Of a DNA stretch of 64,000 bases, positions 1-64,000 are shown one piece after another. The notes under the pieces are model-generated. The model was given only the letters and a program-made list of their open reading frames with translations, had not been told where the DNA came from and ran no database searches. Source of the stretch: Planctopirus ephydatiae (GTDB taxonomy: Bacteria; Planctomycetota; Planctomycetia; Planctomycetales; Planctomycetaceae); contig NZ_CP036299.1 of the NCBI RefSeq assembly GCF_007752345.1, positions 4,808,001-4,872,000 of the forward strand, written 5' to 3'. Positions within the stretch are counted from its first letter, which is position 1. Each line of letters begins with the position of its first letter. The position numbers were made by a program, and so were the translations under genes.

Positions 1-743
1 CGTGCGCGACAGGGCTATATAATATTGGGTTTGGATACGAATTGGTTGCTGCCGGCCTGCACGACTGCTGCATTTGCGGAGGTGTCGAAGAGCAAAGCTG
101 GCAGCGTGTAGGGGTCAGCGCCGACAATTCCCTGGGGATGCCGACGACCTTCAATGAAACACCCAAGGCCGCTTGCCGCCCGTTCGACCGTGACCGCCAA
201 GGGTTTATCATTTCTGAGGGCAGCGCGGCCGTGGTGCTCGAGTCTTATGACGCCGCAATGGCTCGGGGCGCGCCGATCTATGCAGAGATCGTCGGCTACG
301 CGGCCGCAAATGACGGACACGATTTGTATGTGGCCAATGGCGATGCGATGCGTCGCGTTGTGCTGAGCGCGCTCTCGGATGCCGCGAAGCTTGGAGTCGC
401 GAATATCGATTATATCAACGCCCATGCAACCGGCACGCCGATCGGTGATGCAATCGAAGCTGGTGTGATCCGTGAGATTTTTGGAACTGGTCCAGCCGTC
501 AGTTCCTGTAAAGGTGTGACCGGCCATTCGCAAGGAGCCGTTGGCGCTCAGGAAGTCGTTTACACCGTACTGATGCTGAGAAACGAATTTCTTGCGGCGA
601 CAGCGAATCTCGAGCATCCGTCGGACGACTGTGGTGGGATTGATCATGTCCGTACCCGGCGCGATGTCAGGATCGACACTGCTCTTACCATGAATAATGG
701 ACTCGGTGGAACCAACGCCGCCATGATTCTTCGAGCCCTCTAA
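1..743 (+). CDS. Beta-ketoacyl synthase, left-truncated by the window edge
   Basis: This is the C-terminal part of a FabB/FabF-type ketosynthase, which condenses an acyl thioester with a malonyl-ACP-type extender. The frame is open from base 3, so the ATG at 42 is internal and not the real start. The active-site Cys is the first visible codon (bases 3-5, C-A-T-G-L). The two catalytic His regions follow as NAHATGTP and CKGVTGH, so the C-H-H set is complete. About 246 residues are visible, against roughly 400-420 for the family, so about 165 residues lie outside the window. The stop is at 741-743, only 17 bases before the next KS, which implies co-transcription. The cluster therefore continues leftward. 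Confidence 0.93.
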   Translation, partial: CATGLYNIGFGYELVAAGLHDCCICGGVEEQSWQRVGVSADNSLGMPTTFNETPKAACRPFDRDRQGFIISEGSAAVVLESYDAAMARGAPIYAEIVGYAAANDGHDLYVANGDAMRRVVLSALSDAAKLGVANIDYINAHATGTPIGDAIEAGVIREIFGTGPAVSSCKGVTGHSQGAVGAQEVVYTVLMLRNEFLAATANLEHPSDDCGGIDHVRTRRDVRIDTALTMNNGLGGTNAAMILRAL

Positions 744-760
744 GAGCGAAGGAACCGAAA

Positions 761-1978
761 ATGTTTCGACGAATTGCCATTACTGGCATGGGTATAGTCA
801 ACAGCTTGGGCAATAGCGTACCAGAAGTTCTGGGATCGCTTCGAGCAGGCAAGTCGGGCGTAAGCATTGTCGATGAGTATCGTGAACTTGGATTTCGAAG
901 CGCACTGGCTGGAACGCTGAAAGACTTTCAGCCGCCTGAGATCGACCGCATCTATCTCCGGCAAATGGGCGACAACGGAGTCCTCACCACGGCGGCCACT
1001 TTCGAGGCGATCCGCGATGCCAATCTGAGCGACGAACTCATTCAGCATTCGAGAACCGGTGTCATCGTCGGGAATTCGGGAACGTACAAAGAAACCTATC
1101 AGCTCTGCCATCAACGGCGCGATTTGGGAAAGAAAATCACAGGCTTGGCTCTGCCTCGAGCCATGGCATCAACAGTGTCAGCCAATCTTTCGGTGTTGCT
1201 CAAGACCAAAGGACATTGCTTCACGGTTAATGGCGCCTGTGCCGGGGCCGCTGTTGCAATTGTGCAGGCCGCCTGGGCAATTCGCCTGGGTCTTCAGGAT
1301 CGCATGATCACCGGGGGCGTTCACTGGGGATCATGGGAATTTGACTGCTTGTTCGACGCCCTGCGGGTCTTTTCACGACGTGAAGACAATCCTACGGCGG
1401 CTTCGCGTCCATTCGACGCCGATCGGGATGGGCTGGTTCCTTCCACCGCAGCGGGTATGGTCGTCTTAGAGGACTGGGAACATGCCATCGACCGCGGTGC
1501 GAAGATTCATGGCGAATTGATCGGCATCGCCGTGAACTCCGATGGCCAAGAGATGACCACTCCCTCCGGCGAAGGAAGTGGCAGATGCATCAGGCTGGCA
1601 CTTGACGACGCGGGCATCGGTCCTGGCGATATCCAATACATTAATGCCCATGCAACCGGAACAAAGCTGGGTGATGAAATCGAAGCCCGCACGATTGGCG
1701 AGATCTTTGGCCAGACGCCGTATGTGAGTTCGACCAAGTCTGGAACAGGCCACGAAGTCAGCGCTGGCGGTGCCACCGAGCTCATCTACACCCTGCTGAT
1801 GATGAAGCACGGCTTCATTGCGCCCACGCTGAATTTGGAGCGGATCGATGACCAATGTGCCATGATTCGACATGTCCCCTGCCATCCGATTGAAGCCGAT
1901 ATCCAGCTGGCGATGAGCAATTCGTTTGGATTTGGGGGAGTGAACGCTGTCTTGCTTGTACGGAGAGTCGAAACATGA
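761..1978 (+). CDS. Beta-ketoacyl synthase (catalytic KS)
   Basis: This is a complete 405-residue KAS I/II-type ketosynthase. It opens with the usual RIAITGMGIV strand. The nucleophile is C160 in VNGACAGAAV, the first His is H297 in NAHATGT, and K326 and H331 lie in STKSGTGHE, so all catalytic residues are present. The start ATG has GGAA a few bases upstream and lies 17 bases after the previous KS. Its last codon overlaps the next KS by four bases (ATGA), implying translational coupling. Expected role is decarboxylative Claisen condensation on an ACP-bound chain, paired with either neighbouring KS. No acyltransferase or ACP domain is fused, so this is a dissociated system. Confidence 0.94.
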   Translation: MFRRIAITGMGIVNSLGNSVPEVLGSLRAGKSGVSIVDEYRELGFRSALAGTLKDFQPPEIDRIYLRQMGDNGVLTTAATFEAIRDANLSDELIQHSRTGVIVGNSGTYKETYQLCHQRRDLGKKITGLALPRAMASTVSANLSVLLKTKGHCFTVNGACAGAAVAIVQAAWAIRLGLQDRMITGGVHWGSWEFDCLFDALRVFSRREDNPTAASRPFDADRDGLVPSTAAGMVVLEDWEHAIDRGAKIHGELIGIAVNSDGQEMTTPSGEGSGRCIRLALDDAGIGPGDIQYINAHATGTKLGDEIEARTIGEIFGQTPYVSSTKSGTGHEVSAGGATELIYTLLMMKHGFIAPTLNLERIDDQCAMIRHVPCHPIEADIQLAMSNSFGFGGVNAVLLVRRVET

Positions 1979-3231
1979 CGCAGCTCCCTCACTCAGCCGC
2001 GGTATCGCCCACAGGTCGGAGAGTTGTTCTGACCGGGTTGGGGATTCTCAGTCCTATCGGAGTCACTTGCGACGCAGTCTGTGCTCATTTGCAAGCGCCT
2101 TGCCACCCGGAAGAAGCGTCCGCCAGTGCCATTCCAAACGACGGATTTCTGGGCCACCTCAAGGGTTGGGAGCCAGAATCCGATGAGAAACTGGGGCGGC
2201 TCTCGGTCGGTGCACAGTATGCGGTGCAGGCAGCGGTCGACGCTTGCGGGCAAGCGCGGCTTGATTCGTCATCCGTCGACACTGCGCGCGTTGCGGTGCT
2301 GATGGGTACGATGTTTAGCAGCATGGCTGAAGTCGTCAGGATCAAACAACTCCTTGAAAGTGGGAAAGTCCGCCGCGCGGGTGTGAGGGGTACCACCAAA
2401 CTGATGAACTCGGGTCCGGCCGTCAATATCGCGGCCAGTCTTGGCCTGCGTGGTCCGGTTATGTCGAACTCGACCGGGTTTGCGTCCGGAATGGATAACA
2501 TTGGCTGTGCTTACGAATGGGTCCGTGACGGTCACATCGATATTGCCGTCTGTGGTGCGTCGGAAGAAAACTGCGCACCGTTTCTGGGCAAGCAGTTCAC
2601 CCTGTGGGAACGCTCGCCTCGGGGCGTCGATCTGAACCGCGAAGTCACCATCCGCCCCTTCGATGCGCGTCGAGAAGGTTCTATTCTTTCGGCTGGGAGT
2701 GGAGTTGTTGTACTAGAGTCGGCCAAGCATGCTCTCCGCCGCGGTGCGCGCCCCCTTGCGGAAATCTGCGGATATGCAAGTTGTTTCGACGTGGAACCCG
2801 GCCCGGATTCATTTTCGACCGCCTTGACTCGCGCGATTGAGAGAGTCTGTCGACATGCCGAGCACAGCGGCGTCAACCGTCTGAGGCAGGTGGTTTCCGG
2901 TGCCGCTGGATTCCATTTAGCCGATGCCGATCATGTGCTCGCCATCCGAAACAGTTTGGGAATGTCGGCTCGGGTCACCTCCACAGCCGGTTGGTTGGGG
3001 CATGGCTTGGCGGTGAGCAGCGCGTGGAATGTAGTCCTTGCCTCATTGATGCTCTCGAACGGCTTTCTTATCCGTTGTCGGGGCTTGACTGAACCGGGCG
3101 CCGACTGTCGCGGGGTCGAATACGTAATGAATGGAGAAATAGCATCGGATCCGGGCCTTCTGATTACCGCAGGAGGACTTGGATTTGCCAGTTGCCTCGC
3201 TCTTCAGCGTTTGTCGCCCATGTCGGACTAA
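1975..3231 (+). CDS. Ketosynthase homologue without active-site Cys (chain-length-factor-like)
   Basis: This 418-residue protein has the thiolase/KS fold signature (RRVVLTGLGILSPIG at the N-terminus, GGLGFASCLAL at the C-terminus) but has lost its catalysis. The nucleophile region reads SNSTGFASG, placing Gly (about residue 168) where the previous gene has Cys. The NAHAT-type His motif is replaced by VSGAAGFHLA. The KSxxGH motif is degraded to TAGWLGHG. Such KS-beta or chain-length-factor partners are known from type II PKS and aryl-polyene systems, where they dimerise with a catalytic KS. The ATGA overlap with the upstream KS supports a KS/KS-beta pair. Assignment as a chain-length factor is an inference; the typical Gln of classic factors is not seen. 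Confidence 0.85.
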   Translation: MTQLPHSAAVSPTGRRVVLTGLGILSPIGVTCDAVCAHLQAPCHPEEASASAIPNDGFLGHLKGWEPESDEKLGRLSVGAQYAVQAAVDACGQARLDSSSVDTARVAVLMGTMFSSMAEVVRIKQLLESGKVRRAGVRGTTKLMNSGPAVNIAASLGLRGPVMSNSTGFASGMDNIGCAYEWVRDGHIDIAVCGASEENCAPFLGKQFTLWERSPRGVDLNREVTIRPFDARREGSILSAGSGVVVLESAKHALRRGARPLAEICGYASCFDVEPGPDSFSTALTRAIERVCRHAEHSGVNRLRQVVSGAAGFHLADADHVLAIRNSLGMSARVTSTAGWLGHGLAVSSAWNVVLASLMLSNGFLIRCRGLTEPGADCRGVEYVMNGEIASDPGLLITAGGLGFASCLALQRLSPMSD

Positions 3232-3264
3232 GAATGCCAACATGGTCTGGATCGGCTGTCTCTA

Positions 3265-4164
3265 TCAGATCGGTTCCACAACGGACTCAATCGGCTCGCC
3301 CTCGACAGGAGGACGATCCAGAGAAAGTCGAGCACGCTCCTCCGCGATCCTATCCTTTAGCATTTGCACTTCAAACATTCGGTCGGCAATTTTGCGTTCG
3401 AGCAGTGCGATATGACGACGCCGATTCCAGATCACACGATGAATCGGCTCGTAGGCCAATATCCCAAGAATCACTCTCCGAAAGAGGATCACCACAAGCG
3501 CTGAAAACAATGGTGACAGCAGGATCATCGCTGTCGTGCGGTGTTGCGGAAACATCTTTCGTCCAATTATGGAGTACAACACGCAACATTCGACCACCGC
3601 AGCGATCCAGATCAGCTTCATCGTTAATTGAAAGACGGGCAACTTCGGAGCTGCCAGCAACGATTCGCCACTGTTCGCAATGGTTAGGATGATGCCCAGG
3701 AACACCAGCAGCGCCACCGTCAAGCCTACAGTAACAGTTGCCGAAACGAGTTTGGCCAGTCGTGCATCAGGCAGAGTCCACCCCATTCTCGGAAGCCAGA
3801 TGAACGATCCGGTGCCCAGGTCACGGCAAGTCAGTCGAAAAGGTGTAAGAATTACGGTCCAAGCGAATTCCCGGGAAATCGTTGGGCAAATGATACGATA
3901 AGTTAGATACTCCATGAGACAAACGACCTGAACCGCAATGCAGACCCAGATCGACCACCGATCCAAGCGAACTGCATCACGTGACACAATGGTGACCACC
4001 AGATCATGAAATGCCGCCAGATACAACACGATTGCGAAAAACATGGGGGCAGCCAAATGCCGATTGAGCAGAACCAGCCATGACGGTAGCTCGCGATCCG
4101 GGCACCTGTTGCTTTGGCTTGTCTTGACTTCCGCATCGGTACGGTTAACGGCATCAATCCCCAT
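3265..4164 (-). CDS. Multi-pass membrane protein with C-terminal coiled coil (paralogue A)
   Basis: I do not recognise the family. The protein (about 299 residues from the ATG at 4164; longer TTG-initiated frames reach 4218) has about five hydrophobic segments. It carries a conserved cytosol-like patch FRLTCRDLG followed by WLPRMGW, and ends in a charged helix of coiled-coil type (ALLERKIADRMFEVQMLKDR). The divergent neighbour starting at 4310 has the same layout: LNRHLAAPMFF here matches MNRFIAPLFF there, and LRLTRRDLE and a terminal coiled coil recur. It converges on the third KS with a 33-base gap. A membrane role for the lipid/polyketide pathway is possible but unproven. Confidence 0.75.
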   Translation of the reverse strand: MGIDAVNRTDAEVKTSQSNRCPDRELPSWLVLLNRHLAAPMFFAIVLYLAAFHDLVVTIVSRDAVRLDRWSIWVCIAVQVVCLMEYLTYRIICPTISREFAWTVILTPFRLTCRDLGTGSFIWLPRMGWTLPDARLAKLVSATVTVGLTVALLVFLGIILTIANSGESLLAAPKLPVFQLTMKLIWIAAVVECCVLYSIIGRKMFPQHRTTAMILLSPLFSALVVILFRRVILGILAYEPIHRVIWNRRRHIALLERKIADRMFEVQMLKDRIAEERARLSLDRPPVEGEPIESVVEPI

Positions 4165-4309
4165 GCCGCGACACTCCCCTCGAAATCCAAAGGGAACTCC
4201 CGCCTGCTCCCATTGCAAAGCATGACATGCAGGACAGTATTGTACCTTTGGTATTGAACAGACGCGAGACTAATGGTGATTTCCGGATTTTGAATGCGGC
4301 GAACTTATC

Positions 4310-5110
4310 ATGCAGGATCCCTCCCAAGTAACGATCTTTCAGCAGCGACTTGTGGCCATGAATCGTTTCATTGCACCGCTGTTTTTTGTGCTGTCACTGG
4401 GCTTCCTCGCGTTGACTTACCATGGCTTGCGGAGCGTTGGCCAGTGGGAGGGACCACTTCCGGAAACAACTGCCTTGTGGGGACTGATCTGGCTTTATCC
4501 CCCCTTCATTGTCGAAGCCTGCTTCTATGCGTGGTCTGGATTACCGGGAGGCCGACAGTACCGCTGGTCTGCGCTTTTGCCTCCATTACGATTGACCCGC
4601 CGCGACTTGGAAATGCAGCACTTGATCTGGTGGCCCCTCAGGAACTGGAAGCCGGCCGATCGGCAACTTGCCAGGCATGTGATAGTCTGCGAGGCAGGGA
4701 TCTTATGGTTCGGCGGAATCGCGCTGATCGCTACGGCAGCAATAAGTTCGGCCAGCATCACTTCCGTGGAGTCATTTACGAACCACTTCGTCATCGACGC
4801 GATTTTCGGCGCGATGTGGGTCGTGGTGATGGCGGACACTTGTGTGCTGCTGATAATACTGCCGCGCGCTAGGCGTAAGAGCCTGGTCATTACCTGCCTG
4901 CCCATTCTGGCATCGCCGGTAGTACCACTACTGGTTGTGGCGTACTTGCCAAGGCTGGTGCGCCGAACCATGGCTTGGAATGAGTTGCACCACTACGGGA
5001 TTCGCGACCCCGCCGAGCGACTCAGGCTTTTGGATGCTCAGTTGCAGCGGCGAACGGCCGAAGTAGAAGAGTTGCAAGATCAGCTTCGCCGCGAACAACA
5101 ACTCAATTAA
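4310..5110 (+). CDS. Multi-pass membrane protein with C-terminal coiled coil (paralogue B)
   Basis: This 266-residue protein of unrecognised family is paralogous to the divergent upstream gene. Shared features are an opening hydrophobic helix after MNRFIAPLFF, the motif LRLTRRDLE plus a following WW/NW aromatic patch, later hydrophobic helices, and a terminal heptad-like helix (LLDAQLQRRTAEVEELQDQL). The two genes are divergent with about 145 bases between preferred starts, so a shared bidirectional promoter is likely. The alternative start is the ATG at 4358 in MNRFIAP. The Glu/Gln-rich C-terminal helix could mediate dimerisation of the A and B proteins. Confidence 0.75.
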   Translation: MQDPSQVTIFQQRLVAMNRFIAPLFFVLSLGFLALTYHGLRSVGQWEGPLPETTALWGLIWLYPPFIVEACFYAWSGLPGGRQYRWSALLPPLRLTRRDLEMQHLIWWPLRNWKPADRQLARHVIVCEAGILWFGGIALIATAAISSASITSVESFTNHFVIDAIFGAMWVVVMADTCVLLIILPRARRKSLVITCLPILASPVVPLLVVAYLPRLVRRTMAWNELHHYGIRDPAERLRLLDAQLQRRTAEVEELQDQLRREQQLN

Positions 5111-5184
5111 GCCAATTCTAGCGACAATCCATGACGGGTGTCGTTTGGGACTGGATTCCGTTCAAGCCATTGCTGAGTCTGCAA

Positions 5185-5940
5185 CTATTCAGCGGTGGGT
5201 TCGCCTTTGAGACTCTCTTGGGTATAAACATTGATTGCCCGGATGGCTTCTTCAGCGTCCGTGGTATCGATGAGTACATCGCCATCTCGAAGGACAATCT
5301 GCCGGCGTGTGGCCCGCGCGACATTGTGATCGTGCGTTACCAAAATCACCGTAATCCCATTCTCACGATTCAGCCGATGGAATAGTTTGAGAACATCACT
5401 CCCAGTTCGTGAATCGAGATTTCCGGTCGGTTCATCAGCGAGCAGAATGGGCGGATCGTTTGCCAATGCCCTAGCAATCGCAACTCGCTGTTGCTGACCA
5501 CCAGACAACTGACTGGGATGATGATCGTGACGGTCTCCCAAGTCGACCATTTGGAGCAGTTCAGCCGCACGCTGCCGGCGCTGACGGGTCGTCAACTTTC
5601 CGGAATAGAGCATCGGCAGCTCTACATTTTCCAGAGCGCTGGTCCGGGAAAGGAGGTTGAAGTTTTGAAACACGAAGCCAATTTTCTGATTGCGAATTCG
5701 AGCGAGGGCGTCGGGATTCAGCTTTTCAACCTCGACGTCGTCCAGCCGATATGTTCCCGATGTTGGACGATCCAGACAGCCAACCAGATTCATCATGGTG
5801 GACTTTCCCGAACCCGATGGCCCGACCAGTGCCAGGATCTCCCCCTTTTGAATCTGGAGGGAGACACTCCTTAGAGCGTGCACTTCCACATCCTCGATCC
5901 GGTACAGCTTGCCTATACCATCCAGATCAATAAGCGCCAT
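5185..5940 (-). CDS. ABC transporter ATPase, MacB/LolD type
   Basis: This 251-residue nucleotide-binding subunit energises export by the adjacent permease. It has Walker A GPSGSGKST, signature LSGGQQQRVAIARAL, Walker B ILLADEPTGNLD and the H-loop VTHDH, all intact and correctly ordered. The TGNLD and LFHRLNREN segments are typical of the MacB/LolD/FtsE subfamily. The frame extends to 5958, but MALIDLDGIGKLYR at 5940 is the natural start. It is the last gene of a minus-strand set: membrane fusion protein, permease, ACP, ATPase. MacB proteins are usually one polypeptide; here ATPase and permease are separate genes with an ACP between them. Confidence 0.93.
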   Translation of the reverse strand: MALIDLDGIGKLYRIEDVEVHALRSVSLQIQKGEILALVGPSGSGKSTMMNLVGCLDRPTSGTYRLDDVEVEKLNPDALARIRNQKIGFVFQNFNLLSRTSALENVELPMLYSGKLTTRQRRQRAAELLQMVDLGDRHDHHPSQLSGGQQQRVAIARALANDPPILLADEPTGNLDSRTGSDVLKLFHRLNRENGITVILVTHDHNVARATRRQIVLRDGDVLIDTTDAEEAIRAINVYTQESLKGEPTAE

Positions 5941-6033
5941 AAAAGCATAACCTTCCAACGGCGGGTATAATGAGTGCTGATTCTGCTCGGGTCGCCCCGG
6001 AACCGTTTAGGTTAGCCGCCGTTGACATGCATT

Positions 6034-6267
6034 CTAGCTGACCTTCGACTTGACGAATTCGACCATCTCGCCATAGGTCCGCACGTTCTGAGCATCTTCA
6101 TCCGAGATATCGATGTCGAACTCGCTCTCAAGAGTTGCCACTATCTCGACCATGTCGATCGAGGTTGCTCCCAAGTCGCTACGCAGCTTTGCCTCTGGAA
6201 CGAGTTCGCTTTCCGGAACTTCCACATTGCTCAGGATGATCTTCTTAATGCGGGATTCGATTTCCAT
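6034..6267 (-). CDS. Acyl carrier protein
   Basis: This is a stand-alone ACP of 77 residues from the ATG at 6267 (the frame stays open to 6309). The phosphopantetheine Ser lies in LGATSIDMVE, followed by the acidic helix TLESEFDIDIS and the closing YGEMVEFVKSKVS, all classic for bacterial ACPs. It would carry the growing chain made by the ketosynthases at the left end. Its position is unusual: it sits between the exporter permease (6513-7754) and the exporter ATPase (5185-5940), in the same orientation. That suggests coupling of chain synthesis and export. No phosphopantetheinyl transferase is visible in the window. Confidence 0.93.
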   Translation of the reverse strand: MEIESRIKKIILSNVEVPESELVPEAKLRSDLGATSIDMVEIVATLESEFDIDISDEDAQNVRTYGEMVEFVKSKVS

Positions 6268-6512
6268 TGACTCGACCTTTTGATTGACAAATTCGGCTTG
6301 GCGGCACACTTGATCGATACGTTTTCGCGTTTGTCAGAACGACGCCCGACACCCACAACACGATTCCAACTGGAGATTTAAAGCCCCCTGTGTCATAAGC
6401 AATTGAAAGCAACGGTCAAGCCTGAATCAACTCTATTCCCGCGTGAATCTCCGTTCCCTCCAGAGTTTCTTTCCCGAAGCCGTCAAATCGCGCCAATGTC
6501 CATGCCATGCAG

Positions 6513-7754
6513 TTATTCGTAACGCAACGCATCGATCGGATTGAGCTGGCTGGCCCTCAGAGCCGGATAGTACCCAAAAAAAACACCAATCATCGCCGAA
6601 AACAAAAGTGCCACAACTGCCGCTTCCACCGAAATGATGTACGGCCACGACGTATTGGGTGTCAGCCAATTGACAAGCATTGTCAGCCCGGCAGATCCGG
6701 CGAGCCCCAACGCAATGCCTATAAAACCTCCGAGACATGAGAGCACGACTGCCTCAATCAGAAACTGACGAAGAATATCGGACGATCTCGCCCCAATCGC
6801 CATGCGGATTCCGATTTCGCGTGTTCGCTCAGCCACCGAAACGAGCATAATGTTCATGATCCCCACCCCACCCACCACGAGCGAGATCGCCGCGATGGCC
6901 GTCAACATCAGGGTAATGGCACCCATGATCACCTGCAGCATCAGTGCAATTTCCGTTGTACTTTGAATTCGAAAATCTGCATCGCGGCCTGGATTGATTC
7001 CATGTCGCTGGCGGAGAAGTGCCTCAGCTTCACGCGCGGCCACGGTCGCAAGCGATGGACTGGAGGTAGACACAAGAATGGCATCGACATTCGAACCGCC
7101 CCCCGGGCGAAGTCGCTTGGCTGCAGTGGTATAGGGAATCAACACAATGTCATCGTGATCTTGACCGAACATGCTGACGCCCTTTGGCTCCAGCACACCG
7201 ACCACCTGAAACGGCGCATTTTTGACCCGAATCGTTTTGCCGATCGGATCTTCGGCCTGAAACAATTCGCGTACGACCGTTTGCCCAAGGACGCACACTT
7301 TCGCTGACGAGGCGATGTCCCGCTCAGACAGGAACGATCCCAGTGCCAAGTTCCAGTTCCGTACGATCTGATAGTCCTTCCCGACTCCAAAGGTTGTCTG
7401 CGGGTTCCAGTTGGCGCTCCGATAAACAACCTGTCCGCTGACCCCCACCAGCGGAGAGACCGCATTGACCGACGGGCAGCTCTCTCCTAGGGCGACCACG
7501 TCTGCAATACTCAAAGATCCGACGTCGACCGTTCGAATGCCTCCCTTCTGCATCGATCCGGGCAAGACGGCCAGCATGTTTGTGCCCAGCGTTTCCAATT
7601 GTGCCTGGACAAGCTGACTGGCACTTAGACCAATGGAAACCATCGCCGTTACGGCGGCAATGCCGATGACGATCCCCAAAATGGTCAGGCCGGCGCGAAG
7701 TCTATTCTTCGACAGCGCCCGAATCGCAATTCGCATCGACAGCCAAAAACCCAT
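6513..7754 (-). CDS. ABC transporter permease, MacB/FtsX type
   Basis: This inner-membrane permease has about 413 residues. The N-terminal helix follows RALSKNRLRAGLTILGIVIG, then comes a long periplasmic domain (about residues 45-275). Three C-terminal helices include GGVGIMNIMLVSVAERTREI, the hallmark of FtsX/MacB permeases. The end, PALRASQLNPIDALRYE, is also characteristic. The preferred start is the ATG at 7754; a GTG at 7766 is possible. It lacks the fused N-terminal ATPase of MacB, which is supplied by the gene at 5185-5940. Together with the membrane fusion protein upstream and the outer-membrane protein at 9996 it would form a tripartite efflux machine. Confidence 0.93.
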   Translation of the reverse strand: MGFWLSMRIAIRALSKNRLRAGLTILGIVIGIAAVTAMVSIGLSASQLVQAQLETLGTNMLAVLPGSMQKGGIRTVDVGSLSIADVVALGESCPSVNAVSPLVGVSGQVVYRSANWNPQTTFGVGKDYQIVRNWNLALGSFLSERDIASSAKVCVLGQTVVRELFQAEDPIGKTIRVKNAPFQVVGVLEPKGVSMFGQDHDDIVLIPYTTAAKRLRPGGGSNVDAILVSTSSPSLATVAAREAEALLRQRHGINPGRDADFRIQSTTEIALMLQVIMGAITLMLTAIAAISLVVGGVGIMNIMLVSVAERTREIGIRMAIGARSSDILRQFLIEAVVLSCLGGFIGIALGLAGSAGLTMLVNWLTPNTSWPYIISVEAAVVALLFSAMIGVFFGYYPALRASQLNPIDALRYE

Positions 7755-7809
7755 TCGACACCACACACCTAAGAGGAAACTACGCGATCTAGGCGATCAT
7801 TCATCCGTC

Positions 7810-9054
7810 TTATGTTCCGGAGATTTCATAAACGACACGATCACCTTCTTTGAGCGGACCGTCGAGAATCTCGGTGGACTGGTCATTATTCTCACCAATG
7901 CTGACTTCAACATATCGTAGCATTTTCCCAGCAGGCTGCCATAGCAATCGCTTTTCGGCAGCTTTCTTCCCGTCGGCCGTCAACGCTCCCCCAATGTGGT
8001 CCTTGGCGCGATTTTTCAGGTCCAATAAGGTTCGATAGGCTGCTCGTTGCTCGGGAACAACCTTTTCGGGGTCGGGTCGTATGCGGAGTGCCGCGTTGGG
8101 AACCAACAGCACCTTCTCTCGAGCGGAAATCTCGAAATTCACACTTGCGGTCATCCCTGGCAGTAATCGTGCATCGGGATTCGTTACAGAGATCACCACT
8201 GGGTAAGTTACGACGGCCTGTCGTGCATCAGCACTCGCTCGAATCTGTTTGATTGTTCCTTTAAACTCTTCGTCGGGATAGGCATCCACCGAAAAACTCA
8301 CAGGTCTCTTCATCTGATTCGCAGCAATGATGGCTCCAATGTCGGCTTCATCAACAGAAACGACAATTCGGATTTCCCGATCCATGTCCTGGGCAATGAC
8401 AAACAGCTCCGGAATCTGGAACTGCGACGCCAACGTTTGCCCGGGCTCGATGCGGCGGTCAATTACGATGCCGGAAACCGGAGCCCGAATCTCGGTGTAC
8501 TCTAGATTTGCTCGGGAAGTTCTCATCGTGGCCTCAGCCTGCTTTATTGCGGCATTGGCTATTTCCATCTGGGCTTCGACCGAGCGTCGGTTGAATTTCG
8601 CTGCATCCAATTCGGCGACAGAGATAAAAGCGGTGTTCTCGTTTTTGACAGCAAGTGTGCGAGCCTCTTCGGCCTTCGCCTGTTCAAGAAGAACGTCCAA
8701 CCGCTTCAGATCGGCCTTTGACGTGGCAAGAATGGCCTCATCGCGGGCCACCGCCGCCTCGTAGGTTTTAGAATCGATCCGCGCCATGAGCGCGCCTTGT
8801 TCGATTTTTTCGTTGAAGTCAACCAAAACTTCCCTAACTGGCCCCGACACAAACGAACCAACGTTGACCGTCACGATGGGCTTGATCGAGCCACCTGAGC
8901 GGATAACCGACACCAATGACCCACGCGTCAGTTCGACCTCACGAAAGGTCAAATCGGATTGGAGAAACTGAATGTCCATGGCGTAAATGTACGCAGCAAG
9001 TGAAGCTCCGCCGACCAACGCCAGCACGACAAGGACCTTTATCGCGGTATACAT
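7810..9054 (-). CDS. Periplasmic membrane fusion protein (HlyD/MacA type)
   Basis: This 414-residue adaptor has an N-terminal membrane anchor (VLVVLALVGGASLAAYIYA), a biotinyl-lipoyl half (GSFVSGPVREVLVDFNEKIE), and a long alpha-helical hairpin rich in Lys/Glu (about residues 95-180). The second lipoyl half (IRAPVSGIVIDRRIEPGQ) and beta-barrel region (LLPGMTASVNFEI) follow. These are the standard elements of MacA/HlyD proteins, which bridge an inner-membrane pump to an outer-membrane channel. It is the first gene of the minus-strand exporter operon and ends 55 bases before the permease start. The outer-membrane partner is transcribed divergently across a 0.9-kb spacer. Confidence 0.93.
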   Translation of the reverse strand: MYTAIKVLVVLALVGGASLAAYIYAMDIQFLQSDLTFREVELTRGSLVSVIRSGGSIKPIVTVNVGSFVSGPVREVLVDFNEKIEQGALMARIDSKTYEAAVARDEAILATSKADLKRLDVLLEQAKAEEARTLAVKNENTAFISVAELDAAKFNRRSVEAQMEIANAAIKQAEATMRTSRANLEYTEIRAPVSGIVIDRRIEPGQTLASQFQIPELFVIAQDMDREIRIVVSVDEADIGAIIAANQMKRPVSFSVDAYPDEEFKGTIKQIRASADARQAVVTYPVVISVTNPDARLLPGMTASVNFEISAREKVLLVPNAALRIRPDPEKVVPEQRAAYRTLLDLKNRAKDHIGGALTADGKKAAEKRLLWQPAGKMLRYVEVSIGENNDQSTEILDGPLKEGDRVVYEISGT

Positions 9055-9995
9055 CTAAGTGTTGCCTCGCCTATCGATTGCCAGTTCTGGTGGCTTGTCA
9101 CACGATTCTGATGCGGCTCCGCCTCAAATCACTGCGAATTCTACCGGCTGACACGCCCCAGCGGGTCGCTCCTGGCCACAGTAGCTCGCTCTCCAAACCA
9201 TTAGGAGACACGCTACATCATTCGTTTGCAATCCCCCATGCTCGAAAAGAATACGATCGGTCGGAATTGCTGTCGGCACTGTCGGCGTTTGGAACTATTC
9301 ACTGTGGGCGTTTGTAACGATGAGGTGGTCCATGGACGGACATGCAACCTCCCAAATGCCGCAAAAGCACGTGCAGCACCATCAACTTCATCCCCTGCAC
9401 GGAGCCCCACGCAAGGCCTTTGACGACTGCTGAAATCACTTCGAATGCAAGTATACATTTGTTATTTATTCGGCGCAGAACAATGCACTTCGAACGAGAC
9501 TCATGTTCCGTGGCATCAAATTTTTCAGAGGCGAGATTCCCGACTCTCAGCGATTGCTTCAACAACGATTTGCTCGGCGCTGAAAACAAATTCTGCCAGC
9601 CAACTGGGAGGACAATCCCGACAAACTTGCCCTAGGCGGCACAGCTTAACTGTATTCGAGTTGAAAAGCCGTAGAACACGAACAGAACGTTAGCACCACA
9701 AAACCAACAATAACAGCACTTTACGACACAAAAAGCCCACCCAATCGGAGTGAAACTCAACCGAAGAGGGTCGGTAGTCGTAGCGAAATCCCAAGCGTTG
9801 AGCTTTCCAGATACGACCGACGCAACTGTCAGAAATGCGCGAACGAATCTGCACGAAGCAGTCGATAAGAAAGCAAGGTTCAGCAAGGAGAGCCGCGTAG
9901 ACCCGCAATGGCCGTAGTCAGGATGACCAATGAGCCGCACAGGTTTGCTCGACCAGCATGATTTCAAACCGGTTGGCCGATTGGAGAGTACAGTG
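9055..9995 (+). other. Long non-coding spacer between exporter genes
   Basis: About 940 bases separate the divergent membrane fusion protein and outer-membrane protein genes. All frames here are short or low-quality on both strands, and none shows a recognisable domain. It probably contains the two divergent promoters. A frame continues upstream of the efflux gene to an ATG at 9930, but no protein motif supports it. I see no RNA gene here. Confidence 0.5.
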
Positions 9996-12083
9996 ATGGA
10001 TCACACACGTATCGGCATCTTGGCCTGGTTTGGTCGCTGGCTACCCGCTATTCGTCCGAGCGGTCGTCTTTTGTGCCGCATTCAAAGGCGCTTCAGCCTT
10101 TTCGTGAGGCAGTCTGGGGGCAGATGCCTGGCGACAGCGAGCTTGCTCGGAATGTTGACCCCCACACCCATCGCCGCTCAGGAAGAGCGGCCCTGGAAAC
10201 TGATTCTGCCCGAGCAACGCAGCATTCAACTTCAGACGCCGCCGCAGATTCCGGTCGATGTCCCTATGGGTGGCCCTCCCACAACAGTCACGTCGCCTGG
10301 TGAAAGGGTGGAGTGGCTGCTGTCGCTCGACGAAGCCATTCACATTGCAATCCAGAATTCCGAAGCCATCCGCGTTGCTGGCGGGGCCAGTGTTCGTGTC
10401 ACCGGGCAAACCATCTACGATGTGGCGATTGCCAATACAAAGATTGACGCCGAACGAGCCCAATTCGATCCGACACTGGGGATCGACAACACCTTCGTGC
10501 GACAGGACATCCCCACTGCTGGCCTGATTGTTCCGAATCCTCGTCAGCGGAGAATCAGCGGATTCACAAGAGACGGCTACAATCACGCCACCGGAATAGA
10601 AAAACTCAATCCGCTAGGGGGCCTAACGCGATTTGACATTGAAACGAACGTCCAGAGAACCAAACCAACAATCGCGCAGCTCAATCCACTAACCACGACA
10701 CGTGCGGGTGTCAGCTATGTGCAGCCGCTGCTGCTGGGGGCGGGACAGGACGTCACGATGGCTCCCATTCGCATCGCACAATTGGAAACCGATCGGACGT
10801 TCTTTCAGTTCAAAAACAGCGTCCAAGACATGGTGCATGCGGTGATCCAAGCCTATTGGAGATTGGCAGCCGCGCGAATCACTGTCTGGGCGACAGAAAA
10901 GCAGGTCGAACAAAGTCGCTTCGCCTCCGAACGGGCCGAGGCACGAATGCGAGCCGGGCTCGCCGATTCAGCCGAGGTCTCACAAACTCGGTTGGCCTAC
11001 TACAACTTTCGTTCAGCTCAGATCGTCGCGAAGAATGCTCAGCTCGACACGGAGAATCTGCTTCGAAACCTCCTCTTCCTTCCTCCCGAGTCGGAGACGG
11101 AGATTATCCCCAGCACGGCCCTGCATACCGAAACGATGAATTTCGAATGGAACGAATTGCTGGCCATCGTTGAAGAATGTCGACCCGATCTGCAGGAGTT
11201 ACGAACGACCGTTCTCGCGGATAATCAACGCATCATCCTCGCCAAGTCACAGGCTTTGCCCCAATTGAACCTGGTTAGTGCCTATGGTTGGACGAACACG
11301 CAGGGGGAGCAGCGAAACCGCAATGGCGTCGTTTCCAACTTCAACGCCAGCGGCAGCCGCTACACCGACTGGACATTGGGCGTTAACTTTGACATGCCAT
11401 TGGGTCTGCGCGAGGGTCGCGCTAACGTCCGTGGTCAAGAGTTGAACTATGCCCGCGATCTTGCCAATCTTCGAACACGGTCTCATACCGCTGTTCACGA
11501 CGTTGCCTCAGCAGTGCGAGCAGTCGACCGGAACTACGCCGAATACCAGTCTTATCGTATGGCTCGAGAGGCCGCGGCGCTCAATCTGGAGCAGCAGCGC
11601 ATTGAGTATGACAACGGGCGTACAATTTTTCTGAATCTACTCTTGGCGATTTCGGATTGGGGAACTTCCGTCAGCCAGGAAATCGATGCCCTTTCGCGTT
11701 TCAACACAGAACTCGCCAACCTCGAACGGCAAACCGGTACCATTCTTGAAACGCATGCAATCTATTTCGAGCAGGAAAAGATGCGAACAACGGGGCCTCT
11801 CGGGCCTCATCATCCGGTGGACTATCCACGTGACTTGCGACCAACTCCCAATGCGCCTCGCTATGGTGCGGAGCCCACACCACCTGAGAAAAAATATTTT
11901 GACGAAGATAGTATACCAACGACTGAACCGACTTTGGACCCCACCGAAACTGGCAAAGCTTCGGTCGATCCGCCCACCAAGTCAGGGTGGGCGGCATCAC
12001 TGACTGATACCATTACCGGACGGCGCTTCCGACAGAAAAACTCCGCCGATCGCTCCCGTGCCACCAGCGAGGAAATTCCCTAA
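9996..12083 (+). CDS. Outer-membrane efflux protein, TolC family
   Basis: This protein has about 695 residues. A signal-peptide-like stretch (CLATASLLGMLTPTPIAAQ) ends near residue 63. Two outer-membrane-efflux repeats follow: long amphipathic helices such as VQDMVHAVIQAYWRLAAARI and SHTAVHDVASAVRAVDRNYA, with beta segments ending in LGVNFDMPLGLREGRA. A Pro-rich, low-complexity C-terminal tail of about 90 residues is an addition beyond the TolC core. The ATG at 9996 has GGAGAG seven bases upstream and is preferred over the ATG at 9930. It is divergent from the MacA/permease/ATPase operon and most likely forms its outer-membrane exit duct. Confidence 0.9.
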   Translation: MDHTRIGILAWFGRWLPAIRPSGRLLCRIQRRFSLFVRQSGGRCLATASLLGMLTPTPIAAQEERPWKLILPEQRSIQLQTPPQIPVDVPMGGPPTTVTSPGERVEWLLSLDEAIHIAIQNSEAIRVAGGASVRVTGQTIYDVAIANTKIDAERAQFDPTLGIDNTFVRQDIPTAGLIVPNPRQRRISGFTRDGYNHATGIEKLNPLGGLTRFDIETNVQRTKPTIAQLNPLTTTRAGVSYVQPLLLGAGQDVTMAPIRIAQLETDRTFFQFKNSVQDMVHAVIQAYWRLAAARITVWATEKQVEQSRFASERAEARMRAGLADSAEVSQTRLAYYNFRSAQIVAKNAQLDTENLLRNLLFLPPESETEIIPSTALHTETMNFEWNELLAIVEECRPDLQELRTTVLADNQRIILAKSQALPQLNLVSAYGWTNTQGEQRNRNGVVSNFNASGSRYTDWTLGVNFDMPLGLREGRANVRGQELNYARDLANLRTRSHTAVHDVASAVRAVDRNYAEYQSYRMAREAAALNLEQQRIEYDNGRTIFLNLLLAISDWGTSVSQEIDALSRFNTELANLERQTGTILETHAIYFEQEKMRTTGPLGPHHPVDYPRDLRPTPNAPRYGAEPTPPEKKYFDEDSIPTTEPTLDPTETGKASVDPPTKSGWAASLTDTITGRRFRQKNSADRSRATSEEIP

Positions 12084-12668
12084 CAGTACGAATCAAGACT
12101 CCCGACACACAAAGATGTCGAGTGGCTACAGCGCAATTTCATCGACGACCCGCCCATCAGGCCTCGTTTCAACAGTGAACTCGACCGCTGATTCTCGTAA
12201 TACACAGGGTTACCACCCTAGCTGTATGATGCCGAATTGGATGAACGGGCGTTGCGTAAGGGGTTACTAGCGGCTGCCCAAGCTCCAGAGACTGCTTCCT
12301 GCGGAGTTCCTGCAGGATTCATTCACCCAATCACGGCCAGACTCCCATTTCCTGCCAATATTTCAACCGTTGGCGGGCCGTCTCGTTGGAGCAGCGCCTA
12401 TCAATTCAGGGAAGCTCGGTCAGCAACATTCGGTGCCCAGCACGAATCAGATCACCCAAAGCATGACCTCATGAGTAGTGGACGCTCTGACGCCCCAAGG
12501 ACCCGGCCAAGACCGTTCAGGAAGCATCCTCGCGACAGTCCGGAGGACGGTATCCGGCCCATGAGAAGCCATGATTGCCTCAGAGAAAGGTGAAGGTCTG
12601 CTTTCACCTTTCTGAACCCCATTCCCATGGCATCTCTCGGATGTTTTGATGTCCTGTCTCCGCAGGCT
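12084..12668. other. Convergent intergenic region
   Basis: These 585 bases lie between the converging efflux protein and thioesterase genes. I see no credible coding frame. A strong hairpin at 12584-12613, listed separately, is the only structured element noticed. Confidence 0.5.
12584..12613. terminator. Perfect hairpin, probable bidirectional terminator
   Basis: AGAAAGGTGAA pairs with TTCACCTTTCT, an 11-bp perfect stem around an 8-base loop. It lies between two converging genes, 56 bases past the thioesterase stop. Each outer flank lacks a long T tract, so terminator function is inferred from position and stem quality. Confidence 0.5.
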
Positions 12669-13436
12669 CTAGCTCAGGGCAGGCAATTCCTTCCGCACGA
12701 TGTTGATTAGCGGTGTATGGGCTGTTCGCAGGAAGAGGTGCTGGCCATCGATCACGTGAAAGTTGAAGCTGCCACTCGTCTGGCGGCGCCATCCGATCAT
12801 CTGATTCCACGGCGCAATTTTGTCGCCGCGTCCGACAAACGCCGTGATGGGACACTCCAATGGCGACTCGGTCGTGTAACGATAGCCTTCAATCGCTTCG
12901 AGGTCGGCCCGAAGCGTCGGCAAAAGCAGGTCTTGCCATTCAAGATTGGCGAGCGGCTTGTCCATTTCTCCGCCCGTTTCTCGCAGCCAGTGAAGTAATT
13001 CTTCGTTGCCAAGTTGTGAGACGCTCTGGCGAAATAGTGAGATTTCCGGGGAACAGAAGGCCGCGACAATAAGCTTGCTGGGCAATGGACTGCCTCGCCG
13101 TCGCAACTGACGAGTCACCTCAAAGGCCAGTAAGGCCCCAAAACTGTGACCGAAGAAAACAAACGGACGGTCAAGCCAAGGCAACAACTGTGTCGTGACT
13201 TGCCCTGCAAGATCAACAAGGCCCCTGCAGGCAGCCTCCGCCAAACGATTTTCTCGACCGGGAAGCTGAATAGGACAAACTTGCCAAGCAGATGGCAGGC
13301 TGGACTGCCATCGATTGAAAAGGCTTGCACCGCCCCCGGCGAACGGCCAGCAGAATAGTCGCCCCAGCGCATCACCGTGCGGACTGGGAGAAAACCAAGG
13401 CTCAGCGGAGTCCGATACACCTGGTGAAGAACTCAT
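12669..13436 (-). CDS. Type II thioesterase (alpha/beta hydrolase)
   Basis: This 255-residue editing/release thioesterase is of the kind found with PKS and NRPS pathways. The N-terminal RLFCWPFAGGGASLF oxyanion-hole segment is the family signature. The nucleophile Ser lies in FFGHSFGALLAFE (GHSFG), and the catalytic His in IDGQHLFLR near the C-terminus. A central Asp is expected in FVGRGDKIAP. Such enzymes remove aberrant acyl groups from carrier proteins or release products. Its place beside KS, ACP and dehydratase genes supports pathway membership. It starts at the ATG at 13436 and is followed on the same strand by no close gene; the MaoC gene lies 73 bases upstream. Confidence 0.92.
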   Translation of the reverse strand: MSSSPGVSDSAEPWFSPSPHGDALGRLFCWPFAGGGASLFNRWQSSLPSAWQVCPIQLPGRENRLAEAACRGLVDLAGQVTTQLLPWLDRPFVFFGHSFGALLAFEVTRQLRRRGSPLPSKLIVAAFCSPEISLFRQSVSQLGNEELLHWLRETGGEMDKPLANLEWQDLLLPTLRADLEAIEGYRYTTESPLECPITAFVGRGDKIAPWNQMIGWRRQTSGSFNFHVIDGQHLFLRTAHTPLINIVRKELPALS

Positions 13437-13509
13437 ATCAAGGCCCGCCCAATCGATTAGTCACCTTCGGATCGTTGGCATCCGCAAACTATCCGCGAAT
13501 ACACGGCAT

Positions 13510-13983
13510 TCACACGACAGCAGAGGCGTCCAATCGTTTTCGCGGAACTGCGAACTTGGCGCGCGTAGTTAACACCGCTTCTTGACGCTGATTGACCATC
13601 TTGATCCGCACAGTCACTAATCCGCTCTGGGCATTCACGGGTTTCATTTCGATTGTTTCCGCATGCATTCTGAGGGTGTCACCAATCCTCGTAGGATTCA
13701 CAAACCGAACCTGCTCAAGACCGACAAACACAATATTCTTGAGCGGTAGCAATTCATACCCGACCACGCGGAAAAGCAGTCCACTGCTGATCGAAAGTAT
13801 CAGCAGCCCGTGTGCGATCCGCTCCCCGAAAGGATGCTCGCTCATAAACTCGGCGTTACAGTGGATTGGGTTCCAATCCCCCGTGAGCGCAGCATACGCG
13901 ACAATGTCGGCCTCAGTGATTGTTCGACCATCCGAAATGGCCTTTTCGCCGACGCGACAATCCTCATACATCTGTCTTTGCAT
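13510..13983 (-). CDS. MaoC-like dehydratase / (R)-specific enoyl hydratase
   Basis: This hot-dog-fold protein has about 157 residues from the ATG at 13983 (the frame is open to 14022). The catalytic motif is AALTGDWNPIHCNAEF followed by FGERIAHGLLILSISSGLL; the Asp and His of the D-x-N-P-I-H element are present. Family members hydrate or dehydrate 3-hydroxyacyl-CoA/ACP, so this is a candidate dehydratase for the reducing cycle. The SDR at 19229 would act as ketoreductase and the MDR at 23122 as enoyl reductase. It is transcribed towards the thioesterase with a 73-base gap, consistent with one operon. Confidence 0.9.
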   Translation of the reverse strand: MQRQMYEDCRVGEKAISDGRTITEADIVAYAALTGDWNPIHCNAEFMSEHPFGERIAHGLLILSISSGLLFRVVGYELLPLKNIVFVGLEQVRFVNPTRIGDTLRMHAETIEMKPVNAQSGLVTVRIKMVNQRQEAVLTTRAKFAVPRKRLDASAVV

Positions 13984-14071
13984 GGTTAACCCATGGCTCC
14001 ATACCAGACGACACATAACCACCTAGCGAACACTTCTGCCAGAGGAACTCCCCTCGTTCTCTGAAAAGCCA

Positions 14072-15064
14072 TTATGTGATGTACTTATGATATCGCATGC
14101 TCTTCTCGAAACTCCTCAGCAGTCGTGACTCCCACTCCTCAACTTCAGGAAGCAACCGCGTCGGTCGTGGCTGAATCCACTCACCATAGTCGACACCACT
14201 CGACGATGTCGCCTGAACAAACGAGAGAATAGACTGCATGACCTGCTCGGGATGGTCACAAAGATCCTCGTATCTCACCGACACATAGCTGTCGGTGGGC
14301 AACTCGGCAATCCTATCAACAAACTCACATCTCGCCTTCTCACCGGAGGAAGCCAAGTGCCGCATCCCAAGCCTCCAACGATTGTTCGGTGATGTGGCCC
14401 ACTTGACAAGCCTTTGCACGAACTTGCTTTTATGGAGAGTCTGCAGAAATCCGGGAGCGTCGACCAAGAACTTCACATAGGCATTTCCCGACTGTTGATT
14501 CGTCTGCATCGCCTTCAACTGCGAGTTCAGGATATGAATCGGATGACGGTGAATAAACACGAATCGAGCATTGGGCAGAACAGACTTGATAAATCGAAAG
14601 TTGGAGAAATCCCAAGGATTCTTTAGCAGCAGTGGTTTTGATGGATCCTCGACCTCCTGAATGGTTCTGCAGAAATCGAGGAACACGCCGAGGTTTGACC
14701 GTTTGAGTTTGGGGGACGCCGTCTTCCGGAACAGATGCATGCCATACTCTTCCGGCATTCCCGGTTCCAACGGCATGTTGTCGATAACGCGGGTTGAAAT
14801 ATCCCACGATGCGAAAATATCACTCAATTCCTGCTGAGCACCGGCCATTGCCCCTTCCGCGTGCAGAGCACGCAGTCGATCGCTATAGAGGACATGGAAC
14901 GCCGTGGTGATATTGAAACACCCCGTCAGACCGAGCAACTTATAAAGAATCGTTGTGCCCGAACGGTGTTCGCCAAGAATAAAAATCGGTCGCAGTTCCG
15001 CACTCGGTGATGCGGCCTCAAGTATTCCGAGCGATTTACTGCTCACAGGGGAGTTACCATTCAT
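14072..15064 (-). CDS. Sulfotransferase 1
   Basis: This 330-residue PAPS-dependent sulfotransferase-family protein has a 5'-phosphosulfate loop, FILGEHRSGTTILYKLL, near residues 28-44. The 3'-phosphate region is ARFVFIHRHPIHILNS, near residues 165-180. It would transfer sulfate to a hydroxyl, probably on a lipid or sugar, in the cytoplasm. It is clearly paralogous to the interrupted gene at 16520-17587; the two align without gaps for at least 54 residues from RSGTT. It lies between the MaoC and glycosyltransferase genes on the same strand. The acceptor is unknown. Confidence 0.88.
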   Translation of the reverse strand: MNGNSPVSSKSLGILEAASPSAELRPIFILGEHRSGTTILYKLLGLTGCFNITTAFHVLYSDRLRALHAEGAMAGAQQELSDIFASWDISTRVIDNMPLEPGMPEEYGMHLFRKTASPKLKRSNLGVFLDFCRTIQEVEDPSKPLLLKNPWDFSNFRFIKSVLPNARFVFIHRHPIHILNSQLKAMQTNQQSGNAYVKFLVDAPGFLQTLHKSKFVQRLVKWATSPNNRWRLGMRHLASSGEKARCEFVDRIAELPTDSYVSVRYEDLCDHPEQVMQSILSFVQATSSSGVDYGEWIQPRPTRLLPEVEEWESRLLRSFEKSMRYHKYIT

Positions 15065-15185
15065 ATCCTGACCCTTAACGACAAACTCAAATCAGTCAGC
15101 GAGACCTGACTTTCAAGACGCGATTTAGGTGTAACACAATCAATCGAGGCCCTGAATCCCCCACAAACTCCCGAATCACTCCGAA

Positions 15186-16403
15186 TCACTTCCCACCAGC
15201 AATTCGAGACCGATTTGCATGATGAAGAATCTCGTTCATAATCACTTCGGCGGCACGTGGTGGACCACCGGCAAGTTGGTAGACCTGCTTCATAGTCAAG
15301 GCTGCTTTTTTGAGACGATCATCGCTGAGTGCAGCTAACGTTCGACGGCGGAGCGAATCGGGCTTGAGATCACTGTCCTTCAAAATCGCTCCGGCCCCTG
15401 TCCGCACAACACAACCGGCGTTGTAAGCATGCTCGGGATTCTGAGTCCACATTAACAGAGGCACACCAAAATGGAGGCTCTCGTTCACGCTTCCCAGCCC
15501 TCCATGACTGATGAACAAGTCAGCACACTTGAGAATCTCGATCTGAGGCATAAAATTGCGAACCACAAAATTGGCCGGAATCGGCCCCAGATCGGATATC
15601 GCCGTTCGCTTACCAATCGACATGTACACCGTCACATTGCAATCCTTAAAGGATTGAATGCACGCACGGTAGAAGCCAGGTGCGTCGTCAACAACCGTCC
15701 CGAGAGACACATACACCAACGGCCGATCACCTGAAGTAATCGACAGATCCGATACTGTCGCTGGCTCGACGACGGATGGGCCGACAAATATATAGGAGGC
15801 ATCGGGCTGATTCGGATGCCGCAGGAACTCTCGACAGGTGAAGACGATGTTCTTCTCAGCCGTATTTGTCAGCAGATCCAGAAAGCCAAGCTTCTTGAGT
15901 TGAAAGCGCTTTTTCAACTGACCCCGGGCCTTGAGGAACTGGAAATACATCCGCACATCGAGTAATTCCATCAGCAGATACCGGAGATGAACTGACGGCT
16001 TTCCGCCGCCCACCATCCCGAGCACTGTGCAAAACAGGGAGACTGCGGGAATCCCCAGGATGTCGGCCACGAAGCGGCCCCATGGACAAACACGATCAAA
16101 CAGAATCAGATCGTAGTTCTCATCGCGGAGAGGCTCGATCGCATTGGGGAGCCACGCCGAGCTCTGCTGCAGAACCAGCCCGGCAAGACCGATGAGCGAT
16201 TTGGGAAGCTTATCAACAGGATGATCGACCAGCCTCGGTACGACGCGGACATCAGCCCCAGTCGCGTCCCTGACGCGCTCTGCGTACTCTTCACTGATAT
16301 AGTAATGAACGGCCTCACCCTGTTCCACAAGCTGCTTGACAACCGGAAGCGTCGGGCTGATGTGTCCCCAGGCGGGAATCGTAAAGACTGCGATTTTCGC
16401 CAT
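15186..16403 (-). CDS. Glycosyltransferase, GT1/UGT family
   Basis: This GT-B-fold protein has 405 residues from the ATG at 16403, where MAKIAVFTIPAWGHISPTLP gives the expected first strand and the GHxxP motif. The C-terminal nucleotide-sugar-binding region has VYVSLGTVVDD, then FMPQIEILKCADLFISHGG and GVPLLMWTQNPEH, typical of macrolide/flavonoid/sterol glucosyltransferases. These enzymes attach a sugar to small hydrophobic aglycones. With the sulfotransferases on either side, a glycosylated and sulfated product is plausible. The longer frame to 16466 has no supporting homology. Confidence 0.92.
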   Translation of the reverse strand: MAKIAVFTIPAWGHISPTLPVVKQLVEQGEAVHYYISEEYAERVRDATGADVRVVPRLVDHPVDKLPKSLIGLAGLVLQQSSAWLPNAIEPLRDENYDLILFDRVCPWGRFVADILGIPAVSLFCTVLGMVGGGKPSVHLRYLLMELLDVRMYFQFLKARGQLKKRFQLKKLGFLDLLTNTAEKNIVFTCREFLRHPNQPDASYIFVGPSVVEPATVSDLSITSGDRPLVYVSLGTVVDDAPGFYRACIQSFKDCNVTVYMSIGKRTAISDLGPIPANFVVRNFMPQIEILKCADLFISHGGLGSVNESLHFGVPLLMWTQNPEHAYNAGCVVRTGAGAILKDSDLKPDSLRRRTLAALSDDRLKKAALTMKQVYQLAGGPPRAAEVIMNEILHHANRSRIAGGK

Positions 16404-16519
16404 GACACCACTCTCAAAAAGGCAACTCAGCCACGTTCGGCCAACTGTTACGGCAAATTCCCACACAATGCAAGCAGTGTATCATAGCACCACTGCAAAT
16501 TATTCAAACCCGTACGAAA

Positions 16520-17587
16520 TTAAACCTCTTCGTCAAATCCAACCAGATCCCTCGTCTTCTGAAACAACCGCAGCAGATATTCCTGACGCTTCTGAATGTC
16601 CGGCAACAACTCAAATTTTCGAGGTTGAGTATAAGGATTGAGGTTAACATCCGCAGGACAAGTCTCGCCAACATGAGCCAGAATTCGCTGCACGTGCGAC
16701 TGAGCATCCACCATCAATTCCTCATACCCGACAAATATATAATCTTTCCGCTCAACAAATGGAAGATCCTTAAAGAGTTGTCCCTCGGCCACTTTCATCC
16801 GATGAATGAGCCAAGAATGCCCCGGATTAATTCCGAAGCAATCTGAAAAAGCACCTTTCATCAATCGCTTCACCACGGGTGATTCGGTGATTGAGTAACG
16901 CTTAGACATCATTAGCATCAGCTTATTCGCCTCGCCCTTCTGAAAAATCCTCAATTGAGAATCAAGAAGTCGCAATGGATGCCGAAAGAGGAAGACAAAC
17001 TTCGCGTTTGGGATCTTGCTTTTAATGAATAGAAAATTGCGATAATCAGGACAGCTTTTCAGGACCAGCGGAACCGATGGATCACTAACGTATTGAACCT
17101 TTTGACAAAACCTTACAAACGATTCCATATATCTCGAACGAAGCACTCCGTCCCCGTGGACAAATGCCAAATACAACACATAATCAATAGAAGTGTCAGC
17201 TCCAGCTGCAATATTGTCGATACCACGAGTCAGAACACCTCACCCTGAAAAGTCGCTATTGATCCTGCCTCTCTCCGATATTTCCAACCCCATTACACGA
17301 TCATGCAAGAGGCGGTTTCTATTCAGAACATGCTGTAACTTTACATAGTTTATACGCCTAGTCCGAGCGAGCAACTCGGAGAAAAGTGTTGTACCAGAAC
17401 GATAATCCGAGACAATGAAGAGTGGTGCAATATTTGTATCCCGCGAAAGCTTCTGGTAACCCTGATCGAGATCCGGGCCCCCGCTGACACGAACAAACGG
17501 GGACAAGAGTGATGCCACGAAGGCCGCTCGTGATTCAACAATCATGGGCTTCGCATTTGCTCCATTGCTCATAACTCCACGATCCAT
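16520..17587 (-). pseudogene. Sulfotransferase 2 with in-frame TGA stop
   Basis: Two open segments (16520-17239 and 17243-17587) lie in the same frame, separated only by TGA at 17240-17242. Joined, they match sulfotransferase 1 end to end: FIVSDYRSGTTLFSELL, then AKFVFLFRHPLRLLDS and FVGYEELMVDAQSHVQRIL. Counting from RSGTT, the stop falls at position 54, exactly opposite a Trp in sulfotransferase 1 (FASWDIST here FSG-stop-GVLT), so TGG to TGA is the simplest origin. No indel is needed. The likely start is ATG at 17587 or 17572, downstream of the 17634 stop of the preceding gene. It could be a recent pseudogene, a sequencing error, or a read-through gene. Confidence 0.85.
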
Positions 17588-17633
17588 TTTTCTCGCTTTG
17601 TTCGTCTTTTGATTAATTTTCGACAAGTTCAAA

Positions 17634-19094
17634 CTACTGGCCAGGAACTTCTGTCGAGGCCGATGGCATAGGCCGCGACGACTCTTCCAGAGAGCATAAC
17701 TCCTGAGATATCCCGTCGAGAATGAGTTCGCACACTTCAGGCTTTGCGAGGCTCTCCGTGGCACCCAGGGAAATCGTCACCGCACCGTTGAACTGGCTCA
17801 TAAAGAAACCCATCCCGGCGGCGCGGTATATCGAGACAGTCGCTAACGCATCGACGACCTTAACCCCATCGAATTCGGGAAACAACGGCGCCATCTCACC
17901 GGCATTGGCGAGTCCGCAGGCACGAACTAAGCCACGCAGCTGTGACCTTGTTCCCCACTTGAGCAATCGATGTACCCAGCCGAAAGGAACTGGCAGCAGG
18001 AGCCATCGGATCACTGGCATGGCCAATATCACACCCGGATAGTTAAGACCCAGAAGACGCTGCTTATGACTCCTCTTAAACTGCTCATTGATCACCTCAA
18101 CAACTTGCTCAAGGCTGGCATCGGCAGGTAGCGGCACAAACATCCGACTCGGGCCAGACAGATTCGCGACCGGAGACAACTCTCGCTCCTTCGCCGGGAG
18201 ATAGTTACGATGATCGACTGTCGTTCCTACACCCAGTCCTTCCTCTCCTGTTACTCCAATATGGCGACGAAGTGTCCGATACAACACAGCCAGCATGACG
18301 ACCGTCATGGTCGTTCGCTTTCGCTTAGCCAGTTTTGCGGCAGCGACACCCACATCTGGTTCGAGGCGACGAATGTAGTAATGGCCGCCATCTCGCCTTT
18401 CACCGACCTGATCAGCTTTCAGTAACCAGAGGTTGCGGGTCTTGCGCTGATTGGCCAGAAAGCTGCCGATCACTCTGAGACGATGACTGATGGGAAAATG
18501 GCGAATAACTTCACTGTGGTCTCGCGACCGAAGATTTACAGTTGGTGCGACATCGGGGCCAGTGCGGCCCTGCAGATAATTTTTGCTGACCATTGCAATG
18601 ATTTTCATCAGCGAGGGAGCGTCGCCGGCAACGTGATTCATTTTATAGCAGAGCGTATCTCGGTCGCCGCGAATGACCCGCACGTGAATCATCGGATCAA
18701 CGCGGGGATCCATCTCGGCTTCCAGAAACTCTGCCAGTTCGCGCTCGGGATAGACAGACTCGACAACGGTGCATAAATCCATACTCTCATGATCGTCACG
18801 GCGTTGCCAATATGGTCGATACCAATGCTCCACGAAACGGCAACCGAGAATCGGCTCGGCGACGACTACCATTCGCAGCGCCCTCTGCAGATGTGTAGCG
18901 TCGATCCTTCCGTCATAACGGACAATCACATGCACCTGTTGCGTATTCGCGTGCCCAACAAGGAACTGGCACATGTCAGCAAAGTTTGCCGGGAATCTCT
19001 GGGGACAAACTTGACGACCAAAACTCCACCTGGCCGAGGGTGAAAACTCGGCAACGGAAGACTCTGAGTTGGACAAAGTCGGCATCGGTTCCAT
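17634..19094 (-). CDS. Condensation-domain acyltransferase A (PapA/AATase-like)
   Basis: This stand-alone protein of about 486 residues belongs to the condensation-domain acyltransferase superfamily. The HHxxxDG motif appears as NHVAGDA in CYKMNHVAGDAPSL, keeping the second His and the Asp. A second conserved block is LGVGTTVDHRNYLPA followed by SPVANLSGPSRMFV. Family members esterify alcohols with acyl groups from carrier proteins or CoA; PapA proteins do this for mycobacterial lipids. It is strongly similar to the gene at 21353-22846 (shared CRFVEHWYRPYWQRRDD). The frame extends to 19115 through a GTG, but ATG at 19094 is preferred. Substrate is unknown. Confidence 0.82.
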   Translation of the reverse strand: MEPMPTLSNSESSVAEFSPSARWSFGRQVCPQRFPANFADMCQFLVGHANTQQVHVIVRYDGRIDATHLQRALRMVVVAEPILGCRFVEHWYRPYWQRRDDHESMDLCTVVESVYPERELAEFLEAEMDPRVDPMIHVRVIRGDRDTLCYKMNHVAGDAPSLMKIIAMVSKNYLQGRTGPDVAPTVNLRSRDHSEVIRHFPISHRLRVIGSFLANQRKTRNLWLLKADQVGERRDGGHYYIRRLEPDVGVAAAKLAKRKRTTMTVVMLAVLYRTLRRHIGVTGEEGLGVGTTVDHRNYLPAKERELSPVANLSGPSRMFVPLPADASLEQVVEVINEQFKRSHKQRLLGLNYPGVILAMPVIRWLLLPVPFGWVHRLLKWGTRSQLRGLVRACGLANAGEMAPLFPEFDGVKVVDALATVSIYRAAGMGFFMSQFNGAVTISLGATESLAKPEVCELILDGISQELCSLEESSRPMPSASTEVPGQ

Positions 19095-19228
19095 AGTAAA
19101 ATAAGCCCTTGACACATAGCAGCATACGCTCGCGTCAATTCATACAGTGCCACTGCGTTTTCGTCAATTAGGAGCAACGCCCACCTTGCAATAAACCACA
19201 TCAGAAATCGTATTACCTGGCATAACAC

Positions 19229-19966
19229 CTACATATAAACACCACCATTGATTCGGATCACCTGCCCCGTAATAAAGGCCGCTCTTTCCGACGCCAGAAA
19301 CGATACAAGAAACCCAACCTCTTCGGGACGACCCGCACGCGCCAGCGGAGTGAGTTCCAGAAGTCTTGCTTTGTTGACTCCATGCAGACTAATAGACTCT
19401 GTCTCAAACAATCCCGGTGAGATGCAGTTCACCGTGATGTCTTTTCGACCCAACTCACAAGCCAAGGATTTCGTCAGGCCGATGACGCCAGCTTTCGTCG
19501 AGCAGTAAACTACTGAACCGGCAGCACCAGCCTCAGCCGCCGAACTGGTAATATTGATAATGCGATTTCCAGAACACCCCCCACTCCACGTCTTCACAAC
19601 TTCGCAAGTGCAATGAAGAACACCCGCCAAGTTAACCTGTAATGATTGCTCTATATCGCTCGGCTTGACTCTTGCCAATGGCTTTAAAACGCCACTCGCT
19701 GCATTGTTAACAAGCACGTTAATCCTTCCAATATCACGATCAATGTTCCGTACAGCGGTCCTCACCGCGCTCGCATCTGAGACGTCAAACTGAGCAATTT
19801 GACATCGTCCGCCCAATGCATTTATTGCTTCCTGTGTCTGAGCAGCACCCTCAGCATCACTTCGAAAATTTACGATCACAAGCAATCCGTCGCGTGCCAG
19901 CTCGAGAGCAATTGCTCTACCCAAACCACGTGACGCACCTGTAACCATTGCAATCCTCGCAGCCAC
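19229..19966 (-). CDS. Short-chain dehydrogenase/reductase, FabG-like ketoreductase
   Basis: This 245-residue classical SDR has the Rossmann motif TGASRGLGRAI, NNAA around residues 88-91, and the catalytic Ser in NITSSAAEAG. The YxxxK pair is in YCSTKAGVIGLTK, and the C-terminus FITGQVIRINGG is typical of FabG. It probably reduces 3-ketoacyl-ACP to the 3-hydroxy form using NADPH, serving the KS set. A GTG at 19966 gives the complete first strand; the first ATG, at 19948, would cut into it. It lies between acyltransferase A and the methyltransferase on the same strand. A tailoring oxidoreductase role is the alternative. Confidence 0.9.
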   Translation of the reverse strand: MAARIAMVTGASRGLGRAIALELARDGLLVIVNFRSDAEGAAQTQEAINALGGRCQIAQFDVSDASAVRTAVRNIDRDIGRINVLVNNAASGVLKPLARVKPSDIEQSLQVNLAGVLHCTCEVVKTWSGGCSGNRIINITSSAAEAGAAGSVVYCSTKAGVIGLTKSLACELGRKDITVNCISPGLFETESISLHGVNKARLLELTPLARAGRPEEVGFLVSFLASERAAFITGQVIRINGGVYM

Positions 19967-20438
19967 TTCACAGACCCTCCAAAGGCATCATGGATCTCAC
20001 CACGCAAATGGCACACACTACAAATTCACCGGAACTCACAACCCAAGACACCTCACAACCTACCGGCACAAACTGTGGCGACCGCGACAACACGGAGAAT
20101 CACAATACGTCTATTAGAAAGAGAATGTAAAAACCAACTACTACGAGACGAGTACACTCATCTCTCATCACTAAAAGCCATGTGAAAACAGCTTGTCGAC
20201 ACTCAACTCGAAACAACAACACAACATATCGCCGACATATCATCTATAAAAACAACAAACACAATACACTCCCGCGAGCGAACCAACCCAAAGCATCCAC
20301 AACTTTCGGGACTGCTCCCTCTTCAACATCTGAGCACTCAGAACCTTAAGCAACAAGCACAATCATGACCACAGAAAGCCTTACGCTTGAACACTCTTCT
20401 GAGGCTCGCAATTGCGGACACCTTGCATAGGGGACATT
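19967..20438. other. AT-rich spacer without a gene
   Basis: These 472 bases separate the methyltransferase from the SDR. The plus strand is rich in A and C with many CACAAC-type runs. No coding frame or hairpin stood out. It may hold a promoter for the SDR and downstream genes. Confidence 0.45.
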
Positions 20439-21260
20439 TTACTTCTCCATGGACTTTCGCATAATCATGCTATAACCATAGCCATTCCATAACGTTTTGA
20501 TTTCTGACTCAGAAACACTGGGAGGAATCGCCTCAAAAGGAGTTGGCGATGGAATGGTGATAGAGGGAAAGGTTCTTGCGAGCTCCTTCCCAATCGCTTG
20601 TTCTGCATTCTCGTGCGTAATCCATTCGTCAGTTACAACCACCCTTGACCCCGGCTTCGCTACACGAAGCAGCTCCGAAAGCGCCAACCGCTGATCTCGA
20701 AACTCGTTAATAGCACCTGTATGAAATACAACATCAAAACTGTTATCTTGGAACGGCAAGTTCTCCACAAGCCCGACCATTAGGATGTAATCAAGGCCGG
20801 CGGACTTCAGTTTCTTTCTCGCAACTCGTAACATTTCTACCGAGATGTCTACACCACAAACACTCCAGCTTGAAACCATTTCCGGATTCTTCTCGCAGAG
20901 ATATCTGATCTCGCTTGCCGTCCCGATTCCAACATCTAAGATCAAAGACCCTTGATCAAGCTCTAGCGCATCGAGGTACTCGCTGCGGATCCTGTCAGGC
21001 TCTAGGCCAACAATCTCAGCAAACTCCTTTTCTAGCATGTCGTAAAGACGCGCACCGAGACGCGTCTGCTGCTCCATCTCGGGATAATCCTCAATGATCT
21101 GATCTTTTCCAACAAGTTCGACGATTCCATCAACTCCGTCACAATGGTACCCGCAGCCTTCACAGCAAAATGAGACTACTTTGTCCAGTCCGTATACTAG
21201 TCGCACCTCGGAATGAGCGTCTCCGCAAGTCGGACACCTCAAGATCTCAGACTTCATCAT
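20439..21260 (-). CDS. SAM-dependent methyltransferase with N-terminal zinc ribbon
   Basis: This protein has about 273 residues. Residues 1-45 form a Trm112-like zinc ribbon (CPTCGD, then CCEGCGYHC, then DGIVELV). A class I methyltransferase domain follows with motif I LILDVGIGTASEIRYL, the motif II acid in CGVDISVEMLRVARKK, and the post-motif segment LPFQDNSFDVVFHTGAIN. RlmA/UbiE-like small-molecule methyltransferases share this layout. It sits between the two condensation-domain acyltransferases, implying product methylation. A decayed duplicate is at 30143-30885. Adjacent ATGs at 21260 and 21257 are both possible starts; a TTG at 21272 is less likely. Confidence 0.88.
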   Translation of the reverse strand: MMKSEILRCPTCGDAHSEVRLVYGLDKVVSFCCEGCGYHCDGVDGIVELVGKDQIIEDYPEMEQQTRLGARLYDMLEKEFAEIVGLEPDRIRSEYLDALELDQGSLILDVGIGTASEIRYLCEKNPEMVSSWSVCGVDISVEMLRVARKKLKSAGLDYILMVGLVENLPFQDNSFDVVFHTGAINEFRDQRLALSELLRVAKPGSRVVVTDEWITHENAEQAIGKELARTFPSITIPSPTPFEAIPPSVSESEIKTLWNGYGYSMIMRKSMEK

Positions 21261-21352
21261 TACGCTCCACAAGAAAACTTTTCACTTCCCCTCATCTCTG
21301 AGGATTTGTTACGACCACCGGAAGTTTCGACAAGAAACATATCTACTCTAGT

Positions 21353-22846
21353 CTACACTTTTTCAAAGCCCCCATTGCCCCGAGCATCCATTGCCGATAA
21401 CTCTTCGCAATTAAGTGAAAGGAGTTCCTCTTCAATCCCATCTAGAATCATCTCACACACGTCCGCTCTGACAAGACTTTCCGTCGCCCCGATGGCGATT
21501 GTAGTTGTCCCCTTGAACTGGGTAACAACAAACCCAATTCCTGCAGTCCTGAAAATTGCGGCGGTCGCAAAGGCATCGATAGGCTTCACATCACCGAAGA
21601 CATCAAGGACCGCTGCAAGATTTCCTACGTTAGCAATTCCTACCGCACGGGTTCTCCCAAAAAGCCGAGGACCCGCTACACGCTTGAGGATGGATTGTAG
21701 TACTCCAAACGGAACCATTAAGAGCAAGGGTCGCACAAATGGCATCGACAGAAAGACCGCCGGGTAATTTAGGCCAAGTAGGCGACTCTTAAGGGCTTCT
21801 TTGAATTGCTCCTTAATCACCTCCACAACTTCACCTAGGCTGGCATCTGCGGGTAGATCAACGAACATTCGACTCGGGCCGGATAGATTCGCAACCGGCG
21901 AAACCTCCCGCTCCCTTGCTGGAAGATAGTTTCGGTGATCGACAGTCGTTCCTACCCCAAGTCCATCGTCTCCGGTTGCTGGAAACATGCGCCTCATTGT
22001 CTTGTAAACCGCCGCCAGCAGGATGACCGTCACCGTAGCCCGATGCTGCTTTGAGAACCTCCATATTGAGTCCGATATCGACCGATCTAGCTTTCTAATG
22101 AAATATCTTCCCTTTACCCGGTCGACTCCCACATCATTCACGTCAAGCAGCCATAGATTCCTGGTCAGCCTCTGATTGGCAAGAAAGCTTCGGGCAACTC
22201 GAATCTTTTCGCTTAACGAGAAGTGCTTTAGGACTTCACTGTGGTCTCGGGACCGCAGATTTGGCTCAGGCAGAAATGAGGGTTCAACTGATAGCTTCTG
22301 ATAGTATTCACCTATGAGCAGAACAATCTTAAGCAGAGAGGGTGCATCGCCTACTAAATGGTTCATTTTGTAGCATAACGTGTCTTGGCACTTGCTACGA
22401 AAGACACTCACCTGAATGAGAGGGTCTTTTGAAGGATCAATTTCGGCCTCCATGAATTCTGTCAGTGCCGACTCCGGGTTCTCAACATTCATGACAATGC
22501 ATAAAGCCATGCAGTCCACATCGTCTCGGCGTTGCCAATAAGGCCGATACCAGTGTTCAACGAAACGGCACCCAAGAATCGGCTCAGCGTAGATCACCAG
22601 CCGCATCGCCTGCTCCAAGCGGCTAGAATCAATGTGCCGGTCGAATCGGACGATAAGATTACCATGCTGCGTATTCGCCTGGCGGACCATAAACTGGCTC
22701 ATGTCAGCGAATGTTGCGGGAAAGCGCTTTGGGATTCGTTTTAGCAAGTCAAGCTGCCGAACCTTAAGCATTTCGGAGTCAGACAATTTGCCAGGGGCTG
22801 TCGTCGGCAAGGCACTAGATTTCATAGACAACTTCTCGTTTCCCAT
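21353..22846 (-). CDS. Condensation-domain acyltransferase B (PapA/AATase-like)
   Basis: This 497-residue paralogue of the gene at 17634-19094 is similar throughout: CRFVEHWYRPYWQRRDD, CYKMNHLVGDAPSLLKI and DDGLGVGTTVDHRNYLPA recur almost unchanged. The HHxxxDG element is again N-H-x-x-G-D-A. Within the pathway it may acylate a second position or use another acyl donor. The start ATG at 22846 is supported by homology with the A copy beginning in the RFPANFADM/RFPATFADM region. The next gene upstream, 23122-24162, is 275 bases away, so this may be a separate transcription unit. Confidence 0.82.
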   Translation of the reverse strand: MGNEKLSMKSSALPTTAPGKLSDSEMLKVRQLDLLKRIPKRFPATFADMSQFMVRQANTQHGNLIVRFDRHIDSSRLEQAMRLVIYAEPILGCRFVEHWYRPYWQRRDDVDCMALCIVMNVENPESALTEFMEAEIDPSKDPLIQVSVFRSKCQDTLCYKMNHLVGDAPSLLKIVLLIGEYYQKLSVEPSFLPEPNLRSRDHSEVLKHFSLSEKIRVARSFLANQRLTRNLWLLDVNDVGVDRVKGRYFIRKLDRSISDSIWRFSKQHRATVTVILLAAVYKTMRRMFPATGDDGLGVGTTVDHRNYLPAREREVSPVANLSGPSRMFVDLPADASLGEVVEVIKEQFKEALKSRLLGLNYPAVFLSMPFVRPLLLMVPFGVLQSILKRVAGPRLFGRTRAVGIANVGNLAAVLDVFGDVKPIDAFATAAIFRTAGIGFVVTQFKGTTTIAIGATESLVRADVCEMILDGIEEELLSLNCEELSAMDARGNGGFEKV

Positions 22847-23121
22847 GCTACTCTTGAACCAACCGTCAGATCAGTCGTGCATACTTATCGATGATAGAAG
22901 AACACTCCAGCCTATCGATAGCGCTATTTAGAGGATAAAATATTCTATACATCGTAAAAAGAATGGTAGTCATTCATAATCCACCCATTCCAGCTCAACC
23001 GATATTGAGTTAGAGAGGCTTTTAGGAGCCGCTGACTTGGCATTTTTGATCTAGTAACTTTGACTGACCTCCGCAGCTCTAGCAATCAAAATAATTGCCT
23101 CACGATTTGGAGATTCACCCT

Positions 23122-24162
23122 TTAAGGCACCAGGACAATCTTCCCGGCCACGCCGCCGCTGGCCAGCAGTTCGTGCCCTCGGACAATCTCCTTGAGCGGC
23201 AAAAGTTCACCGATGACAGCCTTGACCTGACCGGACTCCACAAACCGCAGCGAATCTCGGGACTCCGCCGTGGTTGCAAAATGCGAACCCAGATAGTTCT
23301 GCTGCTTTGTCCACAGAAAGCGGATATCAAGCGGGGCTGTGAAGCCGGTGGTCGCACCACAAGTCACGATGGTCCCCCCCCACCTCAGGCAATGCGTACT
23401 CTCCTCCCACGTTGCAGCGCCAGAATGTTCAAAGACGATGTCGACGCCCCGCTTGCGGGTTATCTTCATGACTTCCCTTGTGATACGCTGCGACTTGCGA
23501 TTCAGTACATAGTCTGCGCCGAGGTCGGAAACGAGCTTTGCTTTATCTTCACTACCAACAACTGCGATCGACTTAGCGCCAAACGCGCGAATCAGCTGGA
23601 TGGCCGCTGTTCCGATTCCTCCAGCAGCTCCCCAGACGAGAATGCAGTCTCCAGCTCCCATGCGAGCTCGCGTGACGAGCATTCGCCAAACAGTCGCCAG
23701 CACGTTGGAAATAGCTGCAACTTCCTCAAACGAAGTGTTGCCCGGCTTGGGAATCACATTCCTCGCAGGAACGGTGGCATACTCGGCTTCCGAACCTTGA
23801 TTCGGCCCTGTCTCAAACCCCCAGATGCGAAATTTGGGGCAGAACATGGGCCAGCCACGAACGCACTCGACACAGTCACCGCATGAGAAGGCGCCATTGA
23901 CCACTACTTCGTCACCGACAGCCACAGTGGTAACGTTAGGCCCAAGTGCTTCGACAATTCCTGCGCCATCGGTTCCCGAAATATGCGGCAGAGGAAAGTC
24001 CATTCCCGGCACGCCCTGCCGCGCCCAGATATCGTTATAGTTCATCGCCGCGGCTTTGATCCGTAGCAGCACCTCGCCATAACCCGGTTCAGGAATGGGA
24101 AGATCATCTCGATACTGGAGCACTTCTGTGCCGCCATGTCGATCGAATGTTACACCCTTCAT
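23122..24162 (-). CDS. MDR-family oxidoreductase (enoyl/quinone reductase-like)
   Basis: This medium-chain dehydrogenase/reductase has 346 residues from the ATG at 24162 (a TTG at 24174 is also open). The catalytic domain contains AAMNYNDIWARQGVPG and a structural-zinc-like Cys cluster (FSCGDCVECVRGWPMFC). The nucleotide-binding domain has VWGAAGGIGTAAIQL. The AMNYND segment is close to enoyl-thioester reductases such as crotonyl-CoA reductase and to quinone oxidoreductases. In this context an enoyl reductase completing the KS-KR-DH cycle is plausible. The structural Cys cluster also fits zinc alcohol dehydrogenases, so the substrate remains open. Confidence 0.88.
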   Translation of the reverse strand: MKGVTFDRHGGTEVLQYRDDLPIPEPGYGEVLLRIKAAAMNYNDIWARQGVPGMDFPLPHISGTDGAGIVEALGPNVTTVAVGDEVVVNGAFSCGDCVECVRGWPMFCPKFRIWGFETGPNQGSEAEYATVPARNVIPKPGNTSFEEVAAISNVLATVWRMLVTRARMGAGDCILVWGAAGGIGTAAIQLIRAFGAKSIAVVGSEDKAKLVSDLGADYVLNRKSQRITREVMKITRKRGVDIVFEHSGAATWEESTHCLRWGGTIVTCGATTGFTAPLDIRFLWTKQQNYLGSHFATTAESRDSLRFVESGQVKAVIGELLPLKEIVRGHELLASGGVAGKIVLVP

Positions 24163-25136
24163 TTCCGCTTTCAATCTTTCGGTTTAGGGACAGAATGGTC
24201 GCTGTAAGGAGGACATAGAAGATCAATGAAGATATTCTGTTCCCGATCCAGGAATCGGGCGATATTCTGGAGGCCGTGTGCACCGAAAACTGCAGAAATT
24301 GCTCGCCGAAAAAAATGGTAACGCCGTTCGTAACCCTGTAACAAGAGGCGAAGTTTGATTTGCACGCGAAAAGTTCTTCTCAAAGCAGACTCAGGCTGGG
24401 TCGATAGTCCAGTTGTTCTGTGCGACGGGACTTTCGGGGTCTTGAGGAGACTGTCGAGCTTCCGGCAACGTTAAGCACGGCTACCGATATTTCGAGTTCG
24501 CGTACTACCCCAGGCTCTGCGGTCCTGCGGCAACTGGTACATTCACCTACATCCAGAATTCTCAAGACAACCTCAGAGAGTACATTGGACGATCGCAATG
24601 CTGAGAGACTCCGTAGTCGGTTCCATAGGCCCTGCCGAAAAGCTCGAAATCCTTCGTGAGATGGATGTTATGTAGAGTCGCGTTTTTAGCGACTTTATTC
24701 AAGTGGTAGTTTTTCTATGTTCTTTTCAAGGGGAAATGAGGGACTACCACTTTTATTGTGGTAGTAAATTTCGACTCCATCTTGTGTCCATGGTTCTTCT
24801 TCCATCAGGCGGCCAAGGAACTGAGTCCCGATTGCATTGTCGGCACTGGTGGACGGTGAGACATGAATCTTTCGACGGATCATGGAGAACCCGAAGGACG
24901 AAACGAATTTCTTTCTTGAGAAAGTAGTCTGCGGCACTGTCGACGAATTCCCGCCCCGTTCATCACAGCCGACATGAATTGACGGCCTCATTCTGTGAAT
25001 GCTTGATGGACGGATGTCATGGGCAGACAGGTTAAGGCCATCGGAACCACTCGAGCGCGGCATGAGATCTCGGAAGAAGTACTCCGACCGCCAGCGCACC
25101 TTCGTCAGATAGGGTAGAGACCCTTCTTTCGGAGCC
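24163..25136. other. Non-coding or decayed region at the cluster edge
   Basis: About 970 bases follow the last cluster gene without a convincing gene. A 70-codon TTG-initiated frame at 24171-24383 (minus) lacks any recognisable motif. The only clear structure is the GTGGTAGT repeat/palindrome at 24701-24765, listed separately. The remaining short frames look random. Confidence 0.45.
24701..24765. repeat. GTGGTAGT motif and palindrome ACTACCAC-7-GTGGTAGT
   Basis: AAGTGGTAGT occurs at 24701-24710. At 24743-24765 ACTACCAC and GTGGTAGT form a perfect 8-bp inverted repeat with a 7-base loop (TTTTATT). The 13-base string GACTACCACTTTT here recurs in inverted orientation just upstream of the integrase remnant at 33.95 kb. 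It may be a recombinase-binding or att-arm site, or a small transposon end. Confidence 0.55.
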
Positions 25137-25925
25137 TTGGCCGTATTTCATGCCATCACCTGCCTGTTCAACCCCTGCCAGTATCAGCGGATCTGGCGGA
25201 ATTACGACCTTTTCCGCGAGCGTCTTGACGCTCCCTTAACCACGGTCGAGCTCTCTTACGACGGCACGTTTCATGTGCCGGACGCCATTCAATTGCTGGG
25301 CGATCCCGCGAAGCACACCCTCTGGCAGAAGGAGCGGCTGCTCAATCTGGCGATCGAAGCCGTCTCCGACGAATACGACGACATCGCCTGGATCGACGCG
25401 GATGTTCTCTTCACCGACCCGCGTTGGCGGGAACGGACGGAGGAGGCGCTCTCCCGCTCGCCGGTCGTCCAGGTCTTCGATCACGTCGCGCTGCTCGATG
25501 CTCATGGGGAAGTCCACGAGATCCGCCCCGGTGTGGTGGCGAAGTTGAGCAAGACCCATGATCCCTCGGTGCGTTTCGCCCATCCGGGATTTGCCCGGGC
25601 CGCCCGGCGGGAGGCGCTCCCCGCTGGACTCTTCGACCAGAACTTTGTGGGTGGTGGCGACACCACCATGCTCCACGGTTAGCTGGGAACGACGGCTCCC
25701 TATTTGGACAAGTTGCGCAGCACCGGTTGGCGGCGTGGACTCGCCGCTGCTGGAGGAAGTGAAGCAGAAGAAAGCTCACGGCAATGCGGTTGCTGCGACG
25801 GAAGCGACACTGCGCACATATTGGCAGGACCACGACCACAAAGGCGGGTCTATTTTCGAGTTAGGGACTCTCGACAAGCCGCCTGAGGGGAGCAGTGGGA
25901 TACAGATCCGCTGGCAAACCGGCTA
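25137..25925 (+). pseudogene. Truncated GT-A-like glycosyltransferase gene
   Basis: An open frame from 25137 to TAG at 25680-25682 encodes a convincing N-terminal segment: AVFHAITCLFNPC, then WQKERLLNLAIEAVSDEYDD. A D-x-D-type motif follows in IAWIDADVLF, and later FVGGGDTTMLHG. This resembles hypothetical GT-A-fold glycosyltransferases of planctomycetes. Beyond the stop, protein-like text continues in the same frame (LGTTAPYLDKLRSTGWRRG) and then in another, showing further frameshift decay. No ATG starts the frame; the first codon is TTG. I consider it broken. Confidence 0.6.
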
Positions 25926-26020
25926 ATTGCTTGATGGATTTCACCTTAGCCAAATCGTCCGGTTCCGCTGTCACGACTGGCCGAACATCAAACTGCCACC
26001 GGAAGAACGACTGCGTTGAC

Positions 26021-26329
26021 TCACGAATCTGTACACGTCTCAATGACGTTATAGGGTAAGATCTTAACTCCGATTCGCTGGAGAAAAACCCATGGCTCAC
26101 TTGCTTCCTCGATTTTGATCTTCGTGGAGGCATCTGCCACCGGGCGGCCGGTCCCGTGCGTCAGCAGGTAAGGCGACCCCATTTCGTTGATGAACTGTGT
26201 ATCAAGAGACCAGCCGCCCAGGTCATCGAAGCTCTCCGCTTCCACCAGCAGAGTTTTCCCTGCGGCAGATAGCGAGGCGTTTCCCAACACGAGGCCAGCG
26301 AGAAATAGAAGCGTCAGGCAGCGAATCAT
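26021..26329 (-). pseudogene. N-terminal fragment of a secreted planctomycete protein
   Basis: The 102-residue frame begins with a signal peptide (MIRCLTLLFLAGLVLGNASLS). It continues with LLVEAESFDDLGGWSLDTQF and MGSPYLLTHGTGRPVADAST, a beginning I associate with long secreted FAD-dependent oxidoreductase-like proteins of planctomycetes. The frame then diverges and stops after about 100 residues. The normal several-hundred-residue body is absent, so this is a truncated relic rather than a small gene. Confidence 0.55.
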
Positions 26330-26498
26330 CGGACACTCGGCAAATCAACAAACATCGATGTGATGCGTTATCATGCGGTTCTGGAGGAAAATTGCAAGAA
26401 GTTCACGCGAAGTGAAGACTCTGCGATTGGGAAAAGACTCCGGCAACCGCCAAGACTGCAGACCTGAGGTCAGCAATAGCTGATGATGTGACAAGAAG

Positions 26499-26702
26499 TC
26501 AGTTGCGCTCTGAGAGCCACGCTTTGCGGCAGTAGGTTTTGACGAGATCCTGTTTCAGGACGTGTTGGCGCCAGATTTTCGTCGCGGTCTCGAACAACTT
26601 ATCGTGATACAGATAGATTCGGTTCGACCAGTAGTGGCTGCGCAGGTAGCGCCACAAGTTTTCAATGCCGTTCAGTTCCGGAAGTACGGGAGAGATCCGG
26701 CG
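26499..26702 (-). mobile_element. IS630-family transposase, C-terminal remnant
   Basis: Reading the minus strand from about 26702 gives SPVLPELNGIENLWRYLRSH followed by YWSNRIYLYHDKLF, ending at TGA 26499-26501. PELNxIENLWxxLR is the C-terminal block of IS630 DDE transposases, carrying the final Glu. The upstream two thirds of the element are missing. It lies in opposite orientation to the IS630 remnant at 28293. Confidence 0.7.
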
Positions 26703-26985
26703 AACACAGCGGCTACCCGATCAGTGAAAATTCGAGCTACAACCAGTCCTTCGATCGGCAAAGGCTCTCACCGTCCCAAAACAGCTTGGAATCTCAGCAT
26801 CCATTGAAAGGGAATGCGATTTTCTGCAAATCAGCGAGCTCTTTGGCCGTTCACGCAGTTGCCTCTTTTGATCACCGCAACTCCCCCGTCCTCAATGGCA
26901 TTTCCCAATTGCGACCCCATTTATAGTGAGATCCTGGCCTTCAAGGTCACCAGCCATCTCAAGCTTCGCACAGTCACTGTCGGGA

Positions 26986-27810
26986 CTATTTCGACCCGCT
27001 TTTCCGAACGAGTTCATGAAGTATTTCCAGTTGCGCGGGGCTGAGAGACATTTCCGCTTGGCGGCGAGATTCGCGAGACCGCGACTTAAGTGTTGGAAGC
27101 TCCCAGAGACTTGCCTTTTTGAGTTGCTCGAAATCCTGCCATACAATCGCGGCAATGGAATCAATTTGTGAGTCGTTCAGATTGAGCTTCTGAATCACAT
27201 GCGGCGCCAACAGCACTAACGGGCCCTGGACTCCACTCAGAACCTCCCGCCGCAATTCTTTGACTTGCTCAGTCGTCAGCGTCTGATCGATCGTCTTTTC
27301 GATCTCCTGCCCCGCCTGCTCATACTCGCGAAGCATCATCGGTAGCTCCGCAACAGGGCGTTTTCTGAGGTCGTTCACTGCGTTCTTCACGCTGTCTTCC
27401 AAGCCAGCCAGTCGCCGGCATTGGTCTTCGGAAAGACCGAGCTGCTCCCGCACCGACGCTTTACCCAAAAACTTGGCGCAGTTGCCCTGGAAGAGGATTT
27501 CCGCAAGCGCTCGTGCCTGATGCGAAACCCCTTCACCTTTCGACTCCGACGACCTCCTGGAAGGGGAAGAACCAGAAGAATTCAAGTCGGGACTCCGTGC
27601 GGTCTGGTCATCGGGATTCTTCGACGAAACCCCAACGATATCAACGTAGGCCGATGCATCACGTACAACTCCCTCGACCTTTGTATCTCGCGACGGCTGC
27701 GAAACGTCAGGTTGATAGCCACAGCCAATGCCACTCACAAAGACGAGCCCGCACATTAGCGCACTTCGAATCGATGTCGAATCAACCGTGCAATCAGTGT
27801 TTTGAATCAT
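26986..27810 (-). CDS. Putative lipoprotein of unknown function
   Basis: From the ATG at 27810 this encodes 274 residues. The N-terminus carries a signal peptide with a lipobox-like end (CGLVFVSGIGC), so lipidation at that Cys is expected. A Ser-rich linker (about residues 60-95) follows, then a helical region with two similar blocks (REQLGLSEDQCRRLAGLEDS and IQKLNLNDSQIDSIAAI) resembling Spy/periplasmic-heavy-metal-sensor-like helical repeats. That similarity is weak. The frame extends to 27918 but has no homology there. It is the only intact-looking gene between the transposase remnants, and its role is unknown. Confidence 0.6.
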   Translation of the reverse strand: MIQNTDCTVDSTSIRSALMCGLVFVSGIGCGYQPDVSQPSRDTKVEGVVRDASAYVDIVGVSSKNPDDQTARSPDLNSSGSSPSRRSSESKGEGVSHQARALAEILFQGNCAKFLGKASVREQLGLSEDQCRRLAGLEDSVKNAVNDLRKRPVAELPMMLREYEQAGQEIEKTIDQTLTTEQVKELRREVLSGVQGPLVLLAPHVIQKLNLNDSQIDSIAAIVWQDFEQLKKASLWELPTLKSRSRESRRQAEMSLSPAQLEILHELVRKSGSK

Positions 27811-28292
27811 CAACCCCTCCCAAATGGTCGGCGTATTGCCGCAACCGAGCAACACCATAACCATCGTGACCCATAATCTTGCACTCCTTTGCCGGCATCG
27901 CAACAACGAGGTTCTCAATTGCGTACCGGAATCGGCCCAAAAGCCGTTGCTCTAGGCCGAATATCTCGCAAAGTTTGAGGGTGGCTGGATCCAATGACGG
28001 CGGCAAGCGGGGAACTTGTCAGCGGGAAGCCGGCGAATGGGCCTGTCTTTAAATGAGCGTTTGGCAGACTTGCCTCCCGCCCGATGCGAACTCTGTGCCA
28101 AAGTCACGGACACGCACTCCACTTTCCACAATTTTCATCCTAGCCAGGAGATCCATCACAAGCAACCTTGTTCCACGCAGCATTTCTTGACGGCCCTCAC
28201 ATTGCGATAGAGAACTGCGCGTTCAACCCGACACCGGATTTGCGCAGCGTTATTTCTCGAATTCTTTCCGTCATTCTGGCAGGAGGCTGGAG
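27811..28292. other. Intergenic stretch upstream of IS630 remnant
   Basis: I find no supported gene in these 482 bases. A 70-codon minus-strand frame (27794-28006) overlaps the lipoprotein start and has no clear family. The last 60-100 bases probably include the left end of the IS630 element that begins coding at 28293. Confidence 0.4.
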
Positions 28293-28897
28293 ATGAAGGT
28301 CGAGGGGCATCACACCGCGGACGAACTTCAAGATCTGCTCCCGCGAGAACGCCGCGCGAGTGTCGCCATCAGGATCCGGATCGTCCGACAGGCCGCCTTG
28401 GGAGGCACTGCCCCACAAATCGCACTGGAGTGCGGCCTGTCCCGACGCTCCGTCCAAGAGTGGGTCGAACGCTACAACACCCAAGGACTTCCCGGACTGT
28501 AGGATCACCCCGGACGCAGTCGTCCGGAGATCCTCGACGCCGAACAGCAAGCGCTGCTCGCCCAGCGGATCGAGGACGGTCCCCGGGCGAACGATCCGTG
28601 CTCGCTGCGGGGGATCAATTTCCGGAACTTCATCGAATCCCGCTTCGGCAAACGTCTGGCGATTTCCACCTTCTACAACCTGCTGCATAAACTCGGATAC
28701 GAGCCGCTTGTGCCGTGTCCCCGCCATCGCGGCCACGACCACGCCGCAGCAGCCGAGTTCCAAAAAAAATCCCTGAGGACATCGCCCGCATCCAAGTCGT
28801 CCATCCTGGAAAACGGGTGATCGCCTTCTTCGACGACGAATGCCGGTCCGGCCAGCAGGGCACGTTGACGCGTGTCTGAGCCCAGCGTGGATCCCGG
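28293..28897 (+). mobile_element. IS630-family transposase remnant with stops and frameshift
   Basis: The frame starts with a helix-turn-helix region (GTAPQIALECGLSRRSVQEW) typical of IS630 transposases, then is broken by TAG at 28500-28502. Same-frame text resumes (DHPGRSRPEILDAEQQALLA), a frameshift occurs in the A run near 28765, and the DDE start FFDDECRSGQQGTLTRV follows. TGA at 28877-28879 replaces the Trp expected after LTRV. At about 28889-28900 the sequence passes directly into an IS5-type transposase, so the C-terminus is lost. Confidence 0.8.
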
Positions 28898-29593
28898 CCG
28901 CACCGCCGCCGACAACCAGCTGTTAGTCGAAGGTGTGATCTTCGTACTGAAAACTGGCATCCCCTGGTCCGATCTGACCCAGCGGTTCGGATCGCGCAAC
29001 TCGGTTTGGAGGCGTTTTAACCGCTGGTGCAAGAAGGGGGTCTGGCAGAAGATCGCCCGCACATTGGAGGACCCCGAGTTGGAGCAGGTTCAGCGGGATT
29101 CAACCACGATCAAGGCTCATCCCGGCCCGGCGACGGGACGCCGCCGGGCCGGGGAAAAGAAGTCGACGCCGACGAGCGCCGCTACCTGGGCCGCAGCAGC
29201 GGCGGACTGACCACGAAAGTGCATGCGGCGGTGGATTGCCGTGGACGGTAGTTGAATTTGATCCTCACACCGGGACAGGCAGGCGACGCCCCTTGGGGAG
29301 AGCAGTTGCTGAAGGGCGTTAGTACGAACCATGTGCTGGCCGATGCCGTCTACGACAGCGACGCCATCCGTCGGCGTGTGAAGCGGATGTGGGCCAAGGC
29401 TTGCATCAAGCCGAAGGCGAACCGATAAGTGAGGAAGCGCTGCGTCCAGGAGCGCTACCAGCACCGCAACATCATTGAGCGATTTCTCGGAGCCTTGATA
29501 CGATTCCGGCGCATTGCCACCCGTTATGAAAAGAAGGCTATGAACTTCGCGGGTTTTATATCGCTCGCCGCCCTACTAACCAAGCCATTCTGA
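28886..29593 (+). mobile_element. IS5-family transposase remnant, copy 1
   Basis: It begins VDPGRTAADNQLLVEGVIFV and continues with WSDLTQRFGSRNSVWRRFNR, a typical IS5/IS427-group N-terminal region. A frameshift near 29150 is followed by SSGGLTTKVHAAVDC, a TAG at 29249-29251, and then LTPGQAGDAP and ADAVYDSDAIRR. After another stop comes NIIERFLGALIRFRRIATRY, the final Glu-containing block. All three DDE regions are recognisable but in broken frames, so the element is inactive. Its 5' end is fused to the IS630 remnant. Confidence 0.8.
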
Positions 29594-29606
29594 ATGTCCG
29601 TAGGCC

Positions 29607-29753
29607 CTAGGTGGAGATGGCGAGAAGATCGTCATATCCGCAGACAACTGCACAAAGTGCGATAAATACAACACTTATTGAAGAGTGTGTGGCTGCACGT
29701 CGGCGAGGATCGGTAAGTTCGGCGAACCGATCCGGCAACCGAGTCGTGGACAT
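29607..29753 (-). mobile_element. ISAs1-family transposase N-terminal fragment
   Basis: From ATG 29753 the frame encodes LPDRFAELTDPRRRAATHSS, then SVVFIALCAVVCGYDDLLAI, the conserved start of ISAs1-family (DDE_Tnp_1-associated) transposases. It stops after about 48 residues against a usual length of about 370. The truncation point coincides with the end of the IS5 remnant, suggesting that IS insertion or deletion removed the rest. Confidence 0.7.
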
Positions 29754-30142
29754 GGGCACCTCCTGTACCCAAACCGCTCGACAATCTGATGCCTGCCATA
29801 CCAGCCACCGGTCGCCCTCCCTTTGCCCGCTTGCCAAACATGACGCACTCGTCCTGCGCCATACCCCCGCCCCACGCTGCACTTTCACGCCGCCAACAAC
29901 ACCTCTCGCGGAGGTGATTTCTCCTTTTATGTCGATGACTCAATGCACAGCTTGACACCTGCTGGGATTGAAGATTACCGTCAATTGGTGGAAGGGACTG
30001 GATTGAATTGTCAGCACGAGTAGCGCTCTGGTTATGGAACCGCGCGCATTGCTGCGTGTGAGGTCTGAAGGTGGACTTCAGAGATTAACTATGTCAATCG
30101 CACGGTCTCCCCACTTAAATAATGTTAAACAGTGAGTGTGAA
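29754..30142. other. Decayed stretch with a possible gene tail
   Basis: No intact gene is present. On the plus strand, 29889-30023 reads as a protein-like tail (GGDFSFYVDDSMHSLTPAGI, then EDYRQLVEGTGLNCQHE, then TAG). It could be the C-terminus of an unknown gene interrupted by the ISAs1 element. I cannot assign it. Confidence 0.35.
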
Positions 30143-30885
30143 GCTAGCAACTTTGAACTTCTGTTCGATAAATGTACATCGTGTTATCGGGGACGAGATG
30201 GCCTCGTGGTGTAAGTTGGAAAATATGATATGAAATCGATTTATCCAGACATGGAACGACAGACCCGATTGGGGGCTCGTCTGTTCGACATGCCGGAATA
30301 GGATTTCGCACAAATCCTACAGATTAAACGGCACGCCATTCGCGATGAGCACCTTGGTTCTCTTGAGCTGAAGCCGGGTTTATCGAATTTGCATGCTGGG
30401 GCAGGGACAGCAAGCGAGATCGAATATTCATGTAGAACACATCCCGGCATTTCTCTAACTTGTGATATTTATGAAATAGACCTTTCGACTGAAATGCTGC
30501 GCATCACCCGCAAGAAGCTCATGGCAATGAGGCCGACTTATATGTTGATGACTGGCTTTGTAGAACAGCTTTCATTTAAAGACAACAGCTTTGATGTGGC
30601 CTTCCACACAGCCGCAATCAATGAGCCTGTTGATCAGGGCAAAGCGATCAAAGAGCTGCTTCGAGTCGCCAAGCCTGGCTCGCGAGTCATGATTACGGAT
30701 ACGCGGATAACTGCCGAGAGTGCGCAGCAACCAATCAGGCGTGAGTTAGTGCGAGCTTTCCCCTCAATTAATGTTCCGCCCCTGCACCCTTCAATGCCAC
30801 TCCGGACGATGTTGCCGAATAGCCCATAAACACCCTCTGGAGGAGGCTATGGATATAGTGTAATTCTTGAAATAGAGCCACACAA
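30143..30885 (+). pseudogene. Decayed duplicate of the cluster methyltransferase
   Basis: The translation parallels the intact methyltransferase at 20439-21260: Zn-ribbon remainder with Cys pair CTSC, DGLVV, MERQTRLGARLFDM, then AGAGTASEIEYSC, LSFKDNSFDVAFHTAAIN and LLRVAKPGSRVMITD. In-frame stops occur at 30212-30214 (TAA) and 30299-30301 (TAG, opposite a Lys codon of the intact copy). After about 30790 the homology moves to other frames (PFNATPDDVAE, then GGYGYSVILEIE). The zinc ribbon, SAM site and end are thus all traceable but the gene is dead. It is followed by an intact sulfotransferase. Confidence 0.85.
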
Positions 30886-30939
30886 AAGTTGTCACTTTCT
30901 TCAATTCTAAAGCGTTTTTTTATAGAACAAGTCTAGCTC

Positions 30940-32226
30940 ATGAGTACATCTTCCACTCAGATTCAGCCGAAACTGCAGCAGCAACGACTTCCGCTTGCTC
31001 TTCGGGCTTTTCTCGGGACGCTGGAGTTCATCGATTCAAAAAGTGGGATGCTGAGCCGAGCCATTGGGCCGCTGGACGTCGAGTCCGTTCTTCTACGGGC
31101 TGCGAAGCTTGCCAGAGGACCGGTTGAGCTAAATACGACTGATGAAGCCTTACTACGTCGATGGCTGAACGAATTCGCAAAGGCGATTCCGCTCTCCGTT
31201 ATCGGTAAGGCCGCCATGAAGCACCGTGCAGCCAGGACGGTGGCGCTGCGAAGTCTTCTAGACAACCGAATCTCCAGCCGACCCGAGATCATTGCAAAGC
31301 CCGTGCATCGTCCGGTATTTATCGTTAGCATGCCGAGAACGGGAACGACATTTCTACACAAGCTTCTTTCACAAGATCATCGCGCCCGCCCATTATATGC
31401 TTGGGAAGCTTTGTCGCCGGTGGTCTCGGAGAAATCACTTCAACGCAAAGAAGATCCTCGAATCCGGCAAGCTCGCTACATTAGCTGGATGCAGAGGATC
31501 TTAGTCCCAGGATTCTCGAGAATGCACAAGTTTGACCCGCTCGGGCCAGAAGAAGATACACCGCTCCTCAAGAGTACGTTTGTATCGCCAACAGACTTGG
31601 TGTTTCCTTCTGGTTACCGTGAATGGTATATGCAACAGTCTCCTGCCGATCTTTCGAGGCATCTCGAATTTTATGAGCGGTTACTCCAGCTGCTCCAGTC
31701 AGAACGGCCTGTACCGGATGATGGATTTTGGGCGCTGAAATCGCCAGTGCATGGATATCATCTTCTTTCTCTCCGAGAGAGGTTTCCAAACGCTAAATTT
31801 ATCGTACTGCATCGCCGCATGAGTGAAGTCATCCCATCATTCTGCAGCATCATGAGCTATTTCTTTGAAGCGATTTTATCTGATAAAGAACTGATTCGCG
31901 CAGTCCCATCGTTACTTGTGGATTGGTGCGATTGTGGACTACGTCGAATCTCTGAGTCAAACGAATTAATAAAGAGTTCAATTATCAATATTCATTATCG
32001 TCAACTTGTGAGCGACCCGCTCTCGACAATGCGAAAAGTCTACAGTGAGGCCGACATCAGCTTCAATGAGGAGACTGAACGAGGAATTGCTGATTACATA
32101 GACCGCAATCCAAAAAACAAGCATGGATCCCATCGATATTCGGCTGAGGAGTTCGGATTAAGCGAGTCTCAACTCGATAGTCGGTTCGAGTGGTATCATA
32201 GGCTCTACGACGTGCCCCTACATTAA
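30940..32226 (+). CDS. Sulfotransferase 3 (longer subfamily)
   Basis: This intact 428-residue sulfotransferase-family protein has an N-terminal helical extension of about 125 residues. The PAPS 5' loop FIVSMPRTGTTFLHKLLSQD follows, and the 3'-phosphate region is NAKFIVLHRRMSEVIPSF. Length and the PRTGTTFLH motif place it in a different subgroup (Sulfotransfer_3-like) from the two shorter paralogues at 14-17.6 kb. ATG at 30940 starts 110 bases after the last stop of the dead methyltransferase frame. Being intact amid IS debris suggests either recent arrival or continued selection. The acceptor is unknown. Confidence 0.88.
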   Translation: MSTSSTQIQPKLQQQRLPLALRAFLGTLEFIDSKSGMLSRAIGPLDVESVLLRAAKLARGPVELNTTDEALLRRWLNEFAKAIPLSVIGKAAMKHRAARTVALRSLLDNRISSRPEIIAKPVHRPVFIVSMPRTGTTFLHKLLSQDHRARPLYAWEALSPVVSEKSLQRKEDPRIRQARYISWMQRILVPGFSRMHKFDPLGPEEDTPLLKSTFVSPTDLVFPSGYREWYMQQSPADLSRHLEFYERLLQLLQSERPVPDDGFWALKSPVHGYHLLSLRERFPNAKFIVLHRRMSEVIPSFCSIMSYFFEAILSDKELIRAVPSLLVDWCDCGLRRISESNELIKSSIINIHYRQLVSDPLSTMRKVYSEADISFNEETERGIADYIDRNPKNKHGSHRYSAEEFGLSESQLDSRFEWYHRLYDVPLH

Positions 32227-32328
32227 ATGTCGATCCGGTTGTACAAACACAGGCCTTGTGCTAGGCCGTATGCACATTCGATCTTGCGATGGAACTGCCG
32301 GTTTTGGGAGGATTTGGCGACTCAAGGC

Positions 32329-32637
32329 GGAGTGATTCCCAAGCGACACGCACTTTCCGACGAGCTTTGGAAGCGGATCACACCATCTTGCCCCGGCAAG
32401 GCCGACGGCCCCGGCCGCACGGCGGCCGATCACCGCCTCTTGGTCGAGGCGGTGCTTTTCGTACTGAAAGCCGGGATTTCCAGGAAGGATCTGTCTGAGC
32501 GGTTTGGTCGGCACAACTCCGTTTGGAAGCGTTTTGACCGCTGCCGCAAGTGGGGGACTGGGCAGGAGACGGCCAAGGCTCTGGAGGATCCGGAACTGGA
32601 AGAGATTCCAATCGAACTGGCGAGGGTGAAGGCCCAA
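32329..32637 (+). mobile_element. IS5-family transposase remnant, copy 2
   Basis: The frame reads HALSDELWKRITPSCPG, then DGPGRTAADHRLLVEAVLFV and LSERFGRHNSVWKRFDR. It is clearly related to the IS5 remnant at 28886 but not identical. It ends after ELARVKAQP, where the sequence switches to an RHS-repeat fragment with no stop in between. Only the N-terminal third of the transposase is left. Confidence 0.75.
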
Positions 32638-32960
32638 CCCTACTACTACCCCGCCGGGAACATGACCACCATCCCCAAACTAAGGATCCCAGCAAGGAAT
32701 ACCTCGCCACCTACGACGCCTGGAACCGACTCGTCAAACTCGAGGAAGAAGTCTCCAGCGTCCTGGAAACTGTCAGCACCTACACCTACGACGGCAGAAA
32801 GTTCCAGATCATCCAGGAGGAATACACGAGCGGCACCCTCTCCGAAACCCGCCACCTCTACTACAACAGCGCCTGGCAAAACCTCGAAGACCGCCTGGGA
32901 ACCTCCCCCGATAGTGCGGACCCCCACCAACACCACATCTGGGGCCTCAGATACATCGCG
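32638..32960 (+). pseudogene. RHS-repeat protein C-terminal fragment (frameshifted)
   Basis: YYYPAGNMTTIPK continues, after a frameshift near 32685, as KEYLATYDAWNRLVKL, then TYTYDGRKFQIIQEEYTSG and LSETRHLYYN, ending in HHIWGLRYI. These YD-repeat and core-boundary motifs are typical of RHS/YD-repeat proteins, which are secreted toxins or surface proteins. The N-terminal body and variable C-terminal domain are missing. A terminator-like hairpin follows at 33130. It is a relic joined to a transposase fragment. Confidence 0.75.
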
Positions 32961-32995
32961 GGGTGGCACAGGTTGCTCGTCTTCGAGCTACCTGT
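32961..32995. repeat. Dispersed hairpin repeat, copy A
   Basis: A 35-base sequence beginning GGGTGGCACAGG is identical to 33270-33304. It contains CAGGTTGCTCG-TCTT-CGAGCTACCTG, an 11-bp stem with one mismatch and a 4-base loop (32969-32994). It abuts the end of the RHS homology. It looks like a REP-type palindromic element. Confidence 0.75.
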
Positions 32996-33129
32996 ATGCC
33001 ATCGGCACAAAAGGTATTGGTTGGCCAGCGAGTGTCTCTTCTGCGACCTGCTGAAACCCATTGACTTCACCTGAACCCAGTTCAAAACAACTCAGACTTC
33101 CTTCCTGACCCATCCCCACCCCTTCAACC

Positions 33130-33161
33130 CCGGCCGTCATCCCTGGCGGCCGGTTTCTTTT
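33130..33161 (+). terminator. Rho-independent terminator after the RHS fragment
   Basis: CCGGCCG and CGGCCGG form a 7-bp GC stem around a 10-base loop, followed immediately by TTTCTTTT on the plus strand. This is a good intrinsic terminator for the upstream RHS transcription unit. Confidence 0.65.
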
Positions 33162-33269
33162 CCTCTCCCCGCTCCCATCCGATCTTCAGAACTCCCTCCC
33201 CCATCCACTTCCAGCCAAATCCATTTCCAACCCCTTCTCTCCCATTCCGTCCCTCACCCCATTCCCCCA
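33154..33269. other. Pyrimidine-rich tract
   Basis: On the plus strand this roughly 115-base stretch is almost all C and T with some A and only about five G. It lies between the RHS terminator and hairpin repeat copy B. No coding frame is supported. Confidence 0.6.
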
Positions 33270-33304
33270 GGGTGGCACAGGTTGCTCGTCTTCGAGCTAC
33301 CTGT
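33270..33304. repeat. Dispersed hairpin repeat, copy B
   Basis: This is identical over 35 bases to copy A at 32961-32995, in the same orientation and 309 bases away, with the same 11-bp stem and TCTT loop. The next bases (GTGCC versus ATGCC) are also nearly the same. Confidence 0.75.
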
Positions 33305-33514
33305 GTGCCTGAGGCGAAAGAGGTTTGGTTGCCGGAAGTAACTTCATATGAGTCTCTGAGGATTTCAGGTGGAAACTTGATGGAGTTGCATGTCTGCCAA
33401 TGGCCTCCTGCGGCTTCACCATCCCGGTAGAAATCAGAATTTCAACCGGGGCCACCCTGCGAGACTGATTCACTCCAGCCGGAAGTGTTGGTTTCTGTCC
33501 AGTTGCCGTAGCCT

Positions 33515-33940
33515 GCGAGGTTAACCCATAGATTGGTGGTGGCTTCCTGCGACCGGCAGCGATCATCGTCTCCCGGACTCTTTTGAGAGACCGGGGGCCG
33601 AAGTCGCGCACTAGGGTTTGCCCATAGAGCTGAAGACGGGACGCAGGGCCTGGCGGAAGTGGTTTGTCGACCGGGTTTCCGTGCCGTCACGATGACGGTA
33701 ATAGGTTTTGGCGAAATCCAGAAACAGGAGGGCCAGATCATCGATCGTCAGGGCGACGTGCCGTGGATCCTGATCCGAAAGCCAGGCCGTGACCAACTCC
33801 TCGTACTTTTCGCGGCTCTCGGGCGTGCCGAACTTGCCGAGGTACGTGTCTTTTCCAGAAATGCGGACTCGGGCTTGTCCTGTGGGACGGTGGAGAAGGT
33901 AAGCCGGTTTTCGTTTACTGAGCGACATGGCAGCAGCCAC
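33515..33940 (-). pseudogene. Tyrosine integrase remnant, frameshifted and truncated
   Basis: The frame from about 33916 encodes KPAYLLHRPTGQARVRISG, then DTYLGKFGTPESREKYEEL, the N-terminal signature of a widespread planctomycete tyrosine recombinase family. After LRPV a one-base deletion near 33633 shifts the frame. Homology resumes as LQLYGQTLVRDFGPRSLK and VRETMIAAGR, then shifts again to EATTNLWVN and disappears. The whole catalytic domain (R-H-R-Y) is lost, so the enzyme is inactive. It points away from tRNA-Val, whose 3' end is about 100 bases upstream of the start. Confidence 0.82.
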
Positions 33941-33948
33941 CTCAAAAA

Positions 33949-33968
33949 AGTGGTAGAAAAGTGGTAGT
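33949..33968. repeat. Tandem AAGTGGTAG motifs upstream of the integrase remnant
   Basis: AAGTGGTAG starts at 33949 and AAGTGGTAGT starts at 33959-33960, about 11 bases (one helical turn) apart. They lie just upstream of the integrase frame, between it and the tRNA. The opposite strand contains GACTACCACTTTT, identical to 13 bases at the 24.74-kb palindrome. Confidence 0.6.
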
Positions 33969-34041
33969 CAACCGCTTTTCTGCTGCACCGCCCGGTGTGG
34001 CGGGTAGTCGCAAGTATGGACTCAGCAAGGACTTACAGGAT

Positions 34042-34114
<73 letters not shown>

Positions 34115-34365
34115 GCTGTGTCACGTTCAATGAATCGATGAGAAAATTGAACGAGCGGTGATTCTGGCAGATTGTTGGTTGTTTCGCAACTTTGCCGGAC
34201 AGTCTCGATTCATGATTGAGCAAACGTTTGTTGTGATGGCTGGGGCTTGATCGCGGGGAACTGGGGCCAGGCACATACTTGTTCGGCCAAAAAGGGGGCT
34301 TACGCTCATTCCGCGGGCGGATATAAGGAGTCCTGCGCATGGCATCGACATGAGTGAAATCTGTA

Positions 34366-36006
34366 TCAATTTTTATCAATACCCGTCAGCAGTTTCTCAA
34401 TCGCATCGGCCTGATGGCCAACTTCGAGGACACTGCGGCGAATCTCTTCAGGATCGATGGTCGAGCGAGGGTAAGTATCGAGCATCACAAACACGCTGAC
34501 TCCGTCGATCTCACGAATGGCCAGTCCTCCATGCAGAATGACGGCATTAAGTCGGAGTGCTGTTTCAAAATAGGAGGGCGTGGCTTCGCAACAGATGCTC
34601 GAGATCGTCACCAGTCGATCGACAGCCGCATGCTGGCTCGGTTCGATAAAGGCCGCCTGTTTACGACCACCCGGTAAATCGATATCGATACGAAAACCTT
34701 CTTCGCCATGCCTTGACCACCGCACATTGGCGTGATGGCGGAACGCTTCCTCCACCAGAGCTTCCAGATCGACCTCATGTCCCAGAATGGCCTCCAGCAG
34801 TCGCGCTGCTTCAATTCCTGATTGAGGCCTGTTCCCCGGAGCAGAATCCATTAACTGATGCATGGCTTCTGCCATTTCGAGTGTGACGCGAGGATTGATC
34901 TCCCGGGCCGGTCGATACTCTCCTCGCGAAACCTGTTGAATCAGTTCAGAAACTTCGTGAGCCGGAAATGGCAATTGACTAGTCAATAACTGGTAGTACA
35001 TCACTCCTAAGGAATAGACATCGCTGGCAGGTGTGGCTGGGTCGCCTCGAAACAACTCGGGAGCCATATATTGTGGTGTGCCGACAATCTCCCTGCGACC
35101 ATGAATTGCGCCCTCGACGGATGTCCGGCGGGCCAGTCCAAAATCGCCGATCTTGGGAACCCCCTGATGCGTCAACAACACATTATCGGGTTTGAGATCG
35201 CGATGTAGAATCTCATGTCGATGGGCCACTCCCAAGCCTTCAGCAATGCGTAAGGCCATCGAGGTCGCGCGAGTGGCCGCCAGGATCCCCTCATCCTCCA
35301 CTCGCTGACGAATCGACATGCCGGGGACAAATTCCATTTCGAGATAATGCAGACCGTCGATTTCTCCCAAGGCATAGATCGAGACTATATTCGGATGATT
35401 CAGGGCTGCTGCCGCCTGCCCTTCGTTATGAAAGCGATCGACAAACTCACGATCCTGTTCGACAAGTGCGGGTGGCAGAATCTTGAGGGCACAGAAGCGT
35501 TTGAGTACTCGATGCCGGGCGAGATAGACCCGCCCCATGGCACCTGCACCGAGCAAAGCTTCGCATTCATAAGGCCCAAAACATTGCCCGATCAATTTTT
35601 GATCAAGCCCGGCTTCGGTCGAAGCTTTTACAAAGTTTCTGGAACGAAAAGCTGCCGGCTTGGGTTCTCCTTCGGGTTGGCCTCCCTCAGGCGCAGTCTT
35701 GTGCCGAGATTCCCCTTGTGCGAGAGGATCAACATGTGCGAGAGGATCAACATGTGCGAGAGGATCAATATGCAGGTGTGTACTGCACTCGGGTGAGTGA
35801 TGTTGATCCACCATTGCTCCACAACGGGGGCAAACCACGTGCTGCTTCTCACCCGTGGTCGCTTTGGTACGATCCACACGAGTTGGTTCAGCCTCTTCGA
35901 GATCCAGGTGAAAAGAAAACTGACAATCCGGACAAAAGACCGCAGCCAGGAGCCTCGCATTTTCCGAAGGCGTAATTCCGACAGAGGGTTGAGGCGTTGA
36001 ATCCAT
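34366..36006 (-). CDS. Serine/threonine protein kinase with zinc-ribbon N-terminus
   Basis: This protein has about 546 residues from ATG 36006. The N-terminal region has two Cys pairs (FCPDCQFSF near 25, VCPRCGAM near 60), probably one zinc ribbon, then a low-complexity linker. That linker includes three HVDPLA/HIDPLA repeats encoded by an 18-bp DNA repeat. The kinase domain has the Gly loop GAGAMGRVYLA, the Lys in CALKIL, the catalytic loop HRDLKPDNVLL, DFGLARR and GTPQYMAPE, so it should be active. A C-terminal domain of about 130 residues of unknown type follows. There is no transmembrane helix, unlike many PknB-type kinases, so it is probably cytoplasmic. Target unknown. Confidence 0.93.
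   Translation of the reverse strand: MDSTPQPSVGITPSENARLLAAVFCPDCQFSFHLDLEEAEPTRVDRTKATTGEKQHVVCPRCGAMVDQHHSPECSTHLHIDPLAHVDPLAHVDPLAQGESRHKTAPEGGQPEGEPKPAAFRSRNFVKASTEAGLDQKLIGQCFGPYECEALLGAGAMGRVYLARHRVLKRFCALKILPPALVEQDREFVDRFHNEGQAAAALNHPNIVSIYALGEIDGLHYLEMEFVPGMSIRQRVEDEGILAATRATSMALRIAEGLGVAHRHEILHRDLKPDNVLLTHQGVPKIGDFGLARRTSVEGAIHGRREIVGTPQYMAPELFRGDPATPASDVYSLGVMYYQLLTSQLPFPAHEVSELIQQVSRGEYRPAREINPRVTLEMAEAMHQLMDSAPGNRPQSGIEAARLLEAILGHEVDLEALVEEAFRHHANVRWSRHGEEGFRIDIDLPGGRKQAAFIEPSQHAAVDRLVTISSICCEATPSYFETALRLNAVILHGGLAIREIDGVSVFVMLDTYPRSTIDPEEIRRSVLEVGHQADAIEKLLTGIDKN
35718..35771. repeat. Three-copy 18-bp in-frame tandem repeat within the kinase gene
   Basis: GTGCGAGAGGATCAACAT is repeated three times (the last copy with C to T near its end). 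It encodes a six-residue unit H-V/I-D-P-L-A on the minus strand. The unit keeps the frame, so copy-number change would only lengthen the linker. Confidence 0.9.
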
Positions 36007-36351
36007 GCAGATTATTCCCACCACGCATCAGCGAATGGCTATGTAAGAAACTTTGGAAGCCCTTTGGTTAACTCCAGGGTCTTTCTGTCGAATTTGCGTT
36101 GTGCGATCAAACCTGCTTCAACACGACATGAAAGTTATGGTAATCAAAGCTAGCAGGAAAAGACCATAATCCTTTGAATTTGGCTCGCATTTCATCGCGA
36201 AGACTGACCATGTTGTTTATGTTCAAACGGTACTTTTCAGGAGATGAGGCAGCATAGAATCACTGCTCTTTGATCCAATTGCATTGTGTCTTTGTAGTGC
36301 CTCTGCCTCAGAGAGCCGTCTTCCAACTCGACAATTCATCATGGAATCTCC
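36007..36351. other. Divergent promoter region, kinase / CPBP protease
   Basis: These 345 bases lie between two divergently transcribed genes and have no credible coding frame. It is expected to hold both promoters; no operator-like palindrome was evident by eye. Confidence 0.45.
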
Positions 36352-37659
36352 ATGTCCGATGACCTTGAACCAGCCAGTTCTCAGTTCGCCCAGCCAGTTC
36401 CAGGTGATATGGGAACTCCTGCTATTCATCCGGTACAGCCGCCCCTTTCCTTGACGGATTTTCTCGATGAGGAATCTGCTCCGCCATTAGTCAAAGATGT
36501 ATTAGTCAGCAATGATGAAAGTCTGCCGGCATTTGTTCGTGCTCGACAGTCACTTGGCCCTGGTCTTGGCGAAGCCGTTGGCTGGACGGCTGGTGTCTTC
36601 GGCAGTCACCTCCTCTTGAGCATTGGGCTATTATTCATCATCTCGATAGTTTCCGCTGTCTATCTGGTTTCGGCCGAAGGCATTAAAGACCCCAAAGAGC
36701 TCGAACGACGGCTCGCCATGGACTCGATGGGCTCCTTGGGACACACCATTCTCGTCTGTGGTGAGCAGTGGCTCATGGTCGGTCTGACCATCGTGGCTAT
36801 CTGGCTGCGCATGGGGAAACAAACCACCCGGCAACTCAACCTCGATCTGCCGCACCCCTACCAGCTGTTGATCGTCACCTGCCTGGTGCTCCCTCTGGGT
36901 GGCATCGCCGATCTCAGTTATCGACTCGCTTCGATCCCGTGGGATTTTCTCAAGAATCAAAGCGACTTATTTGCCCAACTCGACCAAGTGAATATGGTCG
37001 AGCAAATGCAGAAAATGACAGCTTCGATCCCTTTGCCACTGTTGATTCTGGCAATTTCGGTATCACCTGCCATCAGTGAAGAACTGGTTTTCCGAGGCCT
37101 CCTGGTGCGTGGTTTACTGGCCCGCTGGGGTGTCTTGTGGACAATGCTGATCTCGTCGTTCCTGTTCGCCTTGATCCATTTTCATCCACTGCATGTCATG
37201 GCTGTCTTTCCAATTGGCATGGCACTCTTCTGGATCTACTACACCACGCGCAACTTCTGGTTGCCCATGTGGCTGCATCTGCTCAACAACCTCTGCTCGA
37301 TCCTGGTGATGCGCTGGCAGGGAAGTCTCGAAGAGGTGCTCGAAAACGCCGATACAATGCAATTGGTAGTACAGTCTGGCATTGCACTGCTGGGAACTTC
37401 GATCGCTCTGTGGCTGCTCCATAAAAACCGAACCCGGTATGTGAATGCCGCAGGAGACGAGTGGAATCCTCCCGCGGCTCCCATGTCGTCGCCTCCAGTT
37501 CAGCTCGGTTTTCAACGCCAGGTGAATGTCGTGGGAATTCCTGTATTTGTGATTGGTGCAGCTCTTACCGCTTTGTTGCTCTTCGCTCAGGTCAGTTCGA
37601 TGATCGAGCCACTTGACGAAACGAAAGCTGGCATCAGTGATCCTGCTCTTGCACCATGA
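36352..37659 (+). CDS. CPBP-family intramembrane metalloprotease
   Basis: This 435-residue multi-pass membrane protein is of the CAAX-protease/bacteriocin-processing (CPBP, Abi) family. The family motifs are present: SEELVFRGLLVRGLL (EExxxR), then LFALIHFHPLHVMAVFPIG (FxxxH) and a late MWLHLLNNL (HxxxN-like). These supply the metal-binding Glu and His residues. A soluble N-terminal extension of about 75 residues precedes the first helix. The ATG at 36352 follows a 345-base divergent spacer. Roles in the family range from prenyl-protein processing to immunity; the substrate here is unknown. Confidence 0.9.
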   Translation: MSDDLEPASSQFAQPVPGDMGTPAIHPVQPPLSLTDFLDEESAPPLVKDVLVSNDESLPAFVRARQSLGPGLGEAVGWTAGVFGSHLLLSIGLLFIISIVSAVYLVSAEGIKDPKELERRLAMDSMGSLGHTILVCGEQWLMVGLTIVAIWLRMGKQTTRQLNLDLPHPYQLLIVTCLVLPLGGIADLSYRLASIPWDFLKNQSDLFAQLDQVNMVEQMQKMTASIPLPLLILAISVSPAISEELVFRGLLVRGLLARWGVLWTMLISSFLFALIHFHPLHVMAVFPIGMALFWIYYTTRNFWLPMWLHLLNNLCSILVMRWQGSLEEVLENADTMQLVVQSGIALLGTSIALWLLHKNRTRYVNAAGDEWNPPAAPMSSPPVQLGFQRQVNVVGIPVFVIGAALTALLLFAQVSSMIEPLDETKAGISDPALAP

Positions 37660-37687
37660 GTGCACACTGCCTCACGTTTCGCTCACG

Positions 37688-38803
37688 ATGATCCCGCATT
37701 TTCACGGTGAATTCTGCATGCTCACGACTTCTCCATCCGGTAGGGATCTCGAAGAGATCATCACGATTATCAGCCGGTGGGCGCATGCAGGACTTGTCCG
37801 TGAGTTTCCCTCGTTTTTGCCGCAGGTTCTGCAGCAACCCTCGAAGATCAGTTCCCCCCGTGAGCTCTGGCCTGTCTTCTACGGCTGCTTTGACTGGCAT
37901 TCGGCAGTCCACAGCCACTGGGCACTCGCTCGCTATGTGCGCTGGCTTCCCTCTCACCCGCAAGCCGTATCCTGGATCGAAACGCTGCAACATCAGATCA
38001 CACCATCCGGGATGGCAGGTGAATTGGACTTCTTTACTCGATCCCACTGGCCCAGCTTCGAAAGGCCTTACGGCTGGGCCTGGTATCTGACACTTTGCCT
38101 TGAACTGGCCTCTCATCCCGAGCCAGCCTTGCGCAATCTCTACCCTCAACTACAACCATTGGAACAACTTTTGAGAGGTCGCTTTCGGGATTGGCTGGAA
38201 TCTCTTGATCGCCCGATACGCACTGGGGAACACAATCAAACAGCCTTCAGCCTCGGAATGATTTACGACTACTCAAAGGGCATGGGGGATGATGCTCTCC
38301 GCACGCTCATCACTCAAAAGTCATTATCCTGGCATGCTCGCGATACCCATCTCCCCTGGGCATTAGAACCGTCGGCTCACGATTTTCTCTCGCCTTCACT
38401 GGCAGTCGCAGATCTCCTGAGCCGCACGATCGATGATCCCGAGGAGTTCAGCCAGTGGCTGCGAAACGCATTCCCTCAGTGGCATGCCGATCCGGCAACA
38501 CTGCTCGCATGGCCCACGGTTGAATCCCTCGATCGCATTGACGGGAAAAATGCTCATTGGGATGGGCTGGCCTTCAGCCGGGCCTGGATGCTGCTGAAGA
38601 TTGCCCAGCGACTTCCCTATGACCACTATCTCAAACCAGCATTCATCGAGGCCAGTCACCAGCAGGGAAGACGCGGACTGAATTCTCTGACCAGTGACAG
38701 CTACATGACAACCCACTGGGTGGGAAGTTTTGTCGCTTACTGGCTTTCATTCCATCTCAGCCATGAGCCTCACATTGGCAACCACTCTTCCGGCATTGCC
38801 TGA
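37688..38803 (+). CDS. DUF2891-family protein
   Basis: The protein has about 372 residues from ATG 37688; ATG 37718 is an equally good start and the frame is open from 37613. The diagnostic DUF2891 block FYGCFDWHSAVHSHWALARY lies near the N-terminus, followed by PYGWAWYLTLCLEL and later HWDGLAFSRAWMLLKIA. The all-helical, Trp/His-rich layout suggests an alpha/alpha-barrel enzyme similar to glycan-active proteins, but no function is established for the family. It follows the CPBP gene by 28 bases and converges on the caspase-like gene with a gap of about 9 bases. Confidence 0.85.
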   Translation: MIPHFHGEFCMLTTSPSGRDLEEIITIISRWAHAGLVREFPSFLPQVLQQPSKISSPRELWPVFYGCFDWHSAVHSHWALARYVRWLPSHPQAVSWIETLQHQITPSGMAGELDFFTRSHWPSFERPYGWAWYLTLCLELASHPEPALRNLYPQLQPLEQLLRGRFRDWLESLDRPIRTGEHNQTAFSLGMIYDYSKGMGDDALRTLITQKSLSWHARDTHLPWALEPSAHDFLSPSLAVADLLSRTIDDPEEFSQWLRNAFPQWHADPATLLAWPTVESLDRIDGKNAHWDGLAFSRAWMLLKIAQRLPYDHYLKPAFIEASHQQGRRGLNSLTSDSYMTTHWVGSFVAYWLSFHLSHEPHIGNHSSGIA

Positions 38804-38812
38804 ATCTGCTCT

Positions 38813-40606
38813 TCAAGTTGCGGGCTTGGCCACAGGCTCGGTTTTCGTCAGGAAGGTCGATTCCAGCTCCCCAATCCGGCTCAATGCGGCCAGATTGGTC
38901 GTGTCCTCCATCAGTTTCAAATTGGCCGAGAGTGCCACAGTTTCGAGCCAGTATTTCAGTCGTTCGAGTTTGACGATATCCAGCTCTTTCTGCTCGCTCT
39001 CTTTCGAAAGCTGCTTGATTGTCGCGAGTTCCTTTTTCATTTCGGCATAGCGCGGATGCTCGACAATCACTTGCCGCACAGCATCGGCTTCTTCGGAAAT
39101 CAAACGAGCCGTCTCGGGATGCCACGGGCTCGCCATCACTGGCCAGCGTTTTTTGACAGCCGCACCAAGCTCCCGCTTGATGCTCGATACGGTCGTCCGT
39201 CGGCGGCGGACTTCCGAGTCTGTCCGTGCCTTCTCGTCACGCTTGTGACGAATCGCTTTTTCGACATCGTCCGCACGATCGGTCCCGGTCAGCAGAAACT
39301 CCCGGCTCAGCCCTTCAATCACCGACTTCTCAACGACCGTCGCATGCTTAACCAACTCATCAACCGGTGAATTTGGTGTCAGTAAGCCATCCTGACCTTT
39401 AGTTTTGGAAGCGTGTCGCAGAAAAATGTCGGTTGTGCGCACAGGGATGTCGATCGTGCGCGCTGTCAGCACCGTATAGGCATGCGCTTCCAGAAATGAG
39501 GTACGACCATCCTGATCATAGTCCGGGCTCGTTACCGATTGACCCGTTCTCGATTCCCCACAGAGAGCTTCAAAGAAGTAAGACGAATACTCACGATAAT
39601 CGGCCTCGTTGATGTTCGGCGTACAGCCAGCCGCCACACGATCAGGAACTGTCGAGAAGAACCCGCACCTGGGATGCTCTGCCAGTCCATGGGCAGGGTT
39701 CCCCTTCTTGAAGATAAAGTTCCCAAAGCCACCGCTGTAGCATTGCACCATGACGGCCACCACCGGCACATCGGGCGAAAGCTCATCCAGTTTCTCAGTC
39801 CACTCTGTGACGGACATATCCGTACTTTTCCACAGATGCATGATGTTATTAGCAAAAGCTGGCTTGCGATTTCCTCCGTCGGAACGCTGCCGATCTGCCG
39901 GACGTGGTTCGCGCTCTGAATCGGCCCCAGTTTTGGAACTGTCTGAAACAGATTCCTTATTGCTGGTCTCTGCCTCGCTAACAGTCTCTGGTTTAGCTGA
40001 ATCTTCGGGTTTGCTCGACTCATCCGATTTGGATTCGGAACTGTCAGATGGCTCCATCCGGGTCGGTCGTGCCGATGCTGGAGAGCCCGTTCCTGGTTCA
40101 TTGCCAGAGCGTGGGAATGGGCCTCGTGAAGATGTCGATTCCCCGCGAGCTTTTCCGCCATGGCCAGTGAAATACACAATCAGGCGGTCGCCACCGGCCA
40201 GTTGTGCGCGAAAGTCCTTTAAAGTGTTCTCGATCGTCGTCGGATCAGCTGCTCCATCCACGACAGGGAGCAGGCTGGTGCGATAATCGAAGTTCACGCC
40301 GTTGGCCGGGCCAATGAGATCCGCCAGCAGCATTCGGAGATCTTCAGGGTCTCGCTGAGCATCGAACTGCAGATCAGTCTGTGCATTACCACCATCTGAG
40401 AAGAGGATTTTCTGGTGGATATCTGAAATTTTCAGCCGCTCAAGCACACGCTGTAGATAGCGAACGTTGTTCTCGAGAGAGATCTGATTGCTCTCAGGCC
40501 GGGGGCCGCCGCCAATCGTGAGCAGATGATCGCTCGCCCAGAGTGTCCCCCCTGCCAGCATCGACAAGGAACACACAACAGCTGCAGACAAAGATGTTCG
40601 AAGCAT
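38813..40606 (-). CDS. Secreted caspase-like / C13-type cysteine peptidase
   Basis: This protein has 597 residues from ATG 40606; the frame is open to 40684, but only this start gives a signal peptide (LSAAVVCSLSMLAGGTLWAS). A clan-CD peptidase core follows: LIVYFTGHGG carries the catalytic His and VAVMVQCYSGGFG the catalytic Cys. Between them is an inserted low-complexity segment rich in Ser, Glu and Lys (about 90 residues). After the core come a coiled-coil-like region and a helical tail. Caspase/legumain-type enzymes cleave after Asp, Arg or Asn; specificity is not readable here. It is most likely extracytoplasmic. Confidence 0.8.
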   Translation of the reverse strand: MLRTSLSAAVVCSLSMLAGGTLWASDHLLTIGGGPRPESNQISLENNVRYLQRVLERLKISDIHQKILFSDGGNAQTDLQFDAQRDPEDLRMLLADLIGPANGVNFDYRTSLLPVVDGAADPTTIENTLKDFRAQLAGGDRLIVYFTGHGGKARGESTSSRGPFPRSGNEPGTGSPASARPTRMEPSDSSESKSDESSKPEDSAKPETVSEAETSNKESVSDSSKTGADSEREPRPADRQRSDGGNRKPAFANNIMHLWKSTDMSVTEWTEKLDELSPDVPVVAVMVQCYSGGFGNFIFKKGNPAHGLAEHPRCGFFSTVPDRVAAGCTPNINEADYREYSSYFFEALCGESRTGQSVTSPDYDQDGRTSFLEAHAYTVLTARTIDIPVRTTDIFLRHASKTKGQDGLLTPNSPVDELVKHATVVEKSVIEGLSREFLLTGTDRADDVEKAIRHKRDEKARTDSEVRRRRTTVSSIKRELGAAVKKRWPVMASPWHPETARLISEEADAVRQVIVEHPRYAEMKKELATIKQLSKESEQKELDIVKLERLKYWLETVALSANLKLMEDTTNLAALSRIGELESTFLTKTEPVAKPAT

Positions 40607-40821
40607 GTCAATCCCATCCAGGCAAGATCTGTCCGATGACCCGGCGAGCCCCGAATCATGAAGACCTGATGAACTCATTTTCAAATTGTGATCAAGATCA
40701 CCGGGTCAGTACAGAAAAAAGTATCTCACCCGGGCACATTTCAGTCAGTACAGTTCCGCCGCTTCAGAGAAACAGACGGAAGAGAGGTCAAGCTGCCTTT
40801 CAAATGCTGAAGAGTCTCACC

Positions 40822-41112
40822 TTACAGTGTATCGGTGACCTCTTCAGACTCCGGCTCTATTTCGGAAGGGAGTTCAACTCCAGGAAACTCTTTCTTCAAT
40901 AGCTCTTCGAATGCCTGACCTCGGGCATTAATCGAGATGACTTCAAAATTCCGTCCAATCAGAATCATGCGGGGAATCGAGTTGATCGAATAGTTATTTT
41001 TTGTGCGATGGTTGCGGCTCCGCGCAAGCATTCTTGACAGACTTTCAACGCGCCATTGTTTTCTGAGAAGCGTGTGATCTCCATGCCGACGCAGGTCTCT
41101 CTTGCGATTCAC
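40822..41112 (-). pseudogene. Possible thioredoxin-like C-terminal fragment
   Basis: The frame ends with NNYSINSIPRMILIGRNFEV, then ISINARGQAFEELLKKEFPG, matching the cis-Pro region and last strand/helix of thioredoxin/TlpA folds. The upstream part reads as TlpA-like in a different frame (VGMEITRFSENNGALKVCQE), pointing to a frameshift. No CxxC motif is seen. It is probably a relic; a small atypical protein is the alternative. Confidence 0.4.
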
Positions 41113-41213
41113 AACAGACTATTTCAAGCAGCATCTTGTTTTAATTTGCCATCTATTGAACTGCGATTGTGTGGGCTCAGTCTAACCGGAGGACATCCTT
41201 CTTCACCCTCTTA

Positions 41214-42389
41214 TCACTTCAACTCTTCAGTAGACCACTTCTGGATTGCCAGCTTCAATTTCTGTTCGACCCGCTCCTTCAGTGCCACAAAGTAGTGTGC
41301 ATCCTCAGTGAGGCCCGCTGTGCTGGCGAACCGAATCAATGGATCGAGCAGCCATAACTCGGTGGGAGAAAGCTCCGGCTTCAATGTTCCCGCTTCCAGT
41401 TGCGACTGGATCCACTTCAAACTCGAAGGAACATGTTCTCGGGGCCCTTGAGCGATCTTTAAGGCGGCTTCGTAGATCTCTTCAAAAGACTCTTCTGGCC
41501 TGTAGGCCCGTAGTGCTCTGCCCACAGCCACCACGTGCCGGGCCAGTTCGCGAACTTCCGGCCACTCCTCTTCGGGATAGATCTCTCGAACCTTCAATAA
41601 ATGAAAGGTTCCAGCCGCATCGATTGCCTTGATCTGCCCCAGCAGATTCCCCCACAGATTCACCAGAGCTTTATCGAACTCCGCCCGGACAGCCGGTGCG
41701 GATTCCGCAACTTCAAACCAGCCTCCCAGATTCGTCAGCACTTCGGCACACCAGCGGCGATGTGCCAGATCTCCGCCAGCCAGAATTGTGCGACCAGCCG
41801 GGCCGCAATAATAGATCGCCTCGGCACCTGATCCTTCCCGATGGCCCGTCTGCATAGTCACACCGCGCAGCAGCTTGCCCACAATCTGGCCCATGGCACC
41901 ACTCCACAGATCGGGCAAACGACCGTAGAGCATCGACTCTTCCAGAAGCTCGACGAGAAACCGCCGCACACGCTCGTGGTAAATCCCATTGCTGCACAGC
42001 ACCAGAATGGGCAGGCGGCTCACGGCGACATCCAATCGCGATGTTTCCGCCAGTCGCTCAAGAAGTTGTACATACTCCTGCATCACCACCAGCAGTTGAT
42101 CGGTCTGCGTGCAGACCAAAAGGATTTCAGGAATCCACTGCTGGTCCACACACTTTTGCAGTTCGGGCCGACAGACCTCTTCGACCGTCAACGGATAGGT
42201 CGTACCATCCGCAGCGAATGTGAGAATCCCTCCGGCTCCCCACGATGCACTTCGCGTCGCTCCCTTTCTCTGGATGAACTGCACGCTTCCATCCAGCCGG
42301 CAAAGCCCGCGTGTGAGATGATAAAAGTAAGCCGCTCCCAAAGCACCCACAGGGAGAATGCCAATGTTCGCCCGGCTCGAGCCAGTCAT
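41214..42389 (-). CDS. Ketopantoate reductase-like NAD(P)-binding protein
   Basis: This 391-residue protein starts with a Rossmann-like motif (IGILPVGALGAAYFYHL), close to ketopantoate reductase N-termini. It continues with an EILLVCTQTDQLL strand matching the ApbA/PanE hallmark of Lys/Thr-Asp. The C-terminal half is helical, as in PanE, but longer than the usual about 300 residues. It overlaps the upstream ACT gene by four bases (ATGA), so the two are translationally coupled. The classic catalytic Lys could not be assigned by eye, so reaction and substrate are uncertain. Confidence 0.7.
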   Translation of the reverse strand: MTGSSRANIGILPVGALGAAYFYHLTRGLCRLDGSVQFIQRKGATRSASWGAGGILTFAADGTTYPLTVEEVCRPELQKCVDQQWIPEILLVCTQTDQLLVVMQEYVQLLERLAETSRLDVAVSRLPILVLCSNGIYHERVRRFLVELLEESMLYGRLPDLWSGAMGQIVGKLLRGVTMQTGHREGSGAEAIYYCGPAGRTILAGGDLAHRRWCAEVLTNLGGWFEVAESAPAVRAEFDKALVNLWGNLLGQIKAIDAAGTFHLLKVREIYPEEEWPEVRELARHVVAVGRALRAYRPEESFEEIYEAALKIAQGPREHVPSSLKWIQSQLEAGTLKPELSPTELWLLDPLIRFASTAGLTEDAHYFVALKERVEQKLKLAIQKWSTEELK

Positions 42390-42799
42390 GACAGCTCCTG
42401 CATTCGAGCGAGGGCATCGCGTGTGGCAGCAGGATAGGCCGTCTTGAGAATCAGCATCGCTGGTCGGCCACGCTCGGCTGTCGAAGCATAGGCGTATTCG
42501 ATGTTGATATCGGCCGCCGCGAGGGCTTCACCCACCGTCGCCAGATTGCCGACGCCGTCAGTCATTTCGAGAACGACGACTTCCGCTTCCACAACGGGCA
42601 AACCGGCACCCGTCAGCGCTTCTCTCGTCGCGGTCGGGTTGTCGGTCACGAGCCGCACCATCCCCTGCTCGACGTTATCAATCACACTGAAGGCTCGAAT
42701 ATGAATGTTCCTGCCAGCCAGTAACCGGCCCACCTGCCCCAGTCTTCCGGGCTGATTTTCAATGGCAATACTCAGTTGCCTTTGGATATCGACCTGCAT
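42386..42799 (-). CDS. Tandem ACT-domain protein
   Basis: This protein has 137 residues from ATG 42799 and consists of two ACT domains. The first begins QLSIAIENQPGRLGQVGRLL and contains HIRAFSVIDNVEQGMVRLV. The second contains DGVGNLATVGEALAAADINI. ACT pairs without a catalytic domain usually sense amino acids and regulate partner enzymes. Coupling (four-base overlap) with the ketopantoate-reductase-like gene suggests regulation of that enzyme. Upstream codons in the same frame to 42880 lack ACT homology. Confidence 0.88.
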   Translation of the reverse strand: MQVDIQRQLSIAIENQPGRLGQVGRLLAGRNIHIRAFSVIDNVEQGMVRLVTDNPTATREALTGAGLPVVEAEVVVLEMTDGVGNLATVGEALAAADINIEYAYASTAERGRPAMLILKTAYPAATRDALARMQELS

Positions 42800-43106
42800 G
42801 ATTACGCACCTTCGCCAGCATAGGCCTGGCCCATCATGATTCGCGTGACATCGTTCAGCTTGCTGCTTGATCCTACTCACTCTTGTCGCTGATCAACAGC
42901 CACTCACCGTTACCGCTTGTCAACATAACTGTGGACTTATCATCTGGCGAACTGACCTTTTTCACAGTATTGTTCACGCAGTATTGTCGATGCAGATCCT
43001 TCATCCAGATCATCCCACAGGTTCACCTGTTCGCCGCTTCGCGATGATTTGTAACGCAATCATCCCTCCGCATTTACGCTCAACACTTGCCCACCCGGAA
43101 ATACTG
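42800..43106. other. Divergent promoter region
   Basis: This is a 307-base spacer between the ACT gene (minus) and the large secreted protein (plus). The plus frame is open from 42867, but that part lacks protein-like features, and the signal peptide begins at 43107. Confidence 0.45.
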
Positions 43107-45980
43107 ATGAGAACTCTCCCTTCCGCAATCTGCATCACGGCCATCTGCTTCTTGGCCATTTGCCTTGCGATCGTGGACTTGAGCCCTGAGCTTGAGGCCA
43201 GCGATCCTCCCCGACCTTCCACGGCTACAGCAAATGCCGACTGGCTGCTGAATCCGGCTCCCTATCGCAGCCAGATCCAGACAGTTCCGCCTGTCGATCC
43301 CCTTCAAACCGAGGCCCATCCACCCACCGAAATCCGCCTTTCCAACGGACTGGCCGAACGCGTCTGGCAGATCTCCCCTCAAGTGGCCACTACCAGCCTG
43401 AAGCTCCTCTCCACGGGCGAAGAGTATGTGCGGGCTGTGGGGCCGGAAGCTCGCCTCACGATCGATGGCCAGAGTTATCCCATTGGCGGATTAACGGGCC
43501 AGCCCGTCAAAAACTACCTCAAACGAGAATGGCTGTCCCAACTGAAACCATTCCCAGCCAGCTACACCTTCGTCGCTTATCAGACAGGCCCGATCGAGGA
43601 GCGATTTCCCTGGAAGAAGCGGCCCGAATGGATGCCCCGCGACCTCCCCTGGCCTCCTCCGGGTCAACACCTCACACTGCAATTCGCACCACCAGCCATG
43701 CCACTACAGATCGAAACTGGCAAAGTCCTCTTTCAAGAACGTTTTGGCGAGAACTCCCCCGCTTCCAAAATCGATGCCGGTTGGAAACCGATTGCCAGTA
43801 CCAAACATCCACGCACGTCGTATCACAATGAAGGCAAAGCCGGCGAGCTGATGGCTCTGCCCGATACCTGCGTCTATCTCGAACGCGCATGGCCCACAGA
43901 AGCTGCCAGTGTTGAACTGACCATCGACTGCGGCGACGACAGCCAAGCCAACTCCTGGGGCCCCGGCCTCGCCTGGAAGTTCCCGGAAGGAACCATCAGC
44001 CTCGTCGCCAGACCGCACAGCCAGCAGTTGGAAATCTATGGCTTCCAAGGGGGCGAGCAGCTTCTGGGAGAGTTCGATCGCACACAGGCCATTACCTTAC
44101 GACTCTCTCTCCAGCAAAACGAGGTTGTGTGCGAAGCAGCTCAAAAGGGAGCCTCGTTTCAATCACTGGCTCGTATCCCTGTCACATCTCATCCACAGAC
44201 ATTGCGAATCGGAAAGATCGGCAAACATGGCGACGGCAAAGATTACCCAACAGCCCAGGGTGAACCATGTCGCAGCCACTTGCACGAAGTGACGCTCCGC
44301 GCCAAACCCACGCCGTCAGCCAAACCAGCTCTTGCCGATCTTCCCCGGGTGGAAATGCATTACGAGATCTACGACGGACTGCCTCTTTTTTCCAAGTGGA
44401 TGGTGGTCCACAACACGACCTCACGCCCGGTGGTGATCGATCAATTTGTTTCTGAAGAGTTGCGTCTGGTCGAAGTCGAATCGAGTGTCGAAGATGCCAC
44501 ACTCACCGAGCGCTACAATCTGCATGTCGAAAGTGAATATGCCTTCCATGCCATGGATGCCGCCCATGCCTGCGAAGCGGGTGTCCGCATTCAAACCGAT
44601 CCCGATTATCCAACGCAGGTAAACTATCGCAAACAGACGCGCTGCCTGCTTGAAGCCTCTCCTCTTCTAGGCCCAGGGATTCACTTACCACCCGGACAAC
44701 GATTCACCACTTACCGCGTTTATGAATTGCTGCTCGATTCAACCGATCGCGAGCGACGCGGACTGGCTCAACGCCGGATGTATCGCACCCTCGCACCTTG
44801 GGTCACCGAAAACCCACTCATGTTCCACAAAGTTCAAAGCGATCCGATATCAATTCGCGAAGCCATCACCCAATGTGCCGATACAGGCTTCGAGATGATC
44901 ATCATGTCGTTTGGCTCCGGAGTGAACCTCGAAAACTCGAATGCCGCCTACCGCCAGAAGTATCGCCAACTCGCCGATGAAGCCCGCCAGAAAGGCATTG
45001 CTTTAGGTGGCTATACACTCACCGGTTCGCGCAGTGCCGGAACACCCGCCGATAACACTCAAGGTGCCCCGGCTGCTTTCGGAGTCATGCCTTGCCTGGG
45101 CTCGGCCTGGGGACGCGATTATCTCCAGCGGGTCAAAGATTTTCTCTTTGATTCCGGCCTGAGTGTCCTCGAAAACGACGGGCCTTACCCGGGCGATCTC
45201 TGTCATGCCACCTCACACCCGCATCATCATGGCCTGGCCGATTCACAATGGGTGCAGTGGGAAGCACAGTCAGATCTGTACCGCTGGTGCAGAAAACAAG
45301 GCATCTATGTCAATCAGCCCGACTGGTACTTCCTGAATGGTGGCAACAAAACGGGCATGGGTTACCGTGAAACCAACTGGTCGCTTCCCCGAGCCGAGCA
45401 GGAAATCATTGAACGTCAAAACATTTACGATGGCACGTGGACGAAAACGCAGTCGATGGGCTGGATGTTCGTACCACTCAGCCAGTATCACGGCGGTGGT
45501 GCAGCGGCCACGATTGAACCGCTGGCCGAACATCTCGACCATTACGAAGCCAGACTCGCCAATCTAATCGGCTCAGGAACACAAGCCTGCTATCGCGGCC
45601 CCAGACTTTACGATACTCAGGCGACACGTGAAGTCGTCTGCAAATGGACAAACTTCTTCAAAGCCCATCGTGAGGTGCTCGGCGGTGATCTCATTCATCT
45701 CCGGCGAGCCAATGGCCGCGACTGGGACGGCTGGATGACGGTGAATCCGGCAGGTCGTGAACGTGGCCTGGCCTTTTTCTACAACCCGCTCGAAACAGAA
45801 GTTCGCCAGACCATACAGCTCCCCGTCTACTACACCGGGCTCACAGCGAAGGCCCGTGTCACGATGGAAAAAGGCTCGTCACAGGTCATGCCCATCAGCA
45901 CTGAACATCAGCTTGCATTTGAACTGGCAATTCCCCCACGCAGCAGAACCTGGGTGCTGCTCGAAGAGGCTGTTGAATAA
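43107..45980 (+). CDS. Large secreted glycoside-hydrolase-like protein
   Basis: This protein has 957 residues from ATG 43107, which begins a clear signal peptide (AICITAICFLAICLAIVDL). The N-terminal half is beta-rich (LSNGLAERVWQISPQV; LTIDCGDDSQANSWGPGLAW) with a concanavalin-like module. The C-terminal half looks like a TIM barrel of alpha-galactosidase type: FEMIIMSFGSGVNLEN, GIALGGYTL, LSVLENDGPYPGDLC, and QGIYVNQPDWYFLNG. The Asp residues in NDGPYPGD and QPDW are candidate catalytic acids. I infer a periplasmic or extracellular glycosidase, but cannot name the GH family. It ends 7 bases from the convergent next gene. Confidence 0.75.
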   Translation: MRTLPSAICITAICFLAICLAIVDLSPELEASDPPRPSTATANADWLLNPAPYRSQIQTVPPVDPLQTEAHPPTEIRLSNGLAERVWQISPQVATTSLKLLSTGEEYVRAVGPEARLTIDGQSYPIGGLTGQPVKNYLKREWLSQLKPFPASYTFVAYQTGPIEERFPWKKRPEWMPRDLPWPPPGQHLTLQFAPPAMPLQIETGKVLFQERFGENSPASKIDAGWKPIASTKHPRTSYHNEGKAGELMALPDTCVYLERAWPTEAASVELTIDCGDDSQANSWGPGLAWKFPEGTISLVARPHSQQLEIYGFQGGEQLLGEFDRTQAITLRLSLQQNEVVCEAAQKGASFQSLARIPVTSHPQTLRIGKIGKHGDGKDYPTAQGEPCRSHLHEVTLRAKPTPSAKPALADLPRVEMHYEIYDGLPLFSKWMVVHNTTSRPVVIDQFVSEELRLVEVESSVEDATLTERYNLHVESEYAFHAMDAAHACEAGVRIQTDPDYPTQVNYRKQTRCLLEASPLLGPGIHLPPGQRFTTYRVYELLLDSTDRERRGLAQRRMYRTLAPWVTENPLMFHKVQSDPISIREAITQCADTGFEMIIMSFGSGVNLENSNAAYRQKYRQLADEARQKGIALGGYTLTGSRSAGTPADNTQGAPAAFGVMPCLGSAWGRDYLQRVKDFLFDSGLSVLENDGPYPGDLCHATSHPHHHGLADSQWVQWEAQSDLYRWCRKQGIYVNQPDWYFLNGGNKTGMGYRETNWSLPRAEQEIIERQNIYDGTWTKTQSMGWMFVPLSQYHGGGAAATIEPLAEHLDHYEARLANLIGSGTQACYRGPRLYDTQATREVVCKWTNFFKAHREVLGGDLIHLRRANGRDWDGWMTVNPAGRERGLAFFYNPLETEVRQTIQLPVYYTGLTAKARVTMEKGSSQVMPISTEHQLAFELAIPPRSRTWVLLEEAVE

Positions 45981-45987
45981 GCGAGGT

Positions 45988-47061
45988 CTAAACATGCAGG
46001 TGCAACCTCTGCTGACCATAGGTTTCTCCCTGCCAGTACCAGTGAGCCAGATGTCGCAACTTGCCCGGTTCTTCGGGTAATTCAATGAACAGAAACGGAT
46101 CAGCTGTAATGATCACGGCAGGGGTTGTGAGCAATGGCAGAAGTTTCGCCAGAAACATGACTGGCATCACCAGTCCACCCGGTGTCAAACCTGCCAGAAA
46201 GGTCGGCGTATAAGCTTTCGCAAAATTTTCGAGTGTCAGAAGTGCTTCGGCCCCGGTTTCCATCGATTGCCCCAGCCGGGTGGTATGCTGAGGAATCTTC
46301 GTGAACGCACAGCCATAGCGGCACTGCTCGATTTCGGCTTTGGCCATCGCCCGCAAACGTTGCCGAGCATCTCGCCGGGCGATCTGCCACGACTTTTTGA
46401 TCCCTTTCAGGATGTTCTCCACAATGGTGGCAACAGCCTGGACAGCGGCCCACGACATGAGGGGAATTGCCAGCACACCCGCCACCAGCTTGAACAGCCA
46501 GCCGTACCTTAGAGCCTGCTTCTGAGCCGACTGGATCCGCTTCTGCGCTTCGAGTTGAACTTCTTCAGCCGTGACAGGGATGGGAAGCCCGTCCTGATTG
46601 ACTCGATCGCTGAAGAGTGGCACTCCAAACCAGACGGTGGAATCCGGATGCTGCTGGTAAGCCCGCGTGACAGCATCCATCACCAGAGCCGGAGGATTAT
46701 CAGGAATCTGCGAAGGATTGCGTACCATTGTCATCACCAGATCCGAATGCCCCTGGATCCACAGCGATTTTTCAATGAGGTGCACAATCCGATACTCTTC
46801 GACCAGTTGGGGATTTCGAGAGAGGACATGATTCACAAACTGAGGATCGCGAATCTGCTTTCGATTGCCACGCAGAGCCAGTGCGACGGCCAGCGTCTGG
46901 ATGGCATCCGCCTTCAAAATGGTGAGTGGCTGCCGCAAAAACGCCTGCAAACCAAACGAGGAAGCATCATCCAGCCAATCGGCTGTGACCCACTCTGGCC
47001 GGCTGGATACCACCTGTCCCTGCGAACGACGAGTCGTACGACGTGCGAGTTGCTGTGCCAT
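45988..47061 (-). CDS. Conserved-looking membrane-associated protein of unknown function
   Basis: I do not recognise this 357-residue protein. It has an Arg-rich N-terminus (QLARRTTRRSQGQ) and a soluble helical region to about residue 195. A hydrophobic helix follows (YGWLFKLVAGVLAIPLMSWA), then a basic amphipathic stretch (KKSWQIARRDARQRLRAMAK). A second hydrophobic pair (FLAGLTPGGLVMPVMFLAKL, then LLTTPAVIITADPF) precedes a His/Trp-rich end. Layout suggests a bitopic or hairpin membrane protein. Start ATG 47061. Confidence 0.65.
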   Translation of the reverse strand: MAQQLARRTTRRSQGQVVSSRPEWVTADWLDDASSFGLQAFLRQPLTILKADAIQTLAVALALRGNRKQIRDPQFVNHVLSRNPQLVEEYRIVHLIEKSLWIQGHSDLVMTMVRNPSQIPDNPPALVMDAVTRAYQQHPDSTVWFGVPLFSDRVNQDGLPIPVTAEEVQLEAQKRIQSAQKQALRYGWLFKLVAGVLAIPLMSWAAVQAVATIVENILKGIKKSWQIARRDARQRLRAMAKAEIEQCRYGCAFTKIPQHTTRLGQSMETGAEALLTLENFAKAYTPTFLAGLTPGGLVMPVMFLAKLLPLLTTPAVIITADPFLFIELPEEPGKLRHLAHWYWQGETYGQQRLHLHV

Positions 47062-47227
47062 ACCAAGCCCTTATCAGATGGTCACGATGGATGCGAAAGC
47101 ATCGACAGGAAGTGAGAACTTCAGACAGGAGCTATCCGAGCGGGTTGTCGTGGCCGCTGCGGATCCCACCTCATTCAGGATGAGTGACGAAGGAAAAATT
47201 GTCTAAGAAAATTTTTAAAAATTAAAA

Positions 47228-47266
47228 AACTCAGGGCAGAACGACTGGTGCCGTCTGCCCTGAGTT
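47228..47266 (-). terminator. Rho-independent terminator of the FAD oxidoreductase gene
   Basis: AACTCAGGGCAGA pairs perfectly with TCTGCCCTGAGTT (13 bp, 13-base loop). Read on the minus strand, the stem ends in a run of T's and then AATTTTT. It lies 42 bases beyond the stop at 47308. Confidence 0.9.
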
Positions 47267-47307
47267 CAAAAAACCAGAGAGGTTCGAGAAAACCGATCGT
47301 GCGAGAA

Positions 47308-48561
47308 TCAGGCGACCACGGGTTGGGCAGCCATTTCTTCGAGCATCGAGTCGACTTTATCGAGTGTCAGATCGAGTTCAGCGCGGAAGAGATCTCCCAT
47401 CAGCAGATCCGTGATATCATCTTTGGTTTCAGGATACTTCATGATCAACTTGCTGAAGTTCATACCTTTGTAATAGGCCAACACCAGCTTTCTCATGCGT
47501 TCCATACCGAGCACATACTCAGGCTCCCAGGCACCGAGCGTCGTTCGGGTGAGATCATTGGTCATCAATCCCTGATGGACGGCATCAGCCGCCAGCTCAC
47601 CCGATTTCACAGCCAGCAACACGCCGGAGGAATAGAGCGGATCGAGAAATCCGTAGGCATCACCAATCAGCACCCAACCCTGCCCTGCTGCCTGTTTGGC
47701 ACGATAGGAGTATTCCTTAGCAGCCCGATACTGATCGCATCGCTCAGCACCTTCCAACCGTACTTTCACACCCGGGCAATGGTCCACCTCTTCCTGAAAG
47801 AGCTCTCCCAGATCTTTTGTTCGATTCTTGTTAAACAGGTGGGAGAAATCAGCCACAACTCCCACGCTGGTAATGTTGTCATGCAGTGGGATGTACCAGA
47901 ACCAACCCTTCTTTCCTTCAGTCTGAATGACCGAGGTGGCACCAGCATTTTCACCCTCGTCCCGCCAGGCGTTCTTGTAGTAAGTCCAGACAGCGGCTTT
48001 TTTCAGTTCGCTGTCCCATGTCCTCAATTGCAGGCGATCGAGCAGCACTGAGCTTTGGCCACTCCCATCGATCACCACCTGGGCTCGCACCTGACGCTCT
48101 TCACCTGTTGCCTCATTTTTGACGCGTACTCCTACGCAACGATCTTCTTCAAAGATCGCTTCGAGCACACGATGATTCTCATGAACCTGCACGCCCGCCT
48201 CGCGAGCATGATCCAGCAGCATTAGATCAAAGTCGGCTCTGCGAACCTGCCATGTCTGCGACGACTCGACTGGCTTGTACTGCGTAAAGAAAAATGGCGC
48301 CGAGACTCTCCCCGTATCACTCACAAACTGCACGCTGTATTTCTTTACGAAGTGGCTGTCCTTCAGCCGCTCGAGCAGCCCCGTGCGTGCAAAAACTCCA
48401 TAAGTGCACGGAATCAGCGATTCGCCAATATGGAAGCGCGGAAAAACTTCCCGCTCGAATAACTGCACGCGATGACCAGCCTGCGCCAGAAGTGTCGCCG
48501 CTGTTGCACCCGCCGGGCCGCCACCAATCACAATCACTTCAGGATCTAGGCTCTGGATCAT
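47308..48561 (-). CDS. FAD-dependent oxidoreductase, halogenase/geranylgeranyl-reductase-like
   Basis: This 417-residue flavoprotein has the FAD motif VIVIGGGPAGATAATLLAQ at the N-terminus, then FERxxFPRFHIGESLIP (FPRFHIGESL is diagnostic for the tryptophan-halogenase/GGR group). The flavin motif GWVLIGDAYGFLDPLYSSG comes later. The WxWxIP-type motif of halogenases appears as GWFWYIPLHDN, without the second Trp-Ile-Pro pattern and the Lys of true halogenases being obvious. A dehydrogenase/hydroxylase or polyprenyl reductase is more likely. It is followed by a strong terminator and is divergent from the Nudix gene. Confidence 0.88.
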   Translation of the reverse strand: MIQSLDPEVIVIGGGPAGATAATLLAQAGHRVQLFEREVFPRFHIGESLIPCTYGVFARTGLLERLKDSHFVKKYSVQFVSDTGRVSAPFFFTQYKPVESSQTWQVRRADFDLMLLDHAREAGVQVHENHRVLEAIFEEDRCVGVRVKNEATGEERQVRAQVVIDGSGQSSVLLDRLQLRTWDSELKKAAVWTYYKNAWRDEGENAGATSVIQTEGKKGWFWYIPLHDNITSVGVVADFSHLFNKNRTKDLGELFQEEVDHCPGVKVRLEGAERCDQYRAAKEYSYRAKQAAGQGWVLIGDAYGFLDPLYSSGVLLAVKSGELAADAVHQGLMTNDLTRTTLGAWEPEYVLGMERMRKLVLAYYKGMNFSKLIMKYPETKDDITDLLMGDLFRAELDLTLDKVDSMLEEMAAQPVVA

Positions 48562-48879
48562 TGCAGACCACCATCAAACAGTAGATCAAAAACTCAATCA
48601 CAAACCTTGCCGGCAAAAGTCGCTGACAGTTAACAATTGTTTCAACAAGTATTTTGTCGGCAACTCCCCCAATCGGCAATAGGAAACTTTTTCATGACTG
48701 TTTCTCATGCCAGCCAGATTTGCCATGAATCCCCCTAACCCTATTTTTAATATGTACTTACGGAATTCAAAGAACTTTTGTTCTGTGAACGAGGCCGTCG
48801 CTTCCTATCGCGACAGAACCGCTACAATCCCCTGCATCAACTCGAACACGCACACATCTCGTTCTACAGAAAGCCGTTC
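48562..48879. other. Divergent promoter region
   Basis: These 318 bases lie between the FAD oxidoreductase (minus) and the Nudix gene (plus). The Nudix frame is open into this region from 48778, but no protein similarity supports it. No other element was seen. Confidence 0.45.
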
Positions 48880-49416
48880 ATGGAACCCACCCACCCCACG
48901 GAAGAACTCTTTGATGTGGTTAACGAGGCCGACGAAGTGATCGACGTCTTGCCAAGATCCGTCGTCCATGCCCGTAAGCTCTGTCATCGCGCAGTGCATG
49001 TGCTGGTCTTCAACTCAGAGGGCGAACTGCTGATTCATCAGCGGTCAGCACAAAAAGATGAGGAGCCACTCACCTGGAACTCCTCCTGCTCAGGCCATGT
49101 CTCGGCAGGAGAAGATTACGACCTGGCCGCCAGACGTGAACTACAGGAAGAGCTAGGGCTCGACACACCCATCGAAATGATCGGACAGCTCTCAGCCTCG
49201 CCCAAACTCGCTTACGAACACACACGAGTTTATCGCACGGTCACCGACCAGCCACCCGTCTTCGATCCCGGCGAAATCGCCCAGGGCTGCTATCGCACTC
49301 TCCCGGAAATCATGGCCGACGTCGCTGCCCGGCCATCAGTCTATTCCCAGCCATTTCGCACGATTCTCGCATGGTACCAGGAAGAGTACCTCAACAAACC
49401 ATCGCTGAAGATTTAG
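48880..49416 (+). CDS. Nudix hydrolase, isopentenyl-diphosphate-isomerase-like
   Basis: This protein has 178 residues from ATG 48880. The Nudix box is complete: GHVSAGEDYDLAARRELQEE followed by LG (G-x5-E-x7-R-E-x2-E-E-x-G). The preceding LLIHQRSAQKDEEPLTWNSS block resembles isopentenyl-diphosphate isomerases and related YfcD-type hydrolases, which remove a nucleoside or isomerise IPP. The IDI Cys motif is not obvious, so a general Nudix hydrolase is safest. The end converges on truD with a 37-base gap. Confidence 0.9.
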   Translation: MEPTHPTEELFDVVNEADEVIDVLPRSVVHARKLCHRAVHVLVFNSEGELLIHQRSAQKDEEPLTWNSSCSGHVSAGEDYDLAARRELQEELGLDTPIEMIGQLSASPKLAYEHTRVYRTVTDQPPVFDPGEIAQGCYRTLPEIMADVAARPSVYSQPFRTILAWYQEEYLNKPSLKI

Positions 49417-49453
49417 AACTCTCTGCCGTGTCAAACAGGACACAGGTATGCAA

Positions 49454-50680
49454 TCACTCTTCTTCGGCCACAGCCACCGAACTCCCGGCTGCCTCGTGAG
49501 TTCGCTCACTCACAGCCGTCGGATCAAGCGTCAATCGTTTGAGCACAATCGTCGCATACGAGCCACGCGGCAACTCAAAATCACATGTCACTTTGTATCG
49601 ACCCGAATACTGCTCATCACTTGCCATCGCCATCTGCAGATTGTGTGGCACAATCAGCGCCGGCCTTTCTCCCTTGGAGAAGAAGCTGTCCCGCGGATAC
49701 TTCACCCGCAGTTCGCGTAATTCAATCCCCAGTTCCCGCAGAACATTCTCGTAATGTGCTTCGAGAGCCGATCCCTCCAGATCAATGCGTGCGGAAGGCA
49801 AAGGGAGTTTGACTCGTGACAGTTCGTCCTGCTCTTCCATCGTCAACGACGTGCAGAAAGCGACCTGCTGGGCCGAAAGACCCACCTCGTAAACCCGTTC
49901 ATGCCAGACCTTACTGCGAATCAATTCTGCGAGAATATGATTCCACAAATAGCTCTGATAAGCCGACAGAAACAACCCCCGCAAATCGACACGAATGAGT
50001 GCAAAAGCATTCTTGAAGTTGGTGGGATGATCACACAGATAAGTCACAATACTGCGACGCGACGACTGAGCCAGCTTGGCTTTGCAATCGACCCAGTTGC
50101 CCCAGTTGTCACGAAGAATACGCTTTTCTTCACGATCGTCAGGTCGATCATGGGGATTGGGTTCAGCCAGTGCCAGCCATAACGCTCGCTCGTAATTCCC
50201 TGCACACCACGGCTGTGCAATAAACTCCCGCGATGCCCCGAGCGAGCCAAATCGCTGATCGTCAAAGTAATTCGGCAGCCGATCGACCAGCAGCGATTCC
50301 CGCAGATTCACATACTTCTGAGCCACATTCCGGGGCAGATCGCGAATAACAATATGGAACCGATTGCCGGAAATATCGGTCGGGCCAAAATGCTGCTTCG
50401 TCTGCCCCTGATAAACCAGCGTAAAGTTCTGCTGATTCAAATCCCGCCGCGGACCACGACTGATCGTCACATACTGCTGGGTAATCGCATGACGATCTTT
50501 GAGACCACCATAACTGATGTGCTCTCGCTTGATTTTCCATCGCCGCAAAATCGCTTCGATAGCTTCGGGAGTTCCCAGCGATGTCTTCGTAAGTTTATAG
50601 ACGGCATAATTACCGCCCTGAATCTCAAACTCACTCAGTTCTTCAACCTGGAAATCTTCGGGGAGGCACTTCAATTTCAT
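49454..50680 (-). CDS. truD: tRNA pseudouridine synthase TruD family
   Basis: This protein has 408 residues from ATG 50680 (MKLKCLPEDFQVEEL, the standard TruD start; the frame continues to 50761). The catalytic Asp lies in YGGLKDRHAITQQYV, and NRFHIVIRDL and the later FLSAYQSYLWNHILAEL are TruD motifs. The enzyme makes pseudouridine 13 in tRNA(Glu). The sequence between these motifs is somewhat longer and more divergent than in E. coli TruD, but all core blocks are present. Confidence 0.92.
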   Translation of the reverse strand: MKLKCLPEDFQVEELSEFEIQGGNYAVYKLTKTSLGTPEAIEAILRRWKIKREHISYGGLKDRHAITQQYVTISRGPRRDLNQQNFTLVYQGQTKQHFGPTDISGNRFHIVIRDLPRNVAQKYVNLRESLLVDRLPNYFDDQRFGSLGASREFIAQPWCAGNYERALWLALAEPNPHDRPDDREEKRILRDNWGNWVDCKAKLAQSSRRSIVTYLCDHPTNFKNAFALIRVDLRGLFLSAYQSYLWNHILAELIRSKVWHERVYEVGLSAQQVAFCTSLTMEEQDELSRVKLPLPSARIDLEGSALEAHYENVLRELGIELRELRVKYPRDSFFSKGERPALIVPHNLQMAMASDEQYSGRYKVTCDFELPRGSYATIVLKRLTLDPTAVSERTHEAAGSSVAVAEEE

Positions 50681-50851
50681 GCGTGCAGCCACAGCTGGAG
50701 TGGGCAAAAGCGTCGTTGGTTCCAATGAACGACAACAGTATAACGACCGCATTGACCACAAGCTATGGGTGTACGGAAAACCACATTTTTCGCGACCAGT
50801 AATGGGCTTCGTGGCGTCAATAATCCTCGTATCTATAATCCAGATAGAAGG

Positions 50852-51622
50852 TTATGGCTTAGACGACTCAGTAGCCTCGGTCGCTGCCGGTTGTGGATCC
50901 GCGGAAGGTTTCGCCGATTCCGGCGACAGAACCTTGGCAGAAACAATCCCATCGAGCTTGGGAAACTCCTTCGAAAGATAAGCATCGCCCAGCTTCTCAA
51001 TCAGTGGCTGCTGTGGAAATTCGCCATACTCCGGGTTGATCTGATCAACGAATTCCATCCCTTTGGTTACAATTCCAAACGGACTGAAGCCCATCGAGTC
51101 CAGCCGACTATTATCAGCAAAATTGATAAATAACTGAGACGTGCGTGTATTAGGCCCCGATGTCGCAAACGTGACAGTTCCTCGGCCATTTGTTTGCTTG
51201 ACGGGGTCATCCCGCAAGGGTGCACCATTCCACTTGGCATGCACCTGAGGATCAGCCGCAATCCCAAACTGAGCAACGAATCCTGGGACCACGCGGAAGA
51301 ATTTCGCATTGTCGTAGAAACCACTCTTCACGAGTGTGTAAAAACGATCAGCCCCCCGTGGAGCCCAGTCGCGATGAACTTCCACGACGACATCGCCATT
51401 GGTTGTCGTCAGGAGCACTTCAAACAGATCCGGTGCCCGCTCATCATCCGGTGTTAACGACTCAGCATTCGCACCCTCCAAAGCCGGTGCTACGGGAGCC
51501 TTCGCATCCTTCATCACTGGTGCAGAATCACAGGCCAGTCCAGAACCCAGCAGTACAAAACTGAGAATTGTCCAAACGGCTTGACGCATCAAAACCGCGT
51601 AATTGCGAGTCATTCGAAGCAT
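50852..51622 (-). CDS. Peptidyl-prolyl cis-trans isomerase, cyclophilin type (lipoprotein)
   Basis: This 256-residue protein has a lipoprotein-type signal (ILSFVLLGSGLAC, lipobox with Cys near 30). A Ser/Ala-rich linker precedes the cyclophilin domain (TTTNGDVVVEVHRDWAPRGA, then FYDNAKFFRVVPGFVAQFGI). The motif GRGTVTFATSGPNTRTSQLF carries the substrate-binding residues, and NSRLDSMGFSPFGIV follows. It catalyses proline isomerisation in the periplasm, aiding folding of secreted proteins. The residual tail (ESAKPSADPQPAATEAT) is low complexity. The usual Trp of human CypA is not seen, as is common in bacteria. Confidence 0.92.
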   Translation of the reverse strand: MLRMTRNYAVLMRQAVWTILSFVLLGSGLACDSAPVMKDAKAPVAPALEGANAESLTPDDERAPDLFEVLLTTTNGDVVVEVHRDWAPRGADRFYTLVKSGFYDNAKFFRVVPGFVAQFGIAADPQVHAKWNGAPLRDDPVKQTNGRGTVTFATSGPNTRTSQLFINFADNSRLDSMGFSPFGIVTKGMEFVDQINPEYGEFPQQPLIEKLGDAYLSKEFPKLDGIVSAKVLSPESAKPSADPQPAATEATESSKP

Positions 51623-51721
51623 GGCGATACATCTCTTGATCTAAGGAAATCACCACTCCCTGGCGATCTGCCATCCATGAATCGTCACTCACACTGCAGC
51701 AAAATCTATCAAGTATCAACA

Positions 51722-51742
51722 GCGTAAAAATCAGTTTTACGC
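51722..51742 (-). terminator. Hairpin overlapping the fabF stop codon
   Basis: GCGTAAAA pairs with TTTTACGC (8 bp, 5-base loop) and includes the fabF stop at 51737-51739. Downstream on the minus strand there is no long T run, so terminator activity is tentative. Confidence 0.4.
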
Positions 51743-53026
51743 CTTATATTCCGAGAAAATCAGCGAAACGTTCTGACCACCAAATCCAAAGCTGTTCGAC
51801 AACGCCCGGCGAACTTTTCGCTCACGAGCAGCATTCGGAATGTAATCCAGATCACAGTCAGGATCAGGAGTGGTGTAGTTAATCGTCGGTGGCGTCACAC
51901 CATCGCGAATCGACAGCAGGCAGGTAATTGCTTCCACACTACCGGCGGCAGCAATCAGATGGCCCATCATGCTCTTGATGCTCGAAACCGGGATCTTGTA
52001 GGCCCCCTCACCAAAGGTCTGCTTAATGGCCAGAGTCTCAACTTTGTCATTCACTTCGGTGCTGGTGCCGTGAGCATTGATGTAGTCAATCTCATCCGTA
52101 TTCAGCCCGGCATCCTGCAATGCCATCTTCATGCAGGCAATGGCACCCCGCCCTTCTGGATGAATATCTGTAATCCGGTAGGCATCGGCAGTTGAACCAT
52201 AACCCACGACTTCACCGTAGATGTGGGCTCCACGCTTTTTGGCATGTTCGAGCTCTTCCAGAATCAGAATGCCGGCACCTTCGCCCAGTACGAATCCATC
52301 ACGATCCTTATCAAATGGCCGTGAAGCCGTCTGCGGACTGCTGTTGCGAGTCGAAAGAGCTGTCAGCAGGTTAAAACCCGTTACTCCAAAGGGATGGATC
52401 ATGCTGTGAGCACCACCCGAAATCATCGCATCGGCATCGCCCCGGCGGATGATTTCTGTCGCTTCACCAATCGCCTGGCTCGATGCCGCACATGCCGTCA
52501 GGCAATTCAGATTCGGCCCCTGAGCATTAAACACCGCAGCCAGATGTCCAGCTGTCATGTTCGGCTCCTGCTCCATTTCTTTCTGGGGATGCATGCGGGC
52601 CAATCCTTCCCGCGTGAAAACTTCCAGATCGACTTCTCCCGTCGCTGTGTTCTGGGCCTGAGCAATAATGCTCATGATCATCAGAAAATCCTGCTGCCCT
52701 TCACCTGCACCCAGGTAAACTCCCAGACGACCCGGATCGAGATCACTGTCCGATAAACCCGAATCATCATATGCCTGCCGGGCAGCACCCAGTGCGTAAT
52801 GAATATTCTTACCGCTGAACTGGAACGGCGTCGTGTCAGCGACATATTTGTCGAGCTGAAACCCCTTCACTTCACCAGCAAAAGTCGTCGGGAATCGACT
52901 GGCATCGAAATGCGTAATCGTGCTGATGCCGCACTTCGCTTCCTGCTGGGCCTTCCACATCTCCTCAATCGAGTTACCTATGGGAGTAATGGCACCAATA
53001 CCTGTAATGACTACTCGACGTCGCAT
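51737..53026 (-). CDS. fabF: 3-oxoacyl-ACP synthase II
   Basis: This complete 429-residue FabF performs elongation in fatty-acid synthesis. It begins RRVVITGIGAITPIGN; the nucleophile is in NCLTACAASSQAIGEA, the His residues in INAHGTSTEVND and SIKSMMGHLIAAAGSVEA, and the end SNSFGFGGQNVSLIF is canonical. It is the last gene of an operon running minus: fabZ-like, fabG, acp, fabZ-like, fabF. Unlike the three ketosynthases at the left end it has a housekeeping-like sequence. Start ATG 53026. Confidence 0.95.
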   Translation of the reverse strand: MRRRVVITGIGAITPIGNSIEEMWKAQQEAKCGISTITHFDASRFPTTFAGEVKGFQLDKYVADTTPFQFSGKNIHYALGAARQAYDDSGLSDSDLDPGRLGVYLGAGEGQQDFLMIMSIIAQAQNTATGEVDLEVFTREGLARMHPQKEMEQEPNMTAGHLAAVFNAQGPNLNCLTACAASSQAIGEATEIIRRGDADAMISGGAHSMIHPFGVTGFNLLTALSTRNSSPQTASRPFDKDRDGFVLGEGAGILILEELEHAKKRGAHIYGEVVGYGSTADAYRITDIHPEGRGAIACMKMALQDAGLNTDEIDYINAHGTSTEVNDKVETLAIKQTFGEGAYKIPVSSIKSMMGHLIAAAGSVEAITCLLSIRDGVTPPTINYTTPDPDCDLDYIPNAARERKVRRALSNSFGFGGQNVSLIFSEYKA

Positions 53027-53166
53027 ATCGAAAACCTCAGGTGAACTTATCTGTCAGCAAGCTGACAAAACGATCCATTCAAATTTTATGGAGACTCTTT
53101 AGTGTCATACGCAATCGTCGAGTCTGCTGTTAACGTCCGCTTGTCATCTCGGGTGACTGGTGATAT

Positions 53167-53228
53167 CTGGTCACTGGCTCTATCTGGTCACTGGCTCTAT
53201 CTGGTCACTGGCTCTATCTGGTCACTGG
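53167..53228. repeat. 17-bp tandem repeat (3 full copies plus partial)
   Basis: CTGGTCACTGGCTCTAT is repeated exactly three times (53167-53217), followed by an 11-base partial copy. A degenerate copy lies just upstream (GTGACTGGTGATAT). It sits in the fabZ-fabF spacer. There are no spacer sequences, so it is not CRISPR. Confidence 0.92.
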
Positions 53229-53292
53229 TGAAATGAAAAGTTCGATTCACAACGCTGGGTTAACCAGAAACTTACGCCACAGGCCCGGAACC

Positions 53293-53781
53293 TCACGCGA
53301 CAGGCAAAGTGGGGTCACCCGTCTTTCCCACGTCCAGTATTCCGCGCAAGAGTTCAAAAACAAAACTTTTCTGATCCACACGCACACTGCCGCTCTGCTC
53401 GGAATTCACATGAGCAAACAGAATCTCCCCTTCGGCCACCATTCGATCACCGACTTTGGCAGTCGCGGAAACCATGCCACCTTCGGCATTGGCTTCTTCA
53501 AGAGTCGTCCGATAAGTCAGCGTCTCACCAGGCGTGACGTAGCTGTGGAAGGTCATTCGCGGCACTTTGGCCAGAACAACCACCTTCGAAAACTGATGAG
53601 ATTCTCCCAGCAGAATGCCACCCGTCTGTGCCAGACCCTCGAGGATCAGCGAGTGGGGCATTACCGGGAATCCCGGAAAGTGATCGTGGAGATGCTCCTC
53701 CGCCAGACTCACATTCTTGATCGAAACAGCTCGCTTGCCGCTTTCAAACTCGACAAAGCGATCAACCCACATCCAACGCAT
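53293..53781 (-). CDS. FabZ/FabA-like 3-hydroxyacyl-ACP dehydratase (second copy)
   Basis: This hot-dog dehydratase has 162 residues from ATG 53781. The catalytic segment is HFPGFPVMPHSLILEGLAQT, containing the His of HxxGF/P and the Glu of the alpha helix. It lies between acp and fabF and is similar in architecture to the gene at 55460 but clearly divergent from it. One of the two copies may act on different chain lengths or have an isomerase function (FabA-like). The long frame to 53823 adds no homology. Confidence 0.9.
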   Translation of the reverse strand: MRWMWVDRFVEFESGKRAVSIKNVSLAEEHLHDHFPGFPVMPHSLILEGLAQTGGILLGESHQFSKVVVLAKVPRMTFHSYVTPGETLTYRTTLEEANAEGGMVSATAKVGDRMVAEGEILFAHVNSEQSGSVRVDQKSFVFELLRGILDVGKTGDPTLPVA

Positions 53782-53957
53782 GGCAATCTCGAGAAACGAA
53801 TAGGGGAAGCTACGACAAGGCAAAGCCCCTTCCGCATGCGAGAAGCTCCCCAGCCATGCATGCGGAAGGTGTTGCTGTTCGTTCCCATAACCTTCAGAAA
53901 TCTCACCGGAATCGATCAGACGACATCCGATCGACTACGAGAGATCAACTCCGAAAA

Positions 53958-54344
53958 TCAGGACAATTTACTCTCAAGAAAATTCACGATCATCTTCACT
54001 GTCAGAAGATCGGTCAGCTTCTCAACCTTAGGATCCTTGGCAAATGAGTCAATATCTGCGTGTGGCATTTTGGCTTTCAACTCAGCCACACCGGCGGGAG
54101 TCAAGACACCATTGGCCACGAAATTCGGATCAGCCGCTGTCACGTTCTCAGGCAAAAGTTCCGATCGGGGAATCTTGATCCCGAAAGCCTTCTCCAGCCG
54201 GAACAGAATGTCGAGAATATCAATCGACTCAGCACCCAGATCGCCAAACAGCGTCGAAGACTCTTTCACTTCGTCGTCATCAACTCCCAGGGCGTCGCAC
54301 AGCGTTTCCCGGACCTTTTCGAAAATCTCATCGCGCGATGGCAT
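53958..54344 (-). CDS. Acyl carrier protein of the FAS operon
   Basis: This 128-residue protein has the phosphopantetheine site in LGAESIDILDILF (Ser in DLGAESID) and the acidic helix ending GIKIP. At 128 residues it is longer than the usual about 80; residues 75-128 form a C-terminal extension (AELKAKMPHADIDSF, then FLESKLS). The N-terminal EIFEKVRETLCDALGV is normal. It lies between fabG and the second fabZ-like gene, so it serves the FAS operon rather than the left-hand cluster. Confidence 0.9.
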   Translation of the reverse strand: MPSRDEIFEKVRETLCDALGVDDDEVKESSTLFGDLGAESIDILDILFRLEKAFGIKIPRSELLPENVTAADPNFVANGVLTPAGVAELKAKMPHADIDSFAKDPKVEKLTDLLTVKMIVNFLESKLS

Positions 54345-54543
54345 CCACTCACTCCTTGAGCAGCCCGTTACGAGTTGACGTCTCTCGAAACAGTACCGCT
54401 TGTCGCGTCCGTATCTTACAGTCGCTCACAGATCTTGGCATTTCGGACGGACTTCTGCCAGATCGAACCCACGTCAGCGCTGCTGAAAACTTATGTTCAA
54501 CACCCCTCGAAAAAATCGTCGAGGAGCAATACCAACCCTGCAA

Positions 54544-55299
54544 TTAACCCATACCACCCAGAGTCAACCCGCCATCAACCTTCAAAGTTTGACCTGTGAT
54601 ATAACTGGCTTCATTCGAAACCAGAAAATGAACGGCGAAGGCAATATCGTCTGGTTGACCCAACCTCTTGCAGGGAATCGCTTTTTTAATCGTTTCACCG
54701 GCTGCGTTCACCACAGCCACCGTCATATCAGTCTCAATGAACCCAGGCGCCACGCAGTTCACAGTCACATTCCGCTTCGCCAGCTCGACCGCCATACACC
54801 GGCTGAACCCCTCAATGCCGGCCTTGCTGGCCGCATAATTGGCCTGGCCTGGATTCGAAAAATCTGCCGAAACACTCGACATGTTCACAATCCGACCATA
54901 CCGGGCCGACATCATCGGTCGCGTCACTGCCTGGCAGAAATTGAAGACGCTGGTCAGATTCGTATCAATCACCGCCTGCCACTGTTCAATTGTCATTGTG
55001 GCCAGCAGTCCATCTCGAATAATGCCGGCATTGTTGACGAGGATGTCAATCTTACCCCACTTCTCGACGACCTGCTCCACCACCTGATCGCAAGCGGCTT
55101 TGTTGGCGACATCACACTTTAAAGCCCAGCTTTCGTGCCCGGATGCCTTCAGCTCCTCGACAATCGCCAGGGCTGGAGCTTCACTCGACTGATACACAAA
55201 GGCCACCTTGGCTCCCGCGCGGGCCAGCTTCAGCACAATCGCCTTACCAATCCCACGGCTGCCACCTGTCACCAGTGCGACGCGTCCAGTCAGATCCAT
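54544..55299 (-). CDS. fabG: 3-oxoacyl-ACP reductase
   Basis: This 251-residue SDR is a canonical FabG: VALVTGGSRGIGKAI (cofactor), NNAG near residue 90, the Ser in NMSSVSADF, YAASKAGIEGFSR (YxxxK), and the end YITGQTLKVDGGLTLGG. It reduces 3-ketoacyl-ACP with NADPH. It is located between the first fabZ-like gene and acp in the FAS operon. Start ATG 55299. Confidence 0.95.
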   Translation of the reverse strand: MDLTGRVALVTGGSRGIGKAIVLKLARAGAKVAFVYQSSEAPALAIVEELKASGHESWALKCDVANKAACDQVVEQVVEKWGKIDILVNNAGIIRDGLLATMTIEQWQAVIDTNLTSVFNFCQAVTRPMMSARYGRIVNMSSVSADFSNPGQANYAASKAGIEGFSRCMAVELAKRNVTVNCVAPGFIETDMTVAVVNAAGETIKKAIPCKRLGQPDDIAFAVHFLVSNEASYITGQTLKVDGGLTLGGMG

Positions 55300-55459
55300 A
55301 CTTCATTCCTCGTCTTTAGTTCTTCAATCGATTGCTATTCAATGTTCAGCAGATCGATCATTGGATTTTCAGTGTGCTCAAGCCTCTTGGTTGCATCAGA
55401 TTCACTGAGTCAGTTTTTCCAGTCACAACAGTACGGCAATTCAAACCTGCAACTTCAAC

Positions 55460-55963
55460 TCACGACGCCAGCTCCTGCCCGGCAGGAGCTGCAGACCACA
55501 ACGTGGGAAACAATTGTCTTAACCACGCGATTCGAGCCTCATCACTGGCTCTGGCCGAAGGATCACGATCTGCCACATTAAACTGTGTCAGCACAATTCT
55601 GGCACTGACTGCCGATTCCTGAGTGCTGGCCAGCACGCCAGACCCGGCAAACTCCCAATGCTGTGGACCGATCTTTTTCACCTTCATCGAAAGCTGTAGT
55701 TGATCGCCCGGTGCCACAAACGCGTTATATTTCAGAGCCCTGGTTTCCTTCAGCAAAATCGTGCTGTAAGAAAAATCGGTGCTGGCACGCATCAGCCACG
55801 CGCCGGTCTGAGTCAATGCCTCCAGCATGAAAACCCCGGGCAGCACCGGAAAACCCGGAAAATGATCGGCCAGGTATTCCTCGGCAATACTCACGTTCTT
55901 GACCGCCGTAATCGACTCGTTGGGCACGAGACTCGTAATGCGATCAATCAACTGAAAACGCAT
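55460..55963 (-). CDS. FabZ-like 3-hydroxyacyl-ACP dehydratase (first copy)
   Basis: This 167-residue hot-dog protein has ITSLVPNESITAVKNVSIAE at the N-terminus and HFPGFPVLPGVFMLEALTQ as catalytic core (His and Glu present). It leads the FAS operon, 160 bases before fabG. The second copy lies at 53293. Start ATG 55963; the upstream 330-base region likely carries the operon promoter. Confidence 0.92.
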   Translation of the reverse strand: MRFQLIDRITSLVPNESITAVKNVSIAEEYLADHFPGFPVLPGVFMLEALTQTGAWLMRASTDFSYSTILLKETRALKYNAFVAPGDQLQLSMKVKKIGPQHWEFAGSGVLASTQESAVSARIVLTQFNVADRDPSARASDEARIAWLRQLFPTLWSAAPAGQELAS

Positions 55964-56295
55964 AGTGTTTCATTATCCGGGGATGGTTGATGACTGAGCG
56001 ACTTCGCCAGCCACTCGACCCTGCACTGTTTACTCGCAGATTCGACCTCAGTATCTCCACGGATTTCCTGGAGATCACCCGAGATATGAAGCCGGCAAAA
56101 CGGGCATGATAGGGTCTGAGCAACTCTGCCTCAACCCTTCTCGCGACAAAATATGTACTTGTGTTCATTTCAATACAAGATCTGCGAACTCTCAACCTTC
56201 GACGCCCGAGGCTTGCTTCTCTGGGCTGTCATGACCCGACAGATGATCACCAAACGGCCCGAAAGCAGCGTGACCCGGAACAAATTTCCTCGCTT
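55964..56295. other. Intergenic, probable FAS operon promoter
   Basis: These 332 bases lie between the complex-I-like N gene stop and the first FAS gene, both on the minus strand. No coding frame is supported. It is the natural place for the FAS promoter; no operator palindrome was recognised. Confidence 0.45.
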
Positions 56296-57858
56296 TCAAG
56301 CCATAAACCCCGACCCCACCGCCAACCACAAAAGTGCGGCACTCACGAGAAACACCACACCGAAACTGCCCCACGGAACGGATCTGGCTCCAATCGGCAA
56401 CCCGGCAAAAACCAGTGCCAACCACCGAAAAAAACCTACCCAGACCAATAGACTCGAAATCAGCACCAAACAGGCTCCAGGCAAAAGCGACAGTGAACCA
56501 AGTTCCACACGATCATCAGGCCCTGATCTCACCTGCCAGAGCGACAACAATGGCTGTGTGTCAATCAACCAGCCGGGCCAGGGGCTACTCAACAGGAACA
56601 GAGACACGCCGCCGGTGACTGCCAGCACCCCACTGGGGCAAACGGAAAATAAACCTTCCCACTCTTCAAAATACTGCAACCGACGACCAGTACGGAATGC
56701 CTCACTGATTCCCCATATGATCAGTCCATAGCCCACCACCATCACTGTCAGTTGCCGGGACATCCCCTCCCAACGTTCTACTTGAGCCTCGACCGGAACA
56801 GGCTCCAACAAACACAAAGACCAGACCCACCATCCCGTCCCGGCCATCAAAATCGTAGCCACCCATCGACTCCACTCCTCCTGCTTCAAAATCATCAAAC
56901 CCGCTGCCAAGGCTGTCCAACCTCCGATCAGCGACCAGCCTAGACCCTCCATTGAGACTGGCAAAGCATCCGCTGCGATTCCGGGCATATTTCTTGGTGC
57001 CAACCAGCTCAGCACCCAGAGTCCGCTTAGCCAGCGAACCAACTGATGGCCGCTGAGCACTCCCTGCAGGGAACTCCTGGTGGTCTCGCCAACATTCGGT
57101 GAACGTCTGCATGGGCTCAACATCGCCGCCAGATCCAACCATAGGAAATGACCAGGAATCAGACAGAGCCTTCCAGCACAACCGGCCACCATCAGTACCC
57201 AGCCGACCTGCCCCCACGACTCTCCCTGCCAGCCTGCGGCGGGGTTTGACATCGACGTCAATCGGCTCTCTTGCTGATTCATGAGCAGTAGCCAGCCCGT
57301 CCAGACAAAGACCGCAGTCGTGCCCTGCCACAATAGCAACATGCCTTTGAGCCGACTTTGAATCACTACACGACGTGATTGATCTTCAGCAGCCTCGCAG
57401 TGAATGAATTTCAACAAAGTGAGCTGTATCAACTCCCACGCCAGCAAAGCCCCGCCCAGATGCGGCGAACTCAGCATCACGACTCCTAACCCCATAGTCA
57501 GCAGGAGCCACCAATCCCAGGCATCCATCTCGTCGAAACCTTCAACTTTGGCAGCCGTCGCAGGTTGTGAGACACCAACACGCTTTGTCATCCAACAGGA
57601 AAGAGCAGCACCACCCAGTGCCATACCGCTCCCGGCTGTCATGCAGATCAAAATCCCTCTGGAGAGCGGGTGGTGCATTGCTGCCTGGCTCCACACACCG
57701 GGCCAGTCAACAGCGCCCAGACTCATCAGTCCTGCCAGCCACGCTAGCAAAGAGAAAGGCCAACGCCTGGCGTCTGGCAAGACCATCATTCCGACCATCG
57801 CCAGGACAATCCACACCCCGCCCGCCAGATTCCAGTTCATCGTGACAGGAAATGTCAT
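56296..57858 (-). CDS. Complex I membrane subunit, NuoN-like (divergent)
   Basis: This hydrophobic protein of about 520 residues has some 12-14 transmembrane segments. Position (last in a J-K-L-M-N-ordered set) and the general antiporter-like layout indicate a NuoN relative. Examples are LLAWELIQLTLLKFIHCEA, then LCLIPGHFLWLDLAAM and LMILKQEEWSRW, echoing NuoN blocks around conserved Glu and Lys. Sequence conservation is weak, so the assignment rests partly on gene order. The start is ATG 57858 or 57840, with the frame open to 57891. Confidence 0.7.
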   Translation of the reverse strand: MTFPVTMNWNLAGGVWIVLAMVGMMVLPDARRWPFSLLAWLAGLMSLGAVDWPGVWSQAAMHHPLSRGILICMTAGSGMALGGAALSCWMTKRVGVSQPATAAKVEGFDEMDAWDWWLLLTMGLGVVMLSSPHLGGALLAWELIQLTLLKFIHCEAAEDQSRRVVIQSRLKGMLLLWQGTTAVFVWTGWLLLMNQQESRLTSMSNPAAGWQGESWGQVGWVLMVAGCAGRLCLIPGHFLWLDLAAMLSPCRRSPNVGETTRSSLQGVLSGHQLVRWLSGLWVLSWLAPRNMPGIAADALPVSMEGLGWSLIGGWTALAAGLMILKQEEWSRWVATILMAGTGWWVWSLCLLEPVPVEAQVERWEGMSRQLTVMVVGYGLIIWGISEAFRTGRRLQYFEEWEGLFSVCPSGVLAVTGGVSLFLLSSPWPGWLIDTQPLLSLWQVRSGPDDRVELGSLSLLPGACLVLISSLLVWVGFFRWLALVFAGLPIGARSVPWGSFGVVFLVSAALLWLAVGSGFMA

Positions 57859-57909
57859 TCGCCCTCTTCTCTCAAAAAAGCCCGCAATCACTTAAAGCAG
57901 GTTCATCCA

Positions 57910-59652
57910 TCAACACTCAATCAGCCAGATCAATCCCACGCTGGCCAATGCCGCCATCGTCATCGCCAGGAAGGTCCCCAGTGACAAATCATCGACTCGA
58001 TCGACACGGATTGCTTGTGATTGACCCTGGTTGATGCCCTTCGCTTCCAGTTCTGGTAAAGCCGGGACTCTTTCCCTTCCCCAGAGCAGCTTCAACACCA
58101 GATTCAGCAGCGTCGAAATCAGAATCATCCAGCTCACCAACACGCCAGCCACCCACCATGTGGACTCATTCATCAGTAAACCAGACAGTTGCCACATCCC
58201 CAGGCCAATCGCTCCTGGAAGTCCCCCAGCCAGCAACCAACCGGCGACCCCCAGCATCCGCGACCAGCGCGGAATGTTTCGCGATAACCCACCCCAGGCA
58301 TCCAGTTCCCGGCTCACATACTGACTCTCCAGATGGTGCAGGAGCAAGAGCATGACAGCCCCGCTCAACAGCGAACCCAGCACCAGGAGAACTGCCACAT
58401 CACCGACAGTTTCACCACCCACCCCGATACATCGGGCAACCATTCCCAATTGCTGTACTGCCAGCACTGTATAGCCCACGATCTTCCGCAGATCACTTTG
58501 AGAAATCGCCAGACACGCCATCCACAGAGCACCACATAAAGCCACACCTCCCCACCAACCCGGCAATCCCTGCCCATGACTGGCAAATAAGGGCACCAGC
58601 ACAGTCGATACATACCAGAGGCTGCTCATCGCCAACCCGCTGGTCAGTAGAATGGTGAGTGGCAAAGATTGGCCTGTTACCAGCAATCCCCACCAGCCAT
58701 GCATCGGGAATAATCCGGCACGAATCCATATGCCCAGACCCAATAGAAACAGAACCATTCCCGAAGTTGTCGACCACACGCGCGACGACATTTCATTCTG
58801 CCGATTCCACTGTGCGATCTGGTTGATCAATTCACTCCAGCGGTACTCCGCCGGTGGTGCCACTGGCACAAGATCAGCCTTCAGCGGGGAAGAAATTGCC
58901 GACAACAGCAGCAGCGCCAGCATCAGGCATAAACTCGCCACCCCCTGCCAGATCAGCGTCGATGTCAGTTCACTTTTCGACTCTCTTCCGGAAACAGCCA
59001 CTGCGAGACCGGCGGCATTGGCATGAGCCACCTTACGCTCGATCATCAACCCCCACAGCCCCACCAGCCAGCCCACATCGAAAGAGAACAGACTCCATCT
59101 CCAGTCCGTTGCCAGCCAGTTCCAGGTCCAGCATGTCTGTACACAAAAAATCACCAGCCAGCGGTGTTCAGCCCCATCATCGCTCCTCCTCCCTATCGGT
59201 GAAGAAGGCTGCTCTGAAAAAGTCGTGTAACGAGCCTTCTCTATCGAGCTGATCAAAGCCACCAGCAACGACAGCCCGAAGACCATCAGCCAGGAGAAAT
59301 CATCGCTCGAAATCCAATGGTTCAACTCGTCCCAACCGGCGATCCCGTCACCTGATGAGCGCTGAGTCATCGAAGAATCGGTGAGTGACCCATCAACCAC
59401 CAAAAACGTCGTTGCCCACTTCCAGAAGGAGCCGCTTTCCGAGGCAGTCAACCCAGAACCATGCCACCTCGCAGCGCACAGCAATGCCACAAACCACAGA
59501 CTCACGTTGAACCACGGGAGCAGAGGCAGCATACGCCGCACACCCCCTGCTGAGGCTGGCCAGACCTTTGTTACCAGCAGGAAAAGTATCCCCACAAGTG
59601 GCAGCAGGCTGGCCAGAAGTGCCATTAGAAATAGCCATTCTGGCACGATCAT
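57910..59652 (-). CDS. Complex I membrane subunit, NuoM-like
   Basis: This 580-residue polytopic membrane protein has the proton-translocating antiporter core. Blocks include LFPMHGWWGLLVTGQSLPLT (matching the NuoM FPLHTWLPDAH region), then ISQSDLRKIVGYTVLAVQQ and LGMVARC, equal to the SQSDLKRxxAYSSVxxMG block. Those two blocks are the best support in this cluster. It would translocate protons or other ions coupled to quinone reduction, if the other subunits exist elsewhere. Start ATG 59652. Confidence 0.82.
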   Translation of the reverse strand: MIVPEWLFLMALLASLLPLVGILFLLVTKVWPASAGGVRRMLPLLPWFNVSLWFVALLCAARWHGSGLTASESGSFWKWATTFLVVDGSLTDSSMTQRSSGDGIAGWDELNHWISSDDFSWLMVFGLSLLVALISSIEKARYTTFSEQPSSPIGRRSDDGAEHRWLVIFCVQTCWTWNWLATDWRWSLFSFDVGWLVGLWGLMIERKVAHANAAGLAVAVSGRESKSELTSTLIWQGVASLCLMLALLLLSAISSPLKADLVPVAPPAEYRWSELINQIAQWNRQNEMSSRVWSTTSGMVLFLLGLGIWIRAGLFPMHGWWGLLVTGQSLPLTILLTSGLAMSSLWYVSTVLVPLFASHGQGLPGWWGGVALCGALWMACLAISQSDLRKIVGYTVLAVQQLGMVARCIGVGGETVGDVAVLLVLGSLLSGAVMLLLLHHLESQYVSRELDAWGGLSRNIPRWSRMLGVAGWLLAGGLPGAIGLGMWQLSGLLMNESTWWVAGVLVSWMILISTLLNLVLKLLWGRERVPALPELEAKGINQGQSQAIRVDRVDDLSLGTFLAMTMAALASVGLIWLIEC

Positions 59653-59691
59653 TCCTTTGTCACAGCAGGTGGCAGCCAGCAGTCCTCAAAC

Positions 59692-61938
59692 TCAACGTCT
59701 CACAAACAGCAACAGCCATAAACTGGCAGTCAGCACCAGCATGGTCATGTAAAGCGACAGTTGGCCAGTGTGCAACCCTCTGAGCCACATTCCAGCCTGT
59801 ACTCCCAGTGAGCCGACCCGTTGCCAGCAACCGTCAATGACCAACCAGTCGCCCAGTCGCACCAGTTGGGCGATCCCTCGCACAGGAAGATGGATTCCCC
59901 AGAAGAATAACTTCTCCACCAGCAGATGGTCTCGCCCCAGTTCCAGAAGTGGCTTCATCATCTCTCCGCAGGTTCGCCATGCGAGCGCACGGACTGTTTC
60001 TCTTCCTAAAAGGATGGCCAATAGCCCCCCTGTCAGCGCCGTGCTAGCGATCAGCAGATTTCCCACTCGCCACGGAACTTGGCCGTGTTCGATGAAAGAG
60101 AGGAACAATTCCCCAGGGACTGCGAGCAAAACATAAACCCCCATCAGTAAACAGCTCGCCACGAACAGGGCCCATCCTCCAGGTCTTGGCTGATGCTCAA
60201 CCTCTCGGGTGGCAGGCCACATGATCCCCATTGTCAGCCACAGCATGCCCAGCAGGATCGCCATTTGCTGCCAGAGCTTGACTCCTTCCAGATCAATGGG
60301 CAGCCAGGCCAGACTTAACCACCCCATGCCCATCCACCATCGATGCTGTCCAACGGGACTGATCAGCCACCATGCTCCCAGCACCCAACCTGAAAGCCAC
60401 GAACATCGAGACCAGGCCTCACTCCAGTCGATCTCCGTGAATGATAAATCACCCGCCTCACCCGCCCATTGAAAAAACTGAAAAGCAGTCAGGCTCAACA
60501 AAGTGGCCAGCAACAAAGTGCATTGACCAGGATCGGACCACTGCTCGTTCCAGCCAGCGCTTTTCTTAGGCCCCTGAATTCCACTGCGATTCTGTTCAAG
60601 CACTCCGGCCCGAATCGGCACACGATCAATTCTGGGTTCATCCGCAGGCACAGCCAGCACTCGTCCAGAAAGAAACATCCAGCCGCACAAAACGACCGAT
60701 ATCGAACTGAGCTGTGATGCCAACTCCCGCCCCGCAGAACCTCCCGCCAGCGAAGCCTGAGCCATCAATGGCCAGCTGCGCTCCAGCAATAACACACCCG
60801 TACCAGCACTCAACACAGCGACAGCCAAGGCCAATCGGGGAGAGGCCAGTCCAACAACCTTTGTCGCACGTTCTCCCGCAGACAATTCCGCGATTGCCCC
60901 GGCAGACAACATCGCCGGAAACAAAAACAGTTTGGGTAAACACCCCAAGAACCAGCAGAGAATTCCCATCTCCAGCAGCCCAAACTCATAACTCCCCGGC
61001 AGCGCGGCCTTCACCCTCTCCAGATCTTCAAACCCATCAATTCGAAATCCCTGCACCAGCAGCATGGCAGCGACCAGCAGCAGCAAATCTCCCGGCAACT
61101 GATGCAACAGCCATCTCTGCAGCGAGATCAGCACTCGCGGAATCGATGCTGTTCGATCTCCCCATGCGAACTGACAGAGCAACACAGCCAAAGTGATCAG
61201 ATGGGCTCCCACAATCAGCAACACCAGCGGGCAGGCAATCGCCAGCAGCACCAGCCCCAGCAAACCGACGGAAACACCCAGGGCGGCCATCTTGCCAGGA
61301 ACCGCCTCACCGACAACCGTCGGAACCGAAGCCATGTGAGCCATGTTGACATTCTCAGAACGCTCAAAGCTCCGGAATCGAGCCCGACTTTCTGCCAGCA
61401 TCAACGCCAGGCCCACTCCACAAAGCATGGCCAGAATCGCCATTCGAAGAGGGCTGATTTCCAGAAATCTTACAGCGTGACTGGAGTTGCCGTTTTCAAT
61501 CCACTCTTCTCCCGATTCGACCATCGGCAAGACGCGAGAAACCACCCGCAAGACTTGGTTCGAAATTTCTATTGAAGTCTCATGGGCAGCTATGAATTGA
61601 GCTGGATTTCGGCCCAATCCTCCCCACCACACGGCACTCGCCAGAGCCAACGTACCGGTGATAAACCAGACCAGCAGACTTCCCCTCCAGGCCCAACTCA
61701 GGCTGTAAGATACGTCCCCCTCAGAAATCGCGTGCTGAGTCACCTGCTGGAAGCCTGGAGCCAGCACGTCGCCACCGTTTTCCACGCGCAGAGTCATTTC
61801 CTCACGCCGCTGTAAACGGCGATTTGCACGGAGCGTCCGCTGCTCTGGCAGCAACGCCAGCACCACCAACCAGCAGAGGGGAATCGCCAGCAGACTGAGG
61901 CAGATCATCCCTGAAATCGACGGCACGACCACTGACAA
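59692..61938 (-). CDS. Complex I membrane subunit, NuoL-like
   Basis: This 748-residue protein has many transmembrane helices and a long C-terminal extension, the hallmark of NuoL. In the core, LFLFPAMLSAGAIAELSAGE and FGLLEMGILCWFLGCLPKLF correspond to the NuoL channel helices. The end, LHTGQLSLYMTMLVLTASLW, resembles NuoL C-termini. The first codon in the frame is TTG; GTG 61932 (after GAGGGG) or ATG 61908 are possible starts. Divergence is high, so the subunit call is moderate. Confidence 0.75.
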   Translation of the reverse strand: MSVVVPSISGMICLSLLAIPLCWLVVLALLPEQRTLRANRRLQRREEMTLRVENGGDVLAPGFQQVTQHAISEGDVSYSLSWAWRGSLLVWFITGTLALASAVWWGGLGRNPAQFIAAHETSIEISNQVLRVVSRVLPMVESGEEWIENGNSSHAVRFLEISPLRMAILAMLCGVGLALMLAESRARFRSFERSENVNMAHMASVPTVVGEAVPGKMAALGVSVGLLGLVLLAIACPLVLLIVGAHLITLAVLLCQFAWGDRTASIPRVLISLQRWLLHQLPGDLLLLVAAMLLVQGFRIDGFEDLERVKAALPGSYEFGLLEMGILCWFLGCLPKLFLFPAMLSAGAIAELSAGERATKVVGLASPRLALAVAVLSAGTGVLLLERSWPLMAQASLAGGSAGRELASQLSSISVVLCGWMFLSGRVLAVPADEPRIDRVPIRAGVLEQNRSGIQGPKKSAGWNEQWSDPGQCTLLLATLLSLTAFQFFQWAGEAGDLSFTEIDWSEAWSRCSWLSGWVLGAWWLISPVGQHRWWMGMGWLSLAWLPIDLEGVKLWQQMAILLGMLWLTMGIMWPATREVEHQPRPGGWALFVASCLLMGVYVLLAVPGELFLSFIEHGQVPWRVGNLLIASTALTGGLLAILLGRETVRALAWRTCGEMMKPLLELGRDHLLVEKLFFWGIHLPVRGIAQLVRLGDWLVIDGCWQRVGSLGVQAGMWLRGLHTGQLSLYMTMLVLTASLWLLLFVRR

Positions 61939-61962
61939 TCCCCTCTTGTCCGGAAACCGGGC

Positions 61963-62334
61963 CTACTGGAACGAAGCTCGATCAGCCAGTCGAGCGGCCC
62001 CTTCCTGAGCCATTGCCTCTTCGTACTGTAAAGCCTGCTGCTGGTTCAAGCCGCGATCAATTTCTTCTGGCTCTGCGGAGGTTCCTGCGAGGTGATCCCC
62101 AGTTGATACGTTCGAAATACTCCACGCCACCAGAATCAACAGCCCAGCTACACACAGCAAAACGCCCCACAGCAATCCCCTCCCACCCTGATGGGCCGCA
62201 GGCCGGCTGAGCATCTGGATTGTCATTCCCAGAAATGCCACCGCAAGACTGCTGACCTGCTCTGGAAATCTTCCAGCCAACCCGCGGGAAAGTCCCACAC
62301 AGATCATGACCAGACCGGCACCTCCCATCAGCAT
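61963..62334 (-). CDS. Complex I membrane subunit, NuoK-like (short)
   Basis: This 123-residue protein starts at ATG 62334, overlapping the stop of the J-like gene (shared ATGCTGATG region) with GGAGG seven bases upstream. It has hydrophobic helices MLMGGAGLVMICVGL, SSLAVAFLGMTIQML and LLWGVLLCVAGLLILVAWSI, three in all as in NuoK, followed by an acidic/Gln-rich tail of about 45 residues. Conserved Glu residues of NuoK are not obvious in helices 2-3, so the function may be lost or altered. Confidence 0.65.
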   Translation of the reverse strand: MLMGGAGLVMICVGLSRGLAGRFPEQVSSLAVAFLGMTIQMLSRPAAHQGGRGLLWGVLLCVAGLLILVAWSISNVSTGDHLAGTSAEPEEIDRGLNQQQALQYEEAMAQEGAARLADRASFQ

Positions 62335-63062
62335 GGCAACTCCTCCGCCTCTCCCATCCCTGGCGAAGATCGCCCGGACTTCCAGACAATGCCCACTCCA
62401 ATCATCAGGAGTAACAGCCCGGCCGGCCATTCTTCATCCATGCGAAACCCGCTCTGCTCGATAGCGGGCAAATTTTCATGCATACGACCATCTGCCGAAA
62501 TCATGATGGCCGAAAACAACAGGATCGCTGCCGCCAGAGCACTGATCGTCATACGAAATCGCACCAGAATCGCAGGAGATTTCACTAAGTTCATTGAGCC
62601 TTGGGCAACTTCCGGTGGAACGTGCGATGCAACCGGAAAGAACTGCGGAGTATTAGCAGAGACGATGTACAGCACCATCGTACCTGCCAAAGCCATCACT
62701 CCACTTTCCCAAACTTTTCCTTCCAGAAGTGTCCCTAAGGCGGCACAGATCATTCCCCCGGCCAGAAACAACAAACTGACAATTCTCGATGGACGGGATG
62801 CACAGCGAAACGTCGCCCACGCACCCACCAGTGCCACGGTGGCGAACCAGCACAGATCGGCCGGGCGGGAAATCTCGAATGTGGAGCTTTGACCTTTCGT
62901 CAGCTCCCAAAGTATGGCCATAAGTCCAACGACTACGACCACACATCCCAGAGAACTCACCATCAGCCGACGTGACCAACTGGCAGCGCCCCACGCCAGC
63001 CCGACGACGACTGGCCAGAAGAGCTCGACTTGTTCTGTGATGTTCATAGCCAACGAGACCAT
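62328..63062 (-). CDS. Complex I membrane subunit, NuoJ-like
   Basis: This 244-residue membrane protein has about 5-6 helices (VVVGLAWGAASWSRRLMVSS, then VVVVVGLMAILW, ICAALGTLLEG, VMALAGTMVLYIVSANT and ISALAAAILLFSAIMIS). It is consistent with NuoJ in size and gene position, upstream of the K-, L-, M- and N-like genes. Direct sequence identity is low. The alternative start is ATG 63047. The gene downstream on the same strand overlaps it by a few bases. Confidence 0.65.
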   Translation of the reverse strand: MVSLAMNITEQVELFWPVVVGLAWGAASWSRRLMVSSLGCVVVVVGLMAILWELTKGQSSTFEISRPADLCWFATVALVGAWATFRCASRPSRIVSLLFLAGGMICAALGTLLEGKVWESGVMALAGTMVLYIVSANTPQFFPVASHVPPEVAQGSMNLVKSPAILVRFRMTISALAAAILLFSAIMISADGRMHENLPAIEQSGFRMDEEWPAGLLLLMIGVGIVWKSGRSSPGMGEAEELPC

Positions 63063-63203
63063 TTCTCCGCCCGGATATCTCTCGAAAGAACTTGATTCCG
63101 TTTAGCCAGTCTTTTCCAGACCGTGATCTCAATCTGAGAAGAAACCATCGCGCACTCTCTGCAATAAATTCACTCGATGAACAGATTCACCCTGTCAACA
63201 ACT

Positions 63204-64000
63204 TCATAGGGGCCCTTCAGGAGCAGGCCCACCCCGCCGCCAGGCTTCTGCTGCTTGAGCACAAGCTGCGATTCTTTGCCGGACGAGTTCAATCAGTTCA
63301 GCATCCTGTTGCTTGCTGTAAGCGGCAATCTCCTCGGGCAGGATAGGCTTCCCAAAGACGACGCGCACCCGCCGGGGACGCAGCATCAGTTTGCCTCGTG
63401 GCAGAGCCAGATGGGCTCCCGCAATCCCTGCAGGATAAACAGGGACTTTCCCGCGTCGCATCAGGGCCAGAAACCCTGGTTTCAGTGGCCCCATTTCTCC
63501 ATCGACCGATCGTGTCCCCTCAGGAAAAATCCCCACCAGAAACCCCTGTTCGAGACGGCGCTGCATTTCCCTCAGGCTTCCCGCACGAGCCGCATCCCGA
63601 TCAATCGGCACCACATAAACCTTCCTTAAGAAAGCTCCCAGAAACCGCTTTTCAAACAAGGTACTTCGTGCCAGATAAGTGACGGGCCGCCCAAATGCCA
63701 GTGGTAACAGCAAAGGATCGAGCATGCTCTGATGATTACTCAAGATCAGCCCACCCTCCGAGTTATTGAACTGCTCCGATCCACTCACCCGGTAACCCAT
63801 CCAGGGGTAGAACACCATCCGGAAGACCATCTGCCAGTAAAACCAGACCCAATTCCGCTGGACTCCAAGTGGCAACCCGGGAGGTGGAACAGGTTGTGGT
63901 TCAACAACTTGTTGGAATGGCTCGGAAATAGCCGCCGATACGTTCGTCCCCGCTGTTACAGAGGCGGCTGGCTCATGATTGACCACATCGTTGGGAGTGG
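63204..64000 (-). CDS. plsC: 1-acyl-sn-glycerol-3-phosphate acyltransferase family (PlsC-like), 5' end at window edge
   Basis: At least 260 residues are encoded, and the frame is open to the right edge, so the start may lie outside (candidates inside are GTG 63986 and ATG near 63977). Acyltransferase motif I is LSNHQSMLDPLLLP (NHxxxxD) and motif III is GIFPEGTRS. Further conserved parts are PVYPAGIAGAHLALPRGK. The enzyme would acylate lysophosphatidate in phospholipid synthesis at the inner membrane. It is on the minus strand, upstream of the complex-I-like genes, with a gap of about 141 bases. Confidence 0.9.
   Translation of the reverse strand, partial: TPNDVVNHEPAASVTAGTNVSAAISEPFQQVVEPQPVPPPGLPLGVQRNWVWFYWQMVFRMVFYPWMGYRVSGSEQFNNSEGGLILSNHQSMLDPLLLPLAFGRPVTYLARSTLFEKRFLGAFLRKVYVVPIDRDAARAGSLREMQRRLEQGFLVGIFPEGTRSVDGEMGPLKPGFLALMRRGKVPVYPAGIAGAHLALPRGKLMLRPRRVRVVFGKPILPEEIAAYSKQQDAELIELVRQRIAACAQAAEAWRRGGPAPEGPL

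Follow-up and report, generated by a model that had tools for sequence, protein, structure and literature searches.

The cluster we describe in Planctopirus ephydatiae combines a DarA/DarB ring-making pair with its own transferases and transporter, and we lean towards the view that its product is an exported dialkylresorcinol (DAR) lipid, glycosylated, sulfated and acylated as well as methyl-tailored, with a dedicated MacAB-TolC-type exporter. The window, the whole stretch of 64,000 nucleotides analysed, cuts through the cluster, of which a further ~11 kb was recovered to the left of base 1 by contig extension. The initial annotation had drawn the cluster from base 1 to 24,162; the genes it placed there are real, but the cluster does not start at base 1. 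Its view of the chain as a reducing polyketide following aryl-polyene/type II PKS logic is not supported, because the left part encodes DarA and DarB. For the same reason the core would belong to a dialkylresorcinol pathway, and the scaffold is best read from sequence as a dialkylresorcinol rather than as a generic reducing polyketide. A complete type II PKS pathway within the window was likewise rejected, since the extension places the core to the left of base 1.

The core, its chain-building genes and the island

Gene identities were taken from ORF calls with Pfam and NCBIfam profiles, and gene starts from a simple ORF caller. The extension, outside the window, encodes a PKS (FAAL-KS-AT-DH-ACP), FabF, an ACP, DarA and DarB, with a 4-base ORF overlap at each junction of PKS-FabF-ACP-DarA. 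DarB scores 515.5 bits against the StlD/DarB family model NF005293 (cut-off 450) and matches the StlD crystal chains 5gk0/5gk2 with an E of about 1e-118, whilst it misses the cut-off of NF053539 (resorcinol_DarB, model type 'exception'; 433.8 vs 550). When aligned with StlD, residues C126, H302 and N331, which we take to be catalytic, are invariant across four planctomycete DarBs. DarA is not named by any NCBIfam or Pfam match, and its AF2 model (pLDDT 92.9) suggests a flavodoxin/WrbA-like fold with a long C-terminal helix, the top Foldseek matches being PnpB, WrbA and flavodoxins.

Among 80 DarB loci, the best 80 of at least 552 confirmed relatives, 73 have a DarA homologue (E<=1e-8). In 72 of these it precedes DarB on the same strand by no more than 500 bp, and in the remaining one it is adjacent on the opposite strand; it is also immediately upstream of DarB in the planctomycetes G093 and G342. 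Heterologous expression of Chitinophaga darB and darA gave a DAR product (PMC3992019), and the two proteins are termed DAR-cyclase (DarB) and DAR-aromatase (DarA) in PMC3949708. The DarB trees included 35 of the 80 genome-contig DarB loci, and a 42-row tree was reduced to 39 rows by removing the long-branch rows G423, G012 and G016. The DarBs of P. ephydatiae (G000) and G027 form one clade (support 100/100), that of G342 is placed with proteobacterial rows at moderate support (86/94 for its grouping with L072), and the placement of that of G093 is not resolved in the 39-row tree. A cyanobacterial donor was considered, Nostocales being nearest by identity to the G000 and G027 DarBs among the matches listed, and was rejected: the Nostocales grouping has support of 63/80 in the 39-row tree and is not resolved in the 42-row tree, and we claim no donor.

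The PKS is a single open frame of 2276 aa in which the examined KS, FAAL, AT, DH and ACP motifs are intact. A hidden KR within it was rejected, since Pfam matched nothing in residues 1851-2180 at E values of up to 5. A FAAL is rare at DarB loci, being present in 5 of the best 80 (of at least 552). In the window, two FabB-like KSs retain Cys-His-His. The first (PF00109/PF02801) has its 3' part at 1-743 (+), the gene occupying 4807523-4808743 of the genome and starting 477 bases left of the window; it was HMM-scanned as its 233-aa in-window part, its full length being found by a PF00109 genome search and then aligned. The second (761-1978, +), identified by Pfam, NCBIfam, tblastn and alignment, shares 77% identity with the KS adjoining DarB in G027. 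A Cys-less, chain-length-factor-like KS homologue (1975-3231, +; Pfam and alignment) has Phe in place of Cys and has lost the first His, and its start overlaps the stop of the second KS by 4 bases. Two membrane-like paralogues, 27% identical over 256 aa, follow at 3265-4218 (-), for which Pfam gave nothing significant, and 4310-5110 (+).

Further chain-building genes lie on the minus strand, and the plus and minus runs of the cluster are convergent. They comprise an ACP (6034-6309; PF00550; NF002148 78.1 vs a cut-off of 71), a type II thioesterase with GHSFG and GQH motifs (12669-13436; PF00975), a MaoC-type dehydratase (13510-14022; PF01575), a FabG-like SDR ketoreductase (19229-19966; PF13561/PF00106; TIGR01830 210.5 bits, under the cut-off of 297.75), which is a candidate trans-KR for the PKS, and an MDR-family reductase (23122-24162; PF00107/PF08240), a candidate trans-enoylreductase whose top NCBIfam match is crotonyl-CoA carboxylase/reductase, under cut-off. 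All of these, together with the two catalytic KSs and the Cys-less homologue, had been named in the initial annotation and are borne out by the ORF calls and profiles.

The cluster is on a 62-kb island inserted at tRNA-Val(CAC) (34042-34114, -). A direct repeat of 351 columns has its right-end copy at window 33736-34084 (no strand), where it runs into the tRNA gene, and its left copy at genome positions 4779296-4779633. The island-free site was found in G001 only, the contigs of G002 and G003 not reaching across it. The element thus shows three marks of a tRNA-targeted genomic island, namely insertion at the 3' end of a tRNA gene, flanking direct repeats and a congener whose site is unoccupied, and this congener provides a natural negative control. 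Foreign base composition was rejected as an island sign (GC 0.547 in the island vs 0.542 in both flanks), and a tyrosine integrase is absent from the island, none of the five PF00589 matches in the genome falling on it. ORFs of low score lie at 24.2-30.9 kb.

Tailoring transferases and exporter

Of the two sulfotransferases within positions 1-24,162, one is intact (14072-15064, -; RSGTT motif; PF13469) and the second is interrupted by an in-frame TGA (16520-17764, -); this is a single stop with the same frame on both sides, and both parts match G027 sulfotransferases. A further sulfotransferase is encoded on the same island beyond 24,162 (30940-32226, +; PF13469 1.8e-32). Pfam matches also confirm a GT1-type glycosyltransferase ~16 kb from DarB (15186-16466, -; PF06722/PF00201), a SAM-dependent methyltransferase (20439-21272, -; PF08241) and two PapA-like condensation-domain acyltransferases, at 17634-19115 (-; NHVAGD; PF00668 2.5e-11) and 21353-22846 (-; NHLVGD; PF00668 5.4e-17), the latter 56% identical to the former. 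Both acyltransferases carry HxxxD and pass PF00668 (43.4 and 62.1 vs a cut-off of 30.6), and both miss the PapA_C cut-off of 30 (PF16911; 17.0 and 26.7).

The MacAB-TolC-like exporter likewise stands by Pfam in all of its parts: an ABC transporter ATPase (5185-5958, -; PF00005), a MacB-type permease (6513-7766, -; PF12704/PF02687), a membrane-fusion protein (7810-9054, -; PF16576/PF13437) and a TolC-like outer-membrane efflux protein (9930-12083; PF02321) on the plus strand, opposite to the minus run. Their identities to the G027 proteins are 79, 77, 58 and 61%, respectively, and the ACP at 6034-6309 sits between ATPase and permease, a slot that it also occupies in G027. The exporter was rejected as a pathway marker, its permease family being present in 58 of 170 family genomes including G000 and G027, with homologues of 41-61% in the 56 others.

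A second carrier and the rival readings

G027, which belongs to another genus, holds DarAB, PKS, KS, the MacAB-TolC exporter with ACP, sulfotransferases, GT1 and two PapA-like genes in one rearranged locus, with a gene order unlike that in P. ephydatiae. Identities are 58-79% for the exporter set, 54% for the PKS (1657 columns), 68% for FabF, 58% for DarA and 77% for both DarB and KS. The exporter operon with its ACP is 0.8 kb from the PKS, in divergent orientation. Two KS genes enclose GT1 together with two sulfotransferases, of which one directly precedes GT1 and the other follows an epimerase-like gene. In the first PapA-like copy the catalytic His position is Asn. Neither the Cys-less KS nor the first KS has a close counterpart in G027 (best matches 28% and 38%, respectively), and no close MaoC, methyltransferase or MDR match was found in the G027 stretches searched. 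Across the family, PapA-like homologues at E<=1e-30 and DarB at 77-100% identity each occur in two of 170 genomes, the same pair; such a coincidence would arise by chance with a probability of ~7e-5 if the two were independent, the thresholds having been picked after seeing the data. Just one other genome has the whole set, so the evidence for co-occurrence comes from two genomes, both in one family.

We reject chance proximity of the two halves on the basis of the G027 locus and the co-occurrence within the family, and we take the transferases and the exporter to be probable members of the dialkylresorcinol pathway. The initial annotation had inferred a single pathway with exporter and sulfo/glyco/acyl tailoring, and had proposed that KS and transferase parts occurring consistently apart would speak against it; they are together in G027, and with the two-genome co-occurrence one pathway is the better reading. 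That the island instead carries two pathways, a DAR/type II-like core on the plus strand and a separate sulfo-glyco-acyl lipid with exporter on the minus strand, we consider unlikely. It would fit the convergent strands, and also the 10 of 10 loci, sampled from the 56 further genomes, in which the exporter type has no KS or ACP beside it. Distant PapA-like proteins (22-26%) adjoin KASIII in G436, G437 and G400, where there is no DarB match at 1e-40. Moreover, the best 80 of at least 552 DarB loci, with flanks of up to 10 kb per side, yielded neither a sulfotransferase nor a GT1 homologue, and PapA-like proteins were found in three, the PapA HMM training set having contained the Fischerella copy, such that this locus and near copies had to match; this absence of transferases is weak evidence because of the short flanks, 44 of the 80 loci being at least 20 kb long. 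Against two pathways, G027 keeps both parts together with the exporter and ACP close to the PKS and the GT1 and sulfotransferases flanked by KS genes, strong PapA-like homologues and a close DarB turn up in the same two family genomes, and the minus run carries the ACP, SDR, MaoC, MDR and thioesterase needed by the KR-less PKS and the KSs.

Distinctly less probable is a pigment like flexirubin or arcuflavin, in which an aryl-polyene acid is esterified to a DAR. KS with Cys-less KS, KR, DH, thioesterase and methyltransferase are all there, DarAB is joined to KS/KR/DH genes in flexirubin clusters too (PMC3992019), and antiSMASH counts for P. ephydatiae spb1 give one 'arylpolyene' beside one 'resorcinol' cluster (PMC10923784 Table 1; counts, not coordinates). 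However, no aromatic ammonia-lyase (PF00221), the family of flexirubin's tyrosine ammonia-lyase starter, was found in the genome, the control matching in 5 of 14 genomes, and a flexirubin-type product with an ammonia-lyase start was therefore rejected. The SDR also misses the FlxB model NF053542 (194.9 vs 340), no LolA- or deacetylase-type gene was seen among the proteins scanned, and an MDR acting as enoylreductase would saturate the double bonds. The same published counts (PMC10923784) soften the earlier statement that no planctomycete pathway of this kind had been described, although no description of the gene set itself was found in the accessible parts of the literature.

Very unlikely, too, is secretion of the DAR, or of the cyclohexanedione that precedes it, as a signal or antibiotic, with the neighbouring tailoring genes serving another substrate or self-protection. 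Photorhabdus uses DAR signals, and a dedicated exporter is present here. There is also the antifungal 2,5-dialkylresorcinol of Pseudomonas chlororaphis (PMC6403133). The sulfotransferases, GT1 and two PapA-like genes nevertheless suggest a decorated lipid. Finally, a decaying island with no product, as the in-frame TGA at 16520-17764, the missing tyrosine integrase and the low-scoring ORFs might indicate, is hardly credible given that the core biosynthetic frames, including that of the 2276-aa PKS, are open with their examined motifs retained.

Proposed pathway and nearest known systems

For the exported, decorated DAR lipid that we favour, we infer the chemical steps, their order and their substrates, the DarB and DarA steps by extension of published work in other bacteria. 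The FAAL domain of the PKS would activate a fatty acid, which KS-AT-DH-ACP, with the SDR as KR and perhaps the MDR as ER in trans, would convert to an alpha,beta-unsaturated acyl-ACP, whilst FabF, the FabB-like KSs and the ACPs would supply a beta-ketoacyl-ACP. DarB would couple both acyl-ACPs, through Claisen and Michael reactions, to a 2,5-dialkylcyclohexane-1,3-dione, to be oxidised by DarA to the dialkylresorcinol. Hydroxyls of the ring or sugar may then be decorated by GT1, the sulfotransferase(s), the methyltransferase and the PapA-like acyltransferases, the last fed by ACP-bound acyl chains, before the MacAB-like exporter would carry the product outward. The ring-making core is of a known kind and the surrounding decorations seem new. 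More tentatively, this could represent a new lipid class, a DAR glycoside with sulfate and PapA-installed acyl groups, secreted by a MacAB-TolC system with an ACP in its operon and spread among planctomycetes by tRNA-targeted islands.

Mycobacterial sulfolipid-1/PapA systems combine FAAL, an iterative PKS, a PapA-type condensation acyltransferase and a sulfotransferase, a logic shared by the P. ephydatiae cluster; unlike in those systems, PapA_C is here under the Pfam cut-off, the PKS scores 569 against the Pks2 model cut-off of 2400 and the scaffold is predicted to be of DAR type. Planctomycete alkylresorcinols are resorcinolic lipids from the same phylum, but arise by a type III PKS route in which a single enzyme makes a product with one alkyl chain, and the P. 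ephydatiae enzyme route differs (PMC10896814). Flexirubin (flx/dar, Bacteroidota) and arcuflavin (Azoarcus) clusters have DarA/DarB, dissociated KS/ACP/KR/DH, methyltransferase and transport genes in common with it (PMC3992019, PMC3949708). They contain aryl-polyene starter enzymes, whereas the P. ephydatiae genome is without an ammonia-lyase and its cluster adds the FAAL-PKS, MDR, sulfotransferases, GT1 and PapA-like transferases.

The bartoloside (brt) and Nostocales DAR loci (L060-L065) share the DarA and DarB core, the Nostocales loci having the nearest DarB relatives (53-55%) among the matches listed. Westiellopsis L060, Fischerella L061 and Pelatocladus L063 have a tandem PapA-like condensation pair, as P. 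ephydatiae has two PapA-like genes; these cyanobacterial and planctomycete proteins gave no BLAST alignment at 1e-3 and were therefore probably recruited independently. A search of the six cyanobacterial genomes with the planctomycete sulfotransferase, run without a positive control, gave no homologue. The two cyanobacterial loci scanned, L061 and L062, encode SBBP-repeat proteins, presumably CylK/BrtB-like, and L061 a flavin-halogenase-like protein, whereas neither type gave a Pfam match over cut-off among the planctomycete cluster proteins scanned (part of the ORFs, Pfam only). Bartolosides are glycosylated DARs (PMC7081238), DarA/DarB are present in bartoloside-type clusters (PMC8406957), and the glycosyltransferase of the brt DarAB cluster has its likeness here in the GT1 at 15186-16466. 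Judged by gene content, then, the nearest known systems are the flexirubin/arcuflavin and cyanobacterial bartoloside-type clusters, and not a stand-alone reducing polyketide.

A probable dialkylresorcinol-type core in the left part of the cluster

The window corresponds to positions 4808001-4872000 of one 5,214,061-bp contig, and the cluster that the initial annotation placed at its left end was checked with a listing of ORFs, gene calls based on a simple coding score, and Pfam/NCBIfam searches. All the gene classes named there are present, but the second of the two sulfotransferases is not intact, as its frame (16520-17764, minus strand) carries an in-frame TGA; its relatives in G027, a genome from another genus of the same family, are open. 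The left part of the cluster lies at genome 4793849-4808743, reaching just into the window. Read from left to right, it comprises a minus-strand FabH-type KASIII (NF006829, 381.8 bits vs 249) and then, all on the plus strand, a 2276-aa PKS with matches to AMP-binding (FAAL-like), KS, AT, DH and ACP domains, a FabF (PRK07314, 422.3 vs 387), an ACP, a 342-aa protein with no Pfam or NCBIfam match, a StlD/DarB-family KS, and the KS whose 3' end opens the window. Since the PKS, FabF, ACP and 342-aa genes overlap by 4 bases at every junction, their translation appears to be coupled. No KR match was obtained for the PKS, nor any Pfam match for its residues 1851-2180, so the SDR (19229-19966) and MDR (23122-24162) would be its natural partners in trans.

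The DarB candidate scored over the StlD/DarB cut-off and matched the StlD crystal structure with an E-value near 1e-118; it fell under the cut-off of the narrower resorcinol_DarB exception model (433.8 vs 550). A search of genome contigs with a profile from four aligned planctomycete DarBs gave 552 confirmed relatives, the 80 best of which were retained. The 342-aa protein has a homologue in 73 of these 80 loci, lying within 500 bp upstream of DarB on the same strand in 72 and adjacent on the other strand in one; the remaining seven lack one. It also adjoins DarB in two further planctomycetes, G093 and G342 (30-31%). An AF2 model of the protein, built from a 50-row alignment (pLDDT 92.9), contains a flavodoxin-like domain whose top structural matches are PnpB, WrbA and flavodoxins, together with a C-terminal helix some 78 residues long; several lower-ranked matches are receptor chains, probably retrieved through this helix. 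DarA is entered as 'DAR-aromatase' (DAR, dialkylresorcinol) in PMC3949708, and the modelled fold fits an FMN-type oxidoreductase that could serve in this role. Expression of darB and darA from C. pinensis is reported to yield DAR (PMC3992019). We consider it very probable that the core of the cluster is of the DAR type.

Cys-His-His is kept in FabF and in both FabB-like KSs. In the third KS (1975-3231), Phe replaces Cys and the first His is missing, so the initial annotation was correct in calling it Cys-less. It overlaps the preceding KS by 4 bases, and overlaps of this type are frequent in KS/chain-length-factor pairs. Its best match in G027 is only 28%, which places it outside the conserved core. 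Next to it, two divergent membrane-like proteins (3265-4218 and 4310-5110) are mutual paralogues (27% over 256 aa) with no significant Pfam match.

A counterpart in another genus and the wider distribution

The G027 locus has counterparts of the biosynthetic genes (PKS 54%, FabF 68%, ACP 51%, DarA 58%, DarB 77% and KS 77%), of the exporter (ATPase 79%, permease 77%, membrane-fusion protein 58% and outer-membrane protein 61%) and, at lower identity, of the tailoring genes (TE 41%, GT1 37%, and 25-34% for two proteins matching the PapA-like condensation-domain acyltransferases at window 17634-19115 and 21353-22846). In both genomes an ACP sits between exporter ATPase and permease. The GT1 in the window is flanked by one sulfotransferase frame per side; in G027 one sulfotransferase immediately precedes the GT1 and a second follows beyond an epimerase-like gene. 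The genes as a whole are arranged differently in the two genomes, so their association is more than inherited synteny. G027 additionally has more sulfotransferases, sulfatases and an MMPL protein. In the G027 stretches searched, nothing closely matched the Cys-less KS of the window or its MaoC, MDR and methyltransferase. The same G027 locus encodes a 3277-aa KS-KS-AT-ACP(x3)-KR-DH-DH protein with an adjoining PPTase-like gene (L042:2059-12665).

A first search of 59 genomes, including the window's own, gave some DarB match in 54, mostly weak; besides the window genome, only G027 (77%) exceeded 41%. Four genomes (G012, G013, G016 and G026) had nearly full-length matches at 37-41%, and two (G025 and G049) partial ones. 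Across 170 genomes of the family, DarB was found at E<=1e-40 in eight, namely the window genome, G027 and a further six with 37-41% identity. In five of the six (L014, L015, L016, L017 and L159) the match lies in an uninterrupted frame of 636-673 aa and appears to belong to a longer or fused protein. With the PapA-like query, only the window genome and G027 were found among the 170 at E<=1e-30; at 1e-20 two further carriers appeared (23-26%), both adjoining a KASIII. In a phylum-wide draw of 392 genomes, DarB was present at 1e-40 in four, including the window genome, and PapA at 1e-30 in two, the window genome and G400 (24%), the latter not being one of the four DarB carriers.

A point against the exporter and tailoring genes sharing one pathway with the DAR-type core is that this type of exporter is common. 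Its permease occurs in 58 of the 170 family genomes, 56 of them besides the window genome and G027 (at 41-61%), and none of ten sampled neighbourhoods of these other permeases had a KS or ACP match. Only the window genome and G027 showed the 77%-similar form with its ACP. The exporter therefore looks to have been taken over from a common planctomycete pump.

An insertion at a tRNA-Val gene

In the congener G001 (two contigs), the regions flanking the island are contiguous: G001 4010001-4018023 aligns with genome 4771602-4779633 and G001 4017674-4024913 with genome 4841736-4848994, one 350-bp G001 piece matching both island ends. In the window genome these ends form a direct repeat (351 columns, 85%). 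The island, which carries the cluster, spans genome 4779296-4842084 with its repeats, and the right repeat together with the tRNA gene that it runs into occupies window 33736-34114. In the right copy, the final 43 bases make up the 3' part of a tRNA-Val(CAC) (window 34042-34114, minus strand), the left copy differs at two positions within those 43, and G001 has a single intact tRNA at the site. The repeats at both ends, together with the empty site in G001, indicate that the 62,102 bp between them are an insertion at the tRNA 3' end. The empty site was read in G001, the contigs of G002 and G003 not spanning it. The island showed no tyrosine integrase and no GC shift. No strong DarB was found in the three congeners searched, in agreement with the zero resorcinol clusters listed for P. 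limnophila and P. hydrillae in the published table (PMC10923784).

Other genes were noted on the island. Its left part (L009:10783-19051) holds a sulfur-handling-like set of pyridine-nucleotide-disulfide oxidoreductase/rhodanese, methyltransferase-DsrE fusion and metallo-beta-lactamase/rhodanese proteins, parts of which have 65-71% DNA matches elsewhere in G001. L010:514-2778 encodes a 754-aa protein in which EF-hands occur together with redoxin and copper monooxygenase C-terminal domains. A further sulfotransferase, a 428-aa Sulfotransfer_3 protein (window 30940-32226), is 30% identical to a G027 protein (C26:213532-214830). At about window 33268-33461 there is a roughly 200-bp dispersed repeat of the genus, with many sites in the three congeners, mostly at 70-90%.

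Comparison with known systems

Among the best 80 of 552 relatives, the closest to DarB are from Nostocales (53-55%). Two of six Nostocales loci were scanned: L061 has PfaD-, KS-, KR/DH-, halogenase- (flavin-halogenase-like), SBBP-repeat and PapA-like genes, and L062 a KS-AT-ACP-TE protein, a type III PKS, methyltransferases and an SBBP-repeat protein. Tandem PapA-like condensation proteins occur in three of the 80 loci, all from Hapalosiphonaceae (L060, L061 and L063), and gave no BLAST alignment with the planctomycete PapA-like proteins. A FAAL match was present in five of the 80, strong in L064 and L094. Bartolosides are glycosylated and chlorinated DARs (PMC7081238), and cyanobacterial DAR-type clusters are described in PMC8406957. 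In the literature covered, largely outside subscription journals, we recognised no description of a cluster with the present gene content, whether in connection with DARs in planctomycetes, with DARs and sulfotransferases, with sulfated and glycosylated DARs, or with resorcinol together with sulfotransferase, glycosyltransferase and ketosynthase. According to PMC10923784, antiSMASH already counts the cluster by class, so its detection is not new; its gene content and linkage appear to be.
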